IMG/VR virus record: IMGVR_UViG_3300009049_000009
Coordinates: 1 to 41,995 of that record
Source: a virus
DNA length: 41,995 bases
Strand: one strand, 5' to 3'
Part shown: positions 1 through 41,995 of the stretch, piece after piece
Position numbering within the stretch: position 1 is the stretch's first letter
How the letters are laid out: each line of letters begins with the position of its first letter
Translations under genes and position numbers: made by a program
Notes under the pieces: model-generated
What the model was told of the DNA's origin: nothing
What the model saw: only the letters and a program-made list of their open reading frames with translations
Databases searched by the model: none

Positions 1-149
1 AATTTTGCGCTTGGAGGTGATGTACCTAAGCCTACGTTTCCTGTAAAATTGTTGTACATTAAGTCGCGTTGGCTGTTAATGTTTGCACAGCCGGTGCTGT
101 TAATGTTTGCACAGCTGGTGCTGTTACCGTTAGTTATAGTGTAATCCAT
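1..149 (-). CDS. Fibre-like protein, N-terminal fragment (runs off the left edge)
   Basis: The frame opens with ATG at 149 and continues off the window. The translated start is Thr/Asn/Ser-rich, carries an 8-residue duplication (NSTGCANI type), and reaches a GNVGLGTSPPS segment. That segment resembles the GNVGIGTTSP module repeated nine times in the large fibre at 23128-26877, so a second fibre or spike component is likely. Only 49 residues are visible, and the function is inferred from this one module. It is the last minus-strand gene, 5 bp after a 50-aa gene. Confidence 0.55.
   Translation of the reverse strand, partial: MDYTITNGNSTSCANINSTGCANINSQRDLMYNNFTGNVGLGTSPPSAK
72..119 (-). repeat. 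24-bp tandem repeat, two copies plus a partial third
   Basis: Units at 72-95 and 96-119 differ by one base, and a third starts at 120. The unit is in frame and encodes eight residues of the fibre-like N-terminus, so copy-number change would lengthen the protein without a frameshift. Confidence 0.8.
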
Positions 150-154
150 ATTTT

Positions 155-307
155 TTAATTATAAATAGTTAATGCTATGTCTATAAGAGGTAAGTATAAA
201 ACGTGTATTTTTGAGTCCTCCATTTCATAACTTCTTATGCCTATTAAAAATCCTGGGTAAAAACCTAATTCAATTGACCATGCTGCTTTGTTTTCGTTGT
301 CTTTCAT
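155..307 (-). CDS. Small conserved-looking phage protein, 50 aa
   Basis: The frame starts MKDNENKAAW and ends in a hydrophobic tail (VLYLPLIDIALTIYN). ATG at 307 overlaps the TGA of the upstream 56-aa gene (ATGA), which indicates translational coupling. The central stretch SIELGFYPGFLIGIRSYE resembles short hypothetical proteins I associate with marine phages. No function can be assigned. It is too short to rest on length alone; the support is the coupling and the composition. Confidence 0.6.
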   Translation of the reverse strand: MKDNENKAAWSIELGFYPGFLIGIRSYEMEDSKIHVLYLPLIDIALTIYN

Positions 308-474
308 GTGCTTGTAATTCCGTATTTTGTTTGTAATTTAACTAAATCTTTATATCTAATCCTACCTTTAACTTCCCAACTCCATTTAACCCATTTATCA
401 ATCTGTCGCTCGGCATACTTTTGCTTGGCTATGATCTTTGCTTCTCTAGGATTATTTGTACCGTTTCGTCGCAT
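304..474 (-). CDS. Small basic protein, 56 aa, overlapping the endonuclease gene
   Basis: This frame starts MRRNGTNNPREAK with ATG at 474, inside the end of the endonuclease gene (46-bp overlap in another frame), after AAAGGA. It ends on the ATGA coupling with the next gene. The product is Lys/Trp-rich (DKWVKWSWEVKGR) and probably helical. The family is not recognised. The overlaps at both ends fit the compact minus-strand operon, but the long overlap lowers confidence. Confidence 0.5.
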   Translation of the reverse strand: MRRNGTNNPREAKIIAKQKYAERQIDKWVKWSWEVKGRIRYKDLVKLQTKYGITST

Positions 475-896
475 TCCTTTTGGTTTTGTGGTTTATAAAG
501 CGTGTGTCCTGGAAACTGATTAGATACTAATAACTTAAACATCTTCCATCTCAATGGAAATGACTCATTAGCTCTACCTTTAGTTTCTATTATAAAGTCT
601 TCACCAATAAAATCAGGAGTATATTTTATAGGTAGTATTCTTTTACAACCTCTATTTTTATAATCCCCTTTGCTATTAGCTTGTCTTTCATATACTTCAT
701 TTTCAAAATGAAATCCGTTTAACAAAACAAAAGTTTCACCTTCGTATTTTGTTTTTATCTTTGCTTTCTGTAAAGCAATATACATATATTTTTCCAGACC
801 TGAAGCAAAGTCAATACCATCATATGATACTTTCTTTGCTCTTACCGGACCGCGCTTGCCGCTCTTTCTTTTAAATGACTTCCTCATAGTCAACAT
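429..896 (-). CDS. PD-(D/E)XK endonuclease, Holliday-junction-resolvase or DUF1064-like
   Basis: This 155-aa protein has a basic N-terminus, then an FASGLEKYM segment whose Glu is the usual first acidic residue of PD-(D/E)XK nucleases. It continues with YTPDF (catalytic Asp) and FIIETKGR (the ExK pair), the order seen in T7 endonuclease I-like and DUF1064 enzymes. These cut branched or damaged DNA during phage recombination and packaging, or degrade host DNA. The start could also be the second ATG at 887 (MRKSFKRK). It overlaps the upstream MazG-like gene by 26 bp, and a 56-aa gene is nested over its end. The fold is fairly certain; the substrate is not. Confidence 0.75.
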   Translation of the reverse strand: MLTMRKSFKRKSGKRGPVRAKKVSYDGIDFASGLEKYMYIALQKAKIKTKYEGETFVLLNGFHFENEVYERQANSKGDYKNRGCKRILPIKYTPDFIGEDFIIETKGRANESFPLRWKMFKLLVSNQFPGHTLYKPQNQKECDETVQIILEKQRS

Positions 897-1134
897 CTAA
901 GTCACTTAATAAATCTTCTTGAAGATCTGTAGTATAAACTTCTTTAGCTTTTTGTAAATACAATACAGCATCCATAAGTTCTTCTTGTAAATGATTAAGC
1001 CATTCAAACATCTTTGATGGGTCATCTTGCAGTGTTACACCGTATTTGGCAAAGCCAACATCTGATCTTGACACGAATTTATCTACAACTCTTTCAACAA
1101 CTGGGTCTCTAAATTCTATTTGTTTTTTATTCAT
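871..1134 (-). CDS. MazG-like (all-alpha NTP pyrophosphatase type) small protein
   Basis: The 87-aa protein contains SDVGFAKYGVTLQDD followed by the helix FEWLNHLQEELMDAVLYLQKA. The acidic EELMDA pattern resembles the metal-binding helix of MazG/dUTPase-type all-alpha NTP pyrophosphatases found in phages. Such enzymes hydrolyse non-canonical or excess NTPs. The start overlaps the stop of the upstream GIY-YIG/MazG gene (TAATG), so the two are co-translated, and ThyA lies one gene further up. It is shorter than typical MazG, so the assignment is by motif and context. Confidence 0.55.
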   Translation of the reverse strand: MNKKQIEFRDPVVERVVDKFVSRSDVGFAKYGVTLQDDPSKMFEWLNHLQEELMDAVLYLQKAKEVYTTDLQEDLLSDLDVDYEEVI

Positions 1135-1898
1135 TATAAAGTTTGTTTTACAAATGTTCCATTAATCATTTTACCTTGACGATCTTTAATAACACCGTAA
1201 GCAGATGTTATACAGTCTTCAATGTTATGACCTCTTAGTTTTGCTAAGTTAGTCAAAACAACGACCATATCACCAATAGCATCAATAACTTCTGTCTCAT
1301 CATTTTTTAATAAAGCTTGAGCTAGCTCACCTGCTTCTTCCATTAACTTTATATATTGAGTTCTAGAATCACCAGACTTGTATATACCTTTTGCTTTAGC
1401 CCAAGCTCTTATGTCATCATACACGGTGTTAGAAGGAGCTTTCACTTCGCTTGCTAAAAACTCCGAAGCGTAAGCTTTATTATAAATGTAACATCTGTTT
1501 ACATTAAACATAGATACTTTAGCGTTTTTACATATCCAATTAATAGTTTGATCGTCTAAGCCAAATGTACCGTGATCAGTCGCCCATTTAAGACCCATGT
1601 TATCCATTAAATTGCCTTTTAATTTATTAATCGGCATTGGAAATGTTGTTGTTTGCTCTGTTGAATTTAATTTCATTTTATTATTTTTATTGATTAAATT
1701 TTTATAAGATTGTCTGTCAACTTTATATCTATAAGACTTTTGAAGTTCTATTTCACGGCCTGATATATAATCTATATCTGTTGACTGTTCAAGAACTTCA
1801 TACTCACCCTCCTTATATCCTTGCATAAGGGTAACTCTATTCTTAAGATTACGTGTAACACCAATTTTTTTACCCGGAATGTGGTATATATAATACAT
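1134..1898 (-). CDS. GIY-YIG-like domain fused to a MazG-like nucleotide pyrophosphohydrolase
   Basis: This is a 254-aa two-domain protein. Residues 1-65 start MYYIYHIPGKKIGVTRNLKNR, a GIY-YIG-like pattern (YIY, GKKIGVT, conserved Arg, later Glu/Gln-rich helix). Residues 90-150 are a linker of unknown fold. Residues 160-245 carry MEEAGELAQALLKND and EVIDAIGDMVVVL, the ExxE and ExxD metal-binding helices of MazG. MazG enzymes hydrolyse NTPs to NMPs and help shape nucleotide pools. The neighbours ThyA and a second MazG-like gene fit that role. Whether the GIY-YIG-like part is an active nuclease cannot be told. Confidence 0.75.
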   Translation of the reverse strand: MYYIYHIPGKKIGVTRNLKNRVTLMQGYKEGEYEVLEQSTDIDYISGREIELQKSYRYKVDRQSYKNLINKNNKMKLNSTEQTTTFPMPINKLKGNLMDNMGLKWATDHGTFGLDDQTINWICKNAKVSMFNVNRCYIYNKAYASEFLASEVKAPSNTVYDDIRAWAKAKGIYKSGDSRTQYIKLMEEAGELAQALLKNDETEVIDAIGDMVVVLTNLAKLRGHNIEDCITSAYGVIKDRQGKMINGTFVKQTL

Positions 1899-1906
1899 AT
1901 TTATTT

Positions 1907-2731
1907 TTATTTGCCAACGCTTAACTCTGCTTTGATTGCAGACAAAGGATTGTAGTTAATTAATTTAATTTTATTTGATTCAGGTATATATAAATCATTA
2001 CTGATACTTAAAAATATACCGCTATCTAATTCTAATTGAGGAAGCTTTGGATTGTGTCTTCTTCTAAACTCCCTAGCCTGATCTAAATGATTGTTGTATA
2101 AGTGACAATCGCCTAGTTGACCAATTAATTGACCAGCTTTTAACTCAGCTCCTTTAGCTAACATTTCTAATAGCAGACCATACATTGCAATATCGTAAGG
2201 TAAACCTAAGAAAACATCGGCAGATCGCTGTTGCCACATCAAATCCATAACACCATTATTTATATAAACTTGAAAAGCATAATGGCAAGGAGGTAAAGCC
2301 ATATCAAATATCTCGTGTGGAGCCCATGCGCTAACTATAAGACGTCTAGAATGCGCGTTAGTATTGATGCTATGCACAAGATTTTTAAGCTGATCTACGC
2401 CGTTAAAATCACGCCACTGTTTTCCATACACAGGACCTAATGTTTCGTCTGTTCTACCTGAGCGTTCATAATCTGGCCGCCAATACTTAACACCATTATC
2501 TTCAAGATATTTTAAATCTGTTCTACCTTGTAATATCCAAAGTAATTCGGTTCTTGCAGCATTAAAACTTATTTTTTTTGCTGTAAGGATAGGGAAGCCA
2601 AGTGACATATCGTGCCTGATTGTTCTTCCAAAGACAGACTTTGTCCCAGTCCCTGTTCTATCCGACTTATCCATTCCTGTGTCGAGTATTTCTGATAATA
2701 ATCCTTTGTATTCATTCTTTATATTTATCAT
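1907..2731 (-). CDS. thyA: Thymidylate synthase (ThyA type)
   Basis: A 274-aa enzyme that methylates dUMP to dTMP using methylene-tetrahydrofolate. It shows DRTGTGT near residue 24 (dUMP phosphate binding), WILQGRTD, the catalytic Cys149 in LPPCH, and QRSADVFLGLPYDIA, all in the order and spacing of ThyA; the length is normal. I chose ATG at 2731 (MINIKNEYKG) over upstream codons because it starts just before family homology and leaves a 20-bp overlap with the upstream gene. It sits with two MazG-like genes, so the group supplies and cleans the deoxynucleotide pool for replication. Confidence 0.95.
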   Translation of the reverse strand: MINIKNEYKGLLSEILDTGMDKSDRTGTGTKSVFGRTIRHDMSLGFPILTAKKISFNAARTELLWILQGRTDLKYLEDNGVKYWRPDYERSGRTDETLGPVYGKQWRDFNGVDQLKNLVHSINTNAHSRRLIVSAWAPHEIFDMALPPCHYAFQVYINNGVMDLMWQQRSADVFLGLPYDIAMYGLLLEMLAKGAELKAGQLIGQLGDCHLYNNHLDQAREFRRRHNPKLPQLELDSGIFLSISNDLYIPESNKIKLINYNPLSAIKAELSVGK

Positions 2732-2966
2732 AATAATATTTAGAGTATTCAAATATTTTTTGCCATATCTCATTTTTACCAAAAGATTCTGGACTTGTTG
2801 TAGTTTTACCGTTTTGTGTTATATCAATATGCCAAGCACTGTTGTTTTTAGCGTTAGCTGCAATAGCTATATTGTTTCTTACACACCATCTATAGGGGAT
2901 CCAGAACTCTTCTTTATAAGGAACACTACCCATATTAACCGCCTTCTTTTTATTACCGCTACCCAT
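2712..2966 (-). CDS. Hypothetical protein, 84 aa
   Basis: The frame starts MGSGNKKKAVNMGSVPYKEEFW and is rich in aromatic and basic residues (WIPYRWCVRNN, FEYSKYYYDKYKE). It has no membrane segment and no known motif. It abuts the primase-helicase stop (1-bp spacing) and overlaps thyA by 20 bp, so it is translated with replication genes. Function unknown; a replication or nucleotide-metabolism accessory is only a guess from position. Confidence 0.65.
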   Translation of the reverse strand: MGSGNKKKAVNMGSVPYKEEFWIPYRWCVRNNIAIAANAKNNSAWHIDITQNGKTTTSPESFGKNEIWQKIFEYSKYYYDKYKE

Positions 2967-4679
2967 TTAGTCCCAAGGCATTTTCTCGCCTGTTATATTT
3001 AAAGGTTCATAAGGAATAAAACAACCTGACTTTGGTTCCCATTTAAAATGTGCTTCAGCTTGATTGGTACCTAAGTTTTGAAACTTAACTTTTAATACTT
3101 TGGCTTTCACGGTGTTATCATCATAGTTTCTATGAACCAATATTCCGTGATAAGAAGCATCATACCATTCACCACCACCCTTAATAGAATACATGGTAGG
3201 TTCTTCAATTTGTCCCTCTTTATTCTTATACATTTTAGTTGGATGAGCTACAATAAATACTAGTACATCATACTTTTTAGCAAAGATTTCTATCTTCTGT
3301 AAGTATTCCATAGTATATCTATTGACATCATCAGATCCGCTGACGTCTCTAACTTTATTAAATGGGTCAATAACTAAACACTTAATACCTTTACGTTTAA
3401 CAAGCTCAGCTGCTTTCTTTAAAACAGAATCTAATGTATATCTTTCCATGTCAATATGAAAGTAGTTATCATTACAGTGATCTGCTATTTGGTTCCAACG
3501 ACCTCCTCCAATATCTGCTTTAGTAGGCATACCTTGCCAAGTCTTACGCATTAACTTATGAGCATGTAAATATGTTGGTTGATTTTCAGGTGAAGCAAAT
3601 GCCGTTTTCCACCCGTAATTCGCATTATAGCCGACCACCATTTGATCAACAAAATCGCTTTTACCAGATGAAGGGATACCAGTGACCGTAATAAATTGAC
3701 CAGTGTAAGTTGAAAATATATCATCAAAATTTTGAAGGCCAACTTGAAATCCAGGTTTAAAACCATTACGTACAAAATCAGTAACCTCATCTTCAATATC
3801 CCTAAACGTTGTAACGTTCTCAAGTGGGACAGGCTTTGCTCCTGTAATTCTAGTTGTGAGTTTTTCTTTTCCATACTTTAATAAATATTCATTAGCATCT
3901 TTACAATCTTCAAATGTAGTTATATAACAAACTTCAGAGCCTAACCTACGTATCAACTCTGTTTGTAATGCTTGTCCAGCTTCATCAGAGTCAACAGCTA
4001 ATATAATTTTATCTTTGTCTTCAAAGTAATCAATACAAGCATCTAAATAATCTAAGTTGTTTGTATTAAGAGTTGCTCCGTTAGGAACTGATATAGCGTT
4101 TGTTATACCAGCTTCGTGTAGTGCAAGCACATCCATTTCGCCTTCAACAATAACACAATGTTCAAAACCTACAATGCTATCTATATTATAAAAGACTTTC
4201 TCAGCCCCCTTAAATAATTTAAAGTTCTTTCTTCCATCTCGGTATTTAACATTAGTTAATTCACCGCCCATAAAATAATTGAACTTTATTACATTCTCAG
4301 ACTTCTGCGTTTGCGGCATCCATTCTGGACCTTCGGTAACTTTTAAATCATTAAGTGTATCAACAGATATTCCTCTAGTTTTAAACCATTCTTGGACCTT
4401 AGATCCTGGTTCTTTTATAACTATTTTATCTGGTTTTACATATATTTTTTCAGCCTTACCTTTACGTTTGTATGTGTGTAGTTGAAAAGAATTGTGACAA
4501 TTGTGGCAGGTACCTATTCCTCTTGTCCAGTCGTAAGAAGCACATTGTGCTTTTTTATTTTTAGACTTTCTATCAGAAGAGCACAGGGGACATATCCCCT
4601 GCTTCTTACCTTCTTCGAGTTTGTGTTGATTGAACTCGTCTATAACGAAACCATTTATTTCCGTTGTCTCTACTTGCAT
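2967..4679 (-). CDS. DNA primase-helicase, T7 gp4 type
   Basis: This 570-aa replicative protein combines primase and DnaB-type helicase. An N-terminal zinc-binding domain has CPLC at 30-33 and CHNC at 58-61. A Toprim domain follows, with VEGEMD (178-183) and DSDEAG (230-235). The C-terminal RecA-like ATPase has Walker A GIPSSGKS (334-341), Walker B CLVIDPF (434-440) and VFIVAHPTKM (474-483). It unwinds the fork and lays primers. No polymerase is in the window. It leads a transcription unit behind a copy of the 35-bp promoter-like motif (4701-4735). Confidence 0.95.
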   Translation of the reverse strand: MQVETTEINGFVIDEFNQHKLEEGKKQGICPLCSSDRKSKNKKAQCASYDWTRGIGTCHNCHNSFQLHTYKRKGKAEKIYVKPDKIVIKEPGSKVQEWFKTRGISVDTLNDLKVTEGPEWMPQTQKSENVIKFNYFMGGELTNVKYRDGRKNFKLFKGAEKVFYNIDSIVGFEHCVIVEGEMDVLALHEAGITNAISVPNGATLNTNNLDYLDACIDYFEDKDKIILAVDSDEAGQALQTELIRRLGSEVCYITTFEDCKDANEYLLKYGKEKLTTRITGAKPVPLENVTTFRDIEDEVTDFVRNGFKPGFQVGLQNFDDIFSTYTGQFITVTGIPSSGKSDFVDQMVVGYNANYGWKTAFASPENQPTYLHAHKLMRKTWQGMPTKADIGGGRWNQIADHCNDNYFHIDMERYTLDSVLKKAAELVKRKGIKCLVIDPFNKVRDVSGSDDVNRYTMEYLQKIEIFAKKYDVLVFIVAHPTKMYKNKEGQIEEPTMYSIKGGGEWYDASYHGILVHRNYDDNTVKAKVLKVKFQNLGTNQAEAHFKWEPKSGCFIPYEPLNITGEKMPWD

Positions 4680-4700
4680 AGGTTATTTGATTTAATTTAA

Positions 4701-4735
4701 TTATATTATCAATAGTTGATCGTGTTTAGTTTGTA
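4701..4735 (-). promoter_or_regulatory. 35-bp promoter-like motif, copy 1
   Basis: Read on the minus strand: TACAAACTAAACACGA, eight variable bases, then TTGATAATATAA. It ends 22 bp before the primase-helicase start and follows the SSB gene in map order. One of eleven copies; see the sigma factor entry. Confidence 0.7.
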
Positions 4736-4739
4736 TTTA

Positions 4740-5057
4740 CTAAAACGGTAGATCATGTGGCTGCGCTGTAAAAGAATTAGCTGGAGCTTGCTGCCCTTGA
4801 CTGTCTTCTCTTGGAGCTGCATTCACATTTTCTCCGTTCGTCCAAACAACTTTCACATTTCCTAAATAAACTTTAGGTGCTTTAGCATCACGCTCTTCTT
4901 TTGATTGATCAACAATAACTGGTCCTTGATTACCGAACTGGTCTACGTCGTCGTTGATAGTAATTGTAATAGGTAGGTAGCTACCTTTCTTACCCTTGTA
5001 GATTTTGTCTTTAGGGATTTCATTTAAATTGATGTTTGCTTTAATAATACTTGCCAT
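4740..5057 (-). CDS. ssb: Single-stranded DNA-binding protein-like
   Basis: The 105-aa protein has a beta-rich core (GSYLPITITINDDVDQFGNQ, KVYLGNVKVVW), a Gln/Ala/Pro-rich flexible linker, and the acidic-hydrophobic tip HDLPF. That tip resembles the SSB C-terminal tail that recruits partner proteins. The neighbours are a PD-(D/E)XK exonuclease and an ERF annealase, which supports a role in coating ssDNA during replication and recombination. It is shorter than E. coli SSB and the OB fold is not provable by eye. Confidence 0.75.
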   Translation of the reverse strand: MASIIKANINLNEIPKDKIYKGKKGSYLPITITINDDVDQFGNQGPVIVDQSKEERDAKAPKVYLGNVKVVWTNGENVNAAPREDSQGQQAPANSFTAQPHDLPF

Positions 5058-5068
5058 AATTTCCTTTT

Positions 5069-5809
5069 TTATAAAGTCTTGTTAATAAAATAATCTTTTG
5101 GATCGAAATCCGGGTTATCGTAAAACAATTTATATTGTTCCACGGCTTGTTGTACTTTGTCCTTACCGCTTTCATAGAAAGCATCTGAACAATCAAAGAT
5201 ACCAATTTGGCCTGTCTTTTTATCTATTGCAATAAAAATTAGATCATAACCGAATATCTTACGATAAATATATGCTTGACTGTCGTAGTTATAACGGAAA
5301 GCTGAGCTTCTGAATTTTGTTATATCACTTGTTGTTTTTAAATCAACAATTAATCTTTCGTCGTGATTAACAATATCTGCTTTACCTTTCCACCATAATC
5401 CTTCAATCTCTTTAATTCCAGGCTGTTCATACTCAACATTGATACCTTCTATTAATCCTTTACAGACATTGTTAGCCTTCATTGTATCGATTAACATTTC
5501 TAGGTTATCTACTTCATGTTGTAGTAAACACATTTCCCCTCCTGAAATCTCCTTGTACGCTTTTGTATTTCTTGTTGATGACTCTACGATCTTATACTTT
5601 TTGAGTTTATTTGGCTCAAGTATTGCTGTGTGAAAGTAGCCTCCGATTAAAAAATTAATGTTTGGCTTTTGAGGTGTGCCAAGCGCTAAAGGGTTTGTTA
5701 ATAATGTCATAATGTCAGAATTGCTTCTAAATTGACGACCAAAAGCTCCATAATATTGCTCATCGTCTACAAGTTTATCTAGCACTTCTTTTTTATTCCA
5801 CTCTCCCAT
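5069..5809 (-). CDS. PD-(D/E)XK exonuclease (RecE/lambda-exonuclease-like)
   Basis: This 246-aa protein carries HTAILEP near residue 57, the entry motif of phage-type PDDEXK exonucleases, and WKGKADIVNHDERLIVDLKTT, which holds the catalytic Asp and the DxK pair. Such enzymes resect double-stranded ends to give 3' overhangs for a paired annealase. The ERF gene lies directly upstream (1-bp gap) and SSB directly downstream, a complete single-strand annealing module. Confidence in the nuclease fold is high; polarity is by analogy. Confidence 0.85.
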   Translation of the reverse strand: MGEWNKKEVLDKLVDDEQYYGAFGRQFRSNSDIMTLLTNPLALGTPQKPNINFLIGGYFHTAILEPNKLKKYKIVESSTRNTKAYKEISGGEMCLLQHEVDNLEMLIDTMKANNVCKGLIEGINVEYEQPGIKEIEGLWWKGKADIVNHDERLIVDLKTTSDITKFRSSAFRYNYDSQAYIYRKIFGYDLIFIAIDKKTGQIGIFDCSDAFYESGKDKVQQAVEQYKLFYDNPDFDPKDYFINKTL

Positions 5810-5810
5810 T

Positions 5811-6365
5811 TTATAGTGTTGTTAATTTAGTTTCTATCTCCTTGGATAGATCGTATTTAGCTTTTATAGCCTCAAGCTTACCTCCTTTTTTAATAAACTC
5901 TACAGCTTTTGGAAATGCTGGGTCTTTTTCTGAAGTTAATGTGCTTTTTGCTTTTGGTGCTTTACCATGTGAATTTATTGCGTCGCTATCGGCTGTATCA
6001 TCAATTAAAAATAAATTACCGAGCGCATACTTTTTGCCATAACTAGAAGCACTACCAAACTTTTGAGGCATCTGCATACCTTTTTGAGCTAAATCAACAC
6101 CGACAATTGCTGTAGCGTGTATAGCATCTTTACCGTCGGTTATAGTTGCTTTTGATTCAAGCATTGGAAACGGAGAGTCTACTAAGACTACTTGCTCATT
6201 AATTATTACTGATACTCCCAACTGTAATAAGAAAGGTTTAGTTGCCTCTAAGATATCTTCGGCACTTCTAAAATTATACTTACCGAATGAATTAAATCTA
6301 CTTTTCTTTGATTTAAATTTTGTCTGGATGGTAGCCAGTTTACTATTTAATGTTTGTTCTTCCAT
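5811..6365 (-). CDS. erf: ERF-family ssDNA annealing protein
   Basis: This 184-aa recombinase starts with a helical region (LATIQTKFKSKKSRFNSFGK), followed by YNFRSAEDILEATKPFLLQLG, VSVIINEQ and the signature KFGSASSYGKKYALGNLFLI typical of ERF annealases. ERF proteins bind ssDNA and pair homologous strands, often with a partner exonuclease, here the next gene. The C-terminal tail is Lys-rich and variable. A GTGTATAGCA repeat copy lies inside the gene at 6117. Confidence 0.88.
   Translation of the reverse strand: MEEQTLNSKLATIQTKFKSKKSRFNSFGKYNFRSAEDILEATKPFLLQLGVSVIINEQVVLVDSPFPMLESKATITDGKDAIHATAIVGVDLAQKGMQMPQKFGSASSYGKKYALGNLFLIDDTADSDAINSHGKAPKAKSTLTSEKDPAFPKAVEFIKKGGKLEAIKAKYDLSKEIETKLTTL
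6117..6126 (+). repeat. Directional repeat, 10-bp match GTGTATAGCA
   Basis: Followed by TC, so 11 of 12 match GTGTATAGCATT. It lies inside the ERF gene, where the complement encodes Ala-Ile-His. Confidence 0.6.
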
Positions 6366-6418
6366 ACTTATATAATTACATATTTAGTTATTTTTTTACA
6401 TTACTTTAAGCACTTAAC

Positions 6419-7183
6419 CTAAAGGTAGTCAAGCACTTGCGTGTGATCTACGTTGTCTATAAGAGTTTGTACTGCTTGCTTTTTTAGCTCTGAAACCGTG
6501 ACATAATCTCTTGCTCCTTTTATGTTTAATTTATCTGCAATTTCTTTTGCTGAGTGCTTAGGACAATCTAATCCGTAAGATAATCTTAACACCTCATATT
6601 CTTTTATGTTTAAATATTTTCGCATTAAACTTGAAAGATAAATATTTAATAAATGTATATTATAATCTTCTGACTTATCTTCAATACTATTAGCCCAAGT
6701 ATCTCCATCGATATCATCGTCGTTTGAAGCTATAGAATCAATACTTAAAAATATTGAATTAAAAAACAGGGCAACAGCTTTTTTGTCTTCAGGATTATTA
6801 CGTATTTCATTTAACTTATGCTCTGGTATTCGCATATCTCCTCTGTTCATATCTATACGCCTTCTAATAGCGCCTTTAACTCTTTTGCTTATAAACGATT
6901 TTAAAGTTTTTTCTATATCTTGAGAATCAACTAATTGAAGCCAGTCTAACCTGTCTACAGACTTAACCAATCCTTCGTTACCTATTTGTATTAGATCGTT
7001 AATACTTAATATTCCAGAAGCTTGATCACTTGTAGAAAACTTTCTAGCTAGATTCTCAACTAGTGGCATAAACTTTATTATAAGTTCATCTCTAGTGTAC
7101 TCGCTGAAGGCTTTATCTTCTGGCATGGATTTCTTAACATCATTCTTATACCTAACGTAGTTTTGTATGTTATACTTTTTCAT
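6419..7183 (-). CDS. Sigma-70-family RNA polymerase sigma factor
   Basis: This 254-aa protein matches sigma region 2 at about residues 35-112: FMPLVENLARKF, LSINDLIQIGNEGLVKSVDRLDW and FISKRVKGAIRRRID, the core-binding and -10 recognition helices. Region 4-like residues 195-250 hold EYEVLRLSYGL, SAKEIADKLNIKG and YVTVSELKKQA, a -35-binding HTH. It would redirect host RNA polymerase to phage promoters. A copy of the 35-bp motif ends 5 bp before its ATG, so it may activate its own gene. Region 1.1 is absent. Confidence 0.88.
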   Translation of the reverse strand: MKKYNIQNYVRYKNDVKKSMPEDKAFSEYTRDELIIKFMPLVENLARKFSTSDQASGILSINDLIQIGNEGLVKSVDRLDWLQLVDSQDIEKTLKSFISKRVKGAIRRRIDMNRGDMRIPEHKLNEIRNNPEDKKAVALFFNSIFLSIDSIASNDDDIDGDTWANSIEDKSEDYNIHLLNIYLSSLMRKYLNIKEYEVLRLSYGLDCPKHSAKEIADKLNIKGARDYVTVSELKKQAVQTLIDNVDHTQVLDYL

Positions 7184-7187
7184 CTGT

Positions 7188-7222
7188 TTATATTATCAAT
7201 TCCTATTCGTGTTTAGTCTGTA
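7188..7222 (-). promoter_or_regulatory. 35-bp promoter-like motif, copy 2 (before the sigma factor)
   Basis: Minus-strand TACAGACTAAACACGA, eight bases, TTGATAATATAA. The ATG of the sigma gene lies only a few bases past the AT box, so a transcript started here would be leaderless or nearly so. Confidence 0.65.
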
Positions 7223-7293
7223 AATTTATTAATTTAATTTTTAACTACCAACATTAAAACGTTCTTTTATCTTAATGTTATAAACAATAAAAA

Positions 7294-7446
7294 TTACTTG
7301 TTTAATTCTTCTTGCAATAGCATAGCTAAGGAAATATCTCTACTTTGCTTACCAACTTCTATTAATTCCTCAGTCTTTGTTTCTCTTTTGCCAAACCATT
7401 TAATGTATTCAGCAAGTGCTTCTTTTAATTCTGTAATTTCGTCCAT
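7294..7446 (-). CDS. Small acidic helical protein, 50 aa
   Basis: The frame starts MDEITELKEALAEYIKWFGKR and ends LLQEELNK. It is almost entirely predicted helix with heptad-like leucines, so it could be a short coiled coil. It is alone between the sigma factor region and the 67-aa coiled-coil gene. Family not recognised. Confidence 0.55.
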   Translation of the reverse strand: MDEITELKEALAEYIKWFGKRETKTEELIEVGKQSRDISLAMLLQEELNK

Positions 7447-7496
7447 AATCGTAATTTTAAAAGCGTACATAAGGGTAACACCAAATATAATTAATA

Positions 7497-7700
7497 CTAG
7501 TCTTCAAGTCTTCTAAGATGGTCTTCTGCTATTTTAATACGCTCGTTAATTCGTGCTAAATTTCGTTTATGTGCTTTTATTAACTCTCGTTTTTCACGTT
7601 CAATCCATCTTATTTCCTGTTCGCATTCATTAGCAATTATAGTTACCCTATGTTCTTTTGGTAATGCGTTAAATCGTTCACTCGCTTCTTTTCGTGTCAT
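7497..7700 (-). CDS. Small coiled-coil protein, 67 aa
   Basis: The frame starts MTRKEASERFNALPKEHRV; from about residue 25 it is a charged helix (EQEIRWIEREKRELIKAHKRNL) that reads as a coiled coil. Function unknown. It is spaced 10 bp from the upstream 80-aa gene, on the same strand and probably in the same transcript. Confidence 0.65.
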   Translation of the reverse strand: MTRKEASERFNALPKEHRVTIIANECEQEIRWIEREKRELIKAHKRNLARINERIKIAEDHLRRLED

Positions 7701-7710
7701 AATTAAATTT

Positions 7711-7953
7711 TTAGTTATTATTCCAAGGGTGGTTTTTCTCTACATTATAAGTATGTTTATCTATCAATTTAGGCTCCCATCTCCCTGCATTTTTAAGAGC
7801 TAATTCTTCACTCCAAATATGTACACTTTCAAAGCGGTCATCCATTTGTACTGGCTTTCCGTTTAACTCTTGGAAAAACTCAAAGCTAACACCGTGTATA
7901 GCGCATAGCTTATCATTTTTCTTTTTTCTAAAGTATTTTATAATTTTATTCAT
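7711..7953 (-). CDS. Hypothetical protein, 80 aa
   Basis: The N-terminus is basic (MNKIIKYFRKKKNDK) and the rest is soluble, with one Cys and several His/Trp (CAIHGVSFEFFQELNGKP, HIWSEELALKN). No known motif. It contains the weakest copy of the directional repeat at 7894. It is followed upstream by a palindromic spacer. Confidence 0.6.
   Translation of the reverse strand: MNKIIKYFRKKKNDKLCAIHGVSFEFFQELNGKPVQMDDRFESVHIWSEELALKNAGRWEPKLIDKHTYNVEKNHPWNNN
7894..7902 (+). repeat. Directional repeat, 9-bp match GTGTATAGC
   Basis: The next base is G rather than A, so this is the most diverged of the ten copies counted. It lies inside the 80-aa gene. Confidence 0.4.
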
Positions 7954-7987
7954 TTTGCTTATTTATTAAGTTTATTTCTTTTTAACG

Positions 7988-8016
7988 CTACGACACCATA
8001 CACAATTCCGTTGTAG
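7988..8016. repeat. Imperfect palindrome, spacer 1
   Basis: CTACGAC at 7988-7994 pairs with GTTGTAG at 8010-8016 with one G-T wobble. GTTGTAGTGC at 8010-8019 is also the exact inverted copy of GCACTACAAC at 8171-8180, so the 45-aa gene between is bracketed by 10-bp inverted repeats. Confidence 0.6.
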
Positions 8017-8021
8017 TGCAT

Positions 8022-8159
8022 TTAGTCCTTGTTAAATACATCCTTTACATCTTCTATAAATACACCTGTCTTTTTATAATAGTTCCAGCTTGCGTGCAAC
8101 TTTCCTACTATATAACCAACTACTACACATCCTAACATTATTACTTCTAAGTTTTTCAT
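8022..8159 (-). CDS. Small single-pass membrane protein, 45 aa
   Basis: The frame starts MKNLEVIMLGCVVVGYIVGK, giving one hydrophobic segment at about 5-20, then a short cytoplasmic-type tail (YYKKTGVFIEDVKDVFNKD). It is the only gene between two perfect 10-bp inverted repeats, which gives a cassette-like look. A membrane-active or superinfection role is possible but not shown. Confidence 0.55.
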   Translation of the reverse strand: MKNLEVIMLGCVVVGYIVGKLHASWNYYKKTGVFIEDVKDVFNKD

Positions 8160-8171
8160 TGTTTAAAAACG

Positions 8172-8228
8172 CACTACAACAACGTATAAAAATAATAGCC
8201 TGTTGCAGTGTCTTATTTGTGGCTATTA
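8172..8228. repeat. Two overlapping palindromes, spacer 2
   Basis: CACTACAACA (8172-8181) pairs 9/10 with TGTTGCAGTG (8201-8210). TAATAGCC (8193-8200) pairs exactly with GGCTATTA (8221-8228). The two stems overlap and are mutually exclusive in one molecule, as in a switch or an attC-like folded site. Confidence 0.65.
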
Positions 8229-8229
8229 C

Positions 8230-8604
8230 TCACTTATCTTTAAATTCATTTAGTAAATCTTCAGATACCCCACAATGTATAGAAAACTCTTCCATTTTGT
8301 TATTAAAAAATTTAGCAAATTCATCTAAATAAATATTCATTGCTTTTAAACAATCATCTTTATCAACTATTTGAGACATAGACCCTTCTTGAATAAAAGG
8401 TTTTAAAATTTTATTTTTCATTTTAATGTGTATCTCTAAAGGTTTAGTGCATCTTCCACAAGTTCCATCCATCCTAATACCACCACTTCCTTTGCACTCA
8501 CACAACGTACCCTTCGGCACACCAACAACGTGTATAACATCATTATTTTTAAAAGTGAAAGGTTTACTATATTCTTCTTCGTTTATAAAATTTATTCCTG
8601 CCAT
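8230..8604 (-). CDS. Hypothetical protein with a Cys-rich zinc-ribbon-like segment, 124 aa
   Basis: Residues 34-52 hold CECKGSGGIRMDGTCGRC, two CxC/CxxC pairs of the kind that bind zinc and that recall a DnaJ Cys-rich knuckle. The remainder is mixed, with a C-terminal helix region (DDCLKAMNIYLDEFAKFFNNK). It could be a nucleic-acid or chaperone-type accessory, but no family is recognised. It follows a palindromic spacer. Confidence 0.65.
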   Translation of the reverse strand: MAGINFINEEEYSKPFTFKNNDVIHVVGVPKGTLCECKGSGGIRMDGTCGRCTKPLEIHIKMKNKILKPFIQEGSMSQIVDKDDCLKAMNIYLDEFAKFFNNKMEEFSIHCGVSEDLLNEFKDK

Positions 8605-8615
8605 TGTTTTATTTT

Positions 8616-8750
8616 TTAAATTAAGTTCTTAAAAGTCGTACTAGCCATAAAAACAATAAATATAAGTAATGGCTCAGGCTGCTTATCTTCTTTCGCATTT
8701 AATTCCAAAGCCTTAGCTACTCTTTGGCTACTCATATTGCCGTTACTCAT
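8616..8750 (-). CDS. Small protein with C-terminal hydrophobic segment, 44 aa
   Basis: The frame starts MSNGNMSSQRVAKALEL and ends in EPLLIFIVFMASTTFKNLI, a likely tail anchor. It lies 11 bp before the 124-aa gene and 11 bp after the 67-aa gene at 8762-8962, so the spacing fits a tight operon. Function unknown. Confidence 0.5.
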   Translation of the reverse strand: MSNGNMSSQRVAKALELNAKEDKQPEPLLIFIVFMASTTFKNLI

Positions 8751-8761
8751 ATTCTTTTCAA

Positions 8762-8962
8762 TTAGGCACAATTAATACCTAGCTCTATTAAGTCACTTTC
8801 TCTTGCATCCTCATAAAAAATTCTTTCTGGAGAATAAGAGCCACCGCCATGACCGTAACTTGGGTCATCCCATTTACTGCTTCTCACTTCTACCATCACT
8901 CTGTATTTACCCCAAAAAGTTTTTTTAAGATACCATTTCCCTTTTAATTGTCTTTGTTCCAT
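8762..8962 (-). CDS. Hypothetical protein, 66 aa
   Basis: The start is ATG at 8962 (MEQRQLKGKWYLKK), preferred over an upstream TTG at 8983. The product is rich in Trp/Lys/Gly (WGKYRVMVEVRSSKWDDP, SYGHGGGSYSPE) and looks like a small beta-rich soluble domain. No known family. A palindromic spacer lies just upstream. Confidence 0.6.
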   Translation of the reverse strand: MEQRQLKGKWYLKKTFWGKYRVMVEVRSSKWDDPSYGHGGGSYSPERIFYEDARESDLIELGINCA

Positions 8963-8976
8963 ATCGTTAAAAGTGT

Positions 8977-9018
8977 CTAACAACAGCTATAAATAAAAGC
9001 CTAATTAGGTCTTGTTAG
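8977..9018. repeat. Palindromic spacer 3
   Basis: CTAACAA (8977-8983) and TTGTTAG (9012-9018) are exact inverted copies 28 bp apart. GTCTAAC at the left end fits the integron attC R'' pattern RYYYAAC; the right end GTTAGTT fits GTTRRRY less well. Confidence 0.5.
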
Positions 9019-9025
9019 TTAATAA

Positions 9026-9316
9026 TTAATTTTCGTTTTGTGAGCTTGCTTCTTTTGCCAACATTCTATAGCAATCCATAAATCCATCATATTTAGCATC
9101 TCCGAAATTATGCTCTTGATATTTTTCTGTGGCTATTTCGTGCATTTCAAGTTCGGTCTTAAACGATTTGCTAACACCAGATAAAATTAATTGCTGGCTA
9201 TGGTAGTGTTTAGCAAATTCAATCATAGCATCATAGTGATATGATGAGTAAATAGCGTCTTTACTATTGTTTTTTAATCTCCAATCTTTAATAAATTCTT
9301 CTAATAATTTGTCCAT
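9026..9316 (-). CDS. Hypothetical protein, 96 aa
   Basis: The frame starts MDKLLEEFIKDWRLKNNSKD. It is helical and soluble with several His/Tyr (SSYHYDAMIEFAKHYHSQQL) and ends acidic. It has the look of small phage helical proteins, but no family or active site is recognisable. It lies between spacer 3 and the HTH gene. Confidence 0.65.
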   Translation of the reverse strand: MDKLLEEFIKDWRLKNNSKDAIYSSYHYDAMIEFAKHYHSQQLILSGVSKSFKTELEMHEIATEKYQEHNFGDAKYDGFMDCYRMLAKEASSQNEN

Positions 9317-9361
9317 TTTTATAGTTTTTTATAGGTTTAAAAGTGTACAACAAAGCGTTAA

Positions 9362-9985
9362 TTATATCAATTGTTGATTTAGTAATTGTTTTTCTTTTTT
9401 AAGTTCATTGCCCATATTTCTGTGAACAGTTCTTGATGAACAATTTAATGACTTAGCTAATCCAGCGATCGTTATTTTAATTCCAGCGTCATTCAATAGT
9501 ATCATAGCGTCATATATTTCTGATTCAGATATACTTTTTCTACCAACCATCTTACCTACTATAGACAATTTTTGTTTCATGTCTAAACCCGAAAAGTCTT
9601 TAAATATAATTTTACGCAGTTTATTTGGTGGAGGTTTTTCTAAATCCATCAACGAAACATCGTATATCATTTTCTCGCGTAATCTTTCGGATATTACGAA
9701 TGTAACAAAACCATTTGTATTATCGCATATATGTTTAGAAATTAAATTAAAGTTGTCTTGATCCATTTTAGGATTTAGATACCATAATACATACAAATGC
9801 CATTTAAGGCTCTTATATGTGTTAATTTTAGCCTTAGAACTAAACAATGTATAACATTCATGTGTTCCATCTTCATAGAAATTACCCCATTCAAATACCT
9901 CTGTAGGTTTATCTGTAACAGGGTTACGTTTATATGTTATTCGATGTTTATGTAAATAATCCATGTTTCGTTCAAACTGTGACAT
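9362..9985 (-). CDS. HTH DNA-binding protein, candidate autoregulator
   Basis: This 207-aa protein has a mixed N-terminal domain and, at about residues 165-195, AGIKITIAGLAKSLNCSSRTVHRNM, a clear helix-turn-helix of the replication-initiator or transcription-regulator kind. Its ATG lies inside one arm of the 46-bp palindromic element (9978-10023), so binding there would block its own transcription or translation. The same element recurs upstream of the right arm. This suggests, but does not prove, an early/late regulator. Confidence 0.65.
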   Translation of the reverse strand: MSQFERNMDYLHKHRITYKRNPVTDKPTEVFEWGNFYEDGTHECYTLFSSKAKINTYKSLKWHLYVLWYLNPKMDQDNFNLISKHICDNTNGFVTFVISERLREKMIYDVSLMDLEKPPPNKLRKIIFKDFSGLDMKQKLSIVGKMVGRKSISESEIYDAMILLNDAGIKITIAGLAKSLNCSSRTVHRNMGNELKKEKQLLNQQLI

Positions 9986-10023
9986 TAGCCTCTTACTATT
10001 ATATTATACTAGCTAGTGTCGCA
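9978..10023 (-). promoter_or_regulatory. 46-bp palindromic promoter/operator, copy A
   Basis: Half-sites TGTGACATTAGC (9978-9989) and GCTAGTGTCGCA (10012-10023) are inverted, 9/12 matching, around an AT-rich core. On the minus strand the core reads TATAATATAATAG. It overlaps the start codon of the HTH gene. Copies B and C align over the whole element in the same internal orientation. Confidence 0.65.
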
Positions 10024-10026
10024 CTG

Positions 10027-10215
10027 CTAATATAAGATTAATTTTAATCTCCTGTTATACTTCTTAAGAAGCTTTGCTTCAATAATTTTTGGTGTATCAC
10101 CATTTAATGCCCTATGAAAAATGCTATCGTGTAATTCCGTTATTCTTTCACGAAGAATATATACGTGTTTTGCTTTTCTTTTATTTTTTTTTAATTTGCG
10201 TAGTAATTTCTGCAT
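10027..10215 (-). CDS. Small basic protein, 62 aa
   Basis: The frame starts MQKLLRKLKKNKRKAKHVYI and is strongly basic at both ends, so it could bind nucleic acid. It starts 2 bp after the upstream gene's stop, so it is probably translated from the same message. Family not recognised. Confidence 0.5.
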   Translation of the reverse strand: MQKLLRKLKKNKRKAKHVYILRERITELHDSIFHRALNGDTPKIIEAKLLKKYNRRLKLILY

Positions 10216-10217
10216 AA

Positions 10218-10697
10218 TTAATTTATATAGTGAGGTCGTACGATCTTGTCTTCATTCTTATTTTTTACAGTGTGCTTTTCATTTTCGTAGTAATTCCAAT
10301 AACCTAACACGCTGTTATTTAATACTTTATACTCGTCAGGCATACACTGAGGCGGCTGCTCAAAAGCTTTGTCAGGTATACCGTTAGGCAACGTGTATAG
10401 CACATCTCTACACTTAGAGATTGTTAGATGATGTTTACCATAACGTTTAGTATACTCGGCACCTAGTGCTAACATATGTTCATATGCCCACATATATGCT
10501 TCGGCTGATGATCTAACCCATATGGCTGATGGATGGTTTTTATGTGTAGGCTTATAAGGTATATCAACCGTAGTACCTAACTCATGATGAGCAGTGCACA
10601 ATAGTTGGGCAGTTTCAAGTATCATTTTTACGACATGCTTATTGTACTGGTACTCAGCTGCTTTCTTAGGATCGTGAGATAGATAAAATATATTCAT
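10218..10697 (-). CDS. Conserved phage protein, 159 aa, possibly pyrimidine-dimer-glycosylase-like
   Basis: The N-terminus MNIFYLSHDPKKAAEYQYNK, followed by HVVKMILETAQLLCTAHH and THKNHPSAIWVRSSAEAY, is a pattern I associate with a phage protein sometimes annotated as a pyrimidine dimer DNA glycosylase. I cannot confirm catalytic residues by eye. A DNA-repair role would act on UV damage, plausible for a surface-water phage. Its ATG overlaps the stop of the upstream gene. Treat the function as tentative; the protein itself is clearly coding. Confidence 0.65.
   Translation of the reverse strand: MNIFYLSHDPKKAAEYQYNKHVVKMILETAQLLCTAHHELGTTVDIPYKPTHKNHPSAIWVRSSAEAYMWAYEHMLALGAEYTKRYGKHHLTISKCRDVLYTLPNGIPDKAFEQPPQCMPDEYKVLNNSVLGYWNYYENEKHTVKNKNEDKIVRPHYIN
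10393..10402 (+). repeat. Directional repeat, 10-bp match GTGTATAGCA
   Basis: Inside the 159-aa gene, where the complement is read in the Leu-Tyr-Thr frame, different from the Ala-Ile-His frame of other copies. Confidence 0.6.
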
Positions 10698-10981
10698 TAC
10701 TTTAATTTTTTATTTAGGTTAATAATTTTATTATTTATTTTGCTAGCTAACGTGAATTTTTCATTTGCAACTGCTTTGTCTAACTCTTGTTGTAGTTCGT
10801 CTATTTGCATGTGTATTATTTCTTGCTCAGACATCATACGCATATTGCCAAAGCCGTCTTGTTTCATATTCTCCATTGATACTTGGAATTCTTGGTTCCA
10901 TTCGTCTTGCTTTGCTTCTAAATGATCTATAATAATTTTAGCAGTTAGCTCGGCTATCTTAGTAATATCTTTCTCTGTCAT
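10697..10981 (-). CDS. Helical protein with a UVR-like C-terminal motif, 94 aa
   Basis: The first 60 residues are acidic helix. The C-terminus IDELQQELDKAVANEKFTLA followed by SKINNKIINLNKK matches the short UVR helical hairpin of UvrB/UvrC, which mediates protein-protein contacts. It could be a phage adaptor for repair or Clp-type proteins (McsA also has UVR). It is coupled to both neighbours with no gap. The motif is short, so the match is suggestive only. Confidence 0.6.
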   Translation of the reverse strand: MTEKDITKIAELTAKIIIDHLEAKQDEWNQEFQVSMENMKQDGFGNMRMMSEQEIIHMQIDELQQELDKAVANEKFTLASKINNKIINLNKKLK

Positions 10982-11206
10982 TTACATTTTTTTGTTGAAT
11001 TTGAATAATCTTTTAATGTTAGTGTTAATGAATTTACCTTTAGATTCAGCATCCAATAACCCACGCCAGTAAAATAATGGCACGTCTTCATACTCATATA
11101 CACCGCCGTTTTTGTATACTAATGTAAGTATTTGGTCCTCTGCATGGTATACTCCTGTTGAAATTGTTGACGAATTGTCATTTATAAATTTTTCTAAAAT
11201 GTTCAT
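10982..11206 (-). CDS. KTSC-domain-like protein, 74 aa
   Basis: The product starts MNILEKFINDNSSTISTGVY and shows ILTLVYKNGGVYEYEDVPLF plus ESKGKFINTNIK. This is the layout of KTSC domains (small beta proteins with a VP followed by a Phe/Tyr-Ile-Lys end). KTSC domains occur alone or fused to RNA-related enzymes; no reaction is known. It leads a transcription unit behind copy 3 of the 35-bp motif. Confidence 0.7.
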   Translation of the reverse strand: MNILEKFINDNSSTISTGVYHAEDQILTLVYKNGGVYEYEDVPLFYWRGLLDAESKGKFINTNIKRLFKFNKKM

Positions 11207-11226
11207 AAGTTTTTTGCTTTTGTTTA

Positions 11227-11261
11227 TTATATTATCTATTGTTGATCGTGTTTAGTCTGTA
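11227..11261 (-). promoter_or_regulatory. 35-bp promoter-like motif, copy 3
   Basis: Minus-strand TACAGACTAAACACGA, eight bases, TAGATAATATAA. It ends 20 bp before the KTSC-like gene. The stop codon of the 26-aa peptide gene lies inside it. Confidence 0.7.
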
Positions 11262-11332
11262 ATATGTTCTATCGCTAATAATATTACAATACATATAAGG
11301 AATAAGACTATCCAAATTAATATGTTTACCAT
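11252..11332 (-). CDS. Tiny single-pass membrane peptide, 26 aa
   Basis: ATG overlaps the end of the upstream DnaA-like gene (ATGGTAA), and the frame encodes MVNILIWIVLFLICIVILLA plus a short polar tail. Nearly the whole product is one membrane helix. Its stop sits inside promoter-like copy 3. Small membrane peptides in phages can inhibit host functions or assist lysis; no specific role is shown. Confidence 0.5.
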   Translation of the reverse strand: MVNILIWIVLFLICIVILLAIEHITD

Positions 11333-11871
11333 ACAGATCCTTCTATGATTTGGCATTTATCTTCGTTCTTCCAAGCCCAGCTTTTCTTTAATAAGTTAAG
11401 CCTTTCAATAACATCTTTAAACTTATCATTTGGAATATCAAAGAATAAATCGAGCACTGGATCTAGCTTAATCTTTTCTTCTAAGAATTTAACTGTTGTT
11501 TTTAGAGCTTGCTTTTCATTGTTTAGCTTACGTATTTCTTCTTGTAACCTGTATATATTATCAGCTTCAAATACATCTGTGTCGTCATCTACATTAAAAC
11601 ATTTTTCAAGCCTTAACAGTTTACTGTTGTATTTTCTGTAATGAGGATATTGTTTAACTAAGTGCATAACATTAGAGTGATCCATATGTTTGCCATTAGC
11701 TTTAAAGAATTTAGCTATGTTTGTCCAACCCATGTTTAGTTTATTTTTTAATACATAGGCAAGTAAGGATCTATAGTATACATAATCTCTGTCTCTAGTG
11801 TTATCAAATATATTTATTCTTGATACTTCTACAATTTTATTACTAATTTGGTATGCTTCGCTTTTATCCAT
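11326..11871 (-). CDS. Protein resembling the DnaA DNA-binding domain, plus coiled coil
   Basis: In this 181-aa protein, residues about 26-77 hold RDRDYVYYRSLLAYVLKNKL, MGWTNIAKFFKANGK and DHSNVMHLVKQYPHY. This resembles DnaA domain IV, where a basic helix is followed by an HTH and a DHxTVxHA signature. Residues 105-140 form a coiled coil (EEIRKLNNEKQALKTTVKFL). No AAA+ domain is present, so it could bind DnaA-box-like DNA without ATP switching. It might recruit or compete with host DnaA. Similarity is by eye and moderate. Confidence 0.6.
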   Translation of the reverse strand: MDKSEAYQISNKIVEVSRINIFDNTRDRDYVYYRSLLAYVLKNKLNMGWTNIAKFFKANGKHMDHSNVMHLVKQYPHYRKYNSKLLRLEKCFNVDDDTDVFEADNIYRLQEEIRKLNNEKQALKTTVKFLEEKIKLDPVLDLFFDIPNDKFKDVIERLNLLKKSWAWKNEDKCQIIEGSVW

Positions 11872-11875
11872 AATA

Positions 11876-12121
11876 TTATTTTTTAGGGTTTCTTACTTTC
11901 CAAAATTCTTCTAAGATAGATTGTTTATTATTCAAGCAAAAACTTATAAATTCAGCATCATTAAGAGCATCTGCTTTTTTTCTTGTATTGTACATTTCCA
12001 TACCTTTGTTGTTGTCTTGTTGATATGGTATTCTAGCTATTTTGTATTTCCCACCTGCAATATTACCTATTATATTCCAAGCGTTTTTGCTTTCGCTATG
12101 TTTTATTTTTACTAATTCCAT
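11876..12121 (-). CDS. Hypothetical protein, 81 aa
   Basis: Start at ATG 12121 (MELVKIKHSESKNAWN), chosen over an upstream AT-rich extension that reads as Ile/Asn runs. The product is soluble, with GNIAGGKYKIARIPYQQ and a helical C-terminus. No family recognised. It starts 4 bp before the DnaA-like gene in transcription order. Confidence 0.6.
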   Translation of the reverse strand: MELVKIKHSESKNAWNIIGNIAGGKYKIARIPYQQDNNKGMEMYNTRKKADALNDAEFISFCLNNKQSILEEFWKVRNPKK

Positions 12122-12244
12122 TTTATTAAGGTTAATATTTATTTTTGTCGTTAATATTTCAATGATTATGATAATCAAAGTAGTTTGTCGTTAATTTATA
12201 CACACTAAATGTACTTTAAAATTTCGTTTCATAATTCATTTATT
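12122..12244. other. AT-rich spacer with a direct repeat
   Basis: No gene is seen. TTTGTCGTTAAT occurs twice (near 12144 and 12183). No clear terminator or 35-bp motif is present, so the 81-aa gene may be read from the upstream promoter (copy 4). Confidence 0.4.
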
Positions 12245-12850
12245 TTAGTGAAATATTAATCCTACCTTGTTGGTGGCATTAAACCATCTAGTTGCATATA
12301 GGTCCACAGATGAAGCATCAGTATACCCAGCATGAACAAGATCGCTATGACTAGAAAATATTTTGGTGTGTCGGTGTTGTCTTTCATTTATTAAATGTTT
12401 TTGTTTTCCTGAATCAGAAAAGATTATGTCGTAATTATCTGGCAATGAAGCTTTTAGCATCATATCGATCATGTTGGTGTAACTGTAAAACCGTACGTTA
12501 GGGTTGTGTATAGCAACCTCGATCCACTTTTTTAGATATGCACGAGAGTAATAATCGCCGCTATCATGGACTCTGACATAATCAGGTTTCTTCTTACGTA
12601 TTTCAGCGTTCATAGCTTCAACAAAATCGTCAGTCTTGCTCAACTCATAACGCTTTTCAAACGCAGGTTTTACGTTACTCCATATGTAGGCTCCTTTCTT
12701 AGCATAACAGAATTTTATACAACTGTCAGCCATGGGGCACGTCAGTTTCCCGCTAGCAGATTTGTAGGCAGGAATACCAAAATTAAAAACCCGGAGCCCT
12801 AATGCTTTAGAAGTTTTTTTAAGTTTAGAGTTTTGTGTTAATAAGTTCAT
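12245..12850 (-). CDS. GP88-family phage protein
   Basis: This 201-aa protein carries LTCPMADSCIKFCYAKKGAY, a Cys-rich motif, then VRVHDSGDYYSRAYLKKW and NVRFYSYTNM. This order matches the phage GP88 family (mycobacteriophage gp88-like). The conserved Cys and HDSGD residues suggest a metal- or cluster-binding enzyme, but no reaction is established for the family. It leads a unit behind copy 4 of the 35-bp motif. Confidence 0.8.
   Translation of the reverse strand: MNLLTQNSKLKKTSKALGLRVFNFGIPAYKSASGKLTCPMADSCIKFCYAKKGAYIWSNVKPAFEKRYELSKTDDFVEAMNAEIRKKKPDYVRVHDSGDYYSRAYLKKWIEVAIHNPNVRFYSYTNMIDMMLKASLPDNYDIIFSDSGKQKHLINERQHRHTKIFSSHSDLVHAGYTDASSVDLYATRWFNATNKVGLIFH
12506..12515 (+). repeat. Directional repeat, 10-bp match GTGTATAGCA
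   Basis: Inside the GP88-like gene. The preceding base is T, so the complement reads CTATACACA, 8/9 to the DnaA-box consensus TTATNCACA. Confidence 0.6.
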
Positions 12851-12862
12851 AATTTTTGTTTA

Positions 12863-12897
12863 TTATATTATCGATTAGCGATCGTGTTTAGTTTGTA
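12863..12897 (-). promoter_or_regulatory. 35-bp promoter-like motif, copy 4
   Basis: Minus-strand TACAAACTAAACACGA, eight bases, TCGATAATATAA. It ends 12 bp before the GP88-like gene and overlaps the end of the 95-aa gene. Confidence 0.7.
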
Positions 12898-13175
12898 TTA
12901 ATCAAGCAACAATTAAAAAAGTCATTAATAACTTCTTCACGCTCTTCGTCATTGCAGTTAATAGCTACACTTTCTTCATCAAAGTATTTCCACCACTTTT
13001 TTAACAGTCCACGTTTTTGGTTAACATCGTATAGCCCCAATTGCTGGTCAGCGTATTCTTGCATAATCTTTCCTTCCGCTTCTCTGTTTACTAATGCAAG
13101 GAATTTCTTCATCCTTGGTCTTTTAGCATTTTCTATTGTCTTTTGTCTAAAAAATTCTTCTGCTTCTTTACTCAT
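12888..13175 (-). CDS. Hypothetical protein, 95 aa
   Basis: Helical, charged protein starting MSKEAEEFFRQKTIENAKRP, with WWKYFDEESVAINCNDEER and a Cys-Cys near the end. Its last codons overlap promoter-like copy 4. No recognised family; probably a soluble early protein. Confidence 0.6.
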   Translation of the reverse strand: MSKEAEEFFRQKTIENAKRPRMKKFLALVNREAEGKIMQEYADQQLGLYDVNQKRGLLKKWWKYFDEESVAINCNDEEREEVINDFFNCCLINTN

Positions 13176-13186
13176 TTTATTTTTAT

Positions 13187-13450
13187 TTAATCAAGTAATA
13201 CCATATATGCATCAACGTTATTTTTACGAAACCAATTTAAAGCTTTATGAAAGTTATTAAATTGCTTAGGTGTAACAGTTTTTGGCGCTACCCTAAATAC
13301 ATATTGAGATCCTGTTATAAAGTCGTATATTGATAGCTCGAGGCTGTTGAGTGTATAGCATTCGCCGCTGAACGGATTGGTTACTGTATCGCCTTCACTA
13401 TATATGGTTCCTTTAAACCATTTAGGTGTTGTTTGCTTTTTAGTTTTCAT
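13187..13450 (-). CDS. Hypothetical protein, 87 aa
   Basis: Starts MKTKKQTTPKWFKGTIYSEG, continuing TVTNPFSGECYTLNSLELSI, and ends with KALNWFRKNNVDAYMVLLD. The pattern of a small beta region followed by a helix resembles short hypothetical proteins I associate with marine phages, without known function. It abuts the upstream coiled-coil gene (stop and start overlap). A directional repeat copy lies inside, read in the Cys-Tyr-Thr frame. Confidence 0.65.
   Translation of the reverse strand: MKTKKQTTPKWFKGTIYSEGDTVTNPFSGECYTLNSLELSIYDFITGSQYVFRVAPKTVTPKQFNNFHKALNWFRKNNVDAYMVLLD
13351..13362 (+). repeat. Directional repeat, exact GTGTATAGCATT
   Basis: Inside the 87-aa gene. The complement is read in a third frame (Cys-Tyr-Thr), so protein constraint does not explain the motif. 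Confidence 0.7.
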
Positions 13451-13797
13451 TAGTCTTCTATTATGTTAAATAGATTTTCTACGTAATCACACACTGTTTC
13501 TTCAATCTCATCAACTTCCTTGAATTCTATGCTTCCTAAAGCTAGCGAATTGTTGTAGTCAATTTCAAAGTCAACTTCGTAATAATCTGGATTGTCAAAA
13601 CTTATTTGTTGTACTGCTTTGTGTACCGCTGCCCGTATTTGTTCTACTACTTCTTTAGTAATTATAGGTTTACTAACGTCTTCTAGTTTTTTAGTAGCCT
13701 CCATAAGATCGTCTTTAACTACTTTAGCATTTAATTCTAGTGAGTTTAATGTTAATTCTAACTCATCTACTTTTGCTTGTAATAATTGTTTATCCAT
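13450..13797 (-). CDS. Coiled-coil protein, 115 aa
   Basis: The N-terminal half (MDKQLLQAKVDELELTLNSL onward to KLEDVSK) is a long heptad-type helix; the C-terminal half is acidic (VDFEIDYN, KEVDEIEETVCDYVE). It is probably dimeric. No family recognised. It overlaps the downstream gene by one base. Confidence 0.65.
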   Translation of the reverse strand: MDKQLLQAKVDELELTLNSLELNAKVVKDDLMEATKKLEDVSKPIITKEVVEQIRAAVHKAVQQISFDNPDYYEVDFEIDYNNSLALGSIEFKEVDEIEETVCDYVENLFNIIED

Positions 13798-13802
13798 TAT
13801 AT

Positions 13803-14030
13803 TTAGTTTTTATTTGATTTTTCTATTAATTCCGCAATGTATTTCCATACTTCTAACTCAGCTTGGTTGCCTTCAAGTATCATGATCATTTCTTCTTCGG
13901 TTATACCACCGTACGATCCGGACTTTAGTTCTAATTTGTTGCTGCCGATCTCAAAAAATAACATTTCCATTTTAGCAAACGCTTTATCGCTAGCGCGTTC
14001 GTGTATAGCATTAGACTGTAATAAATGCAT
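13803..14030 (-). CDS. Hypothetical protein, 75 aa
   Basis: Start placed at ATG 14030 (MHLLQSNAIHERASDK), which gives a 20-bp overlap with the 66-aa gene; an earlier ATG at 14075 would add 15 residues and a longer overlap. The product is acidic and helical, with GSYGGITEEEMIMILEGNQ. Function unknown. Confidence 0.55.
   Translation of the reverse strand: MHLLQSNAIHERASDKAFAKMEMLFFEIGSNKLELKSGSYGGITEEEMIMILEGNQAELEVWKYIAELIEKSNKN
14001..14012 (+). repeat. Directional repeat, exact GTGTATAGCATT
   Basis: Inside the 75-aa gene, read as Asn-Ala-Ile-His on the minus strand. Confidence 0.7.
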
Positions 14031-14211
14031 CGCCGAAGTATTTAAGGTTACATATGCTTTGCACTTCCATAGCATCACCGTAGCGTACGTTTGTAAAAAA
14101 CTTTTCGGTTTTTAGTGATGTTATAATACTTTCAGCACTGTTTGGATATCTTTTACCGTGTTCGCTAATAGATTCTTTGTGCTCTGGTTTTAATCTTTTA
14201 TATAAAGTCAT
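14011..14211 (-). CDS. Small basic protein, 66 aa
   Basis: Starts MTLYKRLKPEHKESISEHGK, with a basic N-terminus and mixed C-terminus. It is the first gene after promoter-like copy 5 (20 bp). No recognised family. Confidence 0.6.
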   Translation of the reverse strand: MTLYKRLKPEHKESISEHGKRYPNSAESIITSLKTEKFFTNVRYGDAMEVQSICNLKYFGDAFITV

Positions 14212-14231
14212 ATTGTTATTTTTAAGTTCAT

Positions 14232-14266
14232 ATATATTATCGATTTTCGATCGTATTTAGTTTGTA
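14232..14266 (-). promoter_or_regulatory. 35-bp promoter-like motif, copy 5
   Basis: Minus-strand TACAAACTAAATACGA, eight bases, TCGATAATATAT. The spacer here makes ATCG...CGAT inverted steps, as in several copies. Confidence 0.7.
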
Positions 14267-14292
14267 TTTTGTTTTAAATCGCAAATAACAGT

Positions 14293-14329
14293 AACCAACA
14301 ACGTTATATAATTAACGCTTTGTTTGGTT
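14293..14329. repeat. Palindromic spacer 4
   Basis: AACCAA (14293) with TTTGGTT (14323-14329) and an inner CGTTA/TAACG pair. Similar in style to the spacers at 8-9 kb. Confidence 0.5.
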
Positions 14330-14383
14330 TATATTTTCATTTTATCGTTTTTTTGCAATTATGGTTTTTTATAATTTCACTTT

Positions 14384-14448
14384 TCAATACACCTGCGTTA
14401 TCACTGGTCTTCCCTGTGCTCTATTATGAGAGTTAACAGGTGCATTGA
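14384..14448. ncRNA. Structure A, 65-nt closed stem
   Basis: The ends pair almost completely: TCAATACACCTG against CAGGTGCATTGA with one mismatch, extended by GTTA/TAAC. A CTCT/AGAG hairpin lies inside. It is tRNA-sized but lacks a TTCRA T-loop, so it is not a canonical tRNA on either strand. Confidence 0.4.
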
Positions 14449-14460
14449 TTAGTAACTAGA

Positions 14461-14560
14461 GCCAGTGGTAAGATTCGAACTTACTTCCGCTTTACAATTT
14501 AGAGTCAGCCTTACTGTTACTCAACCTGGTGAGGTGCTTCCAACCAATGGATTCACTGGC
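14461..14560 (-). ncRNA. Structure B, tRNA-like, 100 nt, non-canonical
   Basis: The minus strand has a perfect 7-bp acceptor (GCCAGTG/CACTGGC) and a perfect T-arm (GTAAG, TTCGAAT, CTTAC) directly before the 3' acceptor. A D-arm-like CTCA, CCAGGT, TGAG is present, and ACAGT can pair with ATTGT as an anticodon stem. However, about 20 extra bases follow the acceptor and about 7 sit in the anticodon loop. The anticodon cannot be assigned. It is either a decayed or expanded tRNA, or a mimic. Confidence 0.45.
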
Positions 14561-14573
14561 TAATAAAATAAGC

Positions 14574-14670
14574 TGGTGTTGTTCAGGGCACTTGAATCAG
14601 AGGTGCACACGATAAATTGCCTGTTCCTTTATTTGCTTTTGTCGACGTCTAGCCAGCAAAACAGCCACCA
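14574..14670. ncRNA. Structure C, 97-nt closed stem
   Basis: TGGTG at one end pairs with CACCA at the other, followed by an inner TGTT/AACA step. An inner GCAC/GTGC hairpin carries a TTGAATC-type loop. Not a canonical tRNA. Confidence 0.35.
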
Positions 14671-14684
14671 ACCTATTGTTAATA

Positions 14685-15146
14685 CTATAAGTTTAAACTA
14701 TCAGAAGTACCTTTTAGATAGTTTATAATAGCGGTATCATTAGAATTATCCGTTAAAATATAAGTTTCTAACGCAGACAAATAATCATAGTTTCTTTCCT
14801 CCTCAATCCACATCTTTAAGCTTGTACCAGCCGGTCTTACAAAATCTTTTAAAGCAGTGAAGGTTTTACGAGAGACTGCTTGAGTAAAAAAACTACTCAC
14901 AAACCTCAAGCGGCGTTTACTATTAAGTTCTGTAGCTACTACTCTTTGACAAGACAGTTCCATTAGTTCTTTTGCTCGTGGACTTTCACAACTCCCTGTT
15001 AACTGACCGTAAACACATTTTGACTGCGATCCGCCATTAAATTTTTTTAAGAGTCTTCCAATCTCATCGGTGGTTGCATGTAATTTGATTGCGCGTACTT
15101 CGGCTTCTACAGCTTGTAAAAACTCTGTTTTTTTAATTTGTGCCAT
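14685..15146 (-). CDS. Hypothetical protein, 153 aa, inside the RNA cluster
   Basis: Helical protein starting MAQIKKTEFLQAVEAEVRAI. Residues 38-52 hold GGSQSKCVYGQLTGSC, a Cys-Gly loop that could bind metal or form a turn. Further on it is basic (NSKRRLRFVSSFF) and ends acidic. It is the only gene between the tRNA-Gln and structures A-C, so it might act on RNA, but no family is recognised. Confidence 0.7.
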   Translation of the reverse strand: MAQIKKTEFLQAVEAEVRAIKLHATTDEIGRLLKKFNGGSQSKCVYGQLTGSCESPRAKELMELSCQRVVATELNSKRRLRFVSSFFTQAVSRKTFTALKDFVRPAGTSLKMWIEEERNYDYLSALETYILTDNSNDTAIINYLKGTSDSLNL

Positions 15147-15172
15147 AATTTCTATATTTAATTTAATTTTAG

Positions 15173-15243
15173 TTGACTCACAAGGATTCGAACCTTGAAT
15201 GACGGTACCAAAGACCGTAGTGTTACCATTACACCATGAGTCA
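15173..15243 (-). tRNA. tRNA-Gln (anticodon TTG)
   Basis: This is a canonical cloverleaf: acceptor TGACTCA/TGAGTCA (7 bp), D-arm GTG/CAC with GG in the loop, anticodon arm ACGGT, CTTTGGT, ACCGT with anticodon TTG at 15209-15211, a 4-base variable loop, T-arm CAAGG, TTCGAAT, CCTTG, and discriminator A. CCA is not encoded. It decodes CAA, likely frequent in this AT-rich genome. It is the only standard tRNA in the window. Confidence 0.93.
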
Positions 15244-15249
15244 TTTAAA

Positions 15250-15337
15250 AGATTAGATACACCTACTAAAGAAATTTCATCTTCTTTTCCCCCGGAGAGG
15301 AGTTAGTTTCATCCACGTAGGCGAATTACTCTAATCT
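15250..15337. ncRNA. Structure D, 88-nt closed stem
   Basis: AGATTAGA (15250-15257) is the exact inverse of TCTAATCT (15330-15337). An inner CCTAC/GTAGG stem and further hairpins (CTCC/GGGG) suggest a junction. No TTCRA loop. Confidence 0.4.
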
Positions 15338-15349
15338 AATCTAAATATC

Positions 15350-15421
15350 ATAGTAGCTCCCATGGAAATCTTAGGACCTCAAACCTGGGATGTAGCTATT
15401 TAAACTGGTCTTCACTACTAT
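15350..15421. ncRNA. Structure E, 72-nt closed stem
   Basis: ATAGTAG/CTACTAT closes a 72-nt segment, exactly tRNA size, with inner TCCCA/TGGGA and TAGC/GCTA pairs. A GGTTTGAGGTCC stretch on the minus strand resembles a T-arm but is in the wrong place. Confidence 0.4.
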
Positions 15422-15433
15422 AATATTAATTTT

Positions 15434-15529
15434 AAAACGTTATCAAACAACTCCCGAACATTGTCAGCGTACCAGGGACCCCGCTAGCTTAGCGTCTGGT
15501 TTACTACTTTTTACAGTTGGTAACGTTTT
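15434..15529. ncRNA. Structure F, 96-nt closed stem
   Basis: AAAACGTTA and TAACGTTTT are exact inverses and extend by CAA/TTGG-type pairs. Inside is the nested hairpin ACCAG...CTGGT around CGCTA, GCT, TAGCG. On the minus strand a GTTCGGGA loop closed by ACAAT/GTTGT resembles a T-arm. Confidence 0.4.
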
Positions 15530-15532
15530 ATT

Positions 15533-15611
15533 CCTCGCAAAGCCATGCTCCATTTACAACCTAACTACCTGTTTCGGCTAATGCAGTACTCGACACCTGC
15601 TGACTACGAGG
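15533..15611 (-). ncRNA. Structure G, 79-nt acceptor-like stem
   Basis: On the minus strand CCTCGTA pairs 7/7 (one wobble) with TGCGAGG and is followed by A, like an acceptor with discriminator. The interior does not give a standard D/anticodon/T set. It shares its 5' end with structure H. Confidence 0.4.
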
Positions 15612-15674
15612 CTCTCTGGATTCGAACCAGTTTCGTAACTAGTGAGGATTCGAACCTCATACCCGTCGGTAGTC
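15602..15674 (-). ncRNA. Structure H, 73-nt stem with two T-arm hairpins
   Basis: GACTAC/GTAGTC closes 73 nt on the minus strand. Inside are two complete T-arm-like hairpins, at 15616-15630 (CTGG, TTCGAAT, CCAG) and 15643-15659 (TGAGG, TTCGAAT, CCTCA), 12 bp apart. Two T-arms in one tRNA-sized unit point to tRNA remnants joined by deletion, or a tRNA mimic. Confidence 0.45.
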
Positions 15675-15782
15675 ATAGTCATTGTATGCTCGTGAAAACG
15701 TTTACATACTTCAGTACTAAACCTGACCTAGTTTCCAGTGTCATCGGGAATGCCCGCTTATTCACCTATTGTTATTATTCAA

Positions 15783-15817
15783 TTATATTATCGATTCGTT
15801 ATCGTGTTTAGTTTGCA
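15783..15817 (-). promoter_or_regulatory. 35-bp promoter-like motif, copy 6 (reads into the RNA cluster)
   Basis: Minus-strand TGCAAACTAAACACGA, eight bases, TCGATAATATAA. Unlike most copies there is no protein start just downstream; the structured RNAs and tRNA-Gln follow. The motif also encodes the last residues of the 64-aa gene. Confidence 0.65.
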
Positions 15818-15977
15818 TATACATTTTGTTGATCGCTAGCTTTATTATAGCAGCGTGTATAGCATTATACTCGTCGCCTGATGTTGAATGATCGGCTAAT
15901 ACCCAATCAGTAGTATCTTTCATTAATTGCAATGTTACTTCAGCTACTTCAAGTGCCATATCATTTATCTTTTTCAT
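15783..15977 (-). CDS. Hypothetical protein, 64 aa
   Basis: Starts MKKINDMALEVAEVTLQLMK, helical, with DHSTSGDEYNAIHAAIIKLA. The C-terminal ten residues (QTKHDNESII) are encoded by the promoter-like motif itself, so coding and regulatory sequence overlap. Function unknown. Confidence 0.55.
   Translation of the reverse strand: MKKINDMALEVAEVTLQLMKDTTDWVLADHSTSGDEYNAIHAAIIKLAINKMYMQTKHDNESII
15855..15866 (+). repeat. Directional repeat, exact GTGTATAGCATT
   Basis: Inside the 64-aa gene. The bases GTATA, GCAT, TATAC form a small perfect palindrome around the copy. Confidence 0.7.
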
Positions 15978-16086
15978 ACAGTTTTTCTTTAAGTTCGTTT
16001 ACTTTTTCTTGTAAGTACCAATCGTCTTCGTAGTTTACTTGTATGTACATTGATAGCTCTTGTAGTATATCCGCTGTTAGTTTCAT
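15961..16086 (-). CDS. Small acidic helical protein, 41 aa
   Basis: Starts MKLTADILQELSMYIQVNYE and ends KVNELKEKLYEKDK. ATG overlaps the stop of the 86-aa gene, and its end overlaps the start of the 64-aa gene by 17 bp. It could be a short coiled coil; no family recognised. Confidence 0.55.
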   Translation of the reverse strand: MKLTADILQELSMYIQVNYEDDWYLQEKVNELKEKLYEKDK

Positions 16087-16346
16087 TACTTACAATTATT
16101 ATTATTAAATTCTAGTAAAGCTTTTACTCTATCAGAAGATGAAGGGATTAACTTACGTCTGTAGTGATATTGATCGTTTAGTTTACCATAGCGTAAGGTT
16201 ATTTTCTTATTGATTTGGTACATGCGTTCTATACGAGAGTTTTTAACGCTTACCCTTATGTATCCGCTGTTGTAAGATACACCTAGTCTACCGTCATCTA
16301 GTTTAAAGTGGATAGAGCCTTTTTTTGTTACTTTAATTAATTCCAT
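16086..16346 (-). CDS. Small basic protein, 86 aa
   Basis: Starts MELIKVTKKGSIHFKLDDGR, with alternating beta-type residues (LGVSYNSGYIRVSVKNSR) and then a basic stretch (YHYRRKLIPSSSDRVK). It looks like a small beta domain that may bind nucleic acid. Both ends touch neighbouring genes. Confidence 0.6.
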   Translation of the reverse strand: MELIKVTKKGSIHFKLDDGRLGVSYNSGYIRVSVKNSRIERMYQINKKITLRYGKLNDQYHYRRKLIPSSSDRVKALLEFNNNNCK

Positions 16347-16348
16347 AG

Positions 16349-16588
16349 TTACTTATTTAAAAATTCTTTAGTTGCTTCGTACGTTAGTATTTTTAGTTTT
16401 TTATAGTGATCGACATTATCTATATAGTCGTCAATTGCTTCACGCATTTGTTTTTCAGTGAACTTAGTAAAGCTAGTTACTTGTACATGCTCGAGTAATG
16501 CTTCGTCGCTACATCGGTACATAATTGCTTTTCTCCCTCGATAATCTGATACTTCGATTTGTTTATAGAAATAATTTCGGTATTTCAT
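16349..16588 (-). CDS. Hypothetical protein, 79 aa
   Basis: Starts MKYRNYFYKQIEVSDYRGRK, with one Cys, and continues into a helical C-terminus (EKQMREAIDDYIDNVDHYKK). It lies 2 bp upstream of the 86-aa gene, so it is co-transcribed. No family recognised. Confidence 0.6.
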   Translation of the reverse strand: MKYRNYFYKQIEVSDYRGRKAIMYRCSDEALLEHVQVTSFTKFTEKQMREAIDDYIDNVDHYKKLKILTYEATKEFLNK

Positions 16589-16591
16589 ATC

Positions 16592-16753
16592 TTATATAGT
16601 TTTTATATTGTTCTCTTTTAGCAAGTCGTTTAGATTACTTAACTGTACTTTTTCTCTTATAGCTTGCTGAAAGTTTCTTAAAAACGCTTTATTCTGTTCT
16701 CTGATCTTAGCGTACTTTTCTCTTTGTCTTTCGTGATATCCTTCTGGTGGCAT
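16592..16753 (-). CDS. Small charged helical protein, 53 aa
   Basis: Starts MPPEGYHERQREKYAKIREQ and runs as a Lys/Gln/Arg-rich helix to LLKENNIKTI. The spacing of 3 bp to both neighbours supports coding. Function unknown. Confidence 0.55.
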   Translation of the reverse strand: MPPEGYHERQREKYAKIREQNKAFLRNFQQAIREKVQLSNLNDLLKENNIKTI

Positions 16754-16756
16754 ACT

Positions 16757-16858
16757 TTAGTTTCGTATAGCATAAGCAGCGGCGCTACCTAACTTAGTTA
16801 ATACTTTGCTTACTTTTGCTAATACTATTAGCGCTCGGGGTTTAATTTTAGTAACCAT
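16757..16858 (-). CDS. Very small basic protein, 33 aa
   Basis: Starts MVTKIKPRALIVLAKVSKVL and ends GSAAAYAIRN; an amphipathic or weakly hydrophobic helix is likely. It overlaps the end of the 114-aa gene by 11 bp. Support is mostly operon position. Confidence 0.4.
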   Translation of the reverse strand: MVTKIKPRALIVLAKVSKVLTKLGSAAAYAIRN

Positions 16859-17192
16859 CTTTTATCATGTCGTTTAGTAGGGCTATCACTCTGTCTTTTG
16901 GGTTATCTTGTGTATACCCGTTTATAGTGTTTCTATTATTAACCCTCGCAAGACACCCTGATTCGTTGTGAGTTTCACGGATGTATTTTCCAACTTGGTG
17001 TCTAGCAAATTCTTCTACTTCGCTTTTCCATCCATCTCCACAAAATTGCTTGTAATCAAGCGGATCTTCAGACTTTAATCTAACTAAGTGACCTATTGCA
17101 CAGCACTTACCGTGGCTGTCGGAAAATTGATGTAGTATAAAATCTTTTCCTGGTATTGGTAATAATAATTCTTTTGCTTCTAGTGAGTTCAT
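16848..17192 (-). CDS. Hypothetical protein with a CCAIG motif, 114 aa
   Basis: The protein has HGKCCAIGHLVRLKSEDPLD and an end NPKDRVIALLNDMIKD. This layout resembles DUF6197-like phage and actinobacterial proteins (CA-x-GA motif, then a closing helix), although the match is loose. Two Cys and several His could bind metal. It leads a unit behind copy 7 of the 35-bp motif. Confidence 0.65.
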   Translation of the reverse strand: MNSLEAKELLLPIPGKDFILHQFSDSHGKCCAIGHLVRLKSEDPLDYKQFCGDGWKSEVEEFARHQVGKYIRETHNESGCLARVNNRNTINGYTQDNPKDRVIALLNDMIKDGY

Positions 17193-17214
17193 TTGTTTGT
17201 TATTTTAAATTCAT

Positions 17215-17249
17215 ATATATTATCGAAAGGGGATCGTATTTAGTTTGTA
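17215..17249 (-). promoter_or_regulatory. 35-bp promoter-like motif, copy 7
   Basis: Minus-strand TACAAACTAAATACGA, TCCCCTTT, CGATAATATAT. It ends 22 bp before the 114-aa gene. Confidence 0.7.
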
Positions 17250-17250
17250 A

Positions 17251-17553
17251 TTATTCTGGGTGGTCTTCTCTACATACTACCGCGGTATGAAATGCCCACA
17301 TACACTTGTTCATAAACTCTATAGTACTCACGGAAGCTTTCTCTATAGGAAATGTGTATAGCATTGACTCGTAAAAATCCGTTAAACCTTGATCGTTGTA
17401 ACACCAACATTTCTTAAAATAATCGTAGTCATCGCCTTGCATAAAGTTTAAACCTATTACTTTACGTTGTTCGTTATATTCTATATATAACCAACGATCT
17501 TCTTTCTCACTCCACACATGCTCTACTTTATCTACTTTGTACTTATCTTTCAT
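17251..17553 (-). CDS. Hypothetical protein, 100 aa
   Basis: Starts MKDKYKVDKVEHVWSEKEDR. It is Trp/Tyr/Cys-rich (DYFKKCWCYNDQGLTDFYES) with a C-terminal CMWAFHTAVVCRED. The four Cys could form a metal site. ATG overlaps the upstream stop by 4 bp (ATGA). Confidence 0.6.
   Translation of the reverse strand: MKDKYKVDKVEHVWSEKEDRWLYIEYNEQRKVIGLNFMQGDDYDYFKKCWCYNDQGLTDFYESMLYTFPIEKASVSTIEFMNKCMWAFHTAVVCREDHPE
17354..17365 (+). repeat. Directional repeat, exact GTGTATAGCATT
   Basis: Inside the 100-aa gene, read as Met-Leu-Tyr-Thr. The flanking T gives a complement CTATACACA, 8/9 to TTATNCACA. Confidence 0.7.
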
Positions 17554-17822
17554 GATATAATGGTATTTTGATGTAATATAATAATATATTTACTCCATGC
17601 TTCCGCTAATTTTTTATTGTGGAATCTTTTAATACCTGGGTCATTAAGAGCTAATCTACTATCAAACTCTTCTTTAGAAGTACCTTCGGTTTTGTTTTCC
17701 ATTTTCACTAATTGAACTTTTAATGGATAGTGATGGGAGCTTTTAGTTCCGTTTTGAACACAGTAATATGCGTCACCTACATGCTTGTCTACTCCGTCTT
17801 CTGTTTTAAATAATACTTTCAT
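17550..17822 (-). CDS. Hypothetical protein, 90 aa
   Basis: Starts MKVLFKTEDGVDKHVGDAYY, beta-rich at first (YPLKVQLVKMENK), then helical (HNKKLAEAWSKYIIIL). No family recognised. First gene behind copy 8 of the 35-bp motif. Confidence 0.6.
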   Translation of the reverse strand: MKVLFKTEDGVDKHVGDAYYCVQNGTKSSHHYPLKVQLVKMENKTEGTSKEEFDSRLALNDPGIKRFHNKKLAEAWSKYIIILHQNTIIS

Positions 17823-17863
17823 TATAATAGTCTTTTTAATTGTTGGTTTATTTTTAAATTCAT

Positions 17864-17898
17864 TAATATTATCATTAGGTGATCGTGTTTAGTTTGTA
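17864..17898 (-). promoter_or_regulatory. 35-bp promoter-like motif, copy 8
   Basis: Minus-strand TACAAACTAAACACGA, eight bases, ATGATAATATTA. It ends 41 bp before the 90-aa gene and overlaps the stop of the 75-aa gene. Confidence 0.65.
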
Positions 17899-18116
17899 GT
17901 CACTGGTTTATGATAGTGATTCCACAATCTAGTGTGAGAGAATGATCTACCTTTACTGCCTGCTCCTTTGCTTTTAGTTCTCACTTTTCGGTATTCTTTC
18001 GCTGTCAACCCTGAACAATATTCACCCTGAGTTACTGTTTTGCGATGTTGTACAGCATCCGCTTTTCTCTTTTGTACAACGTATACACACACTTCTTTCA
18101 TTGTCATCACTTTCAT
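17889..18116 (-). CDS. Small basic protein, 75 aa
   Basis: Starts MKVMTMKEVCVYVVQKRKAD. The second half is strongly basic and Ser/Gly-rich (RKVRTKSKGAGSKGRSFSHT), as in nucleic-acid-binding proteins. ATG overlaps the TGA of the upstream 58-aa gene. Its end lies in promoter-like copy 8. Confidence 0.6.
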   Translation of the reverse strand: MKVMTMKEVCVYVVQKRKADAVQHRKTVTQGEYCSGLTAKEYRKVRTKSKGAGSKGRSFSHTRLWNHYHKPVTTN

Positions 18117-18289
18117 ATTATTCTCTTTAATTGTTGTTTTATTTTTAGGATATCTTCGTCACTTACTTCGAAGTTGTAGTCTACATCTCGCTCGCTCAGG
18201 GTATTCCACATAGCGTCATGAAAGTTATCACCCATTATTTCATCTAGGCGGTTAGCGATAGATTTTATTTCTTCGTTAGTTAATACCAT
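18113..18289 (-). CDS. Acidic helical protein, 58 aa
   Basis: Starts MVLTNEEIKSIANRLDEIMG and reads on through NTLSERDVDYNFEVSDEDIL. Coupled to both neighbours (TGA/ATG overlap downstream, 14-bp overlap upstream). Function unknown. Confidence 0.55.
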   Translation of the reverse strand: MVLTNEEIKSIANRLDEIMGDNFHDAMWNTLSERDVDYNFEVSDEDILKIKQQLKRII

Positions 18290-18425
18290 AGTCTTCTTTT
18301 ATTTCTCGCTTAGTATTTTTGTACTGTCTGTTTTCACTACAAGTAGGACAACTTCCTCGCTTACCCCTACAACTCTTATCGATCGCTTTAGATCCGGTGT
18401 AGGCTTTTCTTTTTGTTCTACTCAT
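18276..18425 (-). CDS. Small zinc-ribbon-like phage protein, 49 aa
   Basis: Starts MSRTKRKAYTGSKAIDKSCR, followed by GSCPTCSENRQYKN. The basic head, lone Cys and CxxC pair match a small protein widespread in tailed phages (KSCR...GSC-x-xC-xxNR pattern). Zinc binding is likely; the role is unknown. Confidence 0.7.
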   Translation of the reverse strand: MSRTKRKAYTGSKAIDKSCRGKRGSCPTCSENRQYKNTKREIKEDYGIN

Positions 18426-18513
18426 TTTCCAAACTTTGGTGATATTCTTTCAACATTAACTGCGTATACTCTTCATACTCTTGTTCGCTATTAAATCCGT
18501 GATATTCTTTCAT
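18418..18513 (-). CDS. Very small acidic protein, 31 aa
   Basis: Reads MKEYHGFNSEQEYEEYTQLM and ends QSLENE. Both ends overlap neighbours (ATGA upstream, ATGAGTAG downstream), the only strong support for coding. Confidence 0.45.
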   Translation of the reverse strand: MKEYHGFNSEQEYEEYTQLMLKEYHQSLENE

Positions 18514-18659
18514 AACTCGTCTATTGTACTCCACTCTAAGTGGGTTATTATTCGGTCTTCTAAGTATTCGTAGTCTTTTATTTCTTCAGGAGTTAAGACA
18601 TCTATCTTAATAACCAGGTCAATGAGGGGTTTACCGTACTTTTCAATTAATTTTTCCAT
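18510..18659 (-). CDS. Small acidic protein, 49 aa
   Basis: Starts MEKLIEKYGKPLIDLVIKID and ends THLEWSTIDEL. Helical. It is the first gene behind copy 9 of the 35-bp motif (42 bp) and heads a chain of five overlapping tiny genes. Function unknown. Confidence 0.55.
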   Translation of the reverse strand: MEKLIEKYGKPLIDLVIKIDVLTPEEIKDYEYLEDRIITHLEWSTIDEL

Positions 18660-18701
18660 TTGGTTATTTTTTAGTTGATATCGTTATTATTTTAGATTCA
18701 T

Positions 18702-18736
18702 ATATATTATCGAATTAGTTTCGTATTTAGTTTGTA
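18702..18736 (-). promoter_or_regulatory. 35-bp promoter-like motif, copy 9
   Basis: Minus-strand TACAAACTAAATACGA, eight bases, TCGATAATATAT. Upstream of the five-gene cluster of tiny ORFs. Confidence 0.7.
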
Positions 18737-18907
18737 AAGGTGTAAAATTATTAATGAGTAAAAATAGTAGTAAAAGTGTTAAGCTACCTCTCTTATTGAG
18801 TAAAAGTAGTATATTTACCTACAAATAGTAGTTATTTTAGTTGTTTTACCTATAAAATGGAGGTTTTGTAGTGAAAAAGACTTGATCGACTGATCATTGC
18901 AGGTGAA

Positions 18908-18919
18908 GTGTATAGCATT
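18908..18919 (+). repeat. Directional repeat, exact GTGTATAGCATT
   Basis: In non-coding DNA, so not maintained by protein coding. Confidence 0.75.
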
Positions 18920-18952
18920 TAAACGTTACGTAGGACGGAGTCTACTCTTCCG

Positions 18953-18964
18953 GTGTATAGCATT
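18953..18964 (+). repeat. Directional repeat, exact GTGTATAGCATT
   Basis: In non-coding DNA 45 bp from the previous copy. GTATA, GCATT, TATAC forms a hairpin around it. Confidence 0.75.
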
Positions 18965-19013
18965 TATACCCAGGCTACGATCTCGCAACGTAAACTCGAA
19001 GCGGAATAAAAAG

Positions 19014-19060
19014 TGTGACGTTAGCTTGTTATATTAATATAATAGTAGGCTATTGTCACG
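19014..19060 (+). promoter_or_regulatory. 47-bp palindromic promoter/operator, copy B
   Basis: TGTGACGTTAGC (19014-19025) and GCTATTGTCACG (19049-19060) flank a core containing TATAAT at 19038-19043. It lies just past the end of the 112-aa gene, pointing into it, so it might make antisense RNA or act as a pure binding site. Confidence 0.6.
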
Positions 19061-19082
19061 TTTTTAGGGGTTGATCCTAAGA

Positions 19083-19421
19083 CTACTTTTCAGTAGCCTC
19101 AGTTTCAATTGTTTCGCGTTCTGACATAAATCTAACATTTGCAGGCATATCAGTTGATTGCGACCAGTAACCTCTTTTGATCCAACATGGCATGATATTT
19201 AGTTTAGGTAACATCACTTTTAAGACTTCATCATGATTGTAGGTTACTTTGACACTTGGTTTTGTTTTAGTCGCCTTAGAGTTGAAGGTTATGATTTGAT
19301 TTCGACCTAACCATGATTTTCTTACTACGAAGTTTGCTCGAGTGATTGGTGGAAAAATAGTTGCTTTTTCTTCGTTTGACATTTTTGCGATTGCAGTTGT
19401 AATTAATTCTTGATTTGACAT
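19083..19421 (-). CDS. Hypothetical protein, 112 aa
   Basis: Starts MSNQELITTAIAKMSNEEKA, followed by a basic beta-type region (ANFVVRKSWLGRNQIITF, KTKPSVKVTYNHDEV) and an acidic tail. Could bind DNA or RNA; no family recognised. It is the only gene of the unit behind copy 10 of the 35-bp motif and precedes the candidate origin. Confidence 0.65.
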   Translation of the reverse strand: MSNQELITTAIAKMSNEEKATIFPPITRANFVVRKSWLGRNQIITFNSKATKTKPSVKVTYNHDEVLKVMLPKLNIMPCWIKRGYWSQSTDMPANVRFMSERETIETEATEK

Positions 19422-19463
19422 AATTTAATTTATTTAGTTATTATTATTTGATTTGTTATTCAC

Positions 19464-19498
19464 TTATATTATCGAATACTATTCGTATTTAGTTTGTA
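19464..19498 (-). promoter_or_regulatory. 35-bp promoter-like motif, copy 10
   Basis: Minus-strand TACAAACTAAATACGA, eight bases, TCGATAATATAA, with the inverted step CGAATA/TATTCG in the spacer. It ends 42 bp before the 112-aa gene. Confidence 0.7.
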
Positions 19499-19547
19499 AT
19501 TTTTTAAGAGAGCTAAGCGCCGTCCATGATGAGGTCTCCCGATAGGG

Positions 19548-19694
19548 CTACTCTGTAGTGTCCCATGCTTTAAGCTGGTCTGCGATCCTGCGGTGTTCAA
19601 CAGTCATTGTTACATGTTTATCAATGATCCTGATACATTGCACGTAGCTGGTCCCATCTGGCCTAGTTACTGTTTCTGATCTGTAGCCTACCAT
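19548..19694 (-). CDS. Hypothetical protein, 48 aa
   Basis: Starts MVGYRSETVTRPDGTSYVQC and ends RRIADQLKAWDTTE. It overlaps the end of the 55-aa gene by 7 bp. Base usage is more GC-rich than its left-hand neighbours. Function unknown. Confidence 0.55.
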   Translation of the reverse strand: MVGYRSETVTRPDGTSYVQCIRIIDKHVTMTVEHRRIADQLKAWDTTE

Positions 19695-19855
19695 TGTTCG
19701 TTAAGCTTATGCGTTAGCTCACGAGCGGCGTCTGTTGCAGCCTCAATCGTTACGTTGCCTAACAGATACTGATTCAGTTCGTCTATCGTTGCTAGCACGT
19801 CGGCGCGTACGTTAGATCGTAGTAGCTCTTCTAAAGAAGTTTGAAAATTATTCAT
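19688..19855 (-). CDS. Small helical protein, 55 aa, first gene of the left arm
   Basis: Starts MNNFQTSLEELLRSNVRADV and ends ELTHKLNEQW. Start placed at ATG 19855; the frame stays open upstream to 20020, but that part is Cys/Pro/Gly-rich and overlaps promoter-like copy 11. Likely immediate-early by position. No family recognised. Confidence 0.6.
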   Translation of the reverse strand: MNNFQTSLEELLRSNVRADVLATIDELNQYLLGNVTIEAATDAARELTHKLNEQW

Positions 19856-19890
19856 TGTCTGTAATTTAATATAAGCTTCGTTGCTTACGT

Positions 19891-19926
19891 ATATATTATC
19901 GGTATCGTATCGTATTCTCTCTGTAA
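19891..19926 (-). promoter_or_regulatory. 35-bp promoter-like motif, diverged copy 11
   Basis: Minus-strand TACAGAGAGAATACGA, then CCGATAATATAT. The CTAAA part is replaced, making it the most diverged copy. It is the outermost left-arm copy, so the difference may change strength or timing. Confidence 0.55.
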
Positions 19927-20086
19927 ACGTATGCTTACGGAAACAAAAACGCACGGCTACGAAACAACCACCACCTGCGCAATAGCTCGGGCCCGGACAG
20001 GAAAAGCCAGAACCAGGCACGAAATCACACGCAAAAGCCGAAACCGTACGGCAAAACCCAAAAAAAGGCAGGGGCCCCGGTAAAAC

Positions 20087-20108
20087 AAAACGCGTTTTCC
20101 TATAGGAA
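20087..20108. repeat. Two overlapping 12-bp perfect palindromes
   Basis: AAAACGCGTTTT (20087-20098) and TTCCTATAGGAA (20097-20108) overlap by two bases. Such stacked dyads are typical protein-binding sites. Confidence 0.7.
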
Positions 20109-20174
20109 CAAGGGCATTAAGGTAAGGTGTAACCCCTATGCTCTCTATATATAATATTTTTTTTTAAAAAATAG

Positions 20175-20220
20175 TGTGACAATAGGTAGTTATATATAAT
20201 AGTAGTAGGCTATCGTCGCA
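20175..20220 (+). promoter_or_regulatory. 46-bp palindromic promoter/operator, copy C, right-arm promoter candidate
   Basis: TGTGACAATAGG (20175-20186) and GCTATCGTCGCA (20209-20220) flank a core with TATAAT at 20195-20200. It points toward the first structural gene 64 bp away, so it may switch on the late arm under the same regulator as the HTH gene. Confidence 0.6.
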
Positions 20221-20283
20221 TTATTGAGTATTGTAAGTATTGAGGCTTTTGTGTAAGTATATAAGGTATACAGAAACCATATT

Positions 20284-20547
20284 ATGGCAAAACCAAGAAG
20301 AAAAGGCGGACCGAAGCAAAAATTAAGTCCAGCAGCAGCAAAAGCTAAAGCAATCAGGGATAAAAAGTATGCTATGACCGACAGGAGAAGGAAAATGAAG
20401 GCAGAAAGTCAAAAGATAGATTGTCCTAACGGTTATGATTATGATCATAATACCAGAAAATGTGTTACATCGTCTCATAACAGAGGTGGAACGCAGGGTA
20501 GAAGTAAAAAAGACGGTACTAAAGCCGAACGTAAACAAAATAAATAG
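20284..20547 (+). CDS. Small basic phage protein, 87 aa
   Basis: Lys/Arg-rich throughout (MAKPRRKGGPKQKLSPAAAK onward) with a central CPNGYDYDHNTRKC segment whose two Cys may pair or bind metal. It is the first right-arm gene, 3 bp before the next. Composition suggests DNA association or a small virion component. Confidence 0.65.
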   Translation: MAKPRRKGGPKQKLSPAAAKAKAIRDKKYAMTDRRRKMKAESQKIDCPNGYDYDHNTRKCVTSSHNRGGTQGRSKKDGTKAERKQNK

Positions 20548-20550
20548 AAC

Positions 20551-21000
20551 ATGTCAAATATATCAAGTTTCCCTACAGCTATTCCAGATGGCGATGATCT
20601 AATACTGGGCTCACAAATAGATGTGGCAGGTATACCAAGTACAAAAAACTTCACAGTACAAAGTATTGTAAACAAAACACCTGCTTTAAGTTTAGGTTAT
20701 ACTTCTTTAGTACAACTATTAAATCAAACAGGGGCCGCAGCTCCAGTAGCTACAGAAGTTTACAACAATACGGGTCAAACATTTACGTGGTCTTATATTA
20801 GTAATGGTATTTATAGAATAACAAGTACAGGCACACCTTTTACAATCGGTAAGACAATTGTTTTTTTAAATTTAGGTTCACAGCCTCCATCTAGTCTATA
20901 TGATATATCTTGGGAAAGAATTAGTGATACTACCATAGAAATTTCAGCACAGTCTGGGGCTATAATAAACGGTTCTTTTGAAATAAAAATATACAACTAA
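20551..21000 (+). CDS. Putative tail-associated structural protein, 149 aa
   Basis: The start MSNISSFPTAIPDGDDLILGSQ, DVAGIPSTKNFTVQSIV resembles the N-terminal module used by several phage neck/tail fibre proteins to set up 'parameters' before a beta-rich region. The rest is Thr/Ser/Gly-rich beta-type. The next genes begin with a similar module, so this is a short member of a fibre family. No enzyme motif. Confidence 0.6.
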   Translation: MSNISSFPTAIPDGDDLILGSQIDVAGIPSTKNFTVQSIVNKTPALSLGYTSLVQLLNQTGAAAPVATEVYNNTGQTFTWSYISNGIYRITSTGTPFTIGKTIVFLNLGSQPPSSLYDISWERISDTTIEISAQSGAIINGSFEIKIYN

Positions 21001-21003
21001 AAC

Positions 21004-21861
21004 ATGGCAATAATATATTCATACCCATATGATCAGATTATAACTGATACAGATGCATGGGTAGGTACTGATTCCGTCAATAGACAGACAAAGCAATATA
21101 CAGCAAAGGCGGTAGCGGATTACTTGAATATAAACGGCAAGGTAGCAATTGCAGGGCAGATGAATTATCAGTTTGTTCAAGATCCTTCTTTTAAAGGAGG
21201 CACTTTTGCTTTTGCAGCCGGAAGCGGTGGTGGCACTCCTTGGTCTAGTATTACTTCTATAGTAATATCGAACATGGATCTATCGGGTCAGATTGTTTCA
21301 CCTTTCTTAGAATATCTTATAGATGAACAAGTAATGTTTCAAGATGTAGCCGGCAAAGGTTCGTTTGGGCATTATATAATGAGAGGGTACACGCAGATAG
21401 GTACAACTAACTTTTACACATTAACATTAGAATATTTAGGAGGAAATGGTTCCATAACAATGGATAGCTATTACACTCTTGTAAACTTCTATCTAGAACT
21501 CGGTGCAACAGGTGTTGACAGCGTTGATGCTTCTGATACTACGTTTATAGATATGACACCTACGACACCTCAAACAGGTAACGTAGAAATTACAGCATCA
21601 TTGTCAGCTACTGGTACGCCTGATAATACTAAATTCCTAAGAGGAGATAATGTTTGGGCTAGAGCGAACGAAACATACACATTTGTACAAGCAGGAGCTA
21701 GTGCAACGTGGACAGTTCAGCATAACCTAAATAAGTTTCCTTCTGTAACTATGACTTTGTCCACCGGGCAGAAAGGTTACGGAGATATAGTATACATCGA
21801 TGAAAACAATTTAACAATAACCTTCGCTTCTGCTGAATCAGGCAAAGCATATATGAACTAA
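21004..21861 (+). CDS. Putative tail/fibre protein, 285 aa
   Basis: Starts MAIIYSYPYDQIITDTDAWVG followed by QTKQYTAKAVADYLN, the same opening logic as the 149-aa gene. Later it has FLRGDNVWARA, a 'TPDNTKFLRGDNVW' segment that recurs as TYLRGDNTWA in the next protein, and a C-terminal beta domain ending in GKAYMN. The repeated RGDN-W element is common in phage fibres. Probably a virion protein; receptor or assembly role unknown. Confidence 0.7.
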   Translation: MAIIYSYPYDQIITDTDAWVGTDSVNRQTKQYTAKAVADYLNINGKVAIAGQMNYQFVQDPSFKGGTFAFAAGSGGGTPWSSITSIVISNMDLSGQIVSPFLEYLIDEQVMFQDVAGKGSFGHYIMRGYTQIGTTNFYTLTLEYLGGNGSITMDSYYTLVNFYLELGATGVDSVDASDTTFIDMTPTTPQTGNVEITASLSATGTPDNTKFLRGDNVWARANETYTFVQAGASATWTVQHNLNKFPSVTMTLSTGQKGYGDIVYIDENNLTITFASAESGKAYMN

Positions 21862-21863
21862 TT

Positions 21864-23108
21864 ATGGCAATACCTTTTTTAAATAACATTAATCTTAGCG
21901 ATAATCAATTACAAAACGCTAAGCTACATATCACCGGTACGGCACCAACTGCTGCAGCGGCGCAGATATACTTTGACAGTAGCGATACGACAGCTAAGTA
22001 CTATTCAAATGCAACAGATACTTGGGTTAGTTTAGTTCAAACTGATTTTGCAAATGGTACCTATGTAAGTTTAACAAATAGTGGGACATCGATAAAAAGA
22101 GTGTACACTGTAGATTTATCTGCCACTGGGACTAAAGATGCAACAACATATTTAAGAGGAGACAACACATGGGCTGCTTTAGCTGATATATACAGCTGGA
22201 ACCTATCTGCCAACGGCGGAACCGCTGAATCAGTAGAAGATAATGAAACGGTTGATTTCATACAAGGAGGTACTACAACAATAACTAGATCAGGTAAGGA
22301 TATAACCATATCTTCAGCAGATCAATTCGTAGGTACACTAACTGGTATTGGAGCGGGTACTTATGTAACAATTGATAATACAACCCCTGCTGTTCCAATT
22401 GTAAACGTCGAAGGAACTGAAGCTGCTACTGTAAGTAAGTTAGTAGCTAGAGATTCTAGCGGTTATGGTTATGTGGCAACACCGGCATCCGGCGATAGTT
22501 CAACTAAAATAGCAACGACTGCTTACGTACAGGAAACTTTAACAGGTTTATTAGAATTCAAAGGTGGTTTCAATGCTAACACCGGTGCAATTGTTGGTGG
22601 AGGTAATCTAACAAGTGGTGCAACTAGGGTTGCAGTTGAAGTTGGTGATTACTATGTTGTAACTGTTGCAGGTGATTTCTTTGGAAACGCAGCAACACCA
22701 TTAACGCCAGGTGATTCAGTTATAGTTCAAACAGCCGCAGCAGCCGGCGCTTCTACGGAAGCAGATTTTATAGTAGTGCAATCAGACACAGACCTTGCTA
22801 CATTGACAACAGTAGGTATTGGTAATGTAAATGCAGGTACTGGAATAAGTGTTGCTTATGCATCGGGTACGGCAACTGTGACAAACACAGATACAAATTC
22901 TTCAAACACATACGCTGTAACAATAACAGATACGGCGACTATAACTCATAGCTTAGGAACTAAAGATGTTATTATACAGCTTTACGATGTAACGACCGAT
23001 GAAACCGTTTACGCAGATGTTGAAAGAGGATCTACTTCTCAAGTAACAATTACATTTGCTGCAACGCCAACTAATAGCGTTAGGGTTTTGGTGCAGAAGA
23101 TAGGTTAA
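21864..23108 (+). CDS. Putative tail fibre protein, 414 aa
   Basis: Starts MAIPFLNNINLSDNQLQNAK and reads AAAAQIYFDSSDTTAKYYSN with a W, a common fibre beta-prism-like opening. It contains TYLRGDNTWAAL and a long Thr/Ala/Gly/Val-rich repetitive region. The C-terminus (TDTATITHSLGTKDVIIQLY, TPTNSVRVLVQKIG) is a beta-sandwich type end. It shares modules with the preceding gene and sits next to the large fibre, so they may form one adsorption apparatus. Confidence 0.75.
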   Translation: MAIPFLNNINLSDNQLQNAKLHITGTAPTAAAAQIYFDSSDTTAKYYSNATDTWVSLVQTDFANGTYVSLTNSGTSIKRVYTVDLSATGTKDATTYLRGDNTWAALADIYSWNLSANGGTAESVEDNETVDFIQGGTTTITRSGKDITISSADQFVGTLTGIGAGTYVTIDNTTPAVPIVNVEGTEAATVSKLVARDSSGYGYVATPASGDSSTKIATTAYVQETLTGLLEFKGGFNANTGAIVGGGNLTSGATRVAVEVGDYYVVTVAGDFFGNAATPLTPGDSVIVQTAAAAGASTEADFIVVQSDTDLATLTTVGIGNVNAGTGISVAYASGTATVTNTDTNSSNTYAVTITDTATITHSLGTKDVIIQLYDVTTDETVYADVERGSTSQVTITFAATPTNSVRVLVQKIG

Positions 23109-23127
23109 TAATAATAAAATTTAATAC

Positions 23128-26100
23128 ATGAAGTTTAAAAGTAATATAGAGGTACAGGCTGGTATAGAAGACAAAGACGGTCAGGTAGGAAGCAGTGGTC
23201 AAATACTAGCTTCAACTGGTAGTCAAGTTGATTGGATAGATCCAGCCAGTATAGTTACATCGGCCACAGATGTAATTATAGAGTGTAAAAACACTTCAGG
23301 TGTTACTATAACAAAAGGCACGCCAGTTTACCAAACAGGTAATGTTGGTGCTACGGCTGTTATAGAGATAGCAGTAGCTGATGCTTCAGATGAAGATAAG
23401 ATGGCTGCTATTGGACTTTTACAGTCTGACCTTATAAATAATGCTTTTGGATATGTAGTTGTAACAGGAGGGCTTTTAAACATCACCACATCACCTATAG
23501 ACGGATCGACTCCTACTGTTGGAGATACAATATATGTAAAACCAGGAGGTGGACTTACACTTACAAAACCAACCGGAGTTAATTTTATACAAAACGTAGG
23601 TTTAATAGGTAAAGTATCTGGCGGTAACGCTGGATCAATTACTGTATCTTCTATAATGAGGAGCAATGACGTACCAACACCTTTATATATAGATCATGAT
23701 AATCAACGCTTAGGGATCGGAACGACTAGTCCTAACACCTTACTTGATGTGTCTAGCGGAAATTTTGGGGCAACTGCGCCTACGGTAAGAATAACAAACA
23801 CCATAAACGTTGGTGATTGGTCTCCAGTTACAAGCGATTTAGGTAGATTTGAATTTTTCACAGATGACACTTCTGGAAATGCACCATATACTTTAGGGTA
23901 CATTGGAATAAAAAATGATTATACAACAGGTGCTCCAACTTTGCCCAGTGGAGCAATGGTGTTTGCAACAACCACGTATAATGCTTTAGGCGGAGCCGTG
24001 GAAAGAATGCGTATTGATAGTTCAGGCAACGTAGGTATCGGAACGACTAGTCCTGGCACTCTTCTTGAGATATCTGGAAACTCACAAGCGTCAACACCTG
24101 CTTTACGTGTAAATTGCACTGATTCTAGTGTTCAGCTAAATCAAGTTGCTGGAGCTGTTCAGTTTTCAGTTAACGACGCTTCAACACCAGGAGCTGGTGT
24201 AAAAACTTCTATAAATAGTATAGCTTTAAATAGTATAGGTAGTAGTTATGGATTAGGGTTTAACACTACTAGTGGTGTTAATAACGTTGAGCGTATGCGT
24301 ATAGACTCAGACGGTAACGTAGGTATAGGAACGACTAGTCCTCCAAAAAAGCTTAGTATATCTGGAACTAAAAATACCTCTATAATTCGCTTAGGAAGTA
24401 CAACTAATGGTTCATCTTGGTCAATTGGTGATAAAATTGGAGCAATTGAATTTAGTTCAGCAGATGGGTCAGGAGCAGGATCAGGAGTTAAAGCGTCTAT
24501 ATCATACGAAGTAGAAGCAGGAACAACGGGCTCAACTAATTCAATGGTATTTAGCACAGCAGGTACAAGTGCTGGTACTAACAATACAGAAAGAATGCGT
24601 ATTACCGCAGCAGGAAACGTAGGCATCGGGACGACTAGTCCTGCTTATCAACTTACGCTAGGGGGTAATGCTGTTGGCAGCACTGAAGGTTTAAGAATAA
24701 ACGACCCTTCAAATGCAGCGTATGGTGCTCATTTTAGTTTTTCTGATACGCCTAGTGAGGTTTGGATTGGTGGAGTAACAAATAACACTTATAATTCAGC
24801 AATAAGTATACATAGGGATACTACTAGAGCCATAACAATAGATATCAACAGCAACGTAGGTATAGGGACGACTAACCCAGGGTCTAAGTTAGATGTAAAA
24901 AGTTTAGCAACAACTGCTGAAACTATTGCACAATTCGGTAATGGTAATATACAAGGCGGATTAAAAATTAAAACTAACGGAAACTTAGAATGGGGTCTTG
25001 AAACTTTAAACGCACGTAGCTTAACATTGGGTACTAACAATACAGAAAGAATGCGTATTGACACAGTAGGAGCAGTGATTATAGGTGATCAACCAAAAAT
25101 CGACACAGCTACGAAATTGCAAGTTAGTGGCAGTAGTTCAGGAGTAACTTCAATTTGGAGCAATGCAGACGATATAGTATTTCAAAACAATAATAACGTA
25201 GGAATTACACTTGCCTCTCCAAACACGGGTATAGCTACTATAGCTTTTGCGGACCCAGAAAGTGTACAAGCAGGTTTTATACAATATAAACATACTGATA
25301 ATTCAATGAGTTTTGCTACAAATGGCAATAACACAAGGATCTTTATTAACTCAAGCGGCAACGTAGGTATAGGAACGACTACTCCTGACGCTCGATTAGA
25401 TGTAGATAAAAGCGTTATAATAGGAAGTGAATCAACAGCCACCTCAACAACAAATATTGAAAACGTATTAAAAGTTAAAGGTAAGAATAATTATTCTGAC
25501 GGCACAACTTGGTATGGAGATTACGGGCAAATATTATTAAGTGCTACTAACAACATGACATCAAGTGCTAGGCAGTTTTTAATAACAAATGCTTTAGATA
25601 ATAATAAATTTGCCATTATTAGATCAACTGATTGGTCAACGCCTCCATTAACAAACTCAACAGCAGCTGGTGTAAATAGCGGTACAGCTGATTTCGTTAT
25701 AGACAATGGGGGAAGCATCGGTATAGGAACGACTAGTCCTGATGCTAAGTTAGATGTTAATGGAGCTGTTATAACAAGAGGAAACTTAGGCTTCATTAAC
25801 TACGCTACGCAATCCGAAGCTTACTACACAAAAATAGGTACACAATACAATTACAATGAGTCCTTTGTAATAGAGCATAAGCAACAAAAAATAATGACAT
25901 ATTCCGATAGTGACGGGTTGGGATTAGCTTTAAACGGTGCTGGGCTTATAAGATTTATGAACGGCTCAAACGAAAGAATGAGAATTTCAGGTAATGGAAA
26001 CGTAGGTATCGGAACGACTAATCCTAGAACTAAGTTAAATGTAAAAGGTACTAGCTCAGAAGGCGGTGGGGTTTTAACTTTAGAAAACTCAACAACATCT

Positions 26101-26877
26101 ACAGGTATTGCTGACTATGTTGGTAAAATTCAGTTTTATGGAAATGACAGCGGAACTGGAGCAAGTGGCATAAGAGCTTCTATTGATGCAAATATACAAG
26201 GCTACAATGGAGAAACTGATTTAGTTTTTAGCACAGCTCCCGCTAGTGGAGCCAACACAGAAGCAATGCGTATTGACCAAAACGGCAACGTCGGCATCGG
26301 GACGACTAGTCCTCAAGCTAAACTTCACGTATCAGGAGGTTCTTCTATTGAAACAACTTTAATAGTTGGCGCTGAAGGAACTGGTTCTGATAAATCGGCA
26401 AGAGTGTTTTTAAATGAAGGAGAGGGAGGAGTTTCCAATTCAAAAGACTATGGATTTTCACTAGCTTATGATGGACAAGGTGCTCAATATGGGGGATTAT
26501 CCGCAAACCAATTCGGAATACTTAGACATAACAACAGTGCTGTTGGAGGGGCTGTAATGGTTATGAATAGAACTAATAACAACACAACGTTTACAGGGAC
26601 AGTTACAGGAACTAACTTTATACTATCTTCTGATGAAAGGCTTAAGAAAAATATTGAAGAGGTTGACAATAAATCTATTAAAGCAGATTGGAAAACTTTT
26701 GAATTAAAAACCGAAAAAGGACAAAAAAGATACGGAGTTATAGCTCAAGAGTTAGAAAAGACCAACCCAGAGTTTGTAAGAGAAGACACACAAGGGTTTA
26801 AGTCAGTTGCTTATATAGATTTACTAATCGCTAAAATTGCTGAGTTAGAAGCAAGATTAGAAAAAGCAGGAATATAA
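23128..26877 (+). CDS. Large tail fibre with GIGTT repeats and C-terminal S74 chaperone domain
   Basis: This 1249-aa protein opens with MKFKSNIEVQAGIEDKDGQV and then has nine GNVGIGTTSP-type repeats, each followed by a KLDV/LLEI-type strand and usually preceded by ERMRI. The C-terminus from about residue 1167 is SSDERLKKNIEEVDNK, ending YIDLLIAKIAELEARLEKAG: a peptidase S74 intramolecular chaperone. Ser1168 and Lys1173 sit at the +5 spacing of the self-cleaving dyad. Such domains trimerise the fibre and are cut off. Confidence 0.92.
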   Translation: MKFKSNIEVQAGIEDKDGQVGSSGQILASTGSQVDWIDPASIVTSATDVIIECKNTSGVTITKGTPVYQTGNVGATAVIEIAVADASDEDKMAAIGLLQSDLINNAFGYVVVTGGLLNITTSPIDGSTPTVGDTIYVKPGGGLTLTKPTGVNFIQNVGLIGKVSGGNAGSITVSSIMRSNDVPTPLYIDHDNQRLGIGTTSPNTLLDVSSGNFGATAPTVRITNTINVGDWSPVTSDLGRFEFFTDDTSGNAPYTLGYIGIKNDYTTGAPTLPSGAMVFATTTYNALGGAVERMRIDSSGNVGIGTTSPGTLLEISGNSQASTPALRVNCTDSSVQLNQVAGAVQFSVNDASTPGAGVKTSINSIALNSIGSSYGLGFNTTSGVNNVERMRIDSDGNVGIGTTSPPKKLSISGTKNTSIIRLGSTTNGSSWSIGDKIGAIEFSSADGSGAGSGVKASISYEVEAGTTGSTNSMVFSTAGTSAGTNNTERMRITAAGNVGIGTTSPAYQLTLGGNAVGSTEGLRINDPSNAAYGAHFSFSDTPSEVWIGGVTNNTYNSAISIHRDTTRAITIDINSNVGIGTTNPGSKLDVKSLATTAETIAQFGNGNIQGGLKIKTNGNLEWGLETLNARSLTLGTNNTERMRIDTVGAVIIGDQPKIDTATKLQVSGSSSGVTSIWSNADDIVFQNNNNVGITLASPNTGIATIAFADPESVQAGFIQYKHTDNSMSFATNGNNTRIFINSSGNVGIGTTTPDARLDVDKSVIIGSESTATSTTNIENVLKVKGKNNYSDGTTWYGDYGQILLSATNNMTSSARQFLITNALDNNKFAIIRSTDWSTPPLTNSTAAGVNSGTADFVIDNGGSIGIGTTSPDAKLDVNGAVITRGNLGFINYATQSEAYYTKIGTQYNYNESFVIEHKQQKIMTYSDSDGLGLALNGAGLIRFMNGSNERMRISGNGNVGIGTTNPRTKLNVKGTSSEGGGVLTLENSTTSTGIADYVGKIQFYGNDSGTGASGIRASIDANIQGYNGETDLVFSTAPASGANTEAMRIDQNGNVGIGTTSPQAKLHVSGGSSIETTLIVGAEGTGSDKSARVFLNEGEGGVSNSKDYGFSLAYDGQGAQYGGLSANQFGILRHNNSAVGGAVMVMNRTNNNTTFTGTVTGTNFILSSDERLKKNIEEVDNKSIKADWKTFELKTEKGQKRYGVIAQELEKTNPEFVREDTQGFKSVAYIDLLIAKIAELEARLEKAGI
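23719..26313 (+). repeat. Nine dispersed copies of a GGAACGACTAGTCCT element in the fibre gene
   Basis: Copies start at 23719, 24040, 24328, 24628, 24865, 25372, 25726, 26011 and 26299. They encode GTTSP-type residues. Six of nine keep the 8-bp palindrome GACTAGTC exactly, with fixed codon choice at Thr-Thr-Ser, more conserved than the protein alone would need. Confidence 0.8.
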
Positions 26878-27623
26878 TGCCAGGTGTACCAAATACAACA
26901 GATTTCTCACTAGCAGATGTTATAGCAGCGGTGCTACCCTCGTCTAATGATTTAGATGAATGTTTTACAGACGCGATTCAAGGAGCTTTTAATTATACTT
27001 ACAATCCAGGTGGTAATCAAAACACCAACCTTTTAAATTTTAGAGATTACGGTAATGACACAGCTGCTCAAAATCAAGTGTATATTACACCTGATGAATT
27101 TAATCCTACAGGAGCCTGCTCGACCAGTAGAACTGTACTTGCTTGGAAAAACAATAATCCAAATTCAGTTCAGAATGGAGATAAATTTTGGGAAGATGAT
27201 AATGGGTCACCAGGTGATCCCTACCCAGGAGGTGGAGCATTTCAGTTTTTTGGTGCTTTTACAGGGCTAAACTCTGCAAGTTTTAAATTATCTAGTTTAG
27301 GTATTGCTTCAAACGTAACTTTTTGTAGTTTACCTTCATTAGTATTATCTGATGTATATTATTTCCCTTCAGGAAGTTCTACACCGACAACCCCAGTAGA
27401 TTATTATTATAGTAGTACTATTGGAAATGCAAGTAATTTATCGGTTGGAGATATTATTTATACAGATGCTGCATTAACAACTCCTCTAAATTATGTGTCA
27501 TCTTACTATCTTCAAAACGGAAGTTCAGCCACAACAACTCACTGTACTACATCTTTTGTTGCTGTTATGTCAATTTCTGGAGTGTCAGGAGTTATTAAAG
27601 AAATTGGTTGTGATAGCCCATAA
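26877..27623 (+). CDS. Structural or adhesion-like protein, 248 aa
   Basis: Starts MPGVPNTTDFSLADVIAAVL and then NDLDECFTDAIQGAFNYTYN, LLNFRDYG, a pattern found in short proteins next to fibres in Bacteroidetes phages. The middle is Gly/Pro/Ser-rich and the end is beta-type with Cys. Start codon overlaps the fibre stop, so it is translated right after the fibre and may be a fibre tip or assembly partner. Confidence 0.65.
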   Translation: MPGVPNTTDFSLADVIAAVLPSSNDLDECFTDAIQGAFNYTYNPGGNQNTNLLNFRDYGNDTAAQNQVYITPDEFNPTGACSTSRTVLAWKNNNPNSVQNGDKFWEDDNGSPGDPYPGGGAFQFFGAFTGLNSASFKLSSLGIASNVTFCSLPSLVLSDVYYFPSGSSTPTTPVDYYYSSTIGNASNLSVGDIIYTDAALTTPLNYVSSYYLQNGSSATTTHCTTSFVAVMSISGVSGVIKEIGCDSP

Positions 27624-27646
27624 TATAAATAAATAAATAAATAAAT

Positions 27647-28012
27647 ATGATTACTTACAAATGGGATATCCCAACAATGAATGCTCACATTCAAGCTGAA
27701 GGTGAAGACAACGTAATTTACACAGTACATTACAGATACACAGGTTCAGAAGAATCTGGAGGAGTTACTTATTTATCAACTAACATTGGAACACAAAGTT
27801 ACACATATGTAGCAGGTGAACCTTTTACACCTTATGAAAATACAGAGGCTTTTGAAGCTGTAGTTATTGGGTGGCTTGAAGGATCTTTAGACGTAACATC
27901 AATGCAAGCTAGCATAGCTGCAAATATACAATCTCAAATTACACCAGTAAATGAAGATTTATATTTTACGTGGCAAAATCCAACGCCTCCAGTTCCTCCT
28001 GTTGAAGAATAA
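27647..28012 (+). CDS. DUF7936-like conserved phage protein, 121 aa
   Basis: Starts MITYKWDIPTMNAHIQAEGE and continues NVIYTVHYRYTGSEESGG; the end is Pro-rich (WQNPTPPVPPVEE). I associate this opening with a conserved marine-phage family next to fibres. The leader is a clean TAAATAAATAAATAAAT run, typical of Bacteroidetes initiation. Probably virion-associated; role unknown. Confidence 0.7.
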   Translation: MITYKWDIPTMNAHIQAEGEDNVIYTVHYRYTGSEESGGVTYLSTNIGTQSYTYVAGEPFTPYENTEAFEAVVIGWLEGSLDVTSMQASIAANIQSQITPVNEDLYFTWQNPTPPVPPVEE

Positions 28013-28032
28013 ATAGGTAAAAAAAACCTAAA

Positions 28033-28067
28033 ACGGGTAATAATACTCGTATACCTGAAAAGGTATA
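28033..28067 (+). terminator. Tandem hairpins between fibre and GroEL genes
   Basis: ACGGGT (28033-28038) pairs with ACTCGT (28045-28050), and TATACCT (28050-28056) pairs perfectly with AGGTATA (28061-28067) around a GAAA tetraloop. The second stem lacks a strong U-run, so it could stabilise or separate messages rather than fully terminate. Confidence 0.5.
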
Positions 28068-28094
28068 ATCAAATCAAATTAAATTTAATTAAAT

Positions 28095-29648
28095 ATGAAT
28101 GGAATTGTCAAGAACTTGAACTTTGGTGATGACGCCAGGGATCAAGTATTTAAAGGTATAGAGAAACTAGCAAAAGCCGTTAGCTCTACACTAGGGGCTG
28201 GCGGTAAATGCGTAATGCTAGAAGACAGTGCAGGTAACCCTATTATAACAAAAGACGGTGTAACTGTAGCAAATTCAATAATACTTTTAGACCCTGTAGA
28301 AAACATGGGATCTACTTTATTAAAAGAAGCTGCTAGAAAAACTGTACAAGAAGCCGGCGACGGAACAACAACAGCTACTGTATTAGCTCACGCTATATTA
28401 GAAGAAGCTTATGCTGTTTCTGGAAAGAAAAACTCTAGAGAAATTAAAGACGGTATAAATTCAGCTGTAGAGAAAGTTATAGATTACTTAGATACTATAG
28501 CTACTGATGTTAAAGGTAACATGTTAGATCACATAGCTTCTATATCGGTAAATAATGACAATGAATTAGGATCTATTATAGCAGATGCTTTTAGATCTGT
28601 AGATAATACAGGTATTGTAATGATGGAAACTGCCGGTGACGGTAAAACTGTTTCTGAATTAATTGAAGGAGTTCCTTATGACAAAGGTTTAACAAATTCT
28701 CATTTCATTACAAACCCTCAAACAAAAACAGCGGAATTAGAAAACCCGTTAGTGTTAATAATGGAATCACCAGTTAACACTATAAGAGATATACAAAAAG
28801 TGCTGGAGTACGTAATAAAAAACAACAAACCTTTGCTTATAATAGGCGACTTAGAAGAAGGTGTTTTATCAACTCTAGCTACAAATAAGAAGAAAGGGAA
28901 CTTGAAAGTTAATGTAATTAACGCTCCAACTTACGGTATAAGTAAGAGAGAAGTTCTTGAAGACCTTTCTTTACTAACAGGTGCCACAATATTTAATGAA
29001 GATTTAGGAGATGATGCAGATTCTATTGATTTAGATTATTTAGGTTCTTGTTTAAAGAGTGTTACGTCTCACGAGGACACTGTTATAACAGTCTCTGAGG
29101 CATCCGAAAAGATAAAGGATGTACTACGTAATATAAAAGAAAAGCTTACAAATAACACGCTTAAAAGTTGGGAAGTTATAAAGCTTGAAAAAAGATTGTC
29201 AATGCTAACTGCTAAAATTGCGGTGGTTAAAGTTGGTGCAAACTCTGAAGTAGAGTTAAAAGAAAAAACAGACAGGGTAGAAGATGCTATCTGCGCCACG
29301 AAAGCGGCTGTTAAAGAAGGTATTGTTCCAGGTGGAGGTGTTGCATTACTAAACGCAGGTCAAAAGCTAATAGCTAAAAATATAGGAGAAAAAGTTTTGT
29401 TAAAAGCAATACAAGCTCCTTACTTTACAATATTAGAAAACGCTGGAATAGAAATGTCTGGTATACAAGACGAAGGAATTGGATTAAATGCTTTAACAGG
29501 TAAACCTGTAAATATGGTGGATCAAGGAATAATAGATCCGCTTATGGTAACCAAAAGTGCATTAAGAAACGCTGCGTCTGTAGCTACTACAATATTATCA
29601 ACTGATTGTGTAATTAATAATTTAAGAGCAAATGAAGGCGATAGGTAG
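28095..29648 (+). CDS. groEL: GroEL-type chaperonin (phage-encoded)
   Basis: This 517-aa protein keeps GAGGKCVML near residue 34, ITKDGVTVA (51-59), the ATP motif GDGTTTATV (88-96), and GIVPGGGVALL near residue 405, all in GroEL order. Length is near the cellular 540-550. The C-terminus lacks the usual GGM tail. It would fold phage proteins, probably with the GroES-like gene that overlaps its end. Sequence is diverged from host-type GroEL in the apical region, so it may be adapted to capsid or fibre clients. Confidence 0.95.
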   Translation: MNGIVKNLNFGDDARDQVFKGIEKLAKAVSSTLGAGGKCVMLEDSAGNPIITKDGVTVANSIILLDPVENMGSTLLKEAARKTVQEAGDGTTTATVLAHAILEEAYAVSGKKNSREIKDGINSAVEKVIDYLDTIATDVKGNMLDHIASISVNNDNELGSIIADAFRSVDNTGIVMMETAGDGKTVSELIEGVPYDKGLTNSHFITNPQTKTAELENPLVLIMESPVNTIRDIQKVLEYVIKNNKPLLIIGDLEEGVLSTLATNKKKGNLKVNVINAPTYGISKREVLEDLSLLTGATIFNEDLGDDADSIDLDYLGSCLKSVTSHEDTVITVSEASEKIKDVLRNIKEKLTNNTLKSWEVIKLEKRLSMLTAKIAVVKVGANSEVELKEKTDRVEDAICATKAAVKEGIVPGGGVALLNAGQKLIAKNIGEKVLLKAIQAPYFTILENAGIEMSGIQDEGIGLNALTGKPVNMVDQGIIDPLMVTKSALRNAASVATTILSTDCVINNLRANEGDR

Positions 29649-29898
29649 AAACTTAATAATAAAGAAAGAAAAAGAAGGTATAACTCCTACAAAGGGAGGA
29701 TTACTTTTAGCTGAAAAACAAAGAGAAGATATCAGATACATTAAAGCATCTGTAGTATCTCCAGGAGAAGAAGCTATTAATGCTGGTATGAAAGAAGGTG
29801 ATTTAATATATTACGACAGACATGCTGGCCATATTATAGAAATAAACGGTGATCCGTATCAAGTTATAAAAATGCAAGATATAGTTGTAGTTTTATGA
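29632..29898 (+). CDS. groES: GroES-like co-chaperonin
   Basis: An 88-aa protein, MKAIGRNLIIKKEKEGITPT, then GGLLLAEKQREDIRYIKASV (mobile loop position), VVSPGEEA, GDLIYYDRHAGHIIEINGD and IVVVL. The fold and length match GroES or the T4 Gp31 type. It overlaps the GroEL end by 17 bp, so the pair is translated together. It forms the lid of the folding chamber. Confidence 0.9.
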   Translation: MKAIGRNLIIKKEKEGITPTKGGLLLAEKQREDIRYIKASVVSPGEEAINAGMKEGDLIYYDRHAGHIIEINGDPYQVIKMQDIVVVL

Positions 29899-30335
29899 GA
29901 ATAGAAGCCAGTGACGTTAAAAAATTAGGATTATTAAAGCACTACAGAATAATACGTAAGTGGGCATGCAGAAATAATGATTTAAACGACGCTGATTTGG
30001 AATTGTTAATATACCTTGATTGTTTGGACATGTTTACTAAACAAGATTTTAAAACAGGTTGTTTTTCATATAGTTGGGATAATAGAAGATGGAATAGATT
30101 ATTGAAAGAAGGTTGGATAGTTGTTTGGAGAAAAAGAAATCATACTACGCAGAAATATCATATATATAAAGTATCCTTTAAAGGTAAGCAACTTATAAGT
30201 AGGTTGTACAGAATGATGCTCGGTACAGAAGATATACCAACTGGTAGAAGAAATAAAATAATGAAAGGGGATACTTATACTGATAAAGTACTAAGCGTTT
30301 CTATAAAAAATGTAAACAATGATACCACAAGATGA
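29895..30335 (+). CDS. Winged-helix-like DNA-binding protein, 146 aa
   Basis: The product has KLGLLKHYRIIRKWACRNND, ADLELLIYLDCLDMFTKQDF, and RRWNRLLKEGWIVVWRKRNH followed by IYKVSFKGKQLISRLYRMML. This order of helices and a beta wing resembles a MarR-type winged helix, and I recall similar proteins in marine phages. It overlaps the GroES stop by 4 bp. Could regulate late genes or act in packaging; target unknown. Confidence 0.65.
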   Translation: MRIEASDVKKLGLLKHYRIIRKWACRNNDLNDADLELLIYLDCLDMFTKQDFKTGCFSYSWDNRRWNRLLKEGWIVVWRKRNHTTQKYHIYKVSFKGKQLISRLYRMMLGTEDIPTGRRNKIMKGDTYTDKVLSVSIKNVNNDTTR

Positions 30336-30573
30336 ATCTATATTGGGTCAACCAATATTCCAAAACCCAGGGGTTGCAACACCATCTAATGAATTAGGTG
30401 CTGCTAAACCAGTATTTAATCCTAATCAAGCAGGTAATGCCGAGTATGTATTTGATACAGTTGATCAAAGACAAGCAAGCATGCCTCAAAGGCAAATAAC
30501 ACCTTTTGCTAAGTTAGATCCTATGCATAATGGAGAGCCTGGTGTACAAAAAGAAGATTTCGAACAATTTTAA
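30319..30573 (+). CDS. Hypothetical virion-region protein, 84 aa
   Basis: Pro/Gln/Asn-rich (MIPQDESILGQPIFQNPGVA, KPVFNPNQAGNAEYVFDTVD), so likely disordered. It overlaps the winged-helix gene by 17 bp. No family recognised; disordered linkers of this kind occur in capsid-associated proteins. Confidence 0.6.
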   Translation: MIPQDESILGQPIFQNPGVATPSNELGAAKPVFNPNQAGNAEYVFDTVDQRQASMPQRQITPFAKLDPMHNGEPGVQKEDFEQF

Positions 30574-30583
30574 ATATAAAAAC

Positions 30584-30772
30584 ATGAAAGACTACAAAAA
30601 CAAAGCATCAGTAGGGCAGAACGCTATATGGGATGGACCGTTAGATTTAGACGCGTTGCCAAAAGGTAAAGGATCTAGTTCTGGGAAATACGGCATGGAA
30701 TTATCTAAAGCACATTGCGGATGTAGCTCTATAAAAGGGCCTATTACTCAGGTTGCTAAAGGTTCTATGTAA
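30584..30772 (+). CDS. Hypothetical protein, 62 aa
   Basis: Starts MKDYKNKASVGQNAIWDGPL at ATG 30584 after an AAATATAAAAAC leader, and contains KAHCGCSSIKGPITQVAKGS with a Cys-x-Cys. The start was chosen over upstream codons because it fits the leader pattern. Function unknown. Confidence 0.6.
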   Translation: MKDYKNKASVGQNAIWDGPLDLDALPKGKGSSSGKYGMELSKAHCGCSSIKGPITQVAKGSM

Positions 30773-30936
30773 TGAATATAGGAGACATAAGACTATACAC
30801 TTTAAACATAACCGCATTATCTGTTAGTATGACTAACATTGAGAACTATTTAAAAGTACTGCTATTATTAGTCAGTATAGGTTATACTTTGTCCAAATGG
30901 GTTGGATTAAAAGATGAAGAAAAAAAAGATAAATAA
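30772..30936 (+). CDS. Small single-pass membrane protein, 54 aa
   Basis: Starts MNIGDIRLYTLNITALSVSM and has one membrane helix at about 28-44 (KVLLLLVSIGYTLSKWV), then a Lys/Asp/Glu-rich tail. ATG overlaps the upstream stop (TAATG). Size and layout fit a holin or lysis accessory, with a second holin-like gene at 31749. Confidence 0.6.
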   Translation: MNIGDIRLYTLNITALSVSMTNIENYLKVLLLLVSIGYTLSKWVGLKDEEKKDK

Positions 30937-30938
30937 TT

Positions 30939-31220
30939 ATGCAACGTACAAACTCAAACTCACCGTTTCAAATAAAAGAAGCAGCTTACGAAAAGCAGAA
31001 TAGAAAAATGCGAAAAGAAAATCCAGGTATGGGTAAAAGACTTACAAGTGGCACAAGCCCCCGTAGAGTTTCTTTTGCTTGTAGATTTGCTGGTATGAAG
31101 GGGGCTATGAAAGATCCAAAAGGAGAACCTACTAAAAAAGCAATGGCTTTAAAAAAATGGGGTTTTGGTAGCGTTGGTGCTGCAAGTAAATTTTGTCAAA
31201 AAAACAAATCTAAAAAGTAA
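30939..31220 (+). CDS. DUF6321-like basic phage protein, 93 aa
   Basis: Contains GMGKRLTSGTSPRRVSFACR, FAGMKGAMKDPKGEPTKKAM and ALKKWGFGSVGAASKFCQKN, a pattern I associate with DUF6321, a family of small basic phage proteins. Strong positive charge suggests DNA or virion association. No reaction known. Confidence 0.7.
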   Translation: MQRTNSNSPFQIKEAAYEKQNRKMRKENPGMGKRLTSGTSPRRVSFACRFAGMKGAMKDPKGEPTKKAMALKKWGFGSVGAASKFCQKNKSKK

Positions 31221-31238
31221 ATATAAAAATAAATAATT

Positions 31239-31436
31239 ATGAAATCACCTTTTTACAAATCAAAAGAAAAAGTAGAACAAGACTACGCTAGAAATGCTAT
31301 TGCTGATTATAAAAGCGGAGACAAGAAAGCAGCTAAGTACGAAAAGAAAAAAGAATTAGGAGTAGCGGCTGGAGAGTCAGGTAAATCGCCTCTTAACATG
31401 GGAGGTTCATGGATGTCTAAGTACGCTAAGAAATAA
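31239..31436 (+). CDS. Small basic protein, 65 aa
   Basis: Starts MKSPFYKSKEKVEQDYARNA, is Lys-rich, and ends SPLNMGGSWMSKYAKK. The leader is TAAATATAAAAATAAATAATT. No family recognised; probably a minor virion or DNA-binding component. Confidence 0.6.
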   Translation: MKSPFYKSKEKVEQDYARNAIADYKSGDKKAAKYEKKKELGVAAGESGKSPLNMGGSWMSKYAKK

Positions 31437-31440
31437 GTTA

Positions 31441-31749
31441 ATGTCTTTTAAATTACAAAATCCTCCATACGCTATAGATAACACACCTATTTATAGCGTA
31501 GATATGGAAGACGGAGTTTTAGGAAAAGCTAATAATAACGGTACTATTATAGTAAACAAAAATCTTTCGCCTGCTATGTTAGAAGGTGTTGTAAAACACG
31601 AAAAGATACACATAGATCAAATGAAACGTGGTGATTTAGATTACGATGATAATAATGTGTATTGGAAAGGTAAAAAGTATTCAAGAGCTCAGATGAAAGA
31701 AGGGGCTAAAAACTTGCCCTGGGAAGCTGAGGCATATAGAAAAGCATAA
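31441..31749 (+). CDS. HExxH-type putative metalloprotease, 102 aa
   Basis: Residues 50-70 hold MLEGVVKHEKIHIDQMKRGD: HEKIH is the zinc-binding HExxH motif, and a later NLPWEAEAY supplies a possible third ligand Glu. The opening MSFKLQNPPYAIDNTPIYSV is a short beta region. It may cleave a scaffold, capsid precursor or cell-wall target, or be an inactive relative. It abuts the holin gene by one base. Confidence 0.7.
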   Translation: MSFKLQNPPYAIDNTPIYSVDMEDGVLGKANNNGTIIVNKNLSPAMLEGVVKHEKIHIDQMKRGDLDYDDNNVYWKGKKYSRAQMKEGAKNLPWEAEAYRKA

Positions 31750-32150
31750 TGAAAAAAATACTAGAATTTTTTAGCACTAAAGTTTTTAAACAAGTAGGTG
31801 ATGTAGTTGATAAACTATTCACTAGCGAAGAGGAAAGATTAAATGCTAGAAATCAAATATTTAAAGTATTGCAAGACGCTCAGTTAGAACTGCAGAGAAT
31901 GCAAACAGAAATTATTGTAGCTGAAGCTAAAGGTAATTGGCTGCAAAGAAGCTGGAGACCAATACTAATGCTTTCATTTGGTTTCATAATTATATATACA
32001 AAATTTATATCACAGTTATCAGCACACTTAATAACACCTGTTTTAGAACCAGAATTCTGGAGGTTATTAGAGATAGGTATTGGAGGTTATGTTATTGGTA
32101 GAAGTGCAGAAAAAATAGCAGACAAAGTAGGACCGCTATTTAAAAAGTAA
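31749..32150 (+). CDS. Holin (3TM family-like)
   Basis: This 133-aa protein has an amphipathic N-terminal half, then WLQRSWRPILMLSFGFIIIY and LLEIGIGGYVIGRSAEKIAD, with hydrophobic segments at about 62-78 and 102-115. NWLQRSWRP is the signature of the 3TM holin family. It would permeabilise the inner membrane in lysis. No lysin is in this window; the HExxH gene next to it might take part. Confidence 0.8.
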   Translation: MKKILEFFSTKVFKQVGDVVDKLFTSEEERLNARNQIFKVLQDAQLELQRMQTEIIVAEAKGNWLQRSWRPILMLSFGFIIIYTKFISQLSAHLITPVLEPEFWRLLEIGIGGYVIGRSAEKIADKVGPLFKK

Positions 32151-32205
32151 AAAGATTAAAAACAAGTAATAATAGTAATAACAGTAACCAATTAAATTAA
32201 ATAAA

Positions 32206-32469
32206 ATGGGTAAATTAACAGATGAACAATTAAAGTCAGTAAAAGAAGGCCAAGGGAAAATCAATTCTATATTAGTAGAGATTGGTTTTTTAGAAGCTAA
32301 AAAGGCAGAATTTTTAGGAGCTCACTTTGAAGCAGTAAAAGCTTTAGAAGAAGTTAAATCAGAATTAAAAGAAGAGTATGGAGACATAACTGTAAACTTA
32401 GCTGATGGTAGTTTTGAAAAAATAGAAGCTGAAAATGAAGTGAAAGAAGTACTTGAGGTAGTAAAGTAA
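32206..32469 (+). CDS. Coiled-coil protein, 87 aa
   Basis: Starts MGKLTDEQLKSVKEGQGKIN and is nearly all helix (EAKKAEFLGAHFEAVKALEE, VKSELKEEYG), with a short acidic end. The layout resembles small helical proteins near lysis or head genes in marine phages. Function unknown. Confidence 0.65.
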   Translation: MGKLTDEQLKSVKEGQGKINSILVEIGFLEAKKAEFLGAHFEAVKALEEVKSELKEEYGDITVNLADGSFEKIEAENEVKEVLEVVK

Positions 32470-32696
32470 TGGGCTCTGTTGTAAGGAAAATAAGTATAGG
32501 CTCCGACTATAAGAACGACGCAATGCACTACTCTGTAGGTCAAAGCGTTTATGGTGGACATACTATAGATTGCATCTTACATGATGAACAATCTAATTCT
32601 TACAGTATTTATATAAGAAAAGGAGATGAGGTAATGCCATGGAAAAAGTTTAATCCTAACATGGCAATATCCGTTGAATATGATTTAGAATATTAA
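32469..32696 (+). CDS. Hypothetical protein, 75 aa
   Basis: Starts MGSVVRKISIGSDYKNDAMH, beta-rich, and continues QSVYGGHTIDCILHDEQSNS. It may be a small SH3- or OB-like domain. Overlaps both neighbours by a base or abuts them. Not recognised. Confidence 0.6.
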   Translation: MGSVVRKISIGSDYKNDAMHYSVGQSVYGGHTIDCILHDEQSNSYSIYIRKGDEVMPWKKFNPNMAISVEYDLEY

Positions 32697-33302
32697 ATGA
32701 GAAGTCTATATGATTTTATCGTCAAGCCGCTTGGTGATAAATATGACAACGAAATAAAGCTAGGAGACGTTACACTAATACTAAACACTAAAATTGAAAA
32801 CTTTAAAGCAGTTAATAATTTAGCTATAGTAGTTGAAACTCCAAAAGCTTTTAAAACAGATATTAAAAAAGGAGACATAATAATAATACATCATAATGTA
32901 TTTAGAGTTTTTTATGATATCCGAGGTAATAAGAAAAAAAGTAGATCATACTTTAATGATGATTTATATTTTTGTTCAGCAGATCAAATATATTTGTATA
33001 AGAATACCGGGGATTGGAAATCATTTGGCGACAGATGCTTTGTAATGCCTTTGAAAAACAAAGACACTTTAAGGTCACAAAAAGAGCAAGAACTTATTGG
33101 TATACTAAAAATCGGTAATAGTTCATTAAAAGCACTTAATATCAACCCAGGAGACACGATTGGATTTACTCCAGGTAGCGAATGGGATTTTATTATAGAT
33201 GATCAAAGAGTTTATTGTATGAAATCTAATGATATTGTAATTAAGTATGAACACAAAGGAAACGAAGAAGAATATAATCCAAGCTGGGCATGTAGCAGTT
33301 GA
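32697..33302 (+). CDS. Hypothetical protein, 201 aa, just before the terminase genes
   Basis: Beta-rich protein: MRSLYDFIVKPLGDKYDNEI, KKGDIIIIHHNVFRVFYDIR, SWAC end; it has GDIIIIHH and a repeat-like KINPGDTIGFTPGSEWDFII. GDxI/GDTIGF patterns recall GroES-type or co-chaperonin beta barrels. It overlaps the small-terminase candidate by 56 bp. The fold suggestion is tentative; no catalytic motif. Confidence 0.6.
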   Translation: MRSLYDFIVKPLGDKYDNEIKLGDVTLILNTKIENFKAVNNLAIVVETPKAFKTDIKKGDIIIIHHNVFRVFYDIRGNKKKSRSYFNDDLYFCSADQIYLYKNTGDWKSFGDRCFVMPLKNKDTLRSQKEQELIGILKIGNSSLKALNINPGDTIGFTPGSEWDFIIDDQRVYCMKSNDIVIKYEHKGNEEEYNPSWACSS

Positions 33303-33522
33303 AGAATTAATTAAGGTAGCTAAGGAGGCTATTATTGATTCTGAAGATGATATATCTGCTGACAGATTAAAAAACGCTGCAGCTACAAAAAAACTAGCTA
33401 TATTCGATGCCTTTGAAATACTTACTAGAATAGAGGAAGAAGAAGAAAAACTAAATGACAAACCAAAAGAAGCTACAGGAGAAAAAGCTTTTAGGGGTTT
33501 TGCAGAAGGGAGATCTAGGTAA
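33247..33522 (+). CDS. Candidate small terminase subunit or DNA-binding protein, 91 aa
   Basis: Starts MNTKETKKNIIQAGHVAVEE, helical throughout (LIKVAKEAIIDSEDDISADR, LKNAAATKKLAIFDAFEILT, RIEEEEEKLND), ending basic. It overlaps the large terminase gene by one base and is the usual place for TerS. No HTH is obvious, so the role is by position only. Confidence 0.5.
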   Translation: MNTKETKKNIIQAGHVAVEELIKVAKEAIIDSEDDISADRLKNAAATKKLAIFDAFEILTRIEEEEEKLNDKPKEATGEKAFRGFAEGRSR

Positions 33523-35732
33523 TGTACGAGCAAACTTTAGTAAAAATATTAAAAGACCATATAAAGCCTACTATATTTAAAAGATTAAATAGGTATAAAA
33601 AATGGGAGTATGGCTACAACAAAGAACATGACGTAGTTGTTATTAGTAAAACAGGTCAAATAGGACAGGTTTACGAAATACAGGGAATTAAGATAGCTCT
33701 ACCTAAAGAAGATGACGTGGTTACTTTTGATGGAAATAGATGGAAATATTCTGAATATCCAAAAGAACTAAATAGAATTAAATCAGTATTTGATTGGGAT
33801 GAATACCCGGTTGAGTTTAAAGAAAAATGGTATGACTATATTGATACAGAGTTTAAAAGGCGTGAAGAAGGTTTTTGGTTTTATAACAAAGACAAGCCTT
33901 CTTATATTACTGGTACTCACTACATGTACTTGCAGTGGTCCAAGATTGATGTTGGGCAACCAGATTTTAGAGAATCAAACAGATTATTCTTTATATTCTG
34001 GGAAGCTTGTAAAGCAGATGTACGGTGTTACGGACTGTGTTATCTTAAAAACAGGAGATCGGGTTTCTCTTTCATGGCTTCAGGCGAGACAGTCAACCAG
34101 GCAACCATTTCCACAGACTCACGATTTGGTATTCTTTCAAAGTCCGGGCCAGATGCCAAAAAGATGTTTACTGATAAGGTCGTCCCCATCTCAGTCAACT
34201 ATCCTTTTTTCTTCAAACCAGTCCAAGACGGAATGGATAGGCCGAAGACGGAACTTGCGTACAGGGTACCAGCGTCCAAATTCACCCGTAAAAAACTTGA
34301 CTCCAATGAAAAGCTACAAGAGATCACGGGTCTCGACACAACGATCGACTGGAAAAACACGGGAGACAACTCCTACGATGGTGAAAAATTAAAACTACTA
34401 GTACATGATGAAAGTGGAAAGTGGGAAAGACCAACAAATATATTAAACAATTGGAGGGTAACTAAAACTTGTTTAAGATTAGGTTCAAGAATTATAGGTA
34501 AGTGCATGATGGGATCAACATCAAACGCTTTAGATAAAGGTGGTGAGAATTTTAAAAAATTATATTATGATTCCGACGCAACAAAAAGAAACGCCAACGG
34601 ACAGACTCGTTCAGGACTCTATAGTTTGTTCATACCTATGGAATGGAACTACGAAGGATACATTGATTCTTATGGATTTCCTGTATTTGAAAAACCAACA
34701 AAACAAACCGAAGGCCCCGATGGGTCGCTAATAACTCAAGGCGTAATTGATTATTGGAATAATGAAGTAGAAGGATTAAAGGGAGATCAGGATGGTTTAA
34801 ACGAATACTATCGTCAGTTTCCAAGAACAGAACAACATGCCTTTAGAGACGAGGCAAAACAATCTCTGTTTAATTTAACAAAGATATACGAACAAATAGA
34901 TTATAACGAAGACTTAAGAAATACAGCTATAATAACCACAGGAAGTTTTATGTGGGAAAACGGTATCAAAGATACTAAGGTTGTTTTTGTACCAAATAAA
35001 AATGGTAGGTTTAATGTTAGCTGGGTTCCTCATGTAGGACTTCAAAATAGAGTTATTGTAAAAGGCGGTGTAAAATATCCTGGTAACGATCACTGTGGCG
35101 CTTTCGGGTGTGACAGTTATGATATATCTGGAACCGTTGATAAGAGAGGATCTAATGGTGCTTTGCACGGTTTAACTAAGTTTAGTATGGAAGATGTTCC
35201 ACCTAATAGATTCTTTTTAGAATATATAGCTAGACCGCAAACCGCTGAGATATTTTTTGAAGACGTATTAATGGCTTGTGTATTTTACGGAATGCCAATA
35301 CTTGCTGAAAATAACAAACCTAGGTTATTGTATCATTTTAAAAGAAGAGGCTATAGAGGCTTTTCAATGAACAGGCCTGATAGAAGATTAAACAAATTAT
35401 CTGTAACTGAAAGAGAAATAGGTGGAATACCTAATTCAAGTGAGGATATAAAACAAGCACACGCTGCAGCTATAGAATCTTATATAGAAACTTGTGTTGG
35501 GCAAACAGAAGCTGGTTATGGAGATATGTATTTCCAAAGAACATTAGAAGATTGGGGTAAATTTAATATAAACAATAGAACAAAGCATGATGCTTCTATA
35601 AGTTCAGGACTTGCCATAATGGCTTGTAATAAAAATTTATATTCACCAGTTAGTCCAGTGCAAAAGAAAGTTTACGATTTAGGAATTAAAAGATATGACA
35701 ATAGAGGTTCTTCGTCTAAAATATTAAGATAA
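33522..35732 (+). CDS. Terminase large subunit
   Basis: In this 736-aa packaging motor, residues 130-160 (GTHYMYLQWSK, RLFFIFWEAC) and NRRSGFSFMA (177-186) stand for a modified Walker A region. LLVHDES (292-298) is Walker B, GSTSNA (331-336) the coupling motif, and GCDSYDISG near residue 528 the start of the RNase-H-like nuclease. It cuts and translocates DNA into the head through the next gene's portal. Residues 168-288 are encoded by an unusually GC-rich block (see findings). Confidence 0.88.
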   Translation: MYEQTLVKILKDHIKPTIFKRLNRYKKWEYGYNKEHDVVVISKTGQIGQVYEIQGIKIALPKEDDVVTFDGNRWKYSEYPKELNRIKSVFDWDEYPVEFKEKWYDYIDTEFKRREEGFWFYNKDKPSYITGTHYMYLQWSKIDVGQPDFRESNRLFFIFWEACKADVRCYGLCYLKNRRSGFSFMASGETVNQATISTDSRFGILSKSGPDAKKMFTDKVVPISVNYPFFFKPVQDGMDRPKTELAYRVPASKFTRKKLDSNEKLQEITGLDTTIDWKNTGDNSYDGEKLKLLVHDESGKWERPTNILNNWRVTKTCLRLGSRIIGKCMMGSTSNALDKGGENFKKLYYDSDATKRNANGQTRSGLYSLFIPMEWNYEGYIDSYGFPVFEKPTKQTEGPDGSLITQGVIDYWNNEVEGLKGDQDGLNEYYRQFPRTEQHAFRDEAKQSLFNLTKIYEQIDYNEDLRNTAIITTGSFMWENGIKDTKVVFVPNKNGRFNVSWVPHVGLQNRVIVKGGVKYPGNDHCGAFGCDSYDISGTVDKRGSNGALHGLTKFSMEDVPPNRFFLEYIARPQTAEIFFEDVLMACVFYGMPILAENNKPRLLYHFKRRGYRGFSMNRPDRRLNKLSVTEREIGGIPNSSEDIKQAHAAAIESYIETCVGQTEAGYGDMYFQRTLEDWGKFNINNRTKHDASISSGLAIMACNKNLYSPVSPVQKKVYDLGIKRYDNRGSSSKILR
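34020..34385 (+). other. Compositional island inside the terminase gene
   Basis: From about 34020 to 34385 codons end in C or G far more often than around (GTC, ACC, TCC, CTC, ATC). Hand counts give 47-48% GC for 34081-34200 against about 35% in 35401-35460. Boundaries are abrupt. It covers the segment from the Walker A-like region to just before Walker B. The reading frame is uninterrupted. Confidence 0.75.
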
Positions 35733-38141
35733 ATGAAAATACAAACAAATACCGATAGTTCTTTCCCTAACCAAGTTGTTAGCGACGAAGTAAAAGCTAG
35801 TTACGATTATGGCTTACAAGTCTCTAGGGCTATTGAACAAGAGTGGTTCAATCAAGGAAGAGGTAATGGTAATAGATATTTAAACAACTGGAATAGTTTT
35901 CACACACTACGGTTATACGCCAGAGGTGAACAATCAATACAAAAATACAAAGATGAATTATCTATAAATGGTGACTTGTCTTATCTTAATTTAGATTGGA
36001 AGCCTATACCAGTAATATCAAAGTTTGTAGATATTGTTGTAAACGGTATGTCTAATAAGTCTTATGACATAAGTGCTTTTGCACAAGATCCTTTTTCTGT
36101 AAAACAAAGAACGGATTATGCGGCTGCGGTTGAAAGAGACATGAACACTAAAGAAGCTCTTGTTAATATTAAAGAAAACCTAGGTATGGATTTTTCTTTA
36201 ACAGGAAGCTTAGAAAGTTTACCCGAAAATCAAGAAGAGTTAGATGTTCATTTACAAATGACCACTAAACAAAATGTTGAAATAGCGGAAGAAGAAGTTA
36301 TAAATAATGTATTAGCTTTTAATAAGTACGATCAAACAAAGAAACGTTTAGCTCAAGATTTAACTACTATTGGTATTGGGGCTGTTAAAACATCTTTCAA
36401 TAAATCAGAAGGAATAGTAACTGACTATGTTGATCCGGCTAATATGATTTATTCATATACAGAAGATCCAAACTTCGAGGATATATATTATGTAGGAGAA
36501 GTGAAGTCTATATCATTAGCGGAACTTAAAAAACAATTCCCATCATTATCAGCATCAGAGTTAGAAAAAATACAAGATATGCCTGGTAATTCTCAATATG
36601 TAACTAATTGGGGAAATTATGATGCTAACACAATACAAGTTTTGTACTTTGAATATAAAACATATTCAGATCAAGTATTTAAAATAAAGAAAACAGAACA
36701 AGGCTTAGAAAAAACATTAGAAAAGTCAGATACATTCAACCCACCTGAAAACGATAACTTTGAAAGAGTATCAAGAACAATAGAAGTTTTATATTCAGGA
36801 GCTAAGGTTTTAGGTACAAATACAATGTTAAAGTGGGAGATGGCTGAAAATATGACCAGACCTACAGCGGATACTACAAAAGTAATGATGAATTACTGTA
36901 TATCAGCTCCTAGAATGTATAAAGGACGTATAGAATCTATAGTTAGTAAAATTACTAGCTTTGCTGATATGATCCAAATAACACACCTTAAACTACAACA
37001 AGTAATGTCTAGAATAGTACCAGATGGTGTATTTTTAGATATGGATGGGTTAGCTGAAGTTGATTTAGGTAACGGTACTACATACAATCCAGCAGAGGCA
37101 TTGAATATGTATTTTCAAACAGGTTCTGTTGTAGGTAGATCATTAACACAAGACGGAGAATTAAATAGAGGTAAAATACCAGTACAAGAATTATCATCTT
37201 CAAGCGGGCAAGCTAAAATACAAAGCTTAATAGGTACGTATCAATATTATCTACAAATGATAAGAGACGTAACCGGATTAAACGAAGCAAGAGATGGAAG
37301 TGCTCCGAGTAAAGATGCATTAGTAGGTTTACAAAAAATAGCAGCTAATGCTTCTAATATTGCAACCAAGCATGTATTAGACTCTTTATTATACTTAACC
37401 GTTAGAACTTGTGAAAACATTAGTTTAAAAGTTGCTGATGTTATTGAAAATCCTTTAACTGAAAACGCTTTAACAAATGCTATAAGTACATTTAATACAA
37501 AAACTCTTGAAGAGTTAATGAATTTACAGCTACATGACTTCGGTATTTATTTAGAATTAGAACCAGAAGAAGAAGAAAAAGCTTTATTAGAACAAAATAT
37601 ACAAGTTGCTTTACAAACACAAGCTATTCAATTATCTGACGCTATTGATATTAGGCAAATTAAAAATATAAAATTAGCTAATCAATTCTTAAAGCTTAGA
37701 CAAACTCAAAAGATTAAGAGAGAACAAGAGCAACAACAAAGAAATATACAAGCTCAAGCTCAAGCAAATGCAGAGTCTGCTGAGAAAGCTGCTATGTATG
37801 AAGTTCAAAAACAACAAGCATTAACTGCTGAAAAAGTTAGCATTGAACAAGCTAAGTCTCAGTTTGAAATAGAAAGAATGCAAACAGAAGCTCAAATAAA
37901 AAGAGAGTTGATGGCTGAAGAATTTCAATACAACATACAGTTAGCTCAAGCTCAAATAGGTGCAGCTCAAGCAAAAGAGCAAGAAATAGAAGATAGAAAA
38001 GATAAAAGAATTAAAATGCAAGGTACCCAACAATCTGAATTAATAAATCAAAGACAGACAGATGGTTTACCTAAGGACTTTGAATCATCAGGAAATGATG
38101 TATTAGGCGGGTTTGGATTAGAACAGTTTGGGCCTAGGTAA
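35733..38141 (+). CDS. Portal protein
   Basis: An 802-aa protein: N-terminal QVSRAIEQEWFNQGRGNGNR, LRLYARGEQSIQKYKDELS and LDWKPIPVISKFVDIVVNGM are portal-type wing/stem regions. It has NEARDGSAPSKDALVGLQKI, then a long Gln/Ala/Glu coiled coil (from about residue 660) that may be the crown or barrel. It begins 0 bp after the terminase stop and precedes the scaffold, so it is the DNA entry ring. It is on the large side, like podovirus portals. Confidence 0.85.
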   Translation: MKIQTNTDSSFPNQVVSDEVKASYDYGLQVSRAIEQEWFNQGRGNGNRYLNNWNSFHTLRLYARGEQSIQKYKDELSINGDLSYLNLDWKPIPVISKFVDIVVNGMSNKSYDISAFAQDPFSVKQRTDYAAAVERDMNTKEALVNIKENLGMDFSLTGSLESLPENQEELDVHLQMTTKQNVEIAEEEVINNVLAFNKYDQTKKRLAQDLTTIGIGAVKTSFNKSEGIVTDYVDPANMIYSYTEDPNFEDIYYVGEVKSISLAELKKQFPSLSASELEKIQDMPGNSQYVTNWGNYDANTIQVLYFEYKTYSDQVFKIKKTEQGLEKTLEKSDTFNPPENDNFERVSRTIEVLYSGAKVLGTNTMLKWEMAENMTRPTADTTKVMMNYCISAPRMYKGRIESIVSKITSFADMIQITHLKLQQVMSRIVPDGVFLDMDGLAEVDLGNGTTYNPAEALNMYFQTGSVVGRSLTQDGELNRGKIPVQELSSSSGQAKIQSLIGTYQYYLQMIRDVTGLNEARDGSAPSKDALVGLQKIAANASNIATKHVLDSLLYLTVRTCENISLKVADVIENPLTENALTNAISTFNTKTLEELMNLQLHDFGIYLELEPEEEEKALLEQNIQVALQTQAIQLSDAIDIRQIKNIKLANQFLKLRQTQKIKREQEQQQRNIQAQAQANAESAEKAAMYEVQKQQALTAEKVSIEQAKSQFEIERMQTEAQIKRELMAEEFQYNIQLAQAQIGAAQAKEQEIEDRKDKRIKMQGTQQSELINQRQTDGLPKDFESSGNDVLGGFGLEQFGPR

Positions 38142-38173
38142 GATTACAAACAATTATTTAATTATATTATATT

Positions 38174-39286
38174 ATGTCAGAAGTAAAACAAGAAGGGGAT
38201 TTTAAAATTAAATCCAAGAAAAAAAGCCCTAAAAAATTAGGCAACCAATCTAATGAGCCTATAAAGGTTAATATAGATGAGGTTAAAGAAAATACAACCG
38301 AAGATACTGCTAAGGTAATAATACCTGAAGTAAAAGAAGAAGTTGTTATAGTTAGTGAAACTAAAACAGAAGAACAAGCTCAAGATGGTTTGATTGAGGT
38401 TATTGAAGAAGATGAAGATGATACTGAAGAAGTTATCGAACAGCAAGCTCAACCAGTAGTTGATCAAAGAGTATTACCGGAAAACATTGAAAAGCTTGTT
38501 AGCTTTATGGAAGATACTGGCGGTACCGTAGAAGATTATGTTAGATTAAACGCTGACTATTCTAGCATCGATGATAAAGCATTGTTAAAAGAATATTATA
38601 AAAAAACAAAACCATATTTAGAATCTGATGACGTAAGTCTTCTTTTAGAAGATTATGATTACGACGAAGATATAGATGAGGAAAGAGATATACGCAAAAA
38701 GAAAATTGCGTTTAAAGAAGAAGTTGCAAAAGCAAAAGGCTTTTTGGAGAACACTAAGAGTAAATATTACGACGAGATCAAGTTGAGACCCGGCGCTACT
38801 CAAGAACAACAAAAAGCAACAGAGTTTTTCAACCGATACCAAGAGGATCAAAGAGTAGCTGATCAACAGCACGCGGATTTTAAATCAAAAACAAACGATT
38901 ATTTTACAAAGGAGTTCAAAGGTTTTGAATTCAATGTAGGTGAAAAGAAGTTTAGATATGGTTTACAAGATCCGTCGAAAGTTGCAGAAAACCAATCCAG
39001 TATTAATAACTTCGTAGGAAAGTTTCTTGACGATAGTGGTAATATAAAGGATACTAAAGGTTATCACAAAGCTATTTATTTAGCTTCTAATGCTGACAAG
39101 ATTATTAATCATTTTTATGAACAAGGTAAAACAGATGCTACTAAAGAAATAATTAGTAAATCTAAAAACCCAAGCACAGAACCTAGACAAACTGGGACAG
39201 GTGAGTTTGTAAATGGAATAAAAGTCAAATCGATTAGTGGCTACGATAACTCTAAACTTAGAATTAAAACAAAAAAATTTAACTAA
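38174..39286 (+). CDS. Scaffold-like capsid assembly protein, 370 aa
   Basis: The N-terminal half is strongly charged (MSEVKQEGDFKIKSKKKSPK, then EEVVIVSETKTEEQAQ, EEDEDDTEEVIEQQAQ). The C-terminal half is helical (YKKTKPYLESDD, EDQRVADQQHADFKSKTND), ending in KSISGYDNSKLRIKTKKFN. Composition, length and position between portal and capsid match phage scaffolds. It would guide capsid shell assembly and then leave. Sequence itself shows no catalytic site. Confidence 0.75.
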   Translation: MSEVKQEGDFKIKSKKKSPKKLGNQSNEPIKVNIDEVKENTTEDTAKVIIPEVKEEVVIVSETKTEEQAQDGLIEVIEEDEDDTEEVIEQQAQPVVDQRVLPENIEKLVSFMEDTGGTVEDYVRLNADYSSIDDKALLKEYYKKTKPYLESDDVSLLLEDYDYDEDIDEERDIRKKKIAFKEEVAKAKGFLENTKSKYYDEIKLRPGATQEQQKATEFFNRYQEDQRVADQQHADFKSKTNDYFTKEFKGFEFNVGEKKFRYGLQDPSKVAENQSSINNFVGKFLDDSGNIKDTKGYHKAIYLASNADKIINHFYEQGKTDATKEIISKSKNPSTEPRQTGTGEFVNGIKVKSISGYDNSKLRIKTKKFN

Positions 39287-39300
39287 AAAAATTAAAAATT

Positions 39301-40779
39301 ATGGCAAATGTAAGTCCAGCGTTCGGGAGTTTAATCCCAACGCAAAAAAAGCAAGCCTTAGAGGGCAATTATTTAAACTTTACTGATGGGACGAATGATT
39401 TCGCACAACAGTACTTACCAGAAATCTATGAAGCTGAAGTAGAGCGTTATGGAAATAGAACCTTAAGTGGTTTCTTAAGAATGGTAGGAGCTGAAATGCC
39501 AATGACTTCTGATCAAGTAGTATGGTCTGAGCAAAATAGATTACACATCTCTTATGAGAATGTAATAGCAACTAATGCAGGTGCTGTAGGAGCAAAAGTT
39601 TCTACTTTAACTATACCTGTTGGCGGTGCTGGTGCAACTCTTATTCAAAATGTTGTATCCCCTGGTTCTACTATTGTAGTGATGAATCCAGCAACTGGAG
39701 CAGAATTAAACTGTTACGTTGTTGCTTCTGGAGCTACTCCTGGAAGTGCTTTAGGTGCTGGTGTATTAACTGTTGCTCCTTATTCTCAAGAAGCATTAGA
39801 TGGAACTGGAGCTGGAGCTGCTGAAATAGATTTAGTGACTGGTGGACCAGCGCTTAAGATCTTTGTATATGGATCTGAATACGGAAAAGGAACTGGAGAC
39901 GCTAACAGAATTTCTGTAACGCCTTCTTTCACTCAGTATTCTAACTCTCCTATTATCATCAAAGACAAGTATGCAATCAACGGATCTGACACTGCTCAGA
40001 TTGGATGGGTTGAAGTAGCTACTGAGTCTGGTCAAGGAGGTTTCTTATGGTACTTAAAAGCTGAATCTGAAACAAGATTACGTTTTGAAGACTACTTAGA
40101 AATGTCTATGGTAGAAGGTGAATTAAAATCTGGAACCTCAACTACAACTGCTAAAGGTACTGAAGGTCTTTTTGCTGCTGTTAAAAGCCGTGGAAATGTA
40201 TTAGTAGACTTTACTGCAGCAACTGGTTTAGCTCAGTTTGATTCAATTCTTAAAAACTTAGATACTCAAGGAGCTATCGAAGAAAACATGTTATTCTTAA
40301 ATAGAGAAACTTCTCTAGATTTTGATGATATGTTAGCTACTGTTGGTCAACAAGGTGGGACTGGTATATACCAAGGAGGTAGTTCTTATGGTGTATTTGA
40401 AAATTCTGAAGAAATGGCATTGAACTTAGGTTTCTCTGGTTTCAGAAGAGGTTCTTATGACTTCTACAAAACTGACTGGAAATACTTAAACGACGCTTCT
40501 ACTCGTGGTGGTGTTGCTGATGCTGGTATCGAAGGAGTATTAGTACCTGCTGGAACTTCTACAGTTTACGATCAAATATTAGGAACTAACATCAGAAGAC
40601 CTTTCTTACACGTAAGATATAGAGCTTCTCAAGCTGATGATAGAAGAATGAAAAACTGGATCACTGGATCTGTAGGTGGCGCTGCTACTTCTGATTTAGA
40701 TGCTATGGAAGTTCACTTCTTATCTGAAAGATGTTTAGTAACTCAAGCGGCTAACAACTTTGTGTTATTCACAGACTAG
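39301..40779 (+). CDS. Major capsid protein
   Basis: 492 aa starting MANVSPAFGSLIPTQKKQAL, followed by LPEIYEAEVERYGNRTLSGF, LRMVGAEMPMTSDQVVWSEQ, a beta-rich middle (VPIGSTIVVMNPATGAE-type stretches) and IRRPFLHVRYRASQADDR near the end. Layout and position after portal and scaffold make it the HK97-fold shell protein. Codon use is unusually uniform (GAA, TCT, TTA), as in a highly expressed gene. Confidence 0.9.
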   Translation: MANVSPAFGSLIPTQKKQALEGNYLNFTDGTNDFAQQYLPEIYEAEVERYGNRTLSGFLRMVGAEMPMTSDQVVWSEQNRLHISYENVIATNAGAVGAKVSTLTIPVGGAGATLIQNVVSPGSTIVVMNPATGAELNCYVVASGATPGSALGAGVLTVAPYSQEALDGTGAGAAEIDLVTGGPALKIFVYGSEYGKGTGDANRISVTPSFTQYSNSPIIIKDKYAINGSDTAQIGWVEVATESGQGGFLWYLKAESETRLRFEDYLEMSMVEGELKSGTSTTTAKGTEGLFAAVKSRGNVLVDFTAATGLAQFDSILKNLDTQGAIEENMLFLNRETSLDFDDMLATVGQQGGTGIYQGGSSYGVFENSEEMALNLGFSGFRRGSYDFYKTDWKYLNDASTRGGVADAGIEGVLVPAGTSTVYDQILGTNIRRPFLHVRYRASQADDRRMKNWITGSVGGAATSDLDAMEVHFLSERCLVTQAANNFVLFTD

Positions 40780-40804
40780 TACCGATTAAATTAATGTAGT
40801 AGTT

Positions 40805-40827
40805 ACCCTCGTTGAACTGACGGGGGT
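40805..40827 (+). terminator. Hairpin after the capsid gene
   Basis: ACCCTCG (40805-40811) pairs with CGGGGGT (40821-40827) with one G-T wobble around a 9-base loop. A T-rich stretch (40843-40855) follows after a gap, so it could be a weak terminator or mRNA stabiliser after the abundant capsid message. Confidence 0.5.
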
Positions 40828-40865
40828 GATTATTACTCTTATTCACATTTTTATTATATTATATT

Positions 40866-41699
40866 ATGGCTGCAAAAAAAGCACCAGCAAAGACAGTTGA
40901 GGTTGCTCCTCAGCAAGAAGTAGTAGCAAAAGTAGCTACACCAAAAAAACAAGAACCAGTAAAACCAACCTGGGAAATTAAAGATAGAATGTATATAGTT
41001 GTAGGTCAAGCACCTTTAACGTTAACTATTTCATCTAAACATACATCAAGGCACCCACTTCTTTGGTTTGATAAGGAAAAAGGTATCCAAAGAGAAATCA
41101 GATACGCAACCAATCAAAACTCACCTTTAATAGATGAGCAAAAAGGAGAAGCAACACTAGGACATATAATGTTCAAAGACGGAGTGCTTTATGTTAAAAA
41201 AGAAAAACAAAACTTACAAAAACTATTATCTTTATATCATCCACTATTAGGCAATAAATACTACGAACACAATCCAGTAGCTATTGCAGAAGATGAATTA
41301 GAAGATTTAGAGATTGAAGTAGATGCAATGATTGCTGCAAGAACAATGGAAGTAGATCAAGCCGAAGCAATACTTCGTGTTGAGATAGGTTCTAAAGTTT
41401 CAAGCATGACATCTAAAGAATTAAAAAGAGATCTTATGTTGTTTGCTAAAAGAAATCCACATTTATTTATGGAATTAGCAAATGATGATAATGTACACTT
41501 AAGGAACATAGCTATAAAAGCTTCTGAAATGAATATCATTAAATTATCACAAGATCAAAGAACCTTTACTTGGGGATCAAACGGTAGAAAATTAATGACT
41601 GTACCTTTTGATGAAAACCCTTACTCTGCAATGGCAGCTTACTTTAAAACCGATGAAGGTGTAGAAGTTTTTAGGTCAGTAGAGAAAAACTTAGAATAA
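40866..41699 (+). CDS. Hypothetical head-region protein, 277 aa
   Basis: The N-terminus is Ala/Lys/Pro-rich (MAAKKAPAKTVEVAPQQEVV, then KKQEPVKPTWEIKDRMYIVV), a charged linker. The rest has HTSRHPLLWFDKEKGIQREI, RYATNQNSPLIDEQKGEATL and LEDLEIEVDAMIAARTMEVD helices, then EVFRSVEKNLE. Position after the capsid suggests a head decoration or completion protein. No family recognised. Confidence 0.65.
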   Translation: MAAKKAPAKTVEVAPQQEVVAKVATPKKQEPVKPTWEIKDRMYIVVGQAPLTLTISSKHTSRHPLLWFDKEKGIQREIRYATNQNSPLIDEQKGEATLGHIMFKDGVLYVKKEKQNLQKLLSLYHPLLGNKYYEHNPVAIAEDELEDLEIEVDAMIAARTMEVDQAEAILRVEIGSKVSSMTSKELKRDLMLFAKRNPHLFMELANDDNVHLRNIAIKASEMNIIKLSQDQRTFTWGSNGRKLMTVPFDENPYSAMAAYFKTDEGVEVFRSVEKNLE

Positions 41700-41716
41700 C
41701 ATGTAATATTAATATT

Positions 41717-41741
41717 AGCTGGTCACTTCTCGTGACTGGCT
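41717..41741 (+). terminator. Hairpin terminator candidate
   Basis: AGCTGGTCAC (41717-41726) pairs with GTGACTGGCT (41732-41741) around TTCTC, with two wobbles. Outer TAATA/TATTA pairs extend it. The following stretch is A-rich, not a U-run, so it may act as a processing or stability hairpin. Confidence 0.5.
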
Positions 41742-41765
41742 GGTATTATAATAAAAAAATAAATA

Positions 41766-41995
41766 ATGGCTATAAATGTAGATTTAGTTTATAAAACTGT
41801 CTTATTAATACTTAACCAACAACAAAGAGGTTATATAACTCCAGACGAGTTTAATAAAGTAGGTAATCAAGTTCAGCAAGGTATATTTGAAAAATATATG
41901 AGCGACTTGAATCAACAATTACGTATACCTGAAAACGATAATGAGTATGCTAATAGAGTTAAAAACCTAGAAGAAAAACTAGATATATTTAAAAG
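41766..41995 (+). CDS. Structural-region protein, partial (runs off the right edge)
   Basis: Starts MAINVDLVYKTVLLILNQQQ and continues RGYITPDEFNKVGNQVQQGI, then ENDNEYANRVKNLEEKLDIF; 76 residues are visible. This opening matches a conserved marine-phage protein found after the capsid gene, whose role I cannot name. The leader is AATAAAAAAATAAATA. Incomplete at the 3' end. Confidence 0.6.
   Translation, partial: MAINVDLVYKTVLLILNQQQRGYITPDEFNKVGNQVQQGIFEKYMSDLNQQLRIPENDNEYANRVKNLEEKLDIFK

Follow-up and report, generated by a model that had tools for sequence, protein, structure and literature searches.

A strict, polar 10-bp motif dispersed over the early arm of a group of related phages

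Genome layout and copies of the motif

The window, by which we mean the whole stretch of DNA analysed, is an IMG/VR virus record of 41,995 bases with two arms. The left arm is transcribed from the minus strand and encodes MazG, ThyA, a primase-helicase, an exonuclease, Erf and a sigma-like protein (6419-7183), and the right arm carries tail fibre, GroEL, terminase and portal genes. Relatives of the terminase are found in phages of Flavobacterium, Cellulophaga and similar bacteria, and the window represents a large, uncultured phage group whose hosts are probably among the Flavobacteria/Bacteroidota. The first early gene, a member of the FVVR family (19083..19421, minus strand), was used as the reference point; an early promoter-like leader lies upstream of it (19435..19499, minus strand). 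The first late-arm gene encodes a small basic protein of the DYDHK family (20284..20547, plus strand). An imperfect palindrome, GTGAC...GTCAC, with an AT-rich middle and a following T-run (19015..19059), is terminator- or origin-like. An Rfam search of the window and the noncoding region returned nothing except tRNA-Gln.

A sequence-only reading of the window had described a directional 12-bp repeat in the left arm, with six exact and four near copies, and our search recovered the six exact copies with position and strand correct. The repeat, which reads AATGCTATACAC in the sense direction of the early genes, has a real core, TGCTATACA[C/T] on the transcribed (minus) strand (TGCTATACAY below); the flanking T/TT varies among relatives, and the strict unit is this core rather than the 12-mer. 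Three of the near copies (6117, 10393 and 12506) are exact cores, and the fourth (7894) has three mismatches to the 12-mer. All nine exact cores in the window are oriented with early transcription and none is reversed, and the 9-mer GTGTATAGC occurs ten times on the plus strand and never on the minus strand, between 6117 and 18953. Both the directionality and the confinement to the left arm are thereby borne out.

The exact cores, all on the minus strand, lie in a variety of contexts. The copy at 6117..6126 (TGCTATACAC) is in the AIH frame of the Erf gene, and 13 motif-rich relatives have a copy at the corresponding site of their Erf genes. Others are at 10393..10402 (LYT frame, phrog_624 gene), 12506..12515 (AIH frame, GP88 gene), 13351..13360 (CYT frame) and 17354..17363 (early gene 17251-17553). 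The GP88 copy is at the same place in 10 of 14 relatives, and one lineage has the motif elsewhere in GP88. The copy at 14001..14010 lies across TAATG, where the stop codon of one early gene overlaps the start codon of another (MLYT; TAATGCTATACAC), and the copy at 15855..15864 is just upstream of an early leader element. Two noncoding cores form a direct pair 45 bp apart, 18953..18962 being the first and 18908..18917 the second; between them is a conserved noncoding element, CGGAAGAGTAGACTCCG (18936..18952, minus strand), which is present in 94 viral stretches. Weak copies, also on the minus strand, are at 7894..7905 (CGCTATACAC core), 8530..8541 (GATGTTATACAC), 9847..9858 (AATGTTATACAT) and, within the DnaA-like gene, 11662..11673; the last three may be due to chance.

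With up to two mismatches allowed, the window holds 17 matches compared with 5.8 ± 2.3 in dinucleotide shuffles, and none of 100 shuffles reached 17. The argument that even one exact recurrence of a 12-mer would be rare is unsafe: two other 12-mers recur 5-6 times in the window, one as coding repeats of the tail fibre and the other as early-leader elements. We also considered ACGACTAGTCCT as a second scattered signal and rejected it as coding repeats within the tail-fibre gene. The reality of the signal rests on its strictness, its orientation and its conservation in relatives.

Conservation, orientation and selection on nucleotides

Among 40 fetched phage contigs, 24 have 6-19 copies of the motif and 16 have 0-3, some of the contigs being fragments, for which a low count in a short sequence does not prove absence. 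In the motif-rich contigs the copies begin at the first early gene, run to ThyA/MazG and beyond, and point with early transcription, so that the motif is present and directional in related phages, whose lack of it would have pointed to chance; reversed copies are largely confined to the divergent noncoding zone and a single position within ThyA. We searched eighty viral loci with a related primase for the core and its one-base variants. The form TGCTATACAC occurs 166 times in sense and 35 times in antisense orientation and TGCTATACAT 63 and 4 times, respectively; nearly all the remaining one-base variants are rare, most of them near zero. In eighty terminase loci (873 kb) the 9-mer core appears only twice. 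The motif can serve as a short sequence tag for recognising this lineage in metagenomes. A directional 9-mer in one contig (G013), CCCGACGTT, was examined as an alternative dialect and rejected as a replacement, because another contig (G002) carries CCCGACGTT together with the normal motif.

The motif is not enriched in 40 bacterial genomes from the class of a Sphingobacteriales MAG, a class that may not be that of the host, and its frequency there is at the level of the reversed-pattern control. Host-wide abundance, the outcome that would have pointed to host composition, was therefore not observed in these genomes, and an abundant host-derived oligomer of the Chi or uptake type is not supported by them. 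The sole run of copies among these genomes is in a 63-kb contig with a phage-like pattern that had been binned with the Sphingobacteriales MAG. A literature search for the exact sequence gave, among the matches listed, unrelated primer-type matches only.

The leader ahead of early genes has the form TTACAR-N6-YACGA-N9-TTGATAATATA, and its architecture is fixed, 514 of the 515 unique examples measuring 31 nt. We call it promoter-like, its promoter activity being predicted. It is also present in some motif-poor relatives, and the motif is therefore an addition to the leader. Directly upstream of 645 unique leaders, the adjoining 40 bp contain 116 copies of the motif (36 sense and 80 antisense), compared with a background of ~25 copies per 40 bp further upstream and none inside the leader element itself. 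In the majority orientation at promoters (80/116), as in genes, the TGC end of the motif faces RNA polymerase.

In the early genes of the motif-rich phages we counted 109 copies in sense and 14 in antisense orientation, ThyA accounting for 6 of the latter; the early genes of motif-poor phages have 3 and 1, respectively. Comparison gene calls were simple ORFs. Synonymous shuffling of the rich genes gives expectations of 15.7 sense and 2.4 antisense copies, figures that are inflated because the tripeptides are already present, and that of the poor genes gives 1.6 and 0.75, a null of about 2:1. The late genes of rich phages, with 12 sense and 20 antisense copies in 829 kb, have no sense bias; these late-arm copies are few, yet in either orientation they exceed expectation. 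In the stretch from the noncoding zone to ThyA, the spacing of copies is more even than random, with a median of 1.6 kb (combined p about 2e-9, a value that ignores relatedness and so overstates certainty). Close pairs of copies are direct in 33 cases and inverted in 2, and no helical phasing was seen among them. Within 90 bp of the core no other base is conserved, except that A/T is weakly preferred ahead of it.

That protein coding does not explain the copies, as had been argued from the window, holds across the relatives as well. Copies occupy all three frames and intergenic DNA, and those in genes sit mid-gene, away from the gene ends. In codon alignments of the Erf, GP88, phrog_624, primase and 13187-13450 families, AIH, LYT or CYT is found at the site mainly when the motif is present, and most other lineages have unrelated residues there. 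The position of the motif within one gene also differs between lineages. Because the tripeptides are tied to the motif and its position within genes shifts, selection acts on the nucleotides, and the motif is kept strictly enough to alter the proteins in which it falls.

Candidate partner protein and possible functions

Among candidate partners of the motif, the basic protein encoded at 20284-20547 co-occurs with it best. Its family, which is encoded by 448 viral stretches, is present in 24 of 24 motif-rich and 5 of 16 motif-poor contigs, and of 106 gene families it is the only one that is found in all rich contigs and is absent from most poor ones. In new contigs fetched by means of this protein, the early side (276 kb) contains 119 motifs and the late side (452 kb) 15. 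In trees, the protein and the motif never change in opposite directions, and the association is not significant once descent is allowed for, since supported branches provide no more than 2-3 informative independent pairs. The protein is arginine-rich, and its predicted model comprises helices and a beta hairpin (mean pLDDT 78, pTM 0.42). Fold and PDB searches with it yielded no structural relative and no recognisable DNA-binding fold. It is the leading, as yet unproven, candidate for the protein that binds the motif, and could just as well be part of the virion. The five contigs that have the protein but few motifs count against its being the binder.

The motif is strict, conserved, selected at the nucleotide level, polar and located directly upstream of early promoter-like elements, and its copies are distributed evenly along the early arm. 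Our tentative preference, held with a little less than even confidence, is that early transcription is controlled through TGCTATACA[C/T] in a stoperator-like network, the motif being an asymmetric site bound by protein, probably as double-stranded DNA. We favour a DNA-bound protein that acts on polymerase chiefly because the TGC end in the commoner orientation faces the enzyme in both settings, at promoters and in genes. Binding the motif as a monomer, or with a fixed orientation, a phage protein would then act on RNA polymerase. At early promoters the motif would serve as an operator or upstream site; inside early operons, elongating polymerase would meet the TGC side of the bound protein, which would act as a roadblock or modulate elongation. 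Early genes would in this way be silenced or tuned as the phage turns to late expression, and the late-arm basic protein would be the candidate binder. The 36 of 116 promoter copies that are in the other orientation count against a binding site of this kind.

Other functions can be envisaged for the motif, among them an RNA-level element and a replication signal. UGCUAUACAY in early transcripts could be read by an RNA-binding protein, a nuclease or an antiterminator, as in early mRNA shut-off or at a nut-like site. The sense bias in genes, the concentration in early transcripts, the even spacing of about one copy per operon and the arginine-rich candidate protein are all in keeping with this, but the copies abutting promoters, most of them antisense, are not part of the transcript, and local RNA folding gave no accessibility effect, the motif showing no bias towards an unpaired state. 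The exact core has no reverse-complement copy in some contigs, G042 and G044 among them, which excludes a perfectly complementary phage RNA there. The promoter-side antisense copies could be sense for a long late leader, since in complete contigs antisense copies are within about 1.3 kb of the divergence region. On balance we regard an RNA-level role as unlikely. For replication, the copies would act as iterons near an origin between the arms and, where polar, in priming, recombination (Chi-like) or segregation. They do point away from a zone near the turning point of cumulative GC skew, the paired copies adjoin the conserved palindrome and noncoding element, and a primase-helicase and Erf are encoded in the early arm. 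The late arm must be replicated too, yet it is nearly free of copies and lacks a sense bias; the peak of copies is tied to the promoter-like element, and the close pairs are without phasing, which together make a replication signal distinctly unlikely. The sequence-only reading was right to see what is probably a signal for binding or processing. Of the roles that it put forward, strand-specific priming and mRNA processing are made less likely by the near absence of late-arm copies, the mostly antisense promoter copies and the RNA not being unpaired.

The core also resembles TGnTATAnT in the sense direction, and a sigma-like protein is encoded at 6419-7183, so that each copy could be a single-box promoter for a phage sigma factor, an extended -10-like TGNTATA used in the style of T4 late genes. 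The in-gene copies, however, are mid-gene and avoid gene ends rather than preceding starts, a second box is absent, and early genes have a different promoter-like element ahead of them, with fixed spacing, which also occurs in motif-poor relatives and upstream of which the copies are mostly reversed. We consider such promoters improbable. The resemblance to a DnaA box that had been pointed out in the window comes down to TATACAC, which is common to the motif and TTATNCACA, and to the protein at 11326-11871, a DnaA domain IV-like match (DnaA_C, E 2e-6, below the curated cut-off). A box read by this protein or by host DnaA is very improbable: C rather than T is fixed at box position 1, the last base is C or T, no A is conserved after CAC, and one-base neighbours such as TGTTATACAC are nearly absent from the eighty primase loci. 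The link did not hold up in relatives either, where a DnaA domain IV protein was found in 2 of 28 related phage records, most of which carry the motif; this rules out the protein (11326..11871, minus strand) as a general reader.

The preferred protein-binding site can be extended into a fuller scenario, in which a strict polar site lies in the coding sequence of most early operons of phages without a detected repressor or integrase, protein sequence is bent to keep the site, and a small basic late protein of the 20284-20547 family engages polymerase both at promoters and during elongation to switch the early genes off. Taken as a whole, this combination is doubtful. If the reading holds, it would illustrate clearly how regulatory DNA can shape protein sequence.

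Comparison with known systems

Elemovirus podoviruses of Flavobacterium (MT497073) share the gene order of the window, with primase-helicase and Erf in the early arm and GroEL, terminase and structural genes in the late arm, and their terminase is about 45% identical to that of the window. Unlike the window, Elemovirus has neither the motif nor the promoter-like leader in the 50 kb read. The motif is also missing in Cellulophaga phi17:1, which like Elemovirus is cultured, and in the uncultured MW202828; the leader is missing in MW202828, and phi17:1 has a single possible match to it.

DnaA boxes (TTATNCACA) resemble the motif in being short and asymmetric and in sharing TATACAC, but the strict positions differ and most carriers are without a DnaA-like protein. 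T4 late promoters consist of a single strict -10 box and are similar in that one short strict box is oriented with transcription; the motif, in contrast, is mid-gene, and a separate early promoter-like element exists. Lambda nut sites, which function in N antitermination, lie at operon starts and form a hairpin. The motif shares with them the sense orientation in early operons and a small, arginine-rich candidate partner, but it has no hairpin and is present in many evenly spaced copies.

The closest functional parallel may be with cluster A mycobacteriophages, whose genomes contain 20-30 sites of 13-14 bp pointing with transcription, a minority of them at early promoters; a repressor binds these sites as a monomer and blocks elongation (PMC6550527, PMC9283540). 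Like these operators and stoperators of the L5 repressor family, the motif is a short asymmetric site with many copies per genome (6-19 here), mostly oriented with transcription (109 versus 14 in early genes) and in some cases located at early promoters, the promoter activity being predicted. Unlike them, it is 10 bp long, restricted to the early arm and found mainly inside coding sequence. L5-type stoperators serve lysogeny, and the phages described here look lytic. Phage_integrase had no match in 13 motif carriers, and a non-exhaustive HTH search found no CI-type HTH_3 domain in 7; the lytic appearance and the missing HTH_3 domain weigh against the preferred reading. Given these differences, we describe the motif as possibly working like a stoperator network and not as a member of that family. 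Dispersed polar transcription-blocking sites have so far been well described in one mycobacteriophage cluster, and if a comparable layout evolved separately, within genes, in a widespread uncultured phage group, this would suggest that the control of elongation by DNA-bound proteins is a more general viral strategy.

Early leaders and the first early gene

Early genes in the window are directly preceded by a promoter-like leader with the pattern TTACARnnnnnnYACGA-N9-TTGATAATATA, copies of which lie at 4672-4736, 7159-7223, 11200-11264, 12836-12900, 14203-14267, 15756-15820, 17186-17250, 17835-17899, 18673-18737, 19435-19499 and 19890-19930. Across the relatives, the leader spacing is fixed in 514 of 515 unique copies, and several copies could form a short hairpin, CGAW..WTCG. 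The early arm also carries a tRNA-Gln (TTG) gene (15172-15243).

A noncoding element, GGCCTG-(variable hairpin)-CGGAAGAGTAGACTCCGTCCTAC, is located at 18900-19070 and is conserved in 94 viral stretches (L306-L399 in relatives). The variable hairpin shows what look by eye like compensatory changes, and a search of Rfam with the element returned no match. It is possibly a structured RNA or an origin element. The first early gene (19083-19421, minus strand) is flanked on both sides by related imperfect palindromes, GYGAC..TAGC ... GCTA..GTCAC, at 19015-19059 and about 20130-20210. Both have an AT-rich centre and a T-run, are kept in relatives, and are terminator- or origin-like.

Motif copies outside the main pattern and other repeats

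A reversed copy of the TGCTATACAY motif recurs at nearly the same position within the ThyA gene in six relatives (G001, G002, G003, G014, G036 and G039); this recurrence is probably driven by coding. In the late genes of motif-rich relatives there are 32 motif copies in 829 kb versus 3.7 expected, with no sense bias.

Other words are repeated in one direction only on two motif-bearing contigs (L300-L305): TAGCTATTGG (14/0) and TTACAACAGG (17/0) in G083, and TAGCTATAGG (10/0) in G079. Within the window, CGACTAGTCC, present in six copies at 23723-26313, was rejected as a regulatory repeat, since the copies belong to the tail-fibre gene, where they encode protein repeats of the G.VGIGTTSP type.

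A possible host hint and DnaA-like genes

Contig C28 of G086 (L492, L493; 63 kb), which has the motif pattern, is binned in a Sphingobacteriales MAG. The binning is a possible hint to the host; it could also reflect contamination. In MW202828 (L491), a relative that lacks the motif, the annotation includes dnaA and chromosomal replication initiation protein genes (51033-51335 and 60107-60676 of that record), and DnaA-like proteins in this phage group may thus occur independently of the motif.

What the first reader, a model, noticed from the sequence alone, without database searches (positions are those of the whole stretch)
14384..15674. Cluster of tRNA-sized structured RNAs that are mostly not tRNAs
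Around one canonical tRNA-Gln there are at least eight segments of 65-100 nt closed by 5-12 bp stems (A-H). Structure B has a perfect acceptor and T-arm but extra bases, and structure H holds two complete T-arm hairpins inside one tRNA-sized unit. Promoter-like copy 6 reads straight into the cluster. Options: decayed tRNA array, tRNA mimics that engage host tRNA enzymes or nucleases, or a new RNA class.
Basis: partly seen in the sequence, partly recalled or inferred. Interest (0 to 1): 0.7.

Follow-up and report, generated by a model that had tools for sequence, protein, structure and literature searches.

The report
tRNA-like RNAs without anticodons
A marine phage and many of its relatives carry an array of small RNAs that keep the top half of a tRNA but no anticodon; in some relatives they are recognisable as the tRNA-like part of tmRNA, the bacterial ribosome-rescue RNA, with the message part missing, so they may interfere with the host's ribosome rescue.

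Summary
On the minus strand, between two phage promoter-like motifs, there are eight stem-closed units around one canonical tRNA-Gln. Stems of 8 or more Watson-Crick pairs closing 50-120 nt number 12, against 2.1 in shuffles. Only H and B have a tRNA acceptor plus T-arm, and neither has an anticodon arm.

H (15733-15637) belongs to a family with 52 distinct elements in marine flavophage contigs. Its helices covary (8 pairs with two-sided changes, 0/500 shuffles), so it is a functional RNA and not a decayed tRNA. At the matching place, relatives carry further anticodon-less elements (86 distinct ones collected). They have a D-loop, a variable helix where the anticodon stem should be, and an acceptor G3:U70 pair (the alanine/tmRNA identity element) in 81 of 86. 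One subfamily exceeds Rfam's tmRNA cut-off in 17 of 17 contigs, with the whole mRNA-like domain missing.

The closest precedent is the TLD-only (tRNA-like-domain-only) tmRNA of mycobacteriophage DS6A; such RNAs are reported to inhibit host tmRNA. New here are the scale, several scaffolds, hypervariable nested inserts, and conserved G3:U70. The window's own H and B lack G3:U70 and fail tmRNA models, so for them trans-translation interference is inference. Units A and C-G have no known relatives.

The parts
15784..15792 (-). promoter-like motif GATAATATA upstream of the cluster
   Evidence: 11 copies in the window, all minus strand, 1.2 expected
15637..15733 (-). unit H: tRNA-like element of family F2 (6-bp acceptor AACTAG/CTAGTT, D-loop GTCAGG, T-arm, no anticodon arm)
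   Evidence: 52 distinct elements; covariation: 8 pairs changed on both sides, 0/500 shuffles
15684..15709 (-). inner stem-loop of H: GTATG-TAAACGTTTTCACGAG-CATAC; stem covaries, apical loop nearly invariant in the aligned members
15660..15671 (-). hairpin TACC-GACG-GGTA of H, covarying (TACC/GGTA, TACT/AGTA, TATC/GATA)
15643..15659 (-). T-arm of H, TGAGG-TTCGAAT-CCTCA
15615..15631 (-). second, orphan T-arm hairpin ACTGG-TTCGAAT-CCAGA (4 bp), not seen in the homologues of H that were inspected
   Evidence: trailing sequences
15533..15611 (-). unit G, closed by 8 bp, no T-arm, no homologue found
15433..15530 (-). unit F, closed by 10 bp, no homologue found
15344..15427 (-). unit E, closed by 14 bp, no homologue found
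15250..15342 (-). unit D, closed by 9 bp
   Evidence: (z -2.1)
15172..15243 (-). canonical tRNA-Gln(TTG), with relatives in several of the related loci
14685..15146 (-). ORF of 153 aa inside the cluster, no PHROG or Pfam match and no relative found in IMG/VR
14567..14677 (-). unit C, closed by 12 bp; weak (fold z +0.4)
14460..14561 (-). unit B: tRNA-like element, 7-bp acceptor GCCAGTG/CACTGGC (8 bp with A-1:T73), perfect T-arm 14484-14468, interior 76 nt instead of about 49, no anticodon arm
14384..14448 (-). unit A, closed by 13 bp, fold z -4.15
14233..14241 (-). next promoter-like motif, downstream of the cluster

Best explanation
The region encodes one promoter-driven, minus-strand array of small structured RNAs. 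H and B are tRNA-like elements: acceptor stem, T-arm and D-loop kept, anticodon arm replaced by other structure. Shown: they are real elements of this shape, H belongs to a covarying family, and the phage group carries many such elements at this place, one subfamily of which is the tRNA-like domain of tmRNA with the mRNA-like domain deleted. Inferred: they are cut out and trimmed like tRNAs (RNase P, RNase Z or equivalent, CCA addition), and they act by occupying host factors that recognise the tRNA elbow and acceptor. The most likely factors are SmpB and EF-Tu of the trans-translation pathway, plus alanyl-tRNA synthetase for relatives with G3:U70. They would thus damp or divert ribosome rescue during infection.
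For: Window elements: T-arm and acceptor in B and H. Covariation of H's family: 99.2% of cells paired, 29 two-sided changes against 7.1 shuffled and 0-3 when slid. Anticodon-less elements in relatives at the same place: 86 distinct Ala-type elements collected, interior 40-124 nt, ARAGORN calls only 2 of 86 a tRNA. The helix replacing the anticodon stem pairs far better than with swapped partners (5.91 against 4.44 +- 0.11; 62 distinct helices). G3:U70 in 81/86, while pair 4:69 varies C-G, G-C, A-U, G-U. In loci found through a protein gene only, where the acceptor was not fixed by the search pattern, G-U wobble sits at pair 3 in 21/30 and at the other six acceptor pairs together in 4/180. Subfamily F3 matches Rfam tmRNA over the cut-off in 17/17 contigs, 80-83 nt each, no full tmRNA in those records. 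The first 21 nt of one F3 element (L248) are identical to a Bacteroidetes MAG tmRNA. Precedent: DS6A TLD-only RNA, a type reported to inhibit tmRNA whether or not it can be charged (PMC4131195, PMC11915505). Real tRNAs and tRNA-like elements mostly share the same trailer, N73-C-T/A-A.
Against: H and B lack G3:U70 and do not match the tmRNA model, so the link to tmRNA is through syntenic relatives, not through the window's own elements. F1 scores (29-41 bits) are below the tmRNA cut-off, and the archaeal control genomes also ring below it. No SmpB gene in 19 phages tested, so host SmpB would be needed. No expression, processing, charging or binding data. The hypervariable inserts are not explained by simple titration.
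Confidence: 0.4

Rival explanations
1. Processing punctuation. The tRNA-like tops are substrates for RNase P and RNase Z that cut the long transcript into units and give downstream mRNAs a clean short 5' leader. The RNA itself has no trans-acting role.
For: Units abut each other and lie between promoters on one strand. 68 of 86 Ala-type elements have an ATG within 40 nt downstream, many at 16-23 nt. tRNA-Gln lies about 26 nt upstream of the 153-aa ORF.
Against: Does not explain selection for G3:U70 at one pair, the D-loop, or the nearly invariant apical loop in H. An ATG within 40 nt is expected in roughly half of such AT-rich sequence by my own estimate, so that enrichment is modest. B is followed by unit A, not by an ORF.
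Confidence: 0.22
2. Decoys for tRNA-directed host defences (anticodon nucleases, tRNA-sensing toxins) or for other RNA-binding defence proteins, with variable inserts driven by an arms race.
For: Hypervariable inserts on conserved scaffolds, differing between close relatives; the same modules occur inside tRNA-like elements and free-standing.
Against: The part that anticodon nucleases recognise is exactly what is missing. G3:U70 and the tmRNA match are unexplained.
Confidence: 0.15
3. Modular structured RNA of unknown biochemical role (large ornate RNA-like), in which the tRNA elbow is just one building block among recurrent modules.
For: At least ten conserved cores recur in several contexts, some nested in the tRNA-like elements: the V core in 25 contexts (5 inside), S in 9 (4 inside), U1 in 8-13 (2 inside). 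Most units in the window have no T-arm.
Against: No GOLLD, ROOL or other Rfam family matches. Units A and C-G of the window have no homologue among the relatives. T-arm elements end like tRNAs.
Confidence: 0.15
4. Decayed tRNA genes.
For: One intact tRNA-Gln remains; the phage lineage differs in its tRNAs from genome to genome; the orphan second T-arm near H could be a remnant.
Against: Compensatory changes in H's family. Intact tops in dozens of distinct elements. Conserved G3:U70.
Confidence: 0.05
5. DNA-level hairpins (recombination or packaging sites) with accidental resemblance to tRNA.
For: Inserts move between scaffolds at helix ends.
Against: G-U wobble pairs kept at a specific place, T-loop and D-loop sequences, helices that accept G-U.
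Confidence: 0.03

Closest known systems
TLD-only tmRNA of mycobacteriophage DS6A
   Same: phage-encoded tRNA-like domain of tmRNA without mRNA-like domain; F3 elements in relatives of the window match this description
   Different: hosts are probably Bacteroidota; several scaffold families, arrays of many units, hypervariable nested inserts; the window's H and B lack the alanine identity pair and fail the tmRNA model
Full-length phage tmRNA (for example Melnitz two-piece tmRNA, PMC9004378; full tmRNA found here in Cellulophaga phage phi38:1)
   Same: phage-borne, acceptor G3:U70, D-loop, T-arm, helix 2 in F1/F3 relatives
   Different: no tag reading frame and no pseudoknots; about 70-150 nt instead of about 360
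CDS-less tmRNAs of Mallomonadaceae plastids (PMC11915505)
   Same: tmRNA reduced to about the tRNA-like domain
   Different: organellar, about 65 bp; no variable inserts described in the passage read
Canonical phage tRNA clusters
   Same: T-arm, acceptor, similar 3' trailer, one real tRNA-Gln in the array
   Different: no anticodon arm in H, B and the F1, F2, F3 relatives
GOLLD and ROOL ornate RNAs (PMC12286853)
   Same: phage-associated structured noncoding regions (general knowledge: often near tRNAs)
   Different: no Rfam match; short separable units

Membership tests
tRNA | 7-bp acceptor and 5-bp T-arm with TTC loop | tested here: met
   B: 7 bp + 5 bp; H: 6 bp + 5 bp, one pair short
tRNA | anticodon stem with 7-nt loop, canonical size, recognised by tRNA models | tested here: not met
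   B and H not called by ARAGORN; Rfam search of the cluster, of B alone and of H alone gives no tRNA match except tRNA-Gln (B only 14.7 bits to tRNA-Sec, E 1.2)
tmRNA (RF00023), for the window's H and B | match to the tmRNA covariance model | tested here: not met
   no match in the window record
tmRNA (RF00023), for the window's H and B | acceptor G3:U70 | tested here: not met
   B has C3-G70; H has C-G in its third acceptor pair
TLD-only tmRNA, F3 elements of relatives | tmRNA model match with mRNA-like domain absent | tested here: met
   17/17 contigs over the cut-off at 51-69 bits, 80-83 nt
TLD-only tmRNA, F1 elements of relatives | tmRNA model match over the cut-off | tested here: not met
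   28.9-40.7 bits against cut-off 47
TLD-only tmRNA, F1 and F3 elements | G3:U70 alanine identity | tested here: met
   81/86; 21/30 in loci found without fixing the acceptor
TLD-only tmRNA | binds SmpB and inhibits trans-translation | not testable with these tools
   needs biochemistry; precedent only from PMC4131195 and PMC11915505
GOLLD/ROOL | Rfam model match | tested here: not met

The most novel reading that the evidence does not exclude
A phage RNA system in which a conserved tRNA-like handle (acceptor, D-loop, T-arm, derived at least in part from host tmRNA) carries interchangeable, nested structured payloads, diversified between close relatives. It would be used to load payload RNAs onto host ribosome-rescue or tRNA machinery.
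Probability: 0.25. Interest if true: 0.88.

Novelty: new variant of a known kind. Interest (0 to 1): 0.66.

Why it matters
TLD-only tmRNA was a curiosity known, in the literature found here, from one mycobacteriophage and a few plastids. Here the same design, and broader relatives without the alanine signal, appears in many marine flavophage contigs, with the alanine identity pair maintained and with inserts that change quickly. That points to ribosome rescue, or tRNA-recognising factors generally, as a target of phage RNA. It is also missed by annotation: the tRNA gene finder used here of 86 such elements.

Tried and rejected
Decayed tRNAs: rejected for H by covariation. A single tRNA-sized H with two T-arms: not supported by homologues. 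Direct membership of B or H in tmRNA or tRNA: failed with permissive searches of short stretches. Relatives of the embedded 153-aa ORF: none. Relatives of B by pattern: none in IMG/VR; its 3' half resembles F3 (GCGGAA then T-arm) only at E 0.68. Relatives of A and C-G: none convincing in about 280 loci. The array in annotated phage records by DNA similarity: none; tmRNA model in five annotated relatives: only a full-length tmRNA in phi38:1 and weak sub-cut-off hits. SmpB in the phages: none. The insert-closing helix of F2 elements is only modestly supported (4.86 against 4.36 +- 0.15 for swapped partners). DS6A itself is not in the phage collection under the accession tried, so it was compared through the literature only. 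The pattern searches that enlarged F1 and F3 fixed the 3' acceptor strand (U70), so G3:U70 was re-counted on loci found through a protein gene.

Full report
WHAT THE WINDOW IS. The window is a 41,995-base linear virus record from a flavophage-like podovirus. The large terminase is 64% identical to a Manatee Spring podovirus and about 45% to Flavobacterium elemo phages; Cellulophaga, Tenacibaculum and Maribacter phages follow. It carries GroEL. The finding lies in the minus-strand gene block.

THE OBSERVATION. The only tRNA is tRNA-Gln(TTG), 15243-15172 on the minus strand. Around it, on the same strand, closing stems define units A to H (coordinates in the parts list). Stems with at least 8 Watson-Crick pairs closing 50-120 nt number 12, against 2.09 +- 1.5 in 150 dinucleotide shuffles. 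Folding energies of whole units are mixed: A is clearly unusual (z -4.15), D and B are moderate, and C, E, F and G do not stand out. The motif GATAATATA occurs 11 times, all on the minus strand, and copies flank the cluster. A protein with a weak sigma-70 region 2 match is encoded at 7183-6419. A phage-specific promoter is therefore plausible but not shown.

WHICH UNITS ARE tRNA-LIKE. T-loops of the form TTCGAAT inside a stem occur at four places: tRNA-Gln, H, an orphan hairpin beside H, and B. B has a 7-bp acceptor (8 bp with A-1:T73), a perfect T-arm and 76 nt between acceptor start and T-arm (about 49 in a tRNA). H has a 6-bp acceptor. Neither has an anticodon arm, and neither matches tRNA or tmRNA models significantly even in searches restricted to the unit.

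RELATIVES. A gene 1.5 kb downstream (12850-12245, GP88 family) brought in 80 IMG/VR loci with the same gene. At the place of the cluster many carry T-arm elements that are not tRNAs. Pattern scans added 71, 24 and 44 stretches for three scaffolds, F1, F3 and F2. In all, 200 distinct acceptor-plus-T-arm elements were collected, true tRNAs and some chance matches included.

H BELONGS TO F2. F2 has 52 distinct elements with AACTAG-GTCAGG or GTATGG at the 5' side and CTAC-YGACGRGTA-T-arm-CTAGTT-A at the 3' side. In 16 aligned members 99.2% of cells form standard pairs, 8 pairs have changes on both sides (3.9 in shuffles), and 29 cells are changed on both sides (7.1); no shuffle of 500 reaches these values, and slid structures give 0-3 such cells. 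One element changes the acceptor to GGATAG/CTATCC. An apical loop TAAACGTTTTCACGAG is nearly invariant while its stem changes. In other members the insert is entirely different, and one has almost none (L089, 54 nt). The closing of F2 inserts is only modestly better than with swapped partners.

F1 AND F3 ARE LIKE THE tRNA-LIKE DOMAIN OF tmRNA. F3 elements (about 80 nt) match Rfam tmRNA end to end with the mRNA-like domain missing, over the cut-off in 17 of 17 contigs, and none of the 30 records searched has a full tmRNA. The first 21 nt of one of them, GGGGGTGATTTGGTTTTGACG, are identical to the tmRNA of a Bacteroidetes MAG. F1 elements score 29-41 bits, below the cut-off. Across 86 Ala-type elements G3:U70 is kept in 81, while pair 4:69 switches between four pair types. 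Because the pattern scans fixed U70, I re-counted on loci found only through the protein gene: 21 of 30 non-tRNA elements have the wobble at pair 3, against 4 of 180 at the other six pairs. The helix replacing the anticodon stem has 62 distinct sequences and pairs far better than with swapped partners (5.91 against 4.44 +- 0.11). ARAGORN of 86 a tRNA and none a tmRNA.

MODULES. Inserts and neighbouring units are built from recurrent modules. Some occur both free-standing and inside a tRNA-like element, for example U1 in L107/L109 and inside F1 of L151. Units A and C-G of the window have no homologue among them.

MECHANISM. Shown: structure, conservation, synteny, alanine identity pair in relatives. 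From published work: a TLD-only tmRNA is encoded by mycobacteriophage DS6A, and such a molecule, chargeable or not, strongly inhibits tmRNA, perhaps by titrating SmpB (PMC4131195; PMC11915505). Inferred: flavophage elements are processed like tRNAs and occupy host SmpB/EF-Tu (and AlaRS where G3:U70 is present). For H and B this is an extrapolation from syntenic relatives, so I give the mechanism 0.4 while holding the structural claim (tRNA-like, anticodon-less, functional RNA) at about 0.85 for H and 0.7 for B. Rivals are processing punctuation, decoys for tRNA-directed defences, and a modular ornate RNA.

LIMITS. Most relatives are metagenome contigs, not independent in ancestry. No expression data exist. 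The window is a fragment, so absence of a G3:U70 element in it says little about the phage.

Noticed in passing
NC_021796 (Cellulophaga phage phi38:1) 26803-27164, minus: Full-length tmRNA (RF00023, 87.6 bits, 362 nt) in a cultured relative, lying between annotated gp040 and gp042 and overlapping a small annotated ORF (gp041).
   Followed up: partly
L286 (phi38:1) about 20679 on the minus strand: tRNA-like element with 115-nt interior directly upstream of an RtcB-like 'tRNA splicing ligase' gene (gp030); possibly an intron-containing tRNA.
   Followed up: no
L107, L109, L151, L112, L125, L083 and others, locus about 7800-8700: Recurrent RNA modules (U1, V, S, Y, Z), some of which occur both free-standing and nested in tRNA-like elements; insertion points lie at helix ends.
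   Followed up: partly
window 4702, 7189, 11228, 11554, 12864, 14233, 15784, 17216, 18703, 19465, 19892 (minus): Promoter-like motif GATAATATA, 11 copies, all minus strand, before gene groups; a weak sigma-70 region 2 protein is encoded at 7183-6419.
   Followed up: partly
L088 3248-3326, L101 4476-4554, L121 5842-5923: A further tRNA-like family (AGTCGTA..AACGACT and similar, interior 51-54 nt) at a different place in relatives.
   Followed up: no
window 15631-15615 (minus): Orphan T-arm hairpin whose downstream GAGCCTC can pair with the 5' strand of H's own T-arm (GAGGTTC), so the two structures would exclude each other.
   Followed up: no
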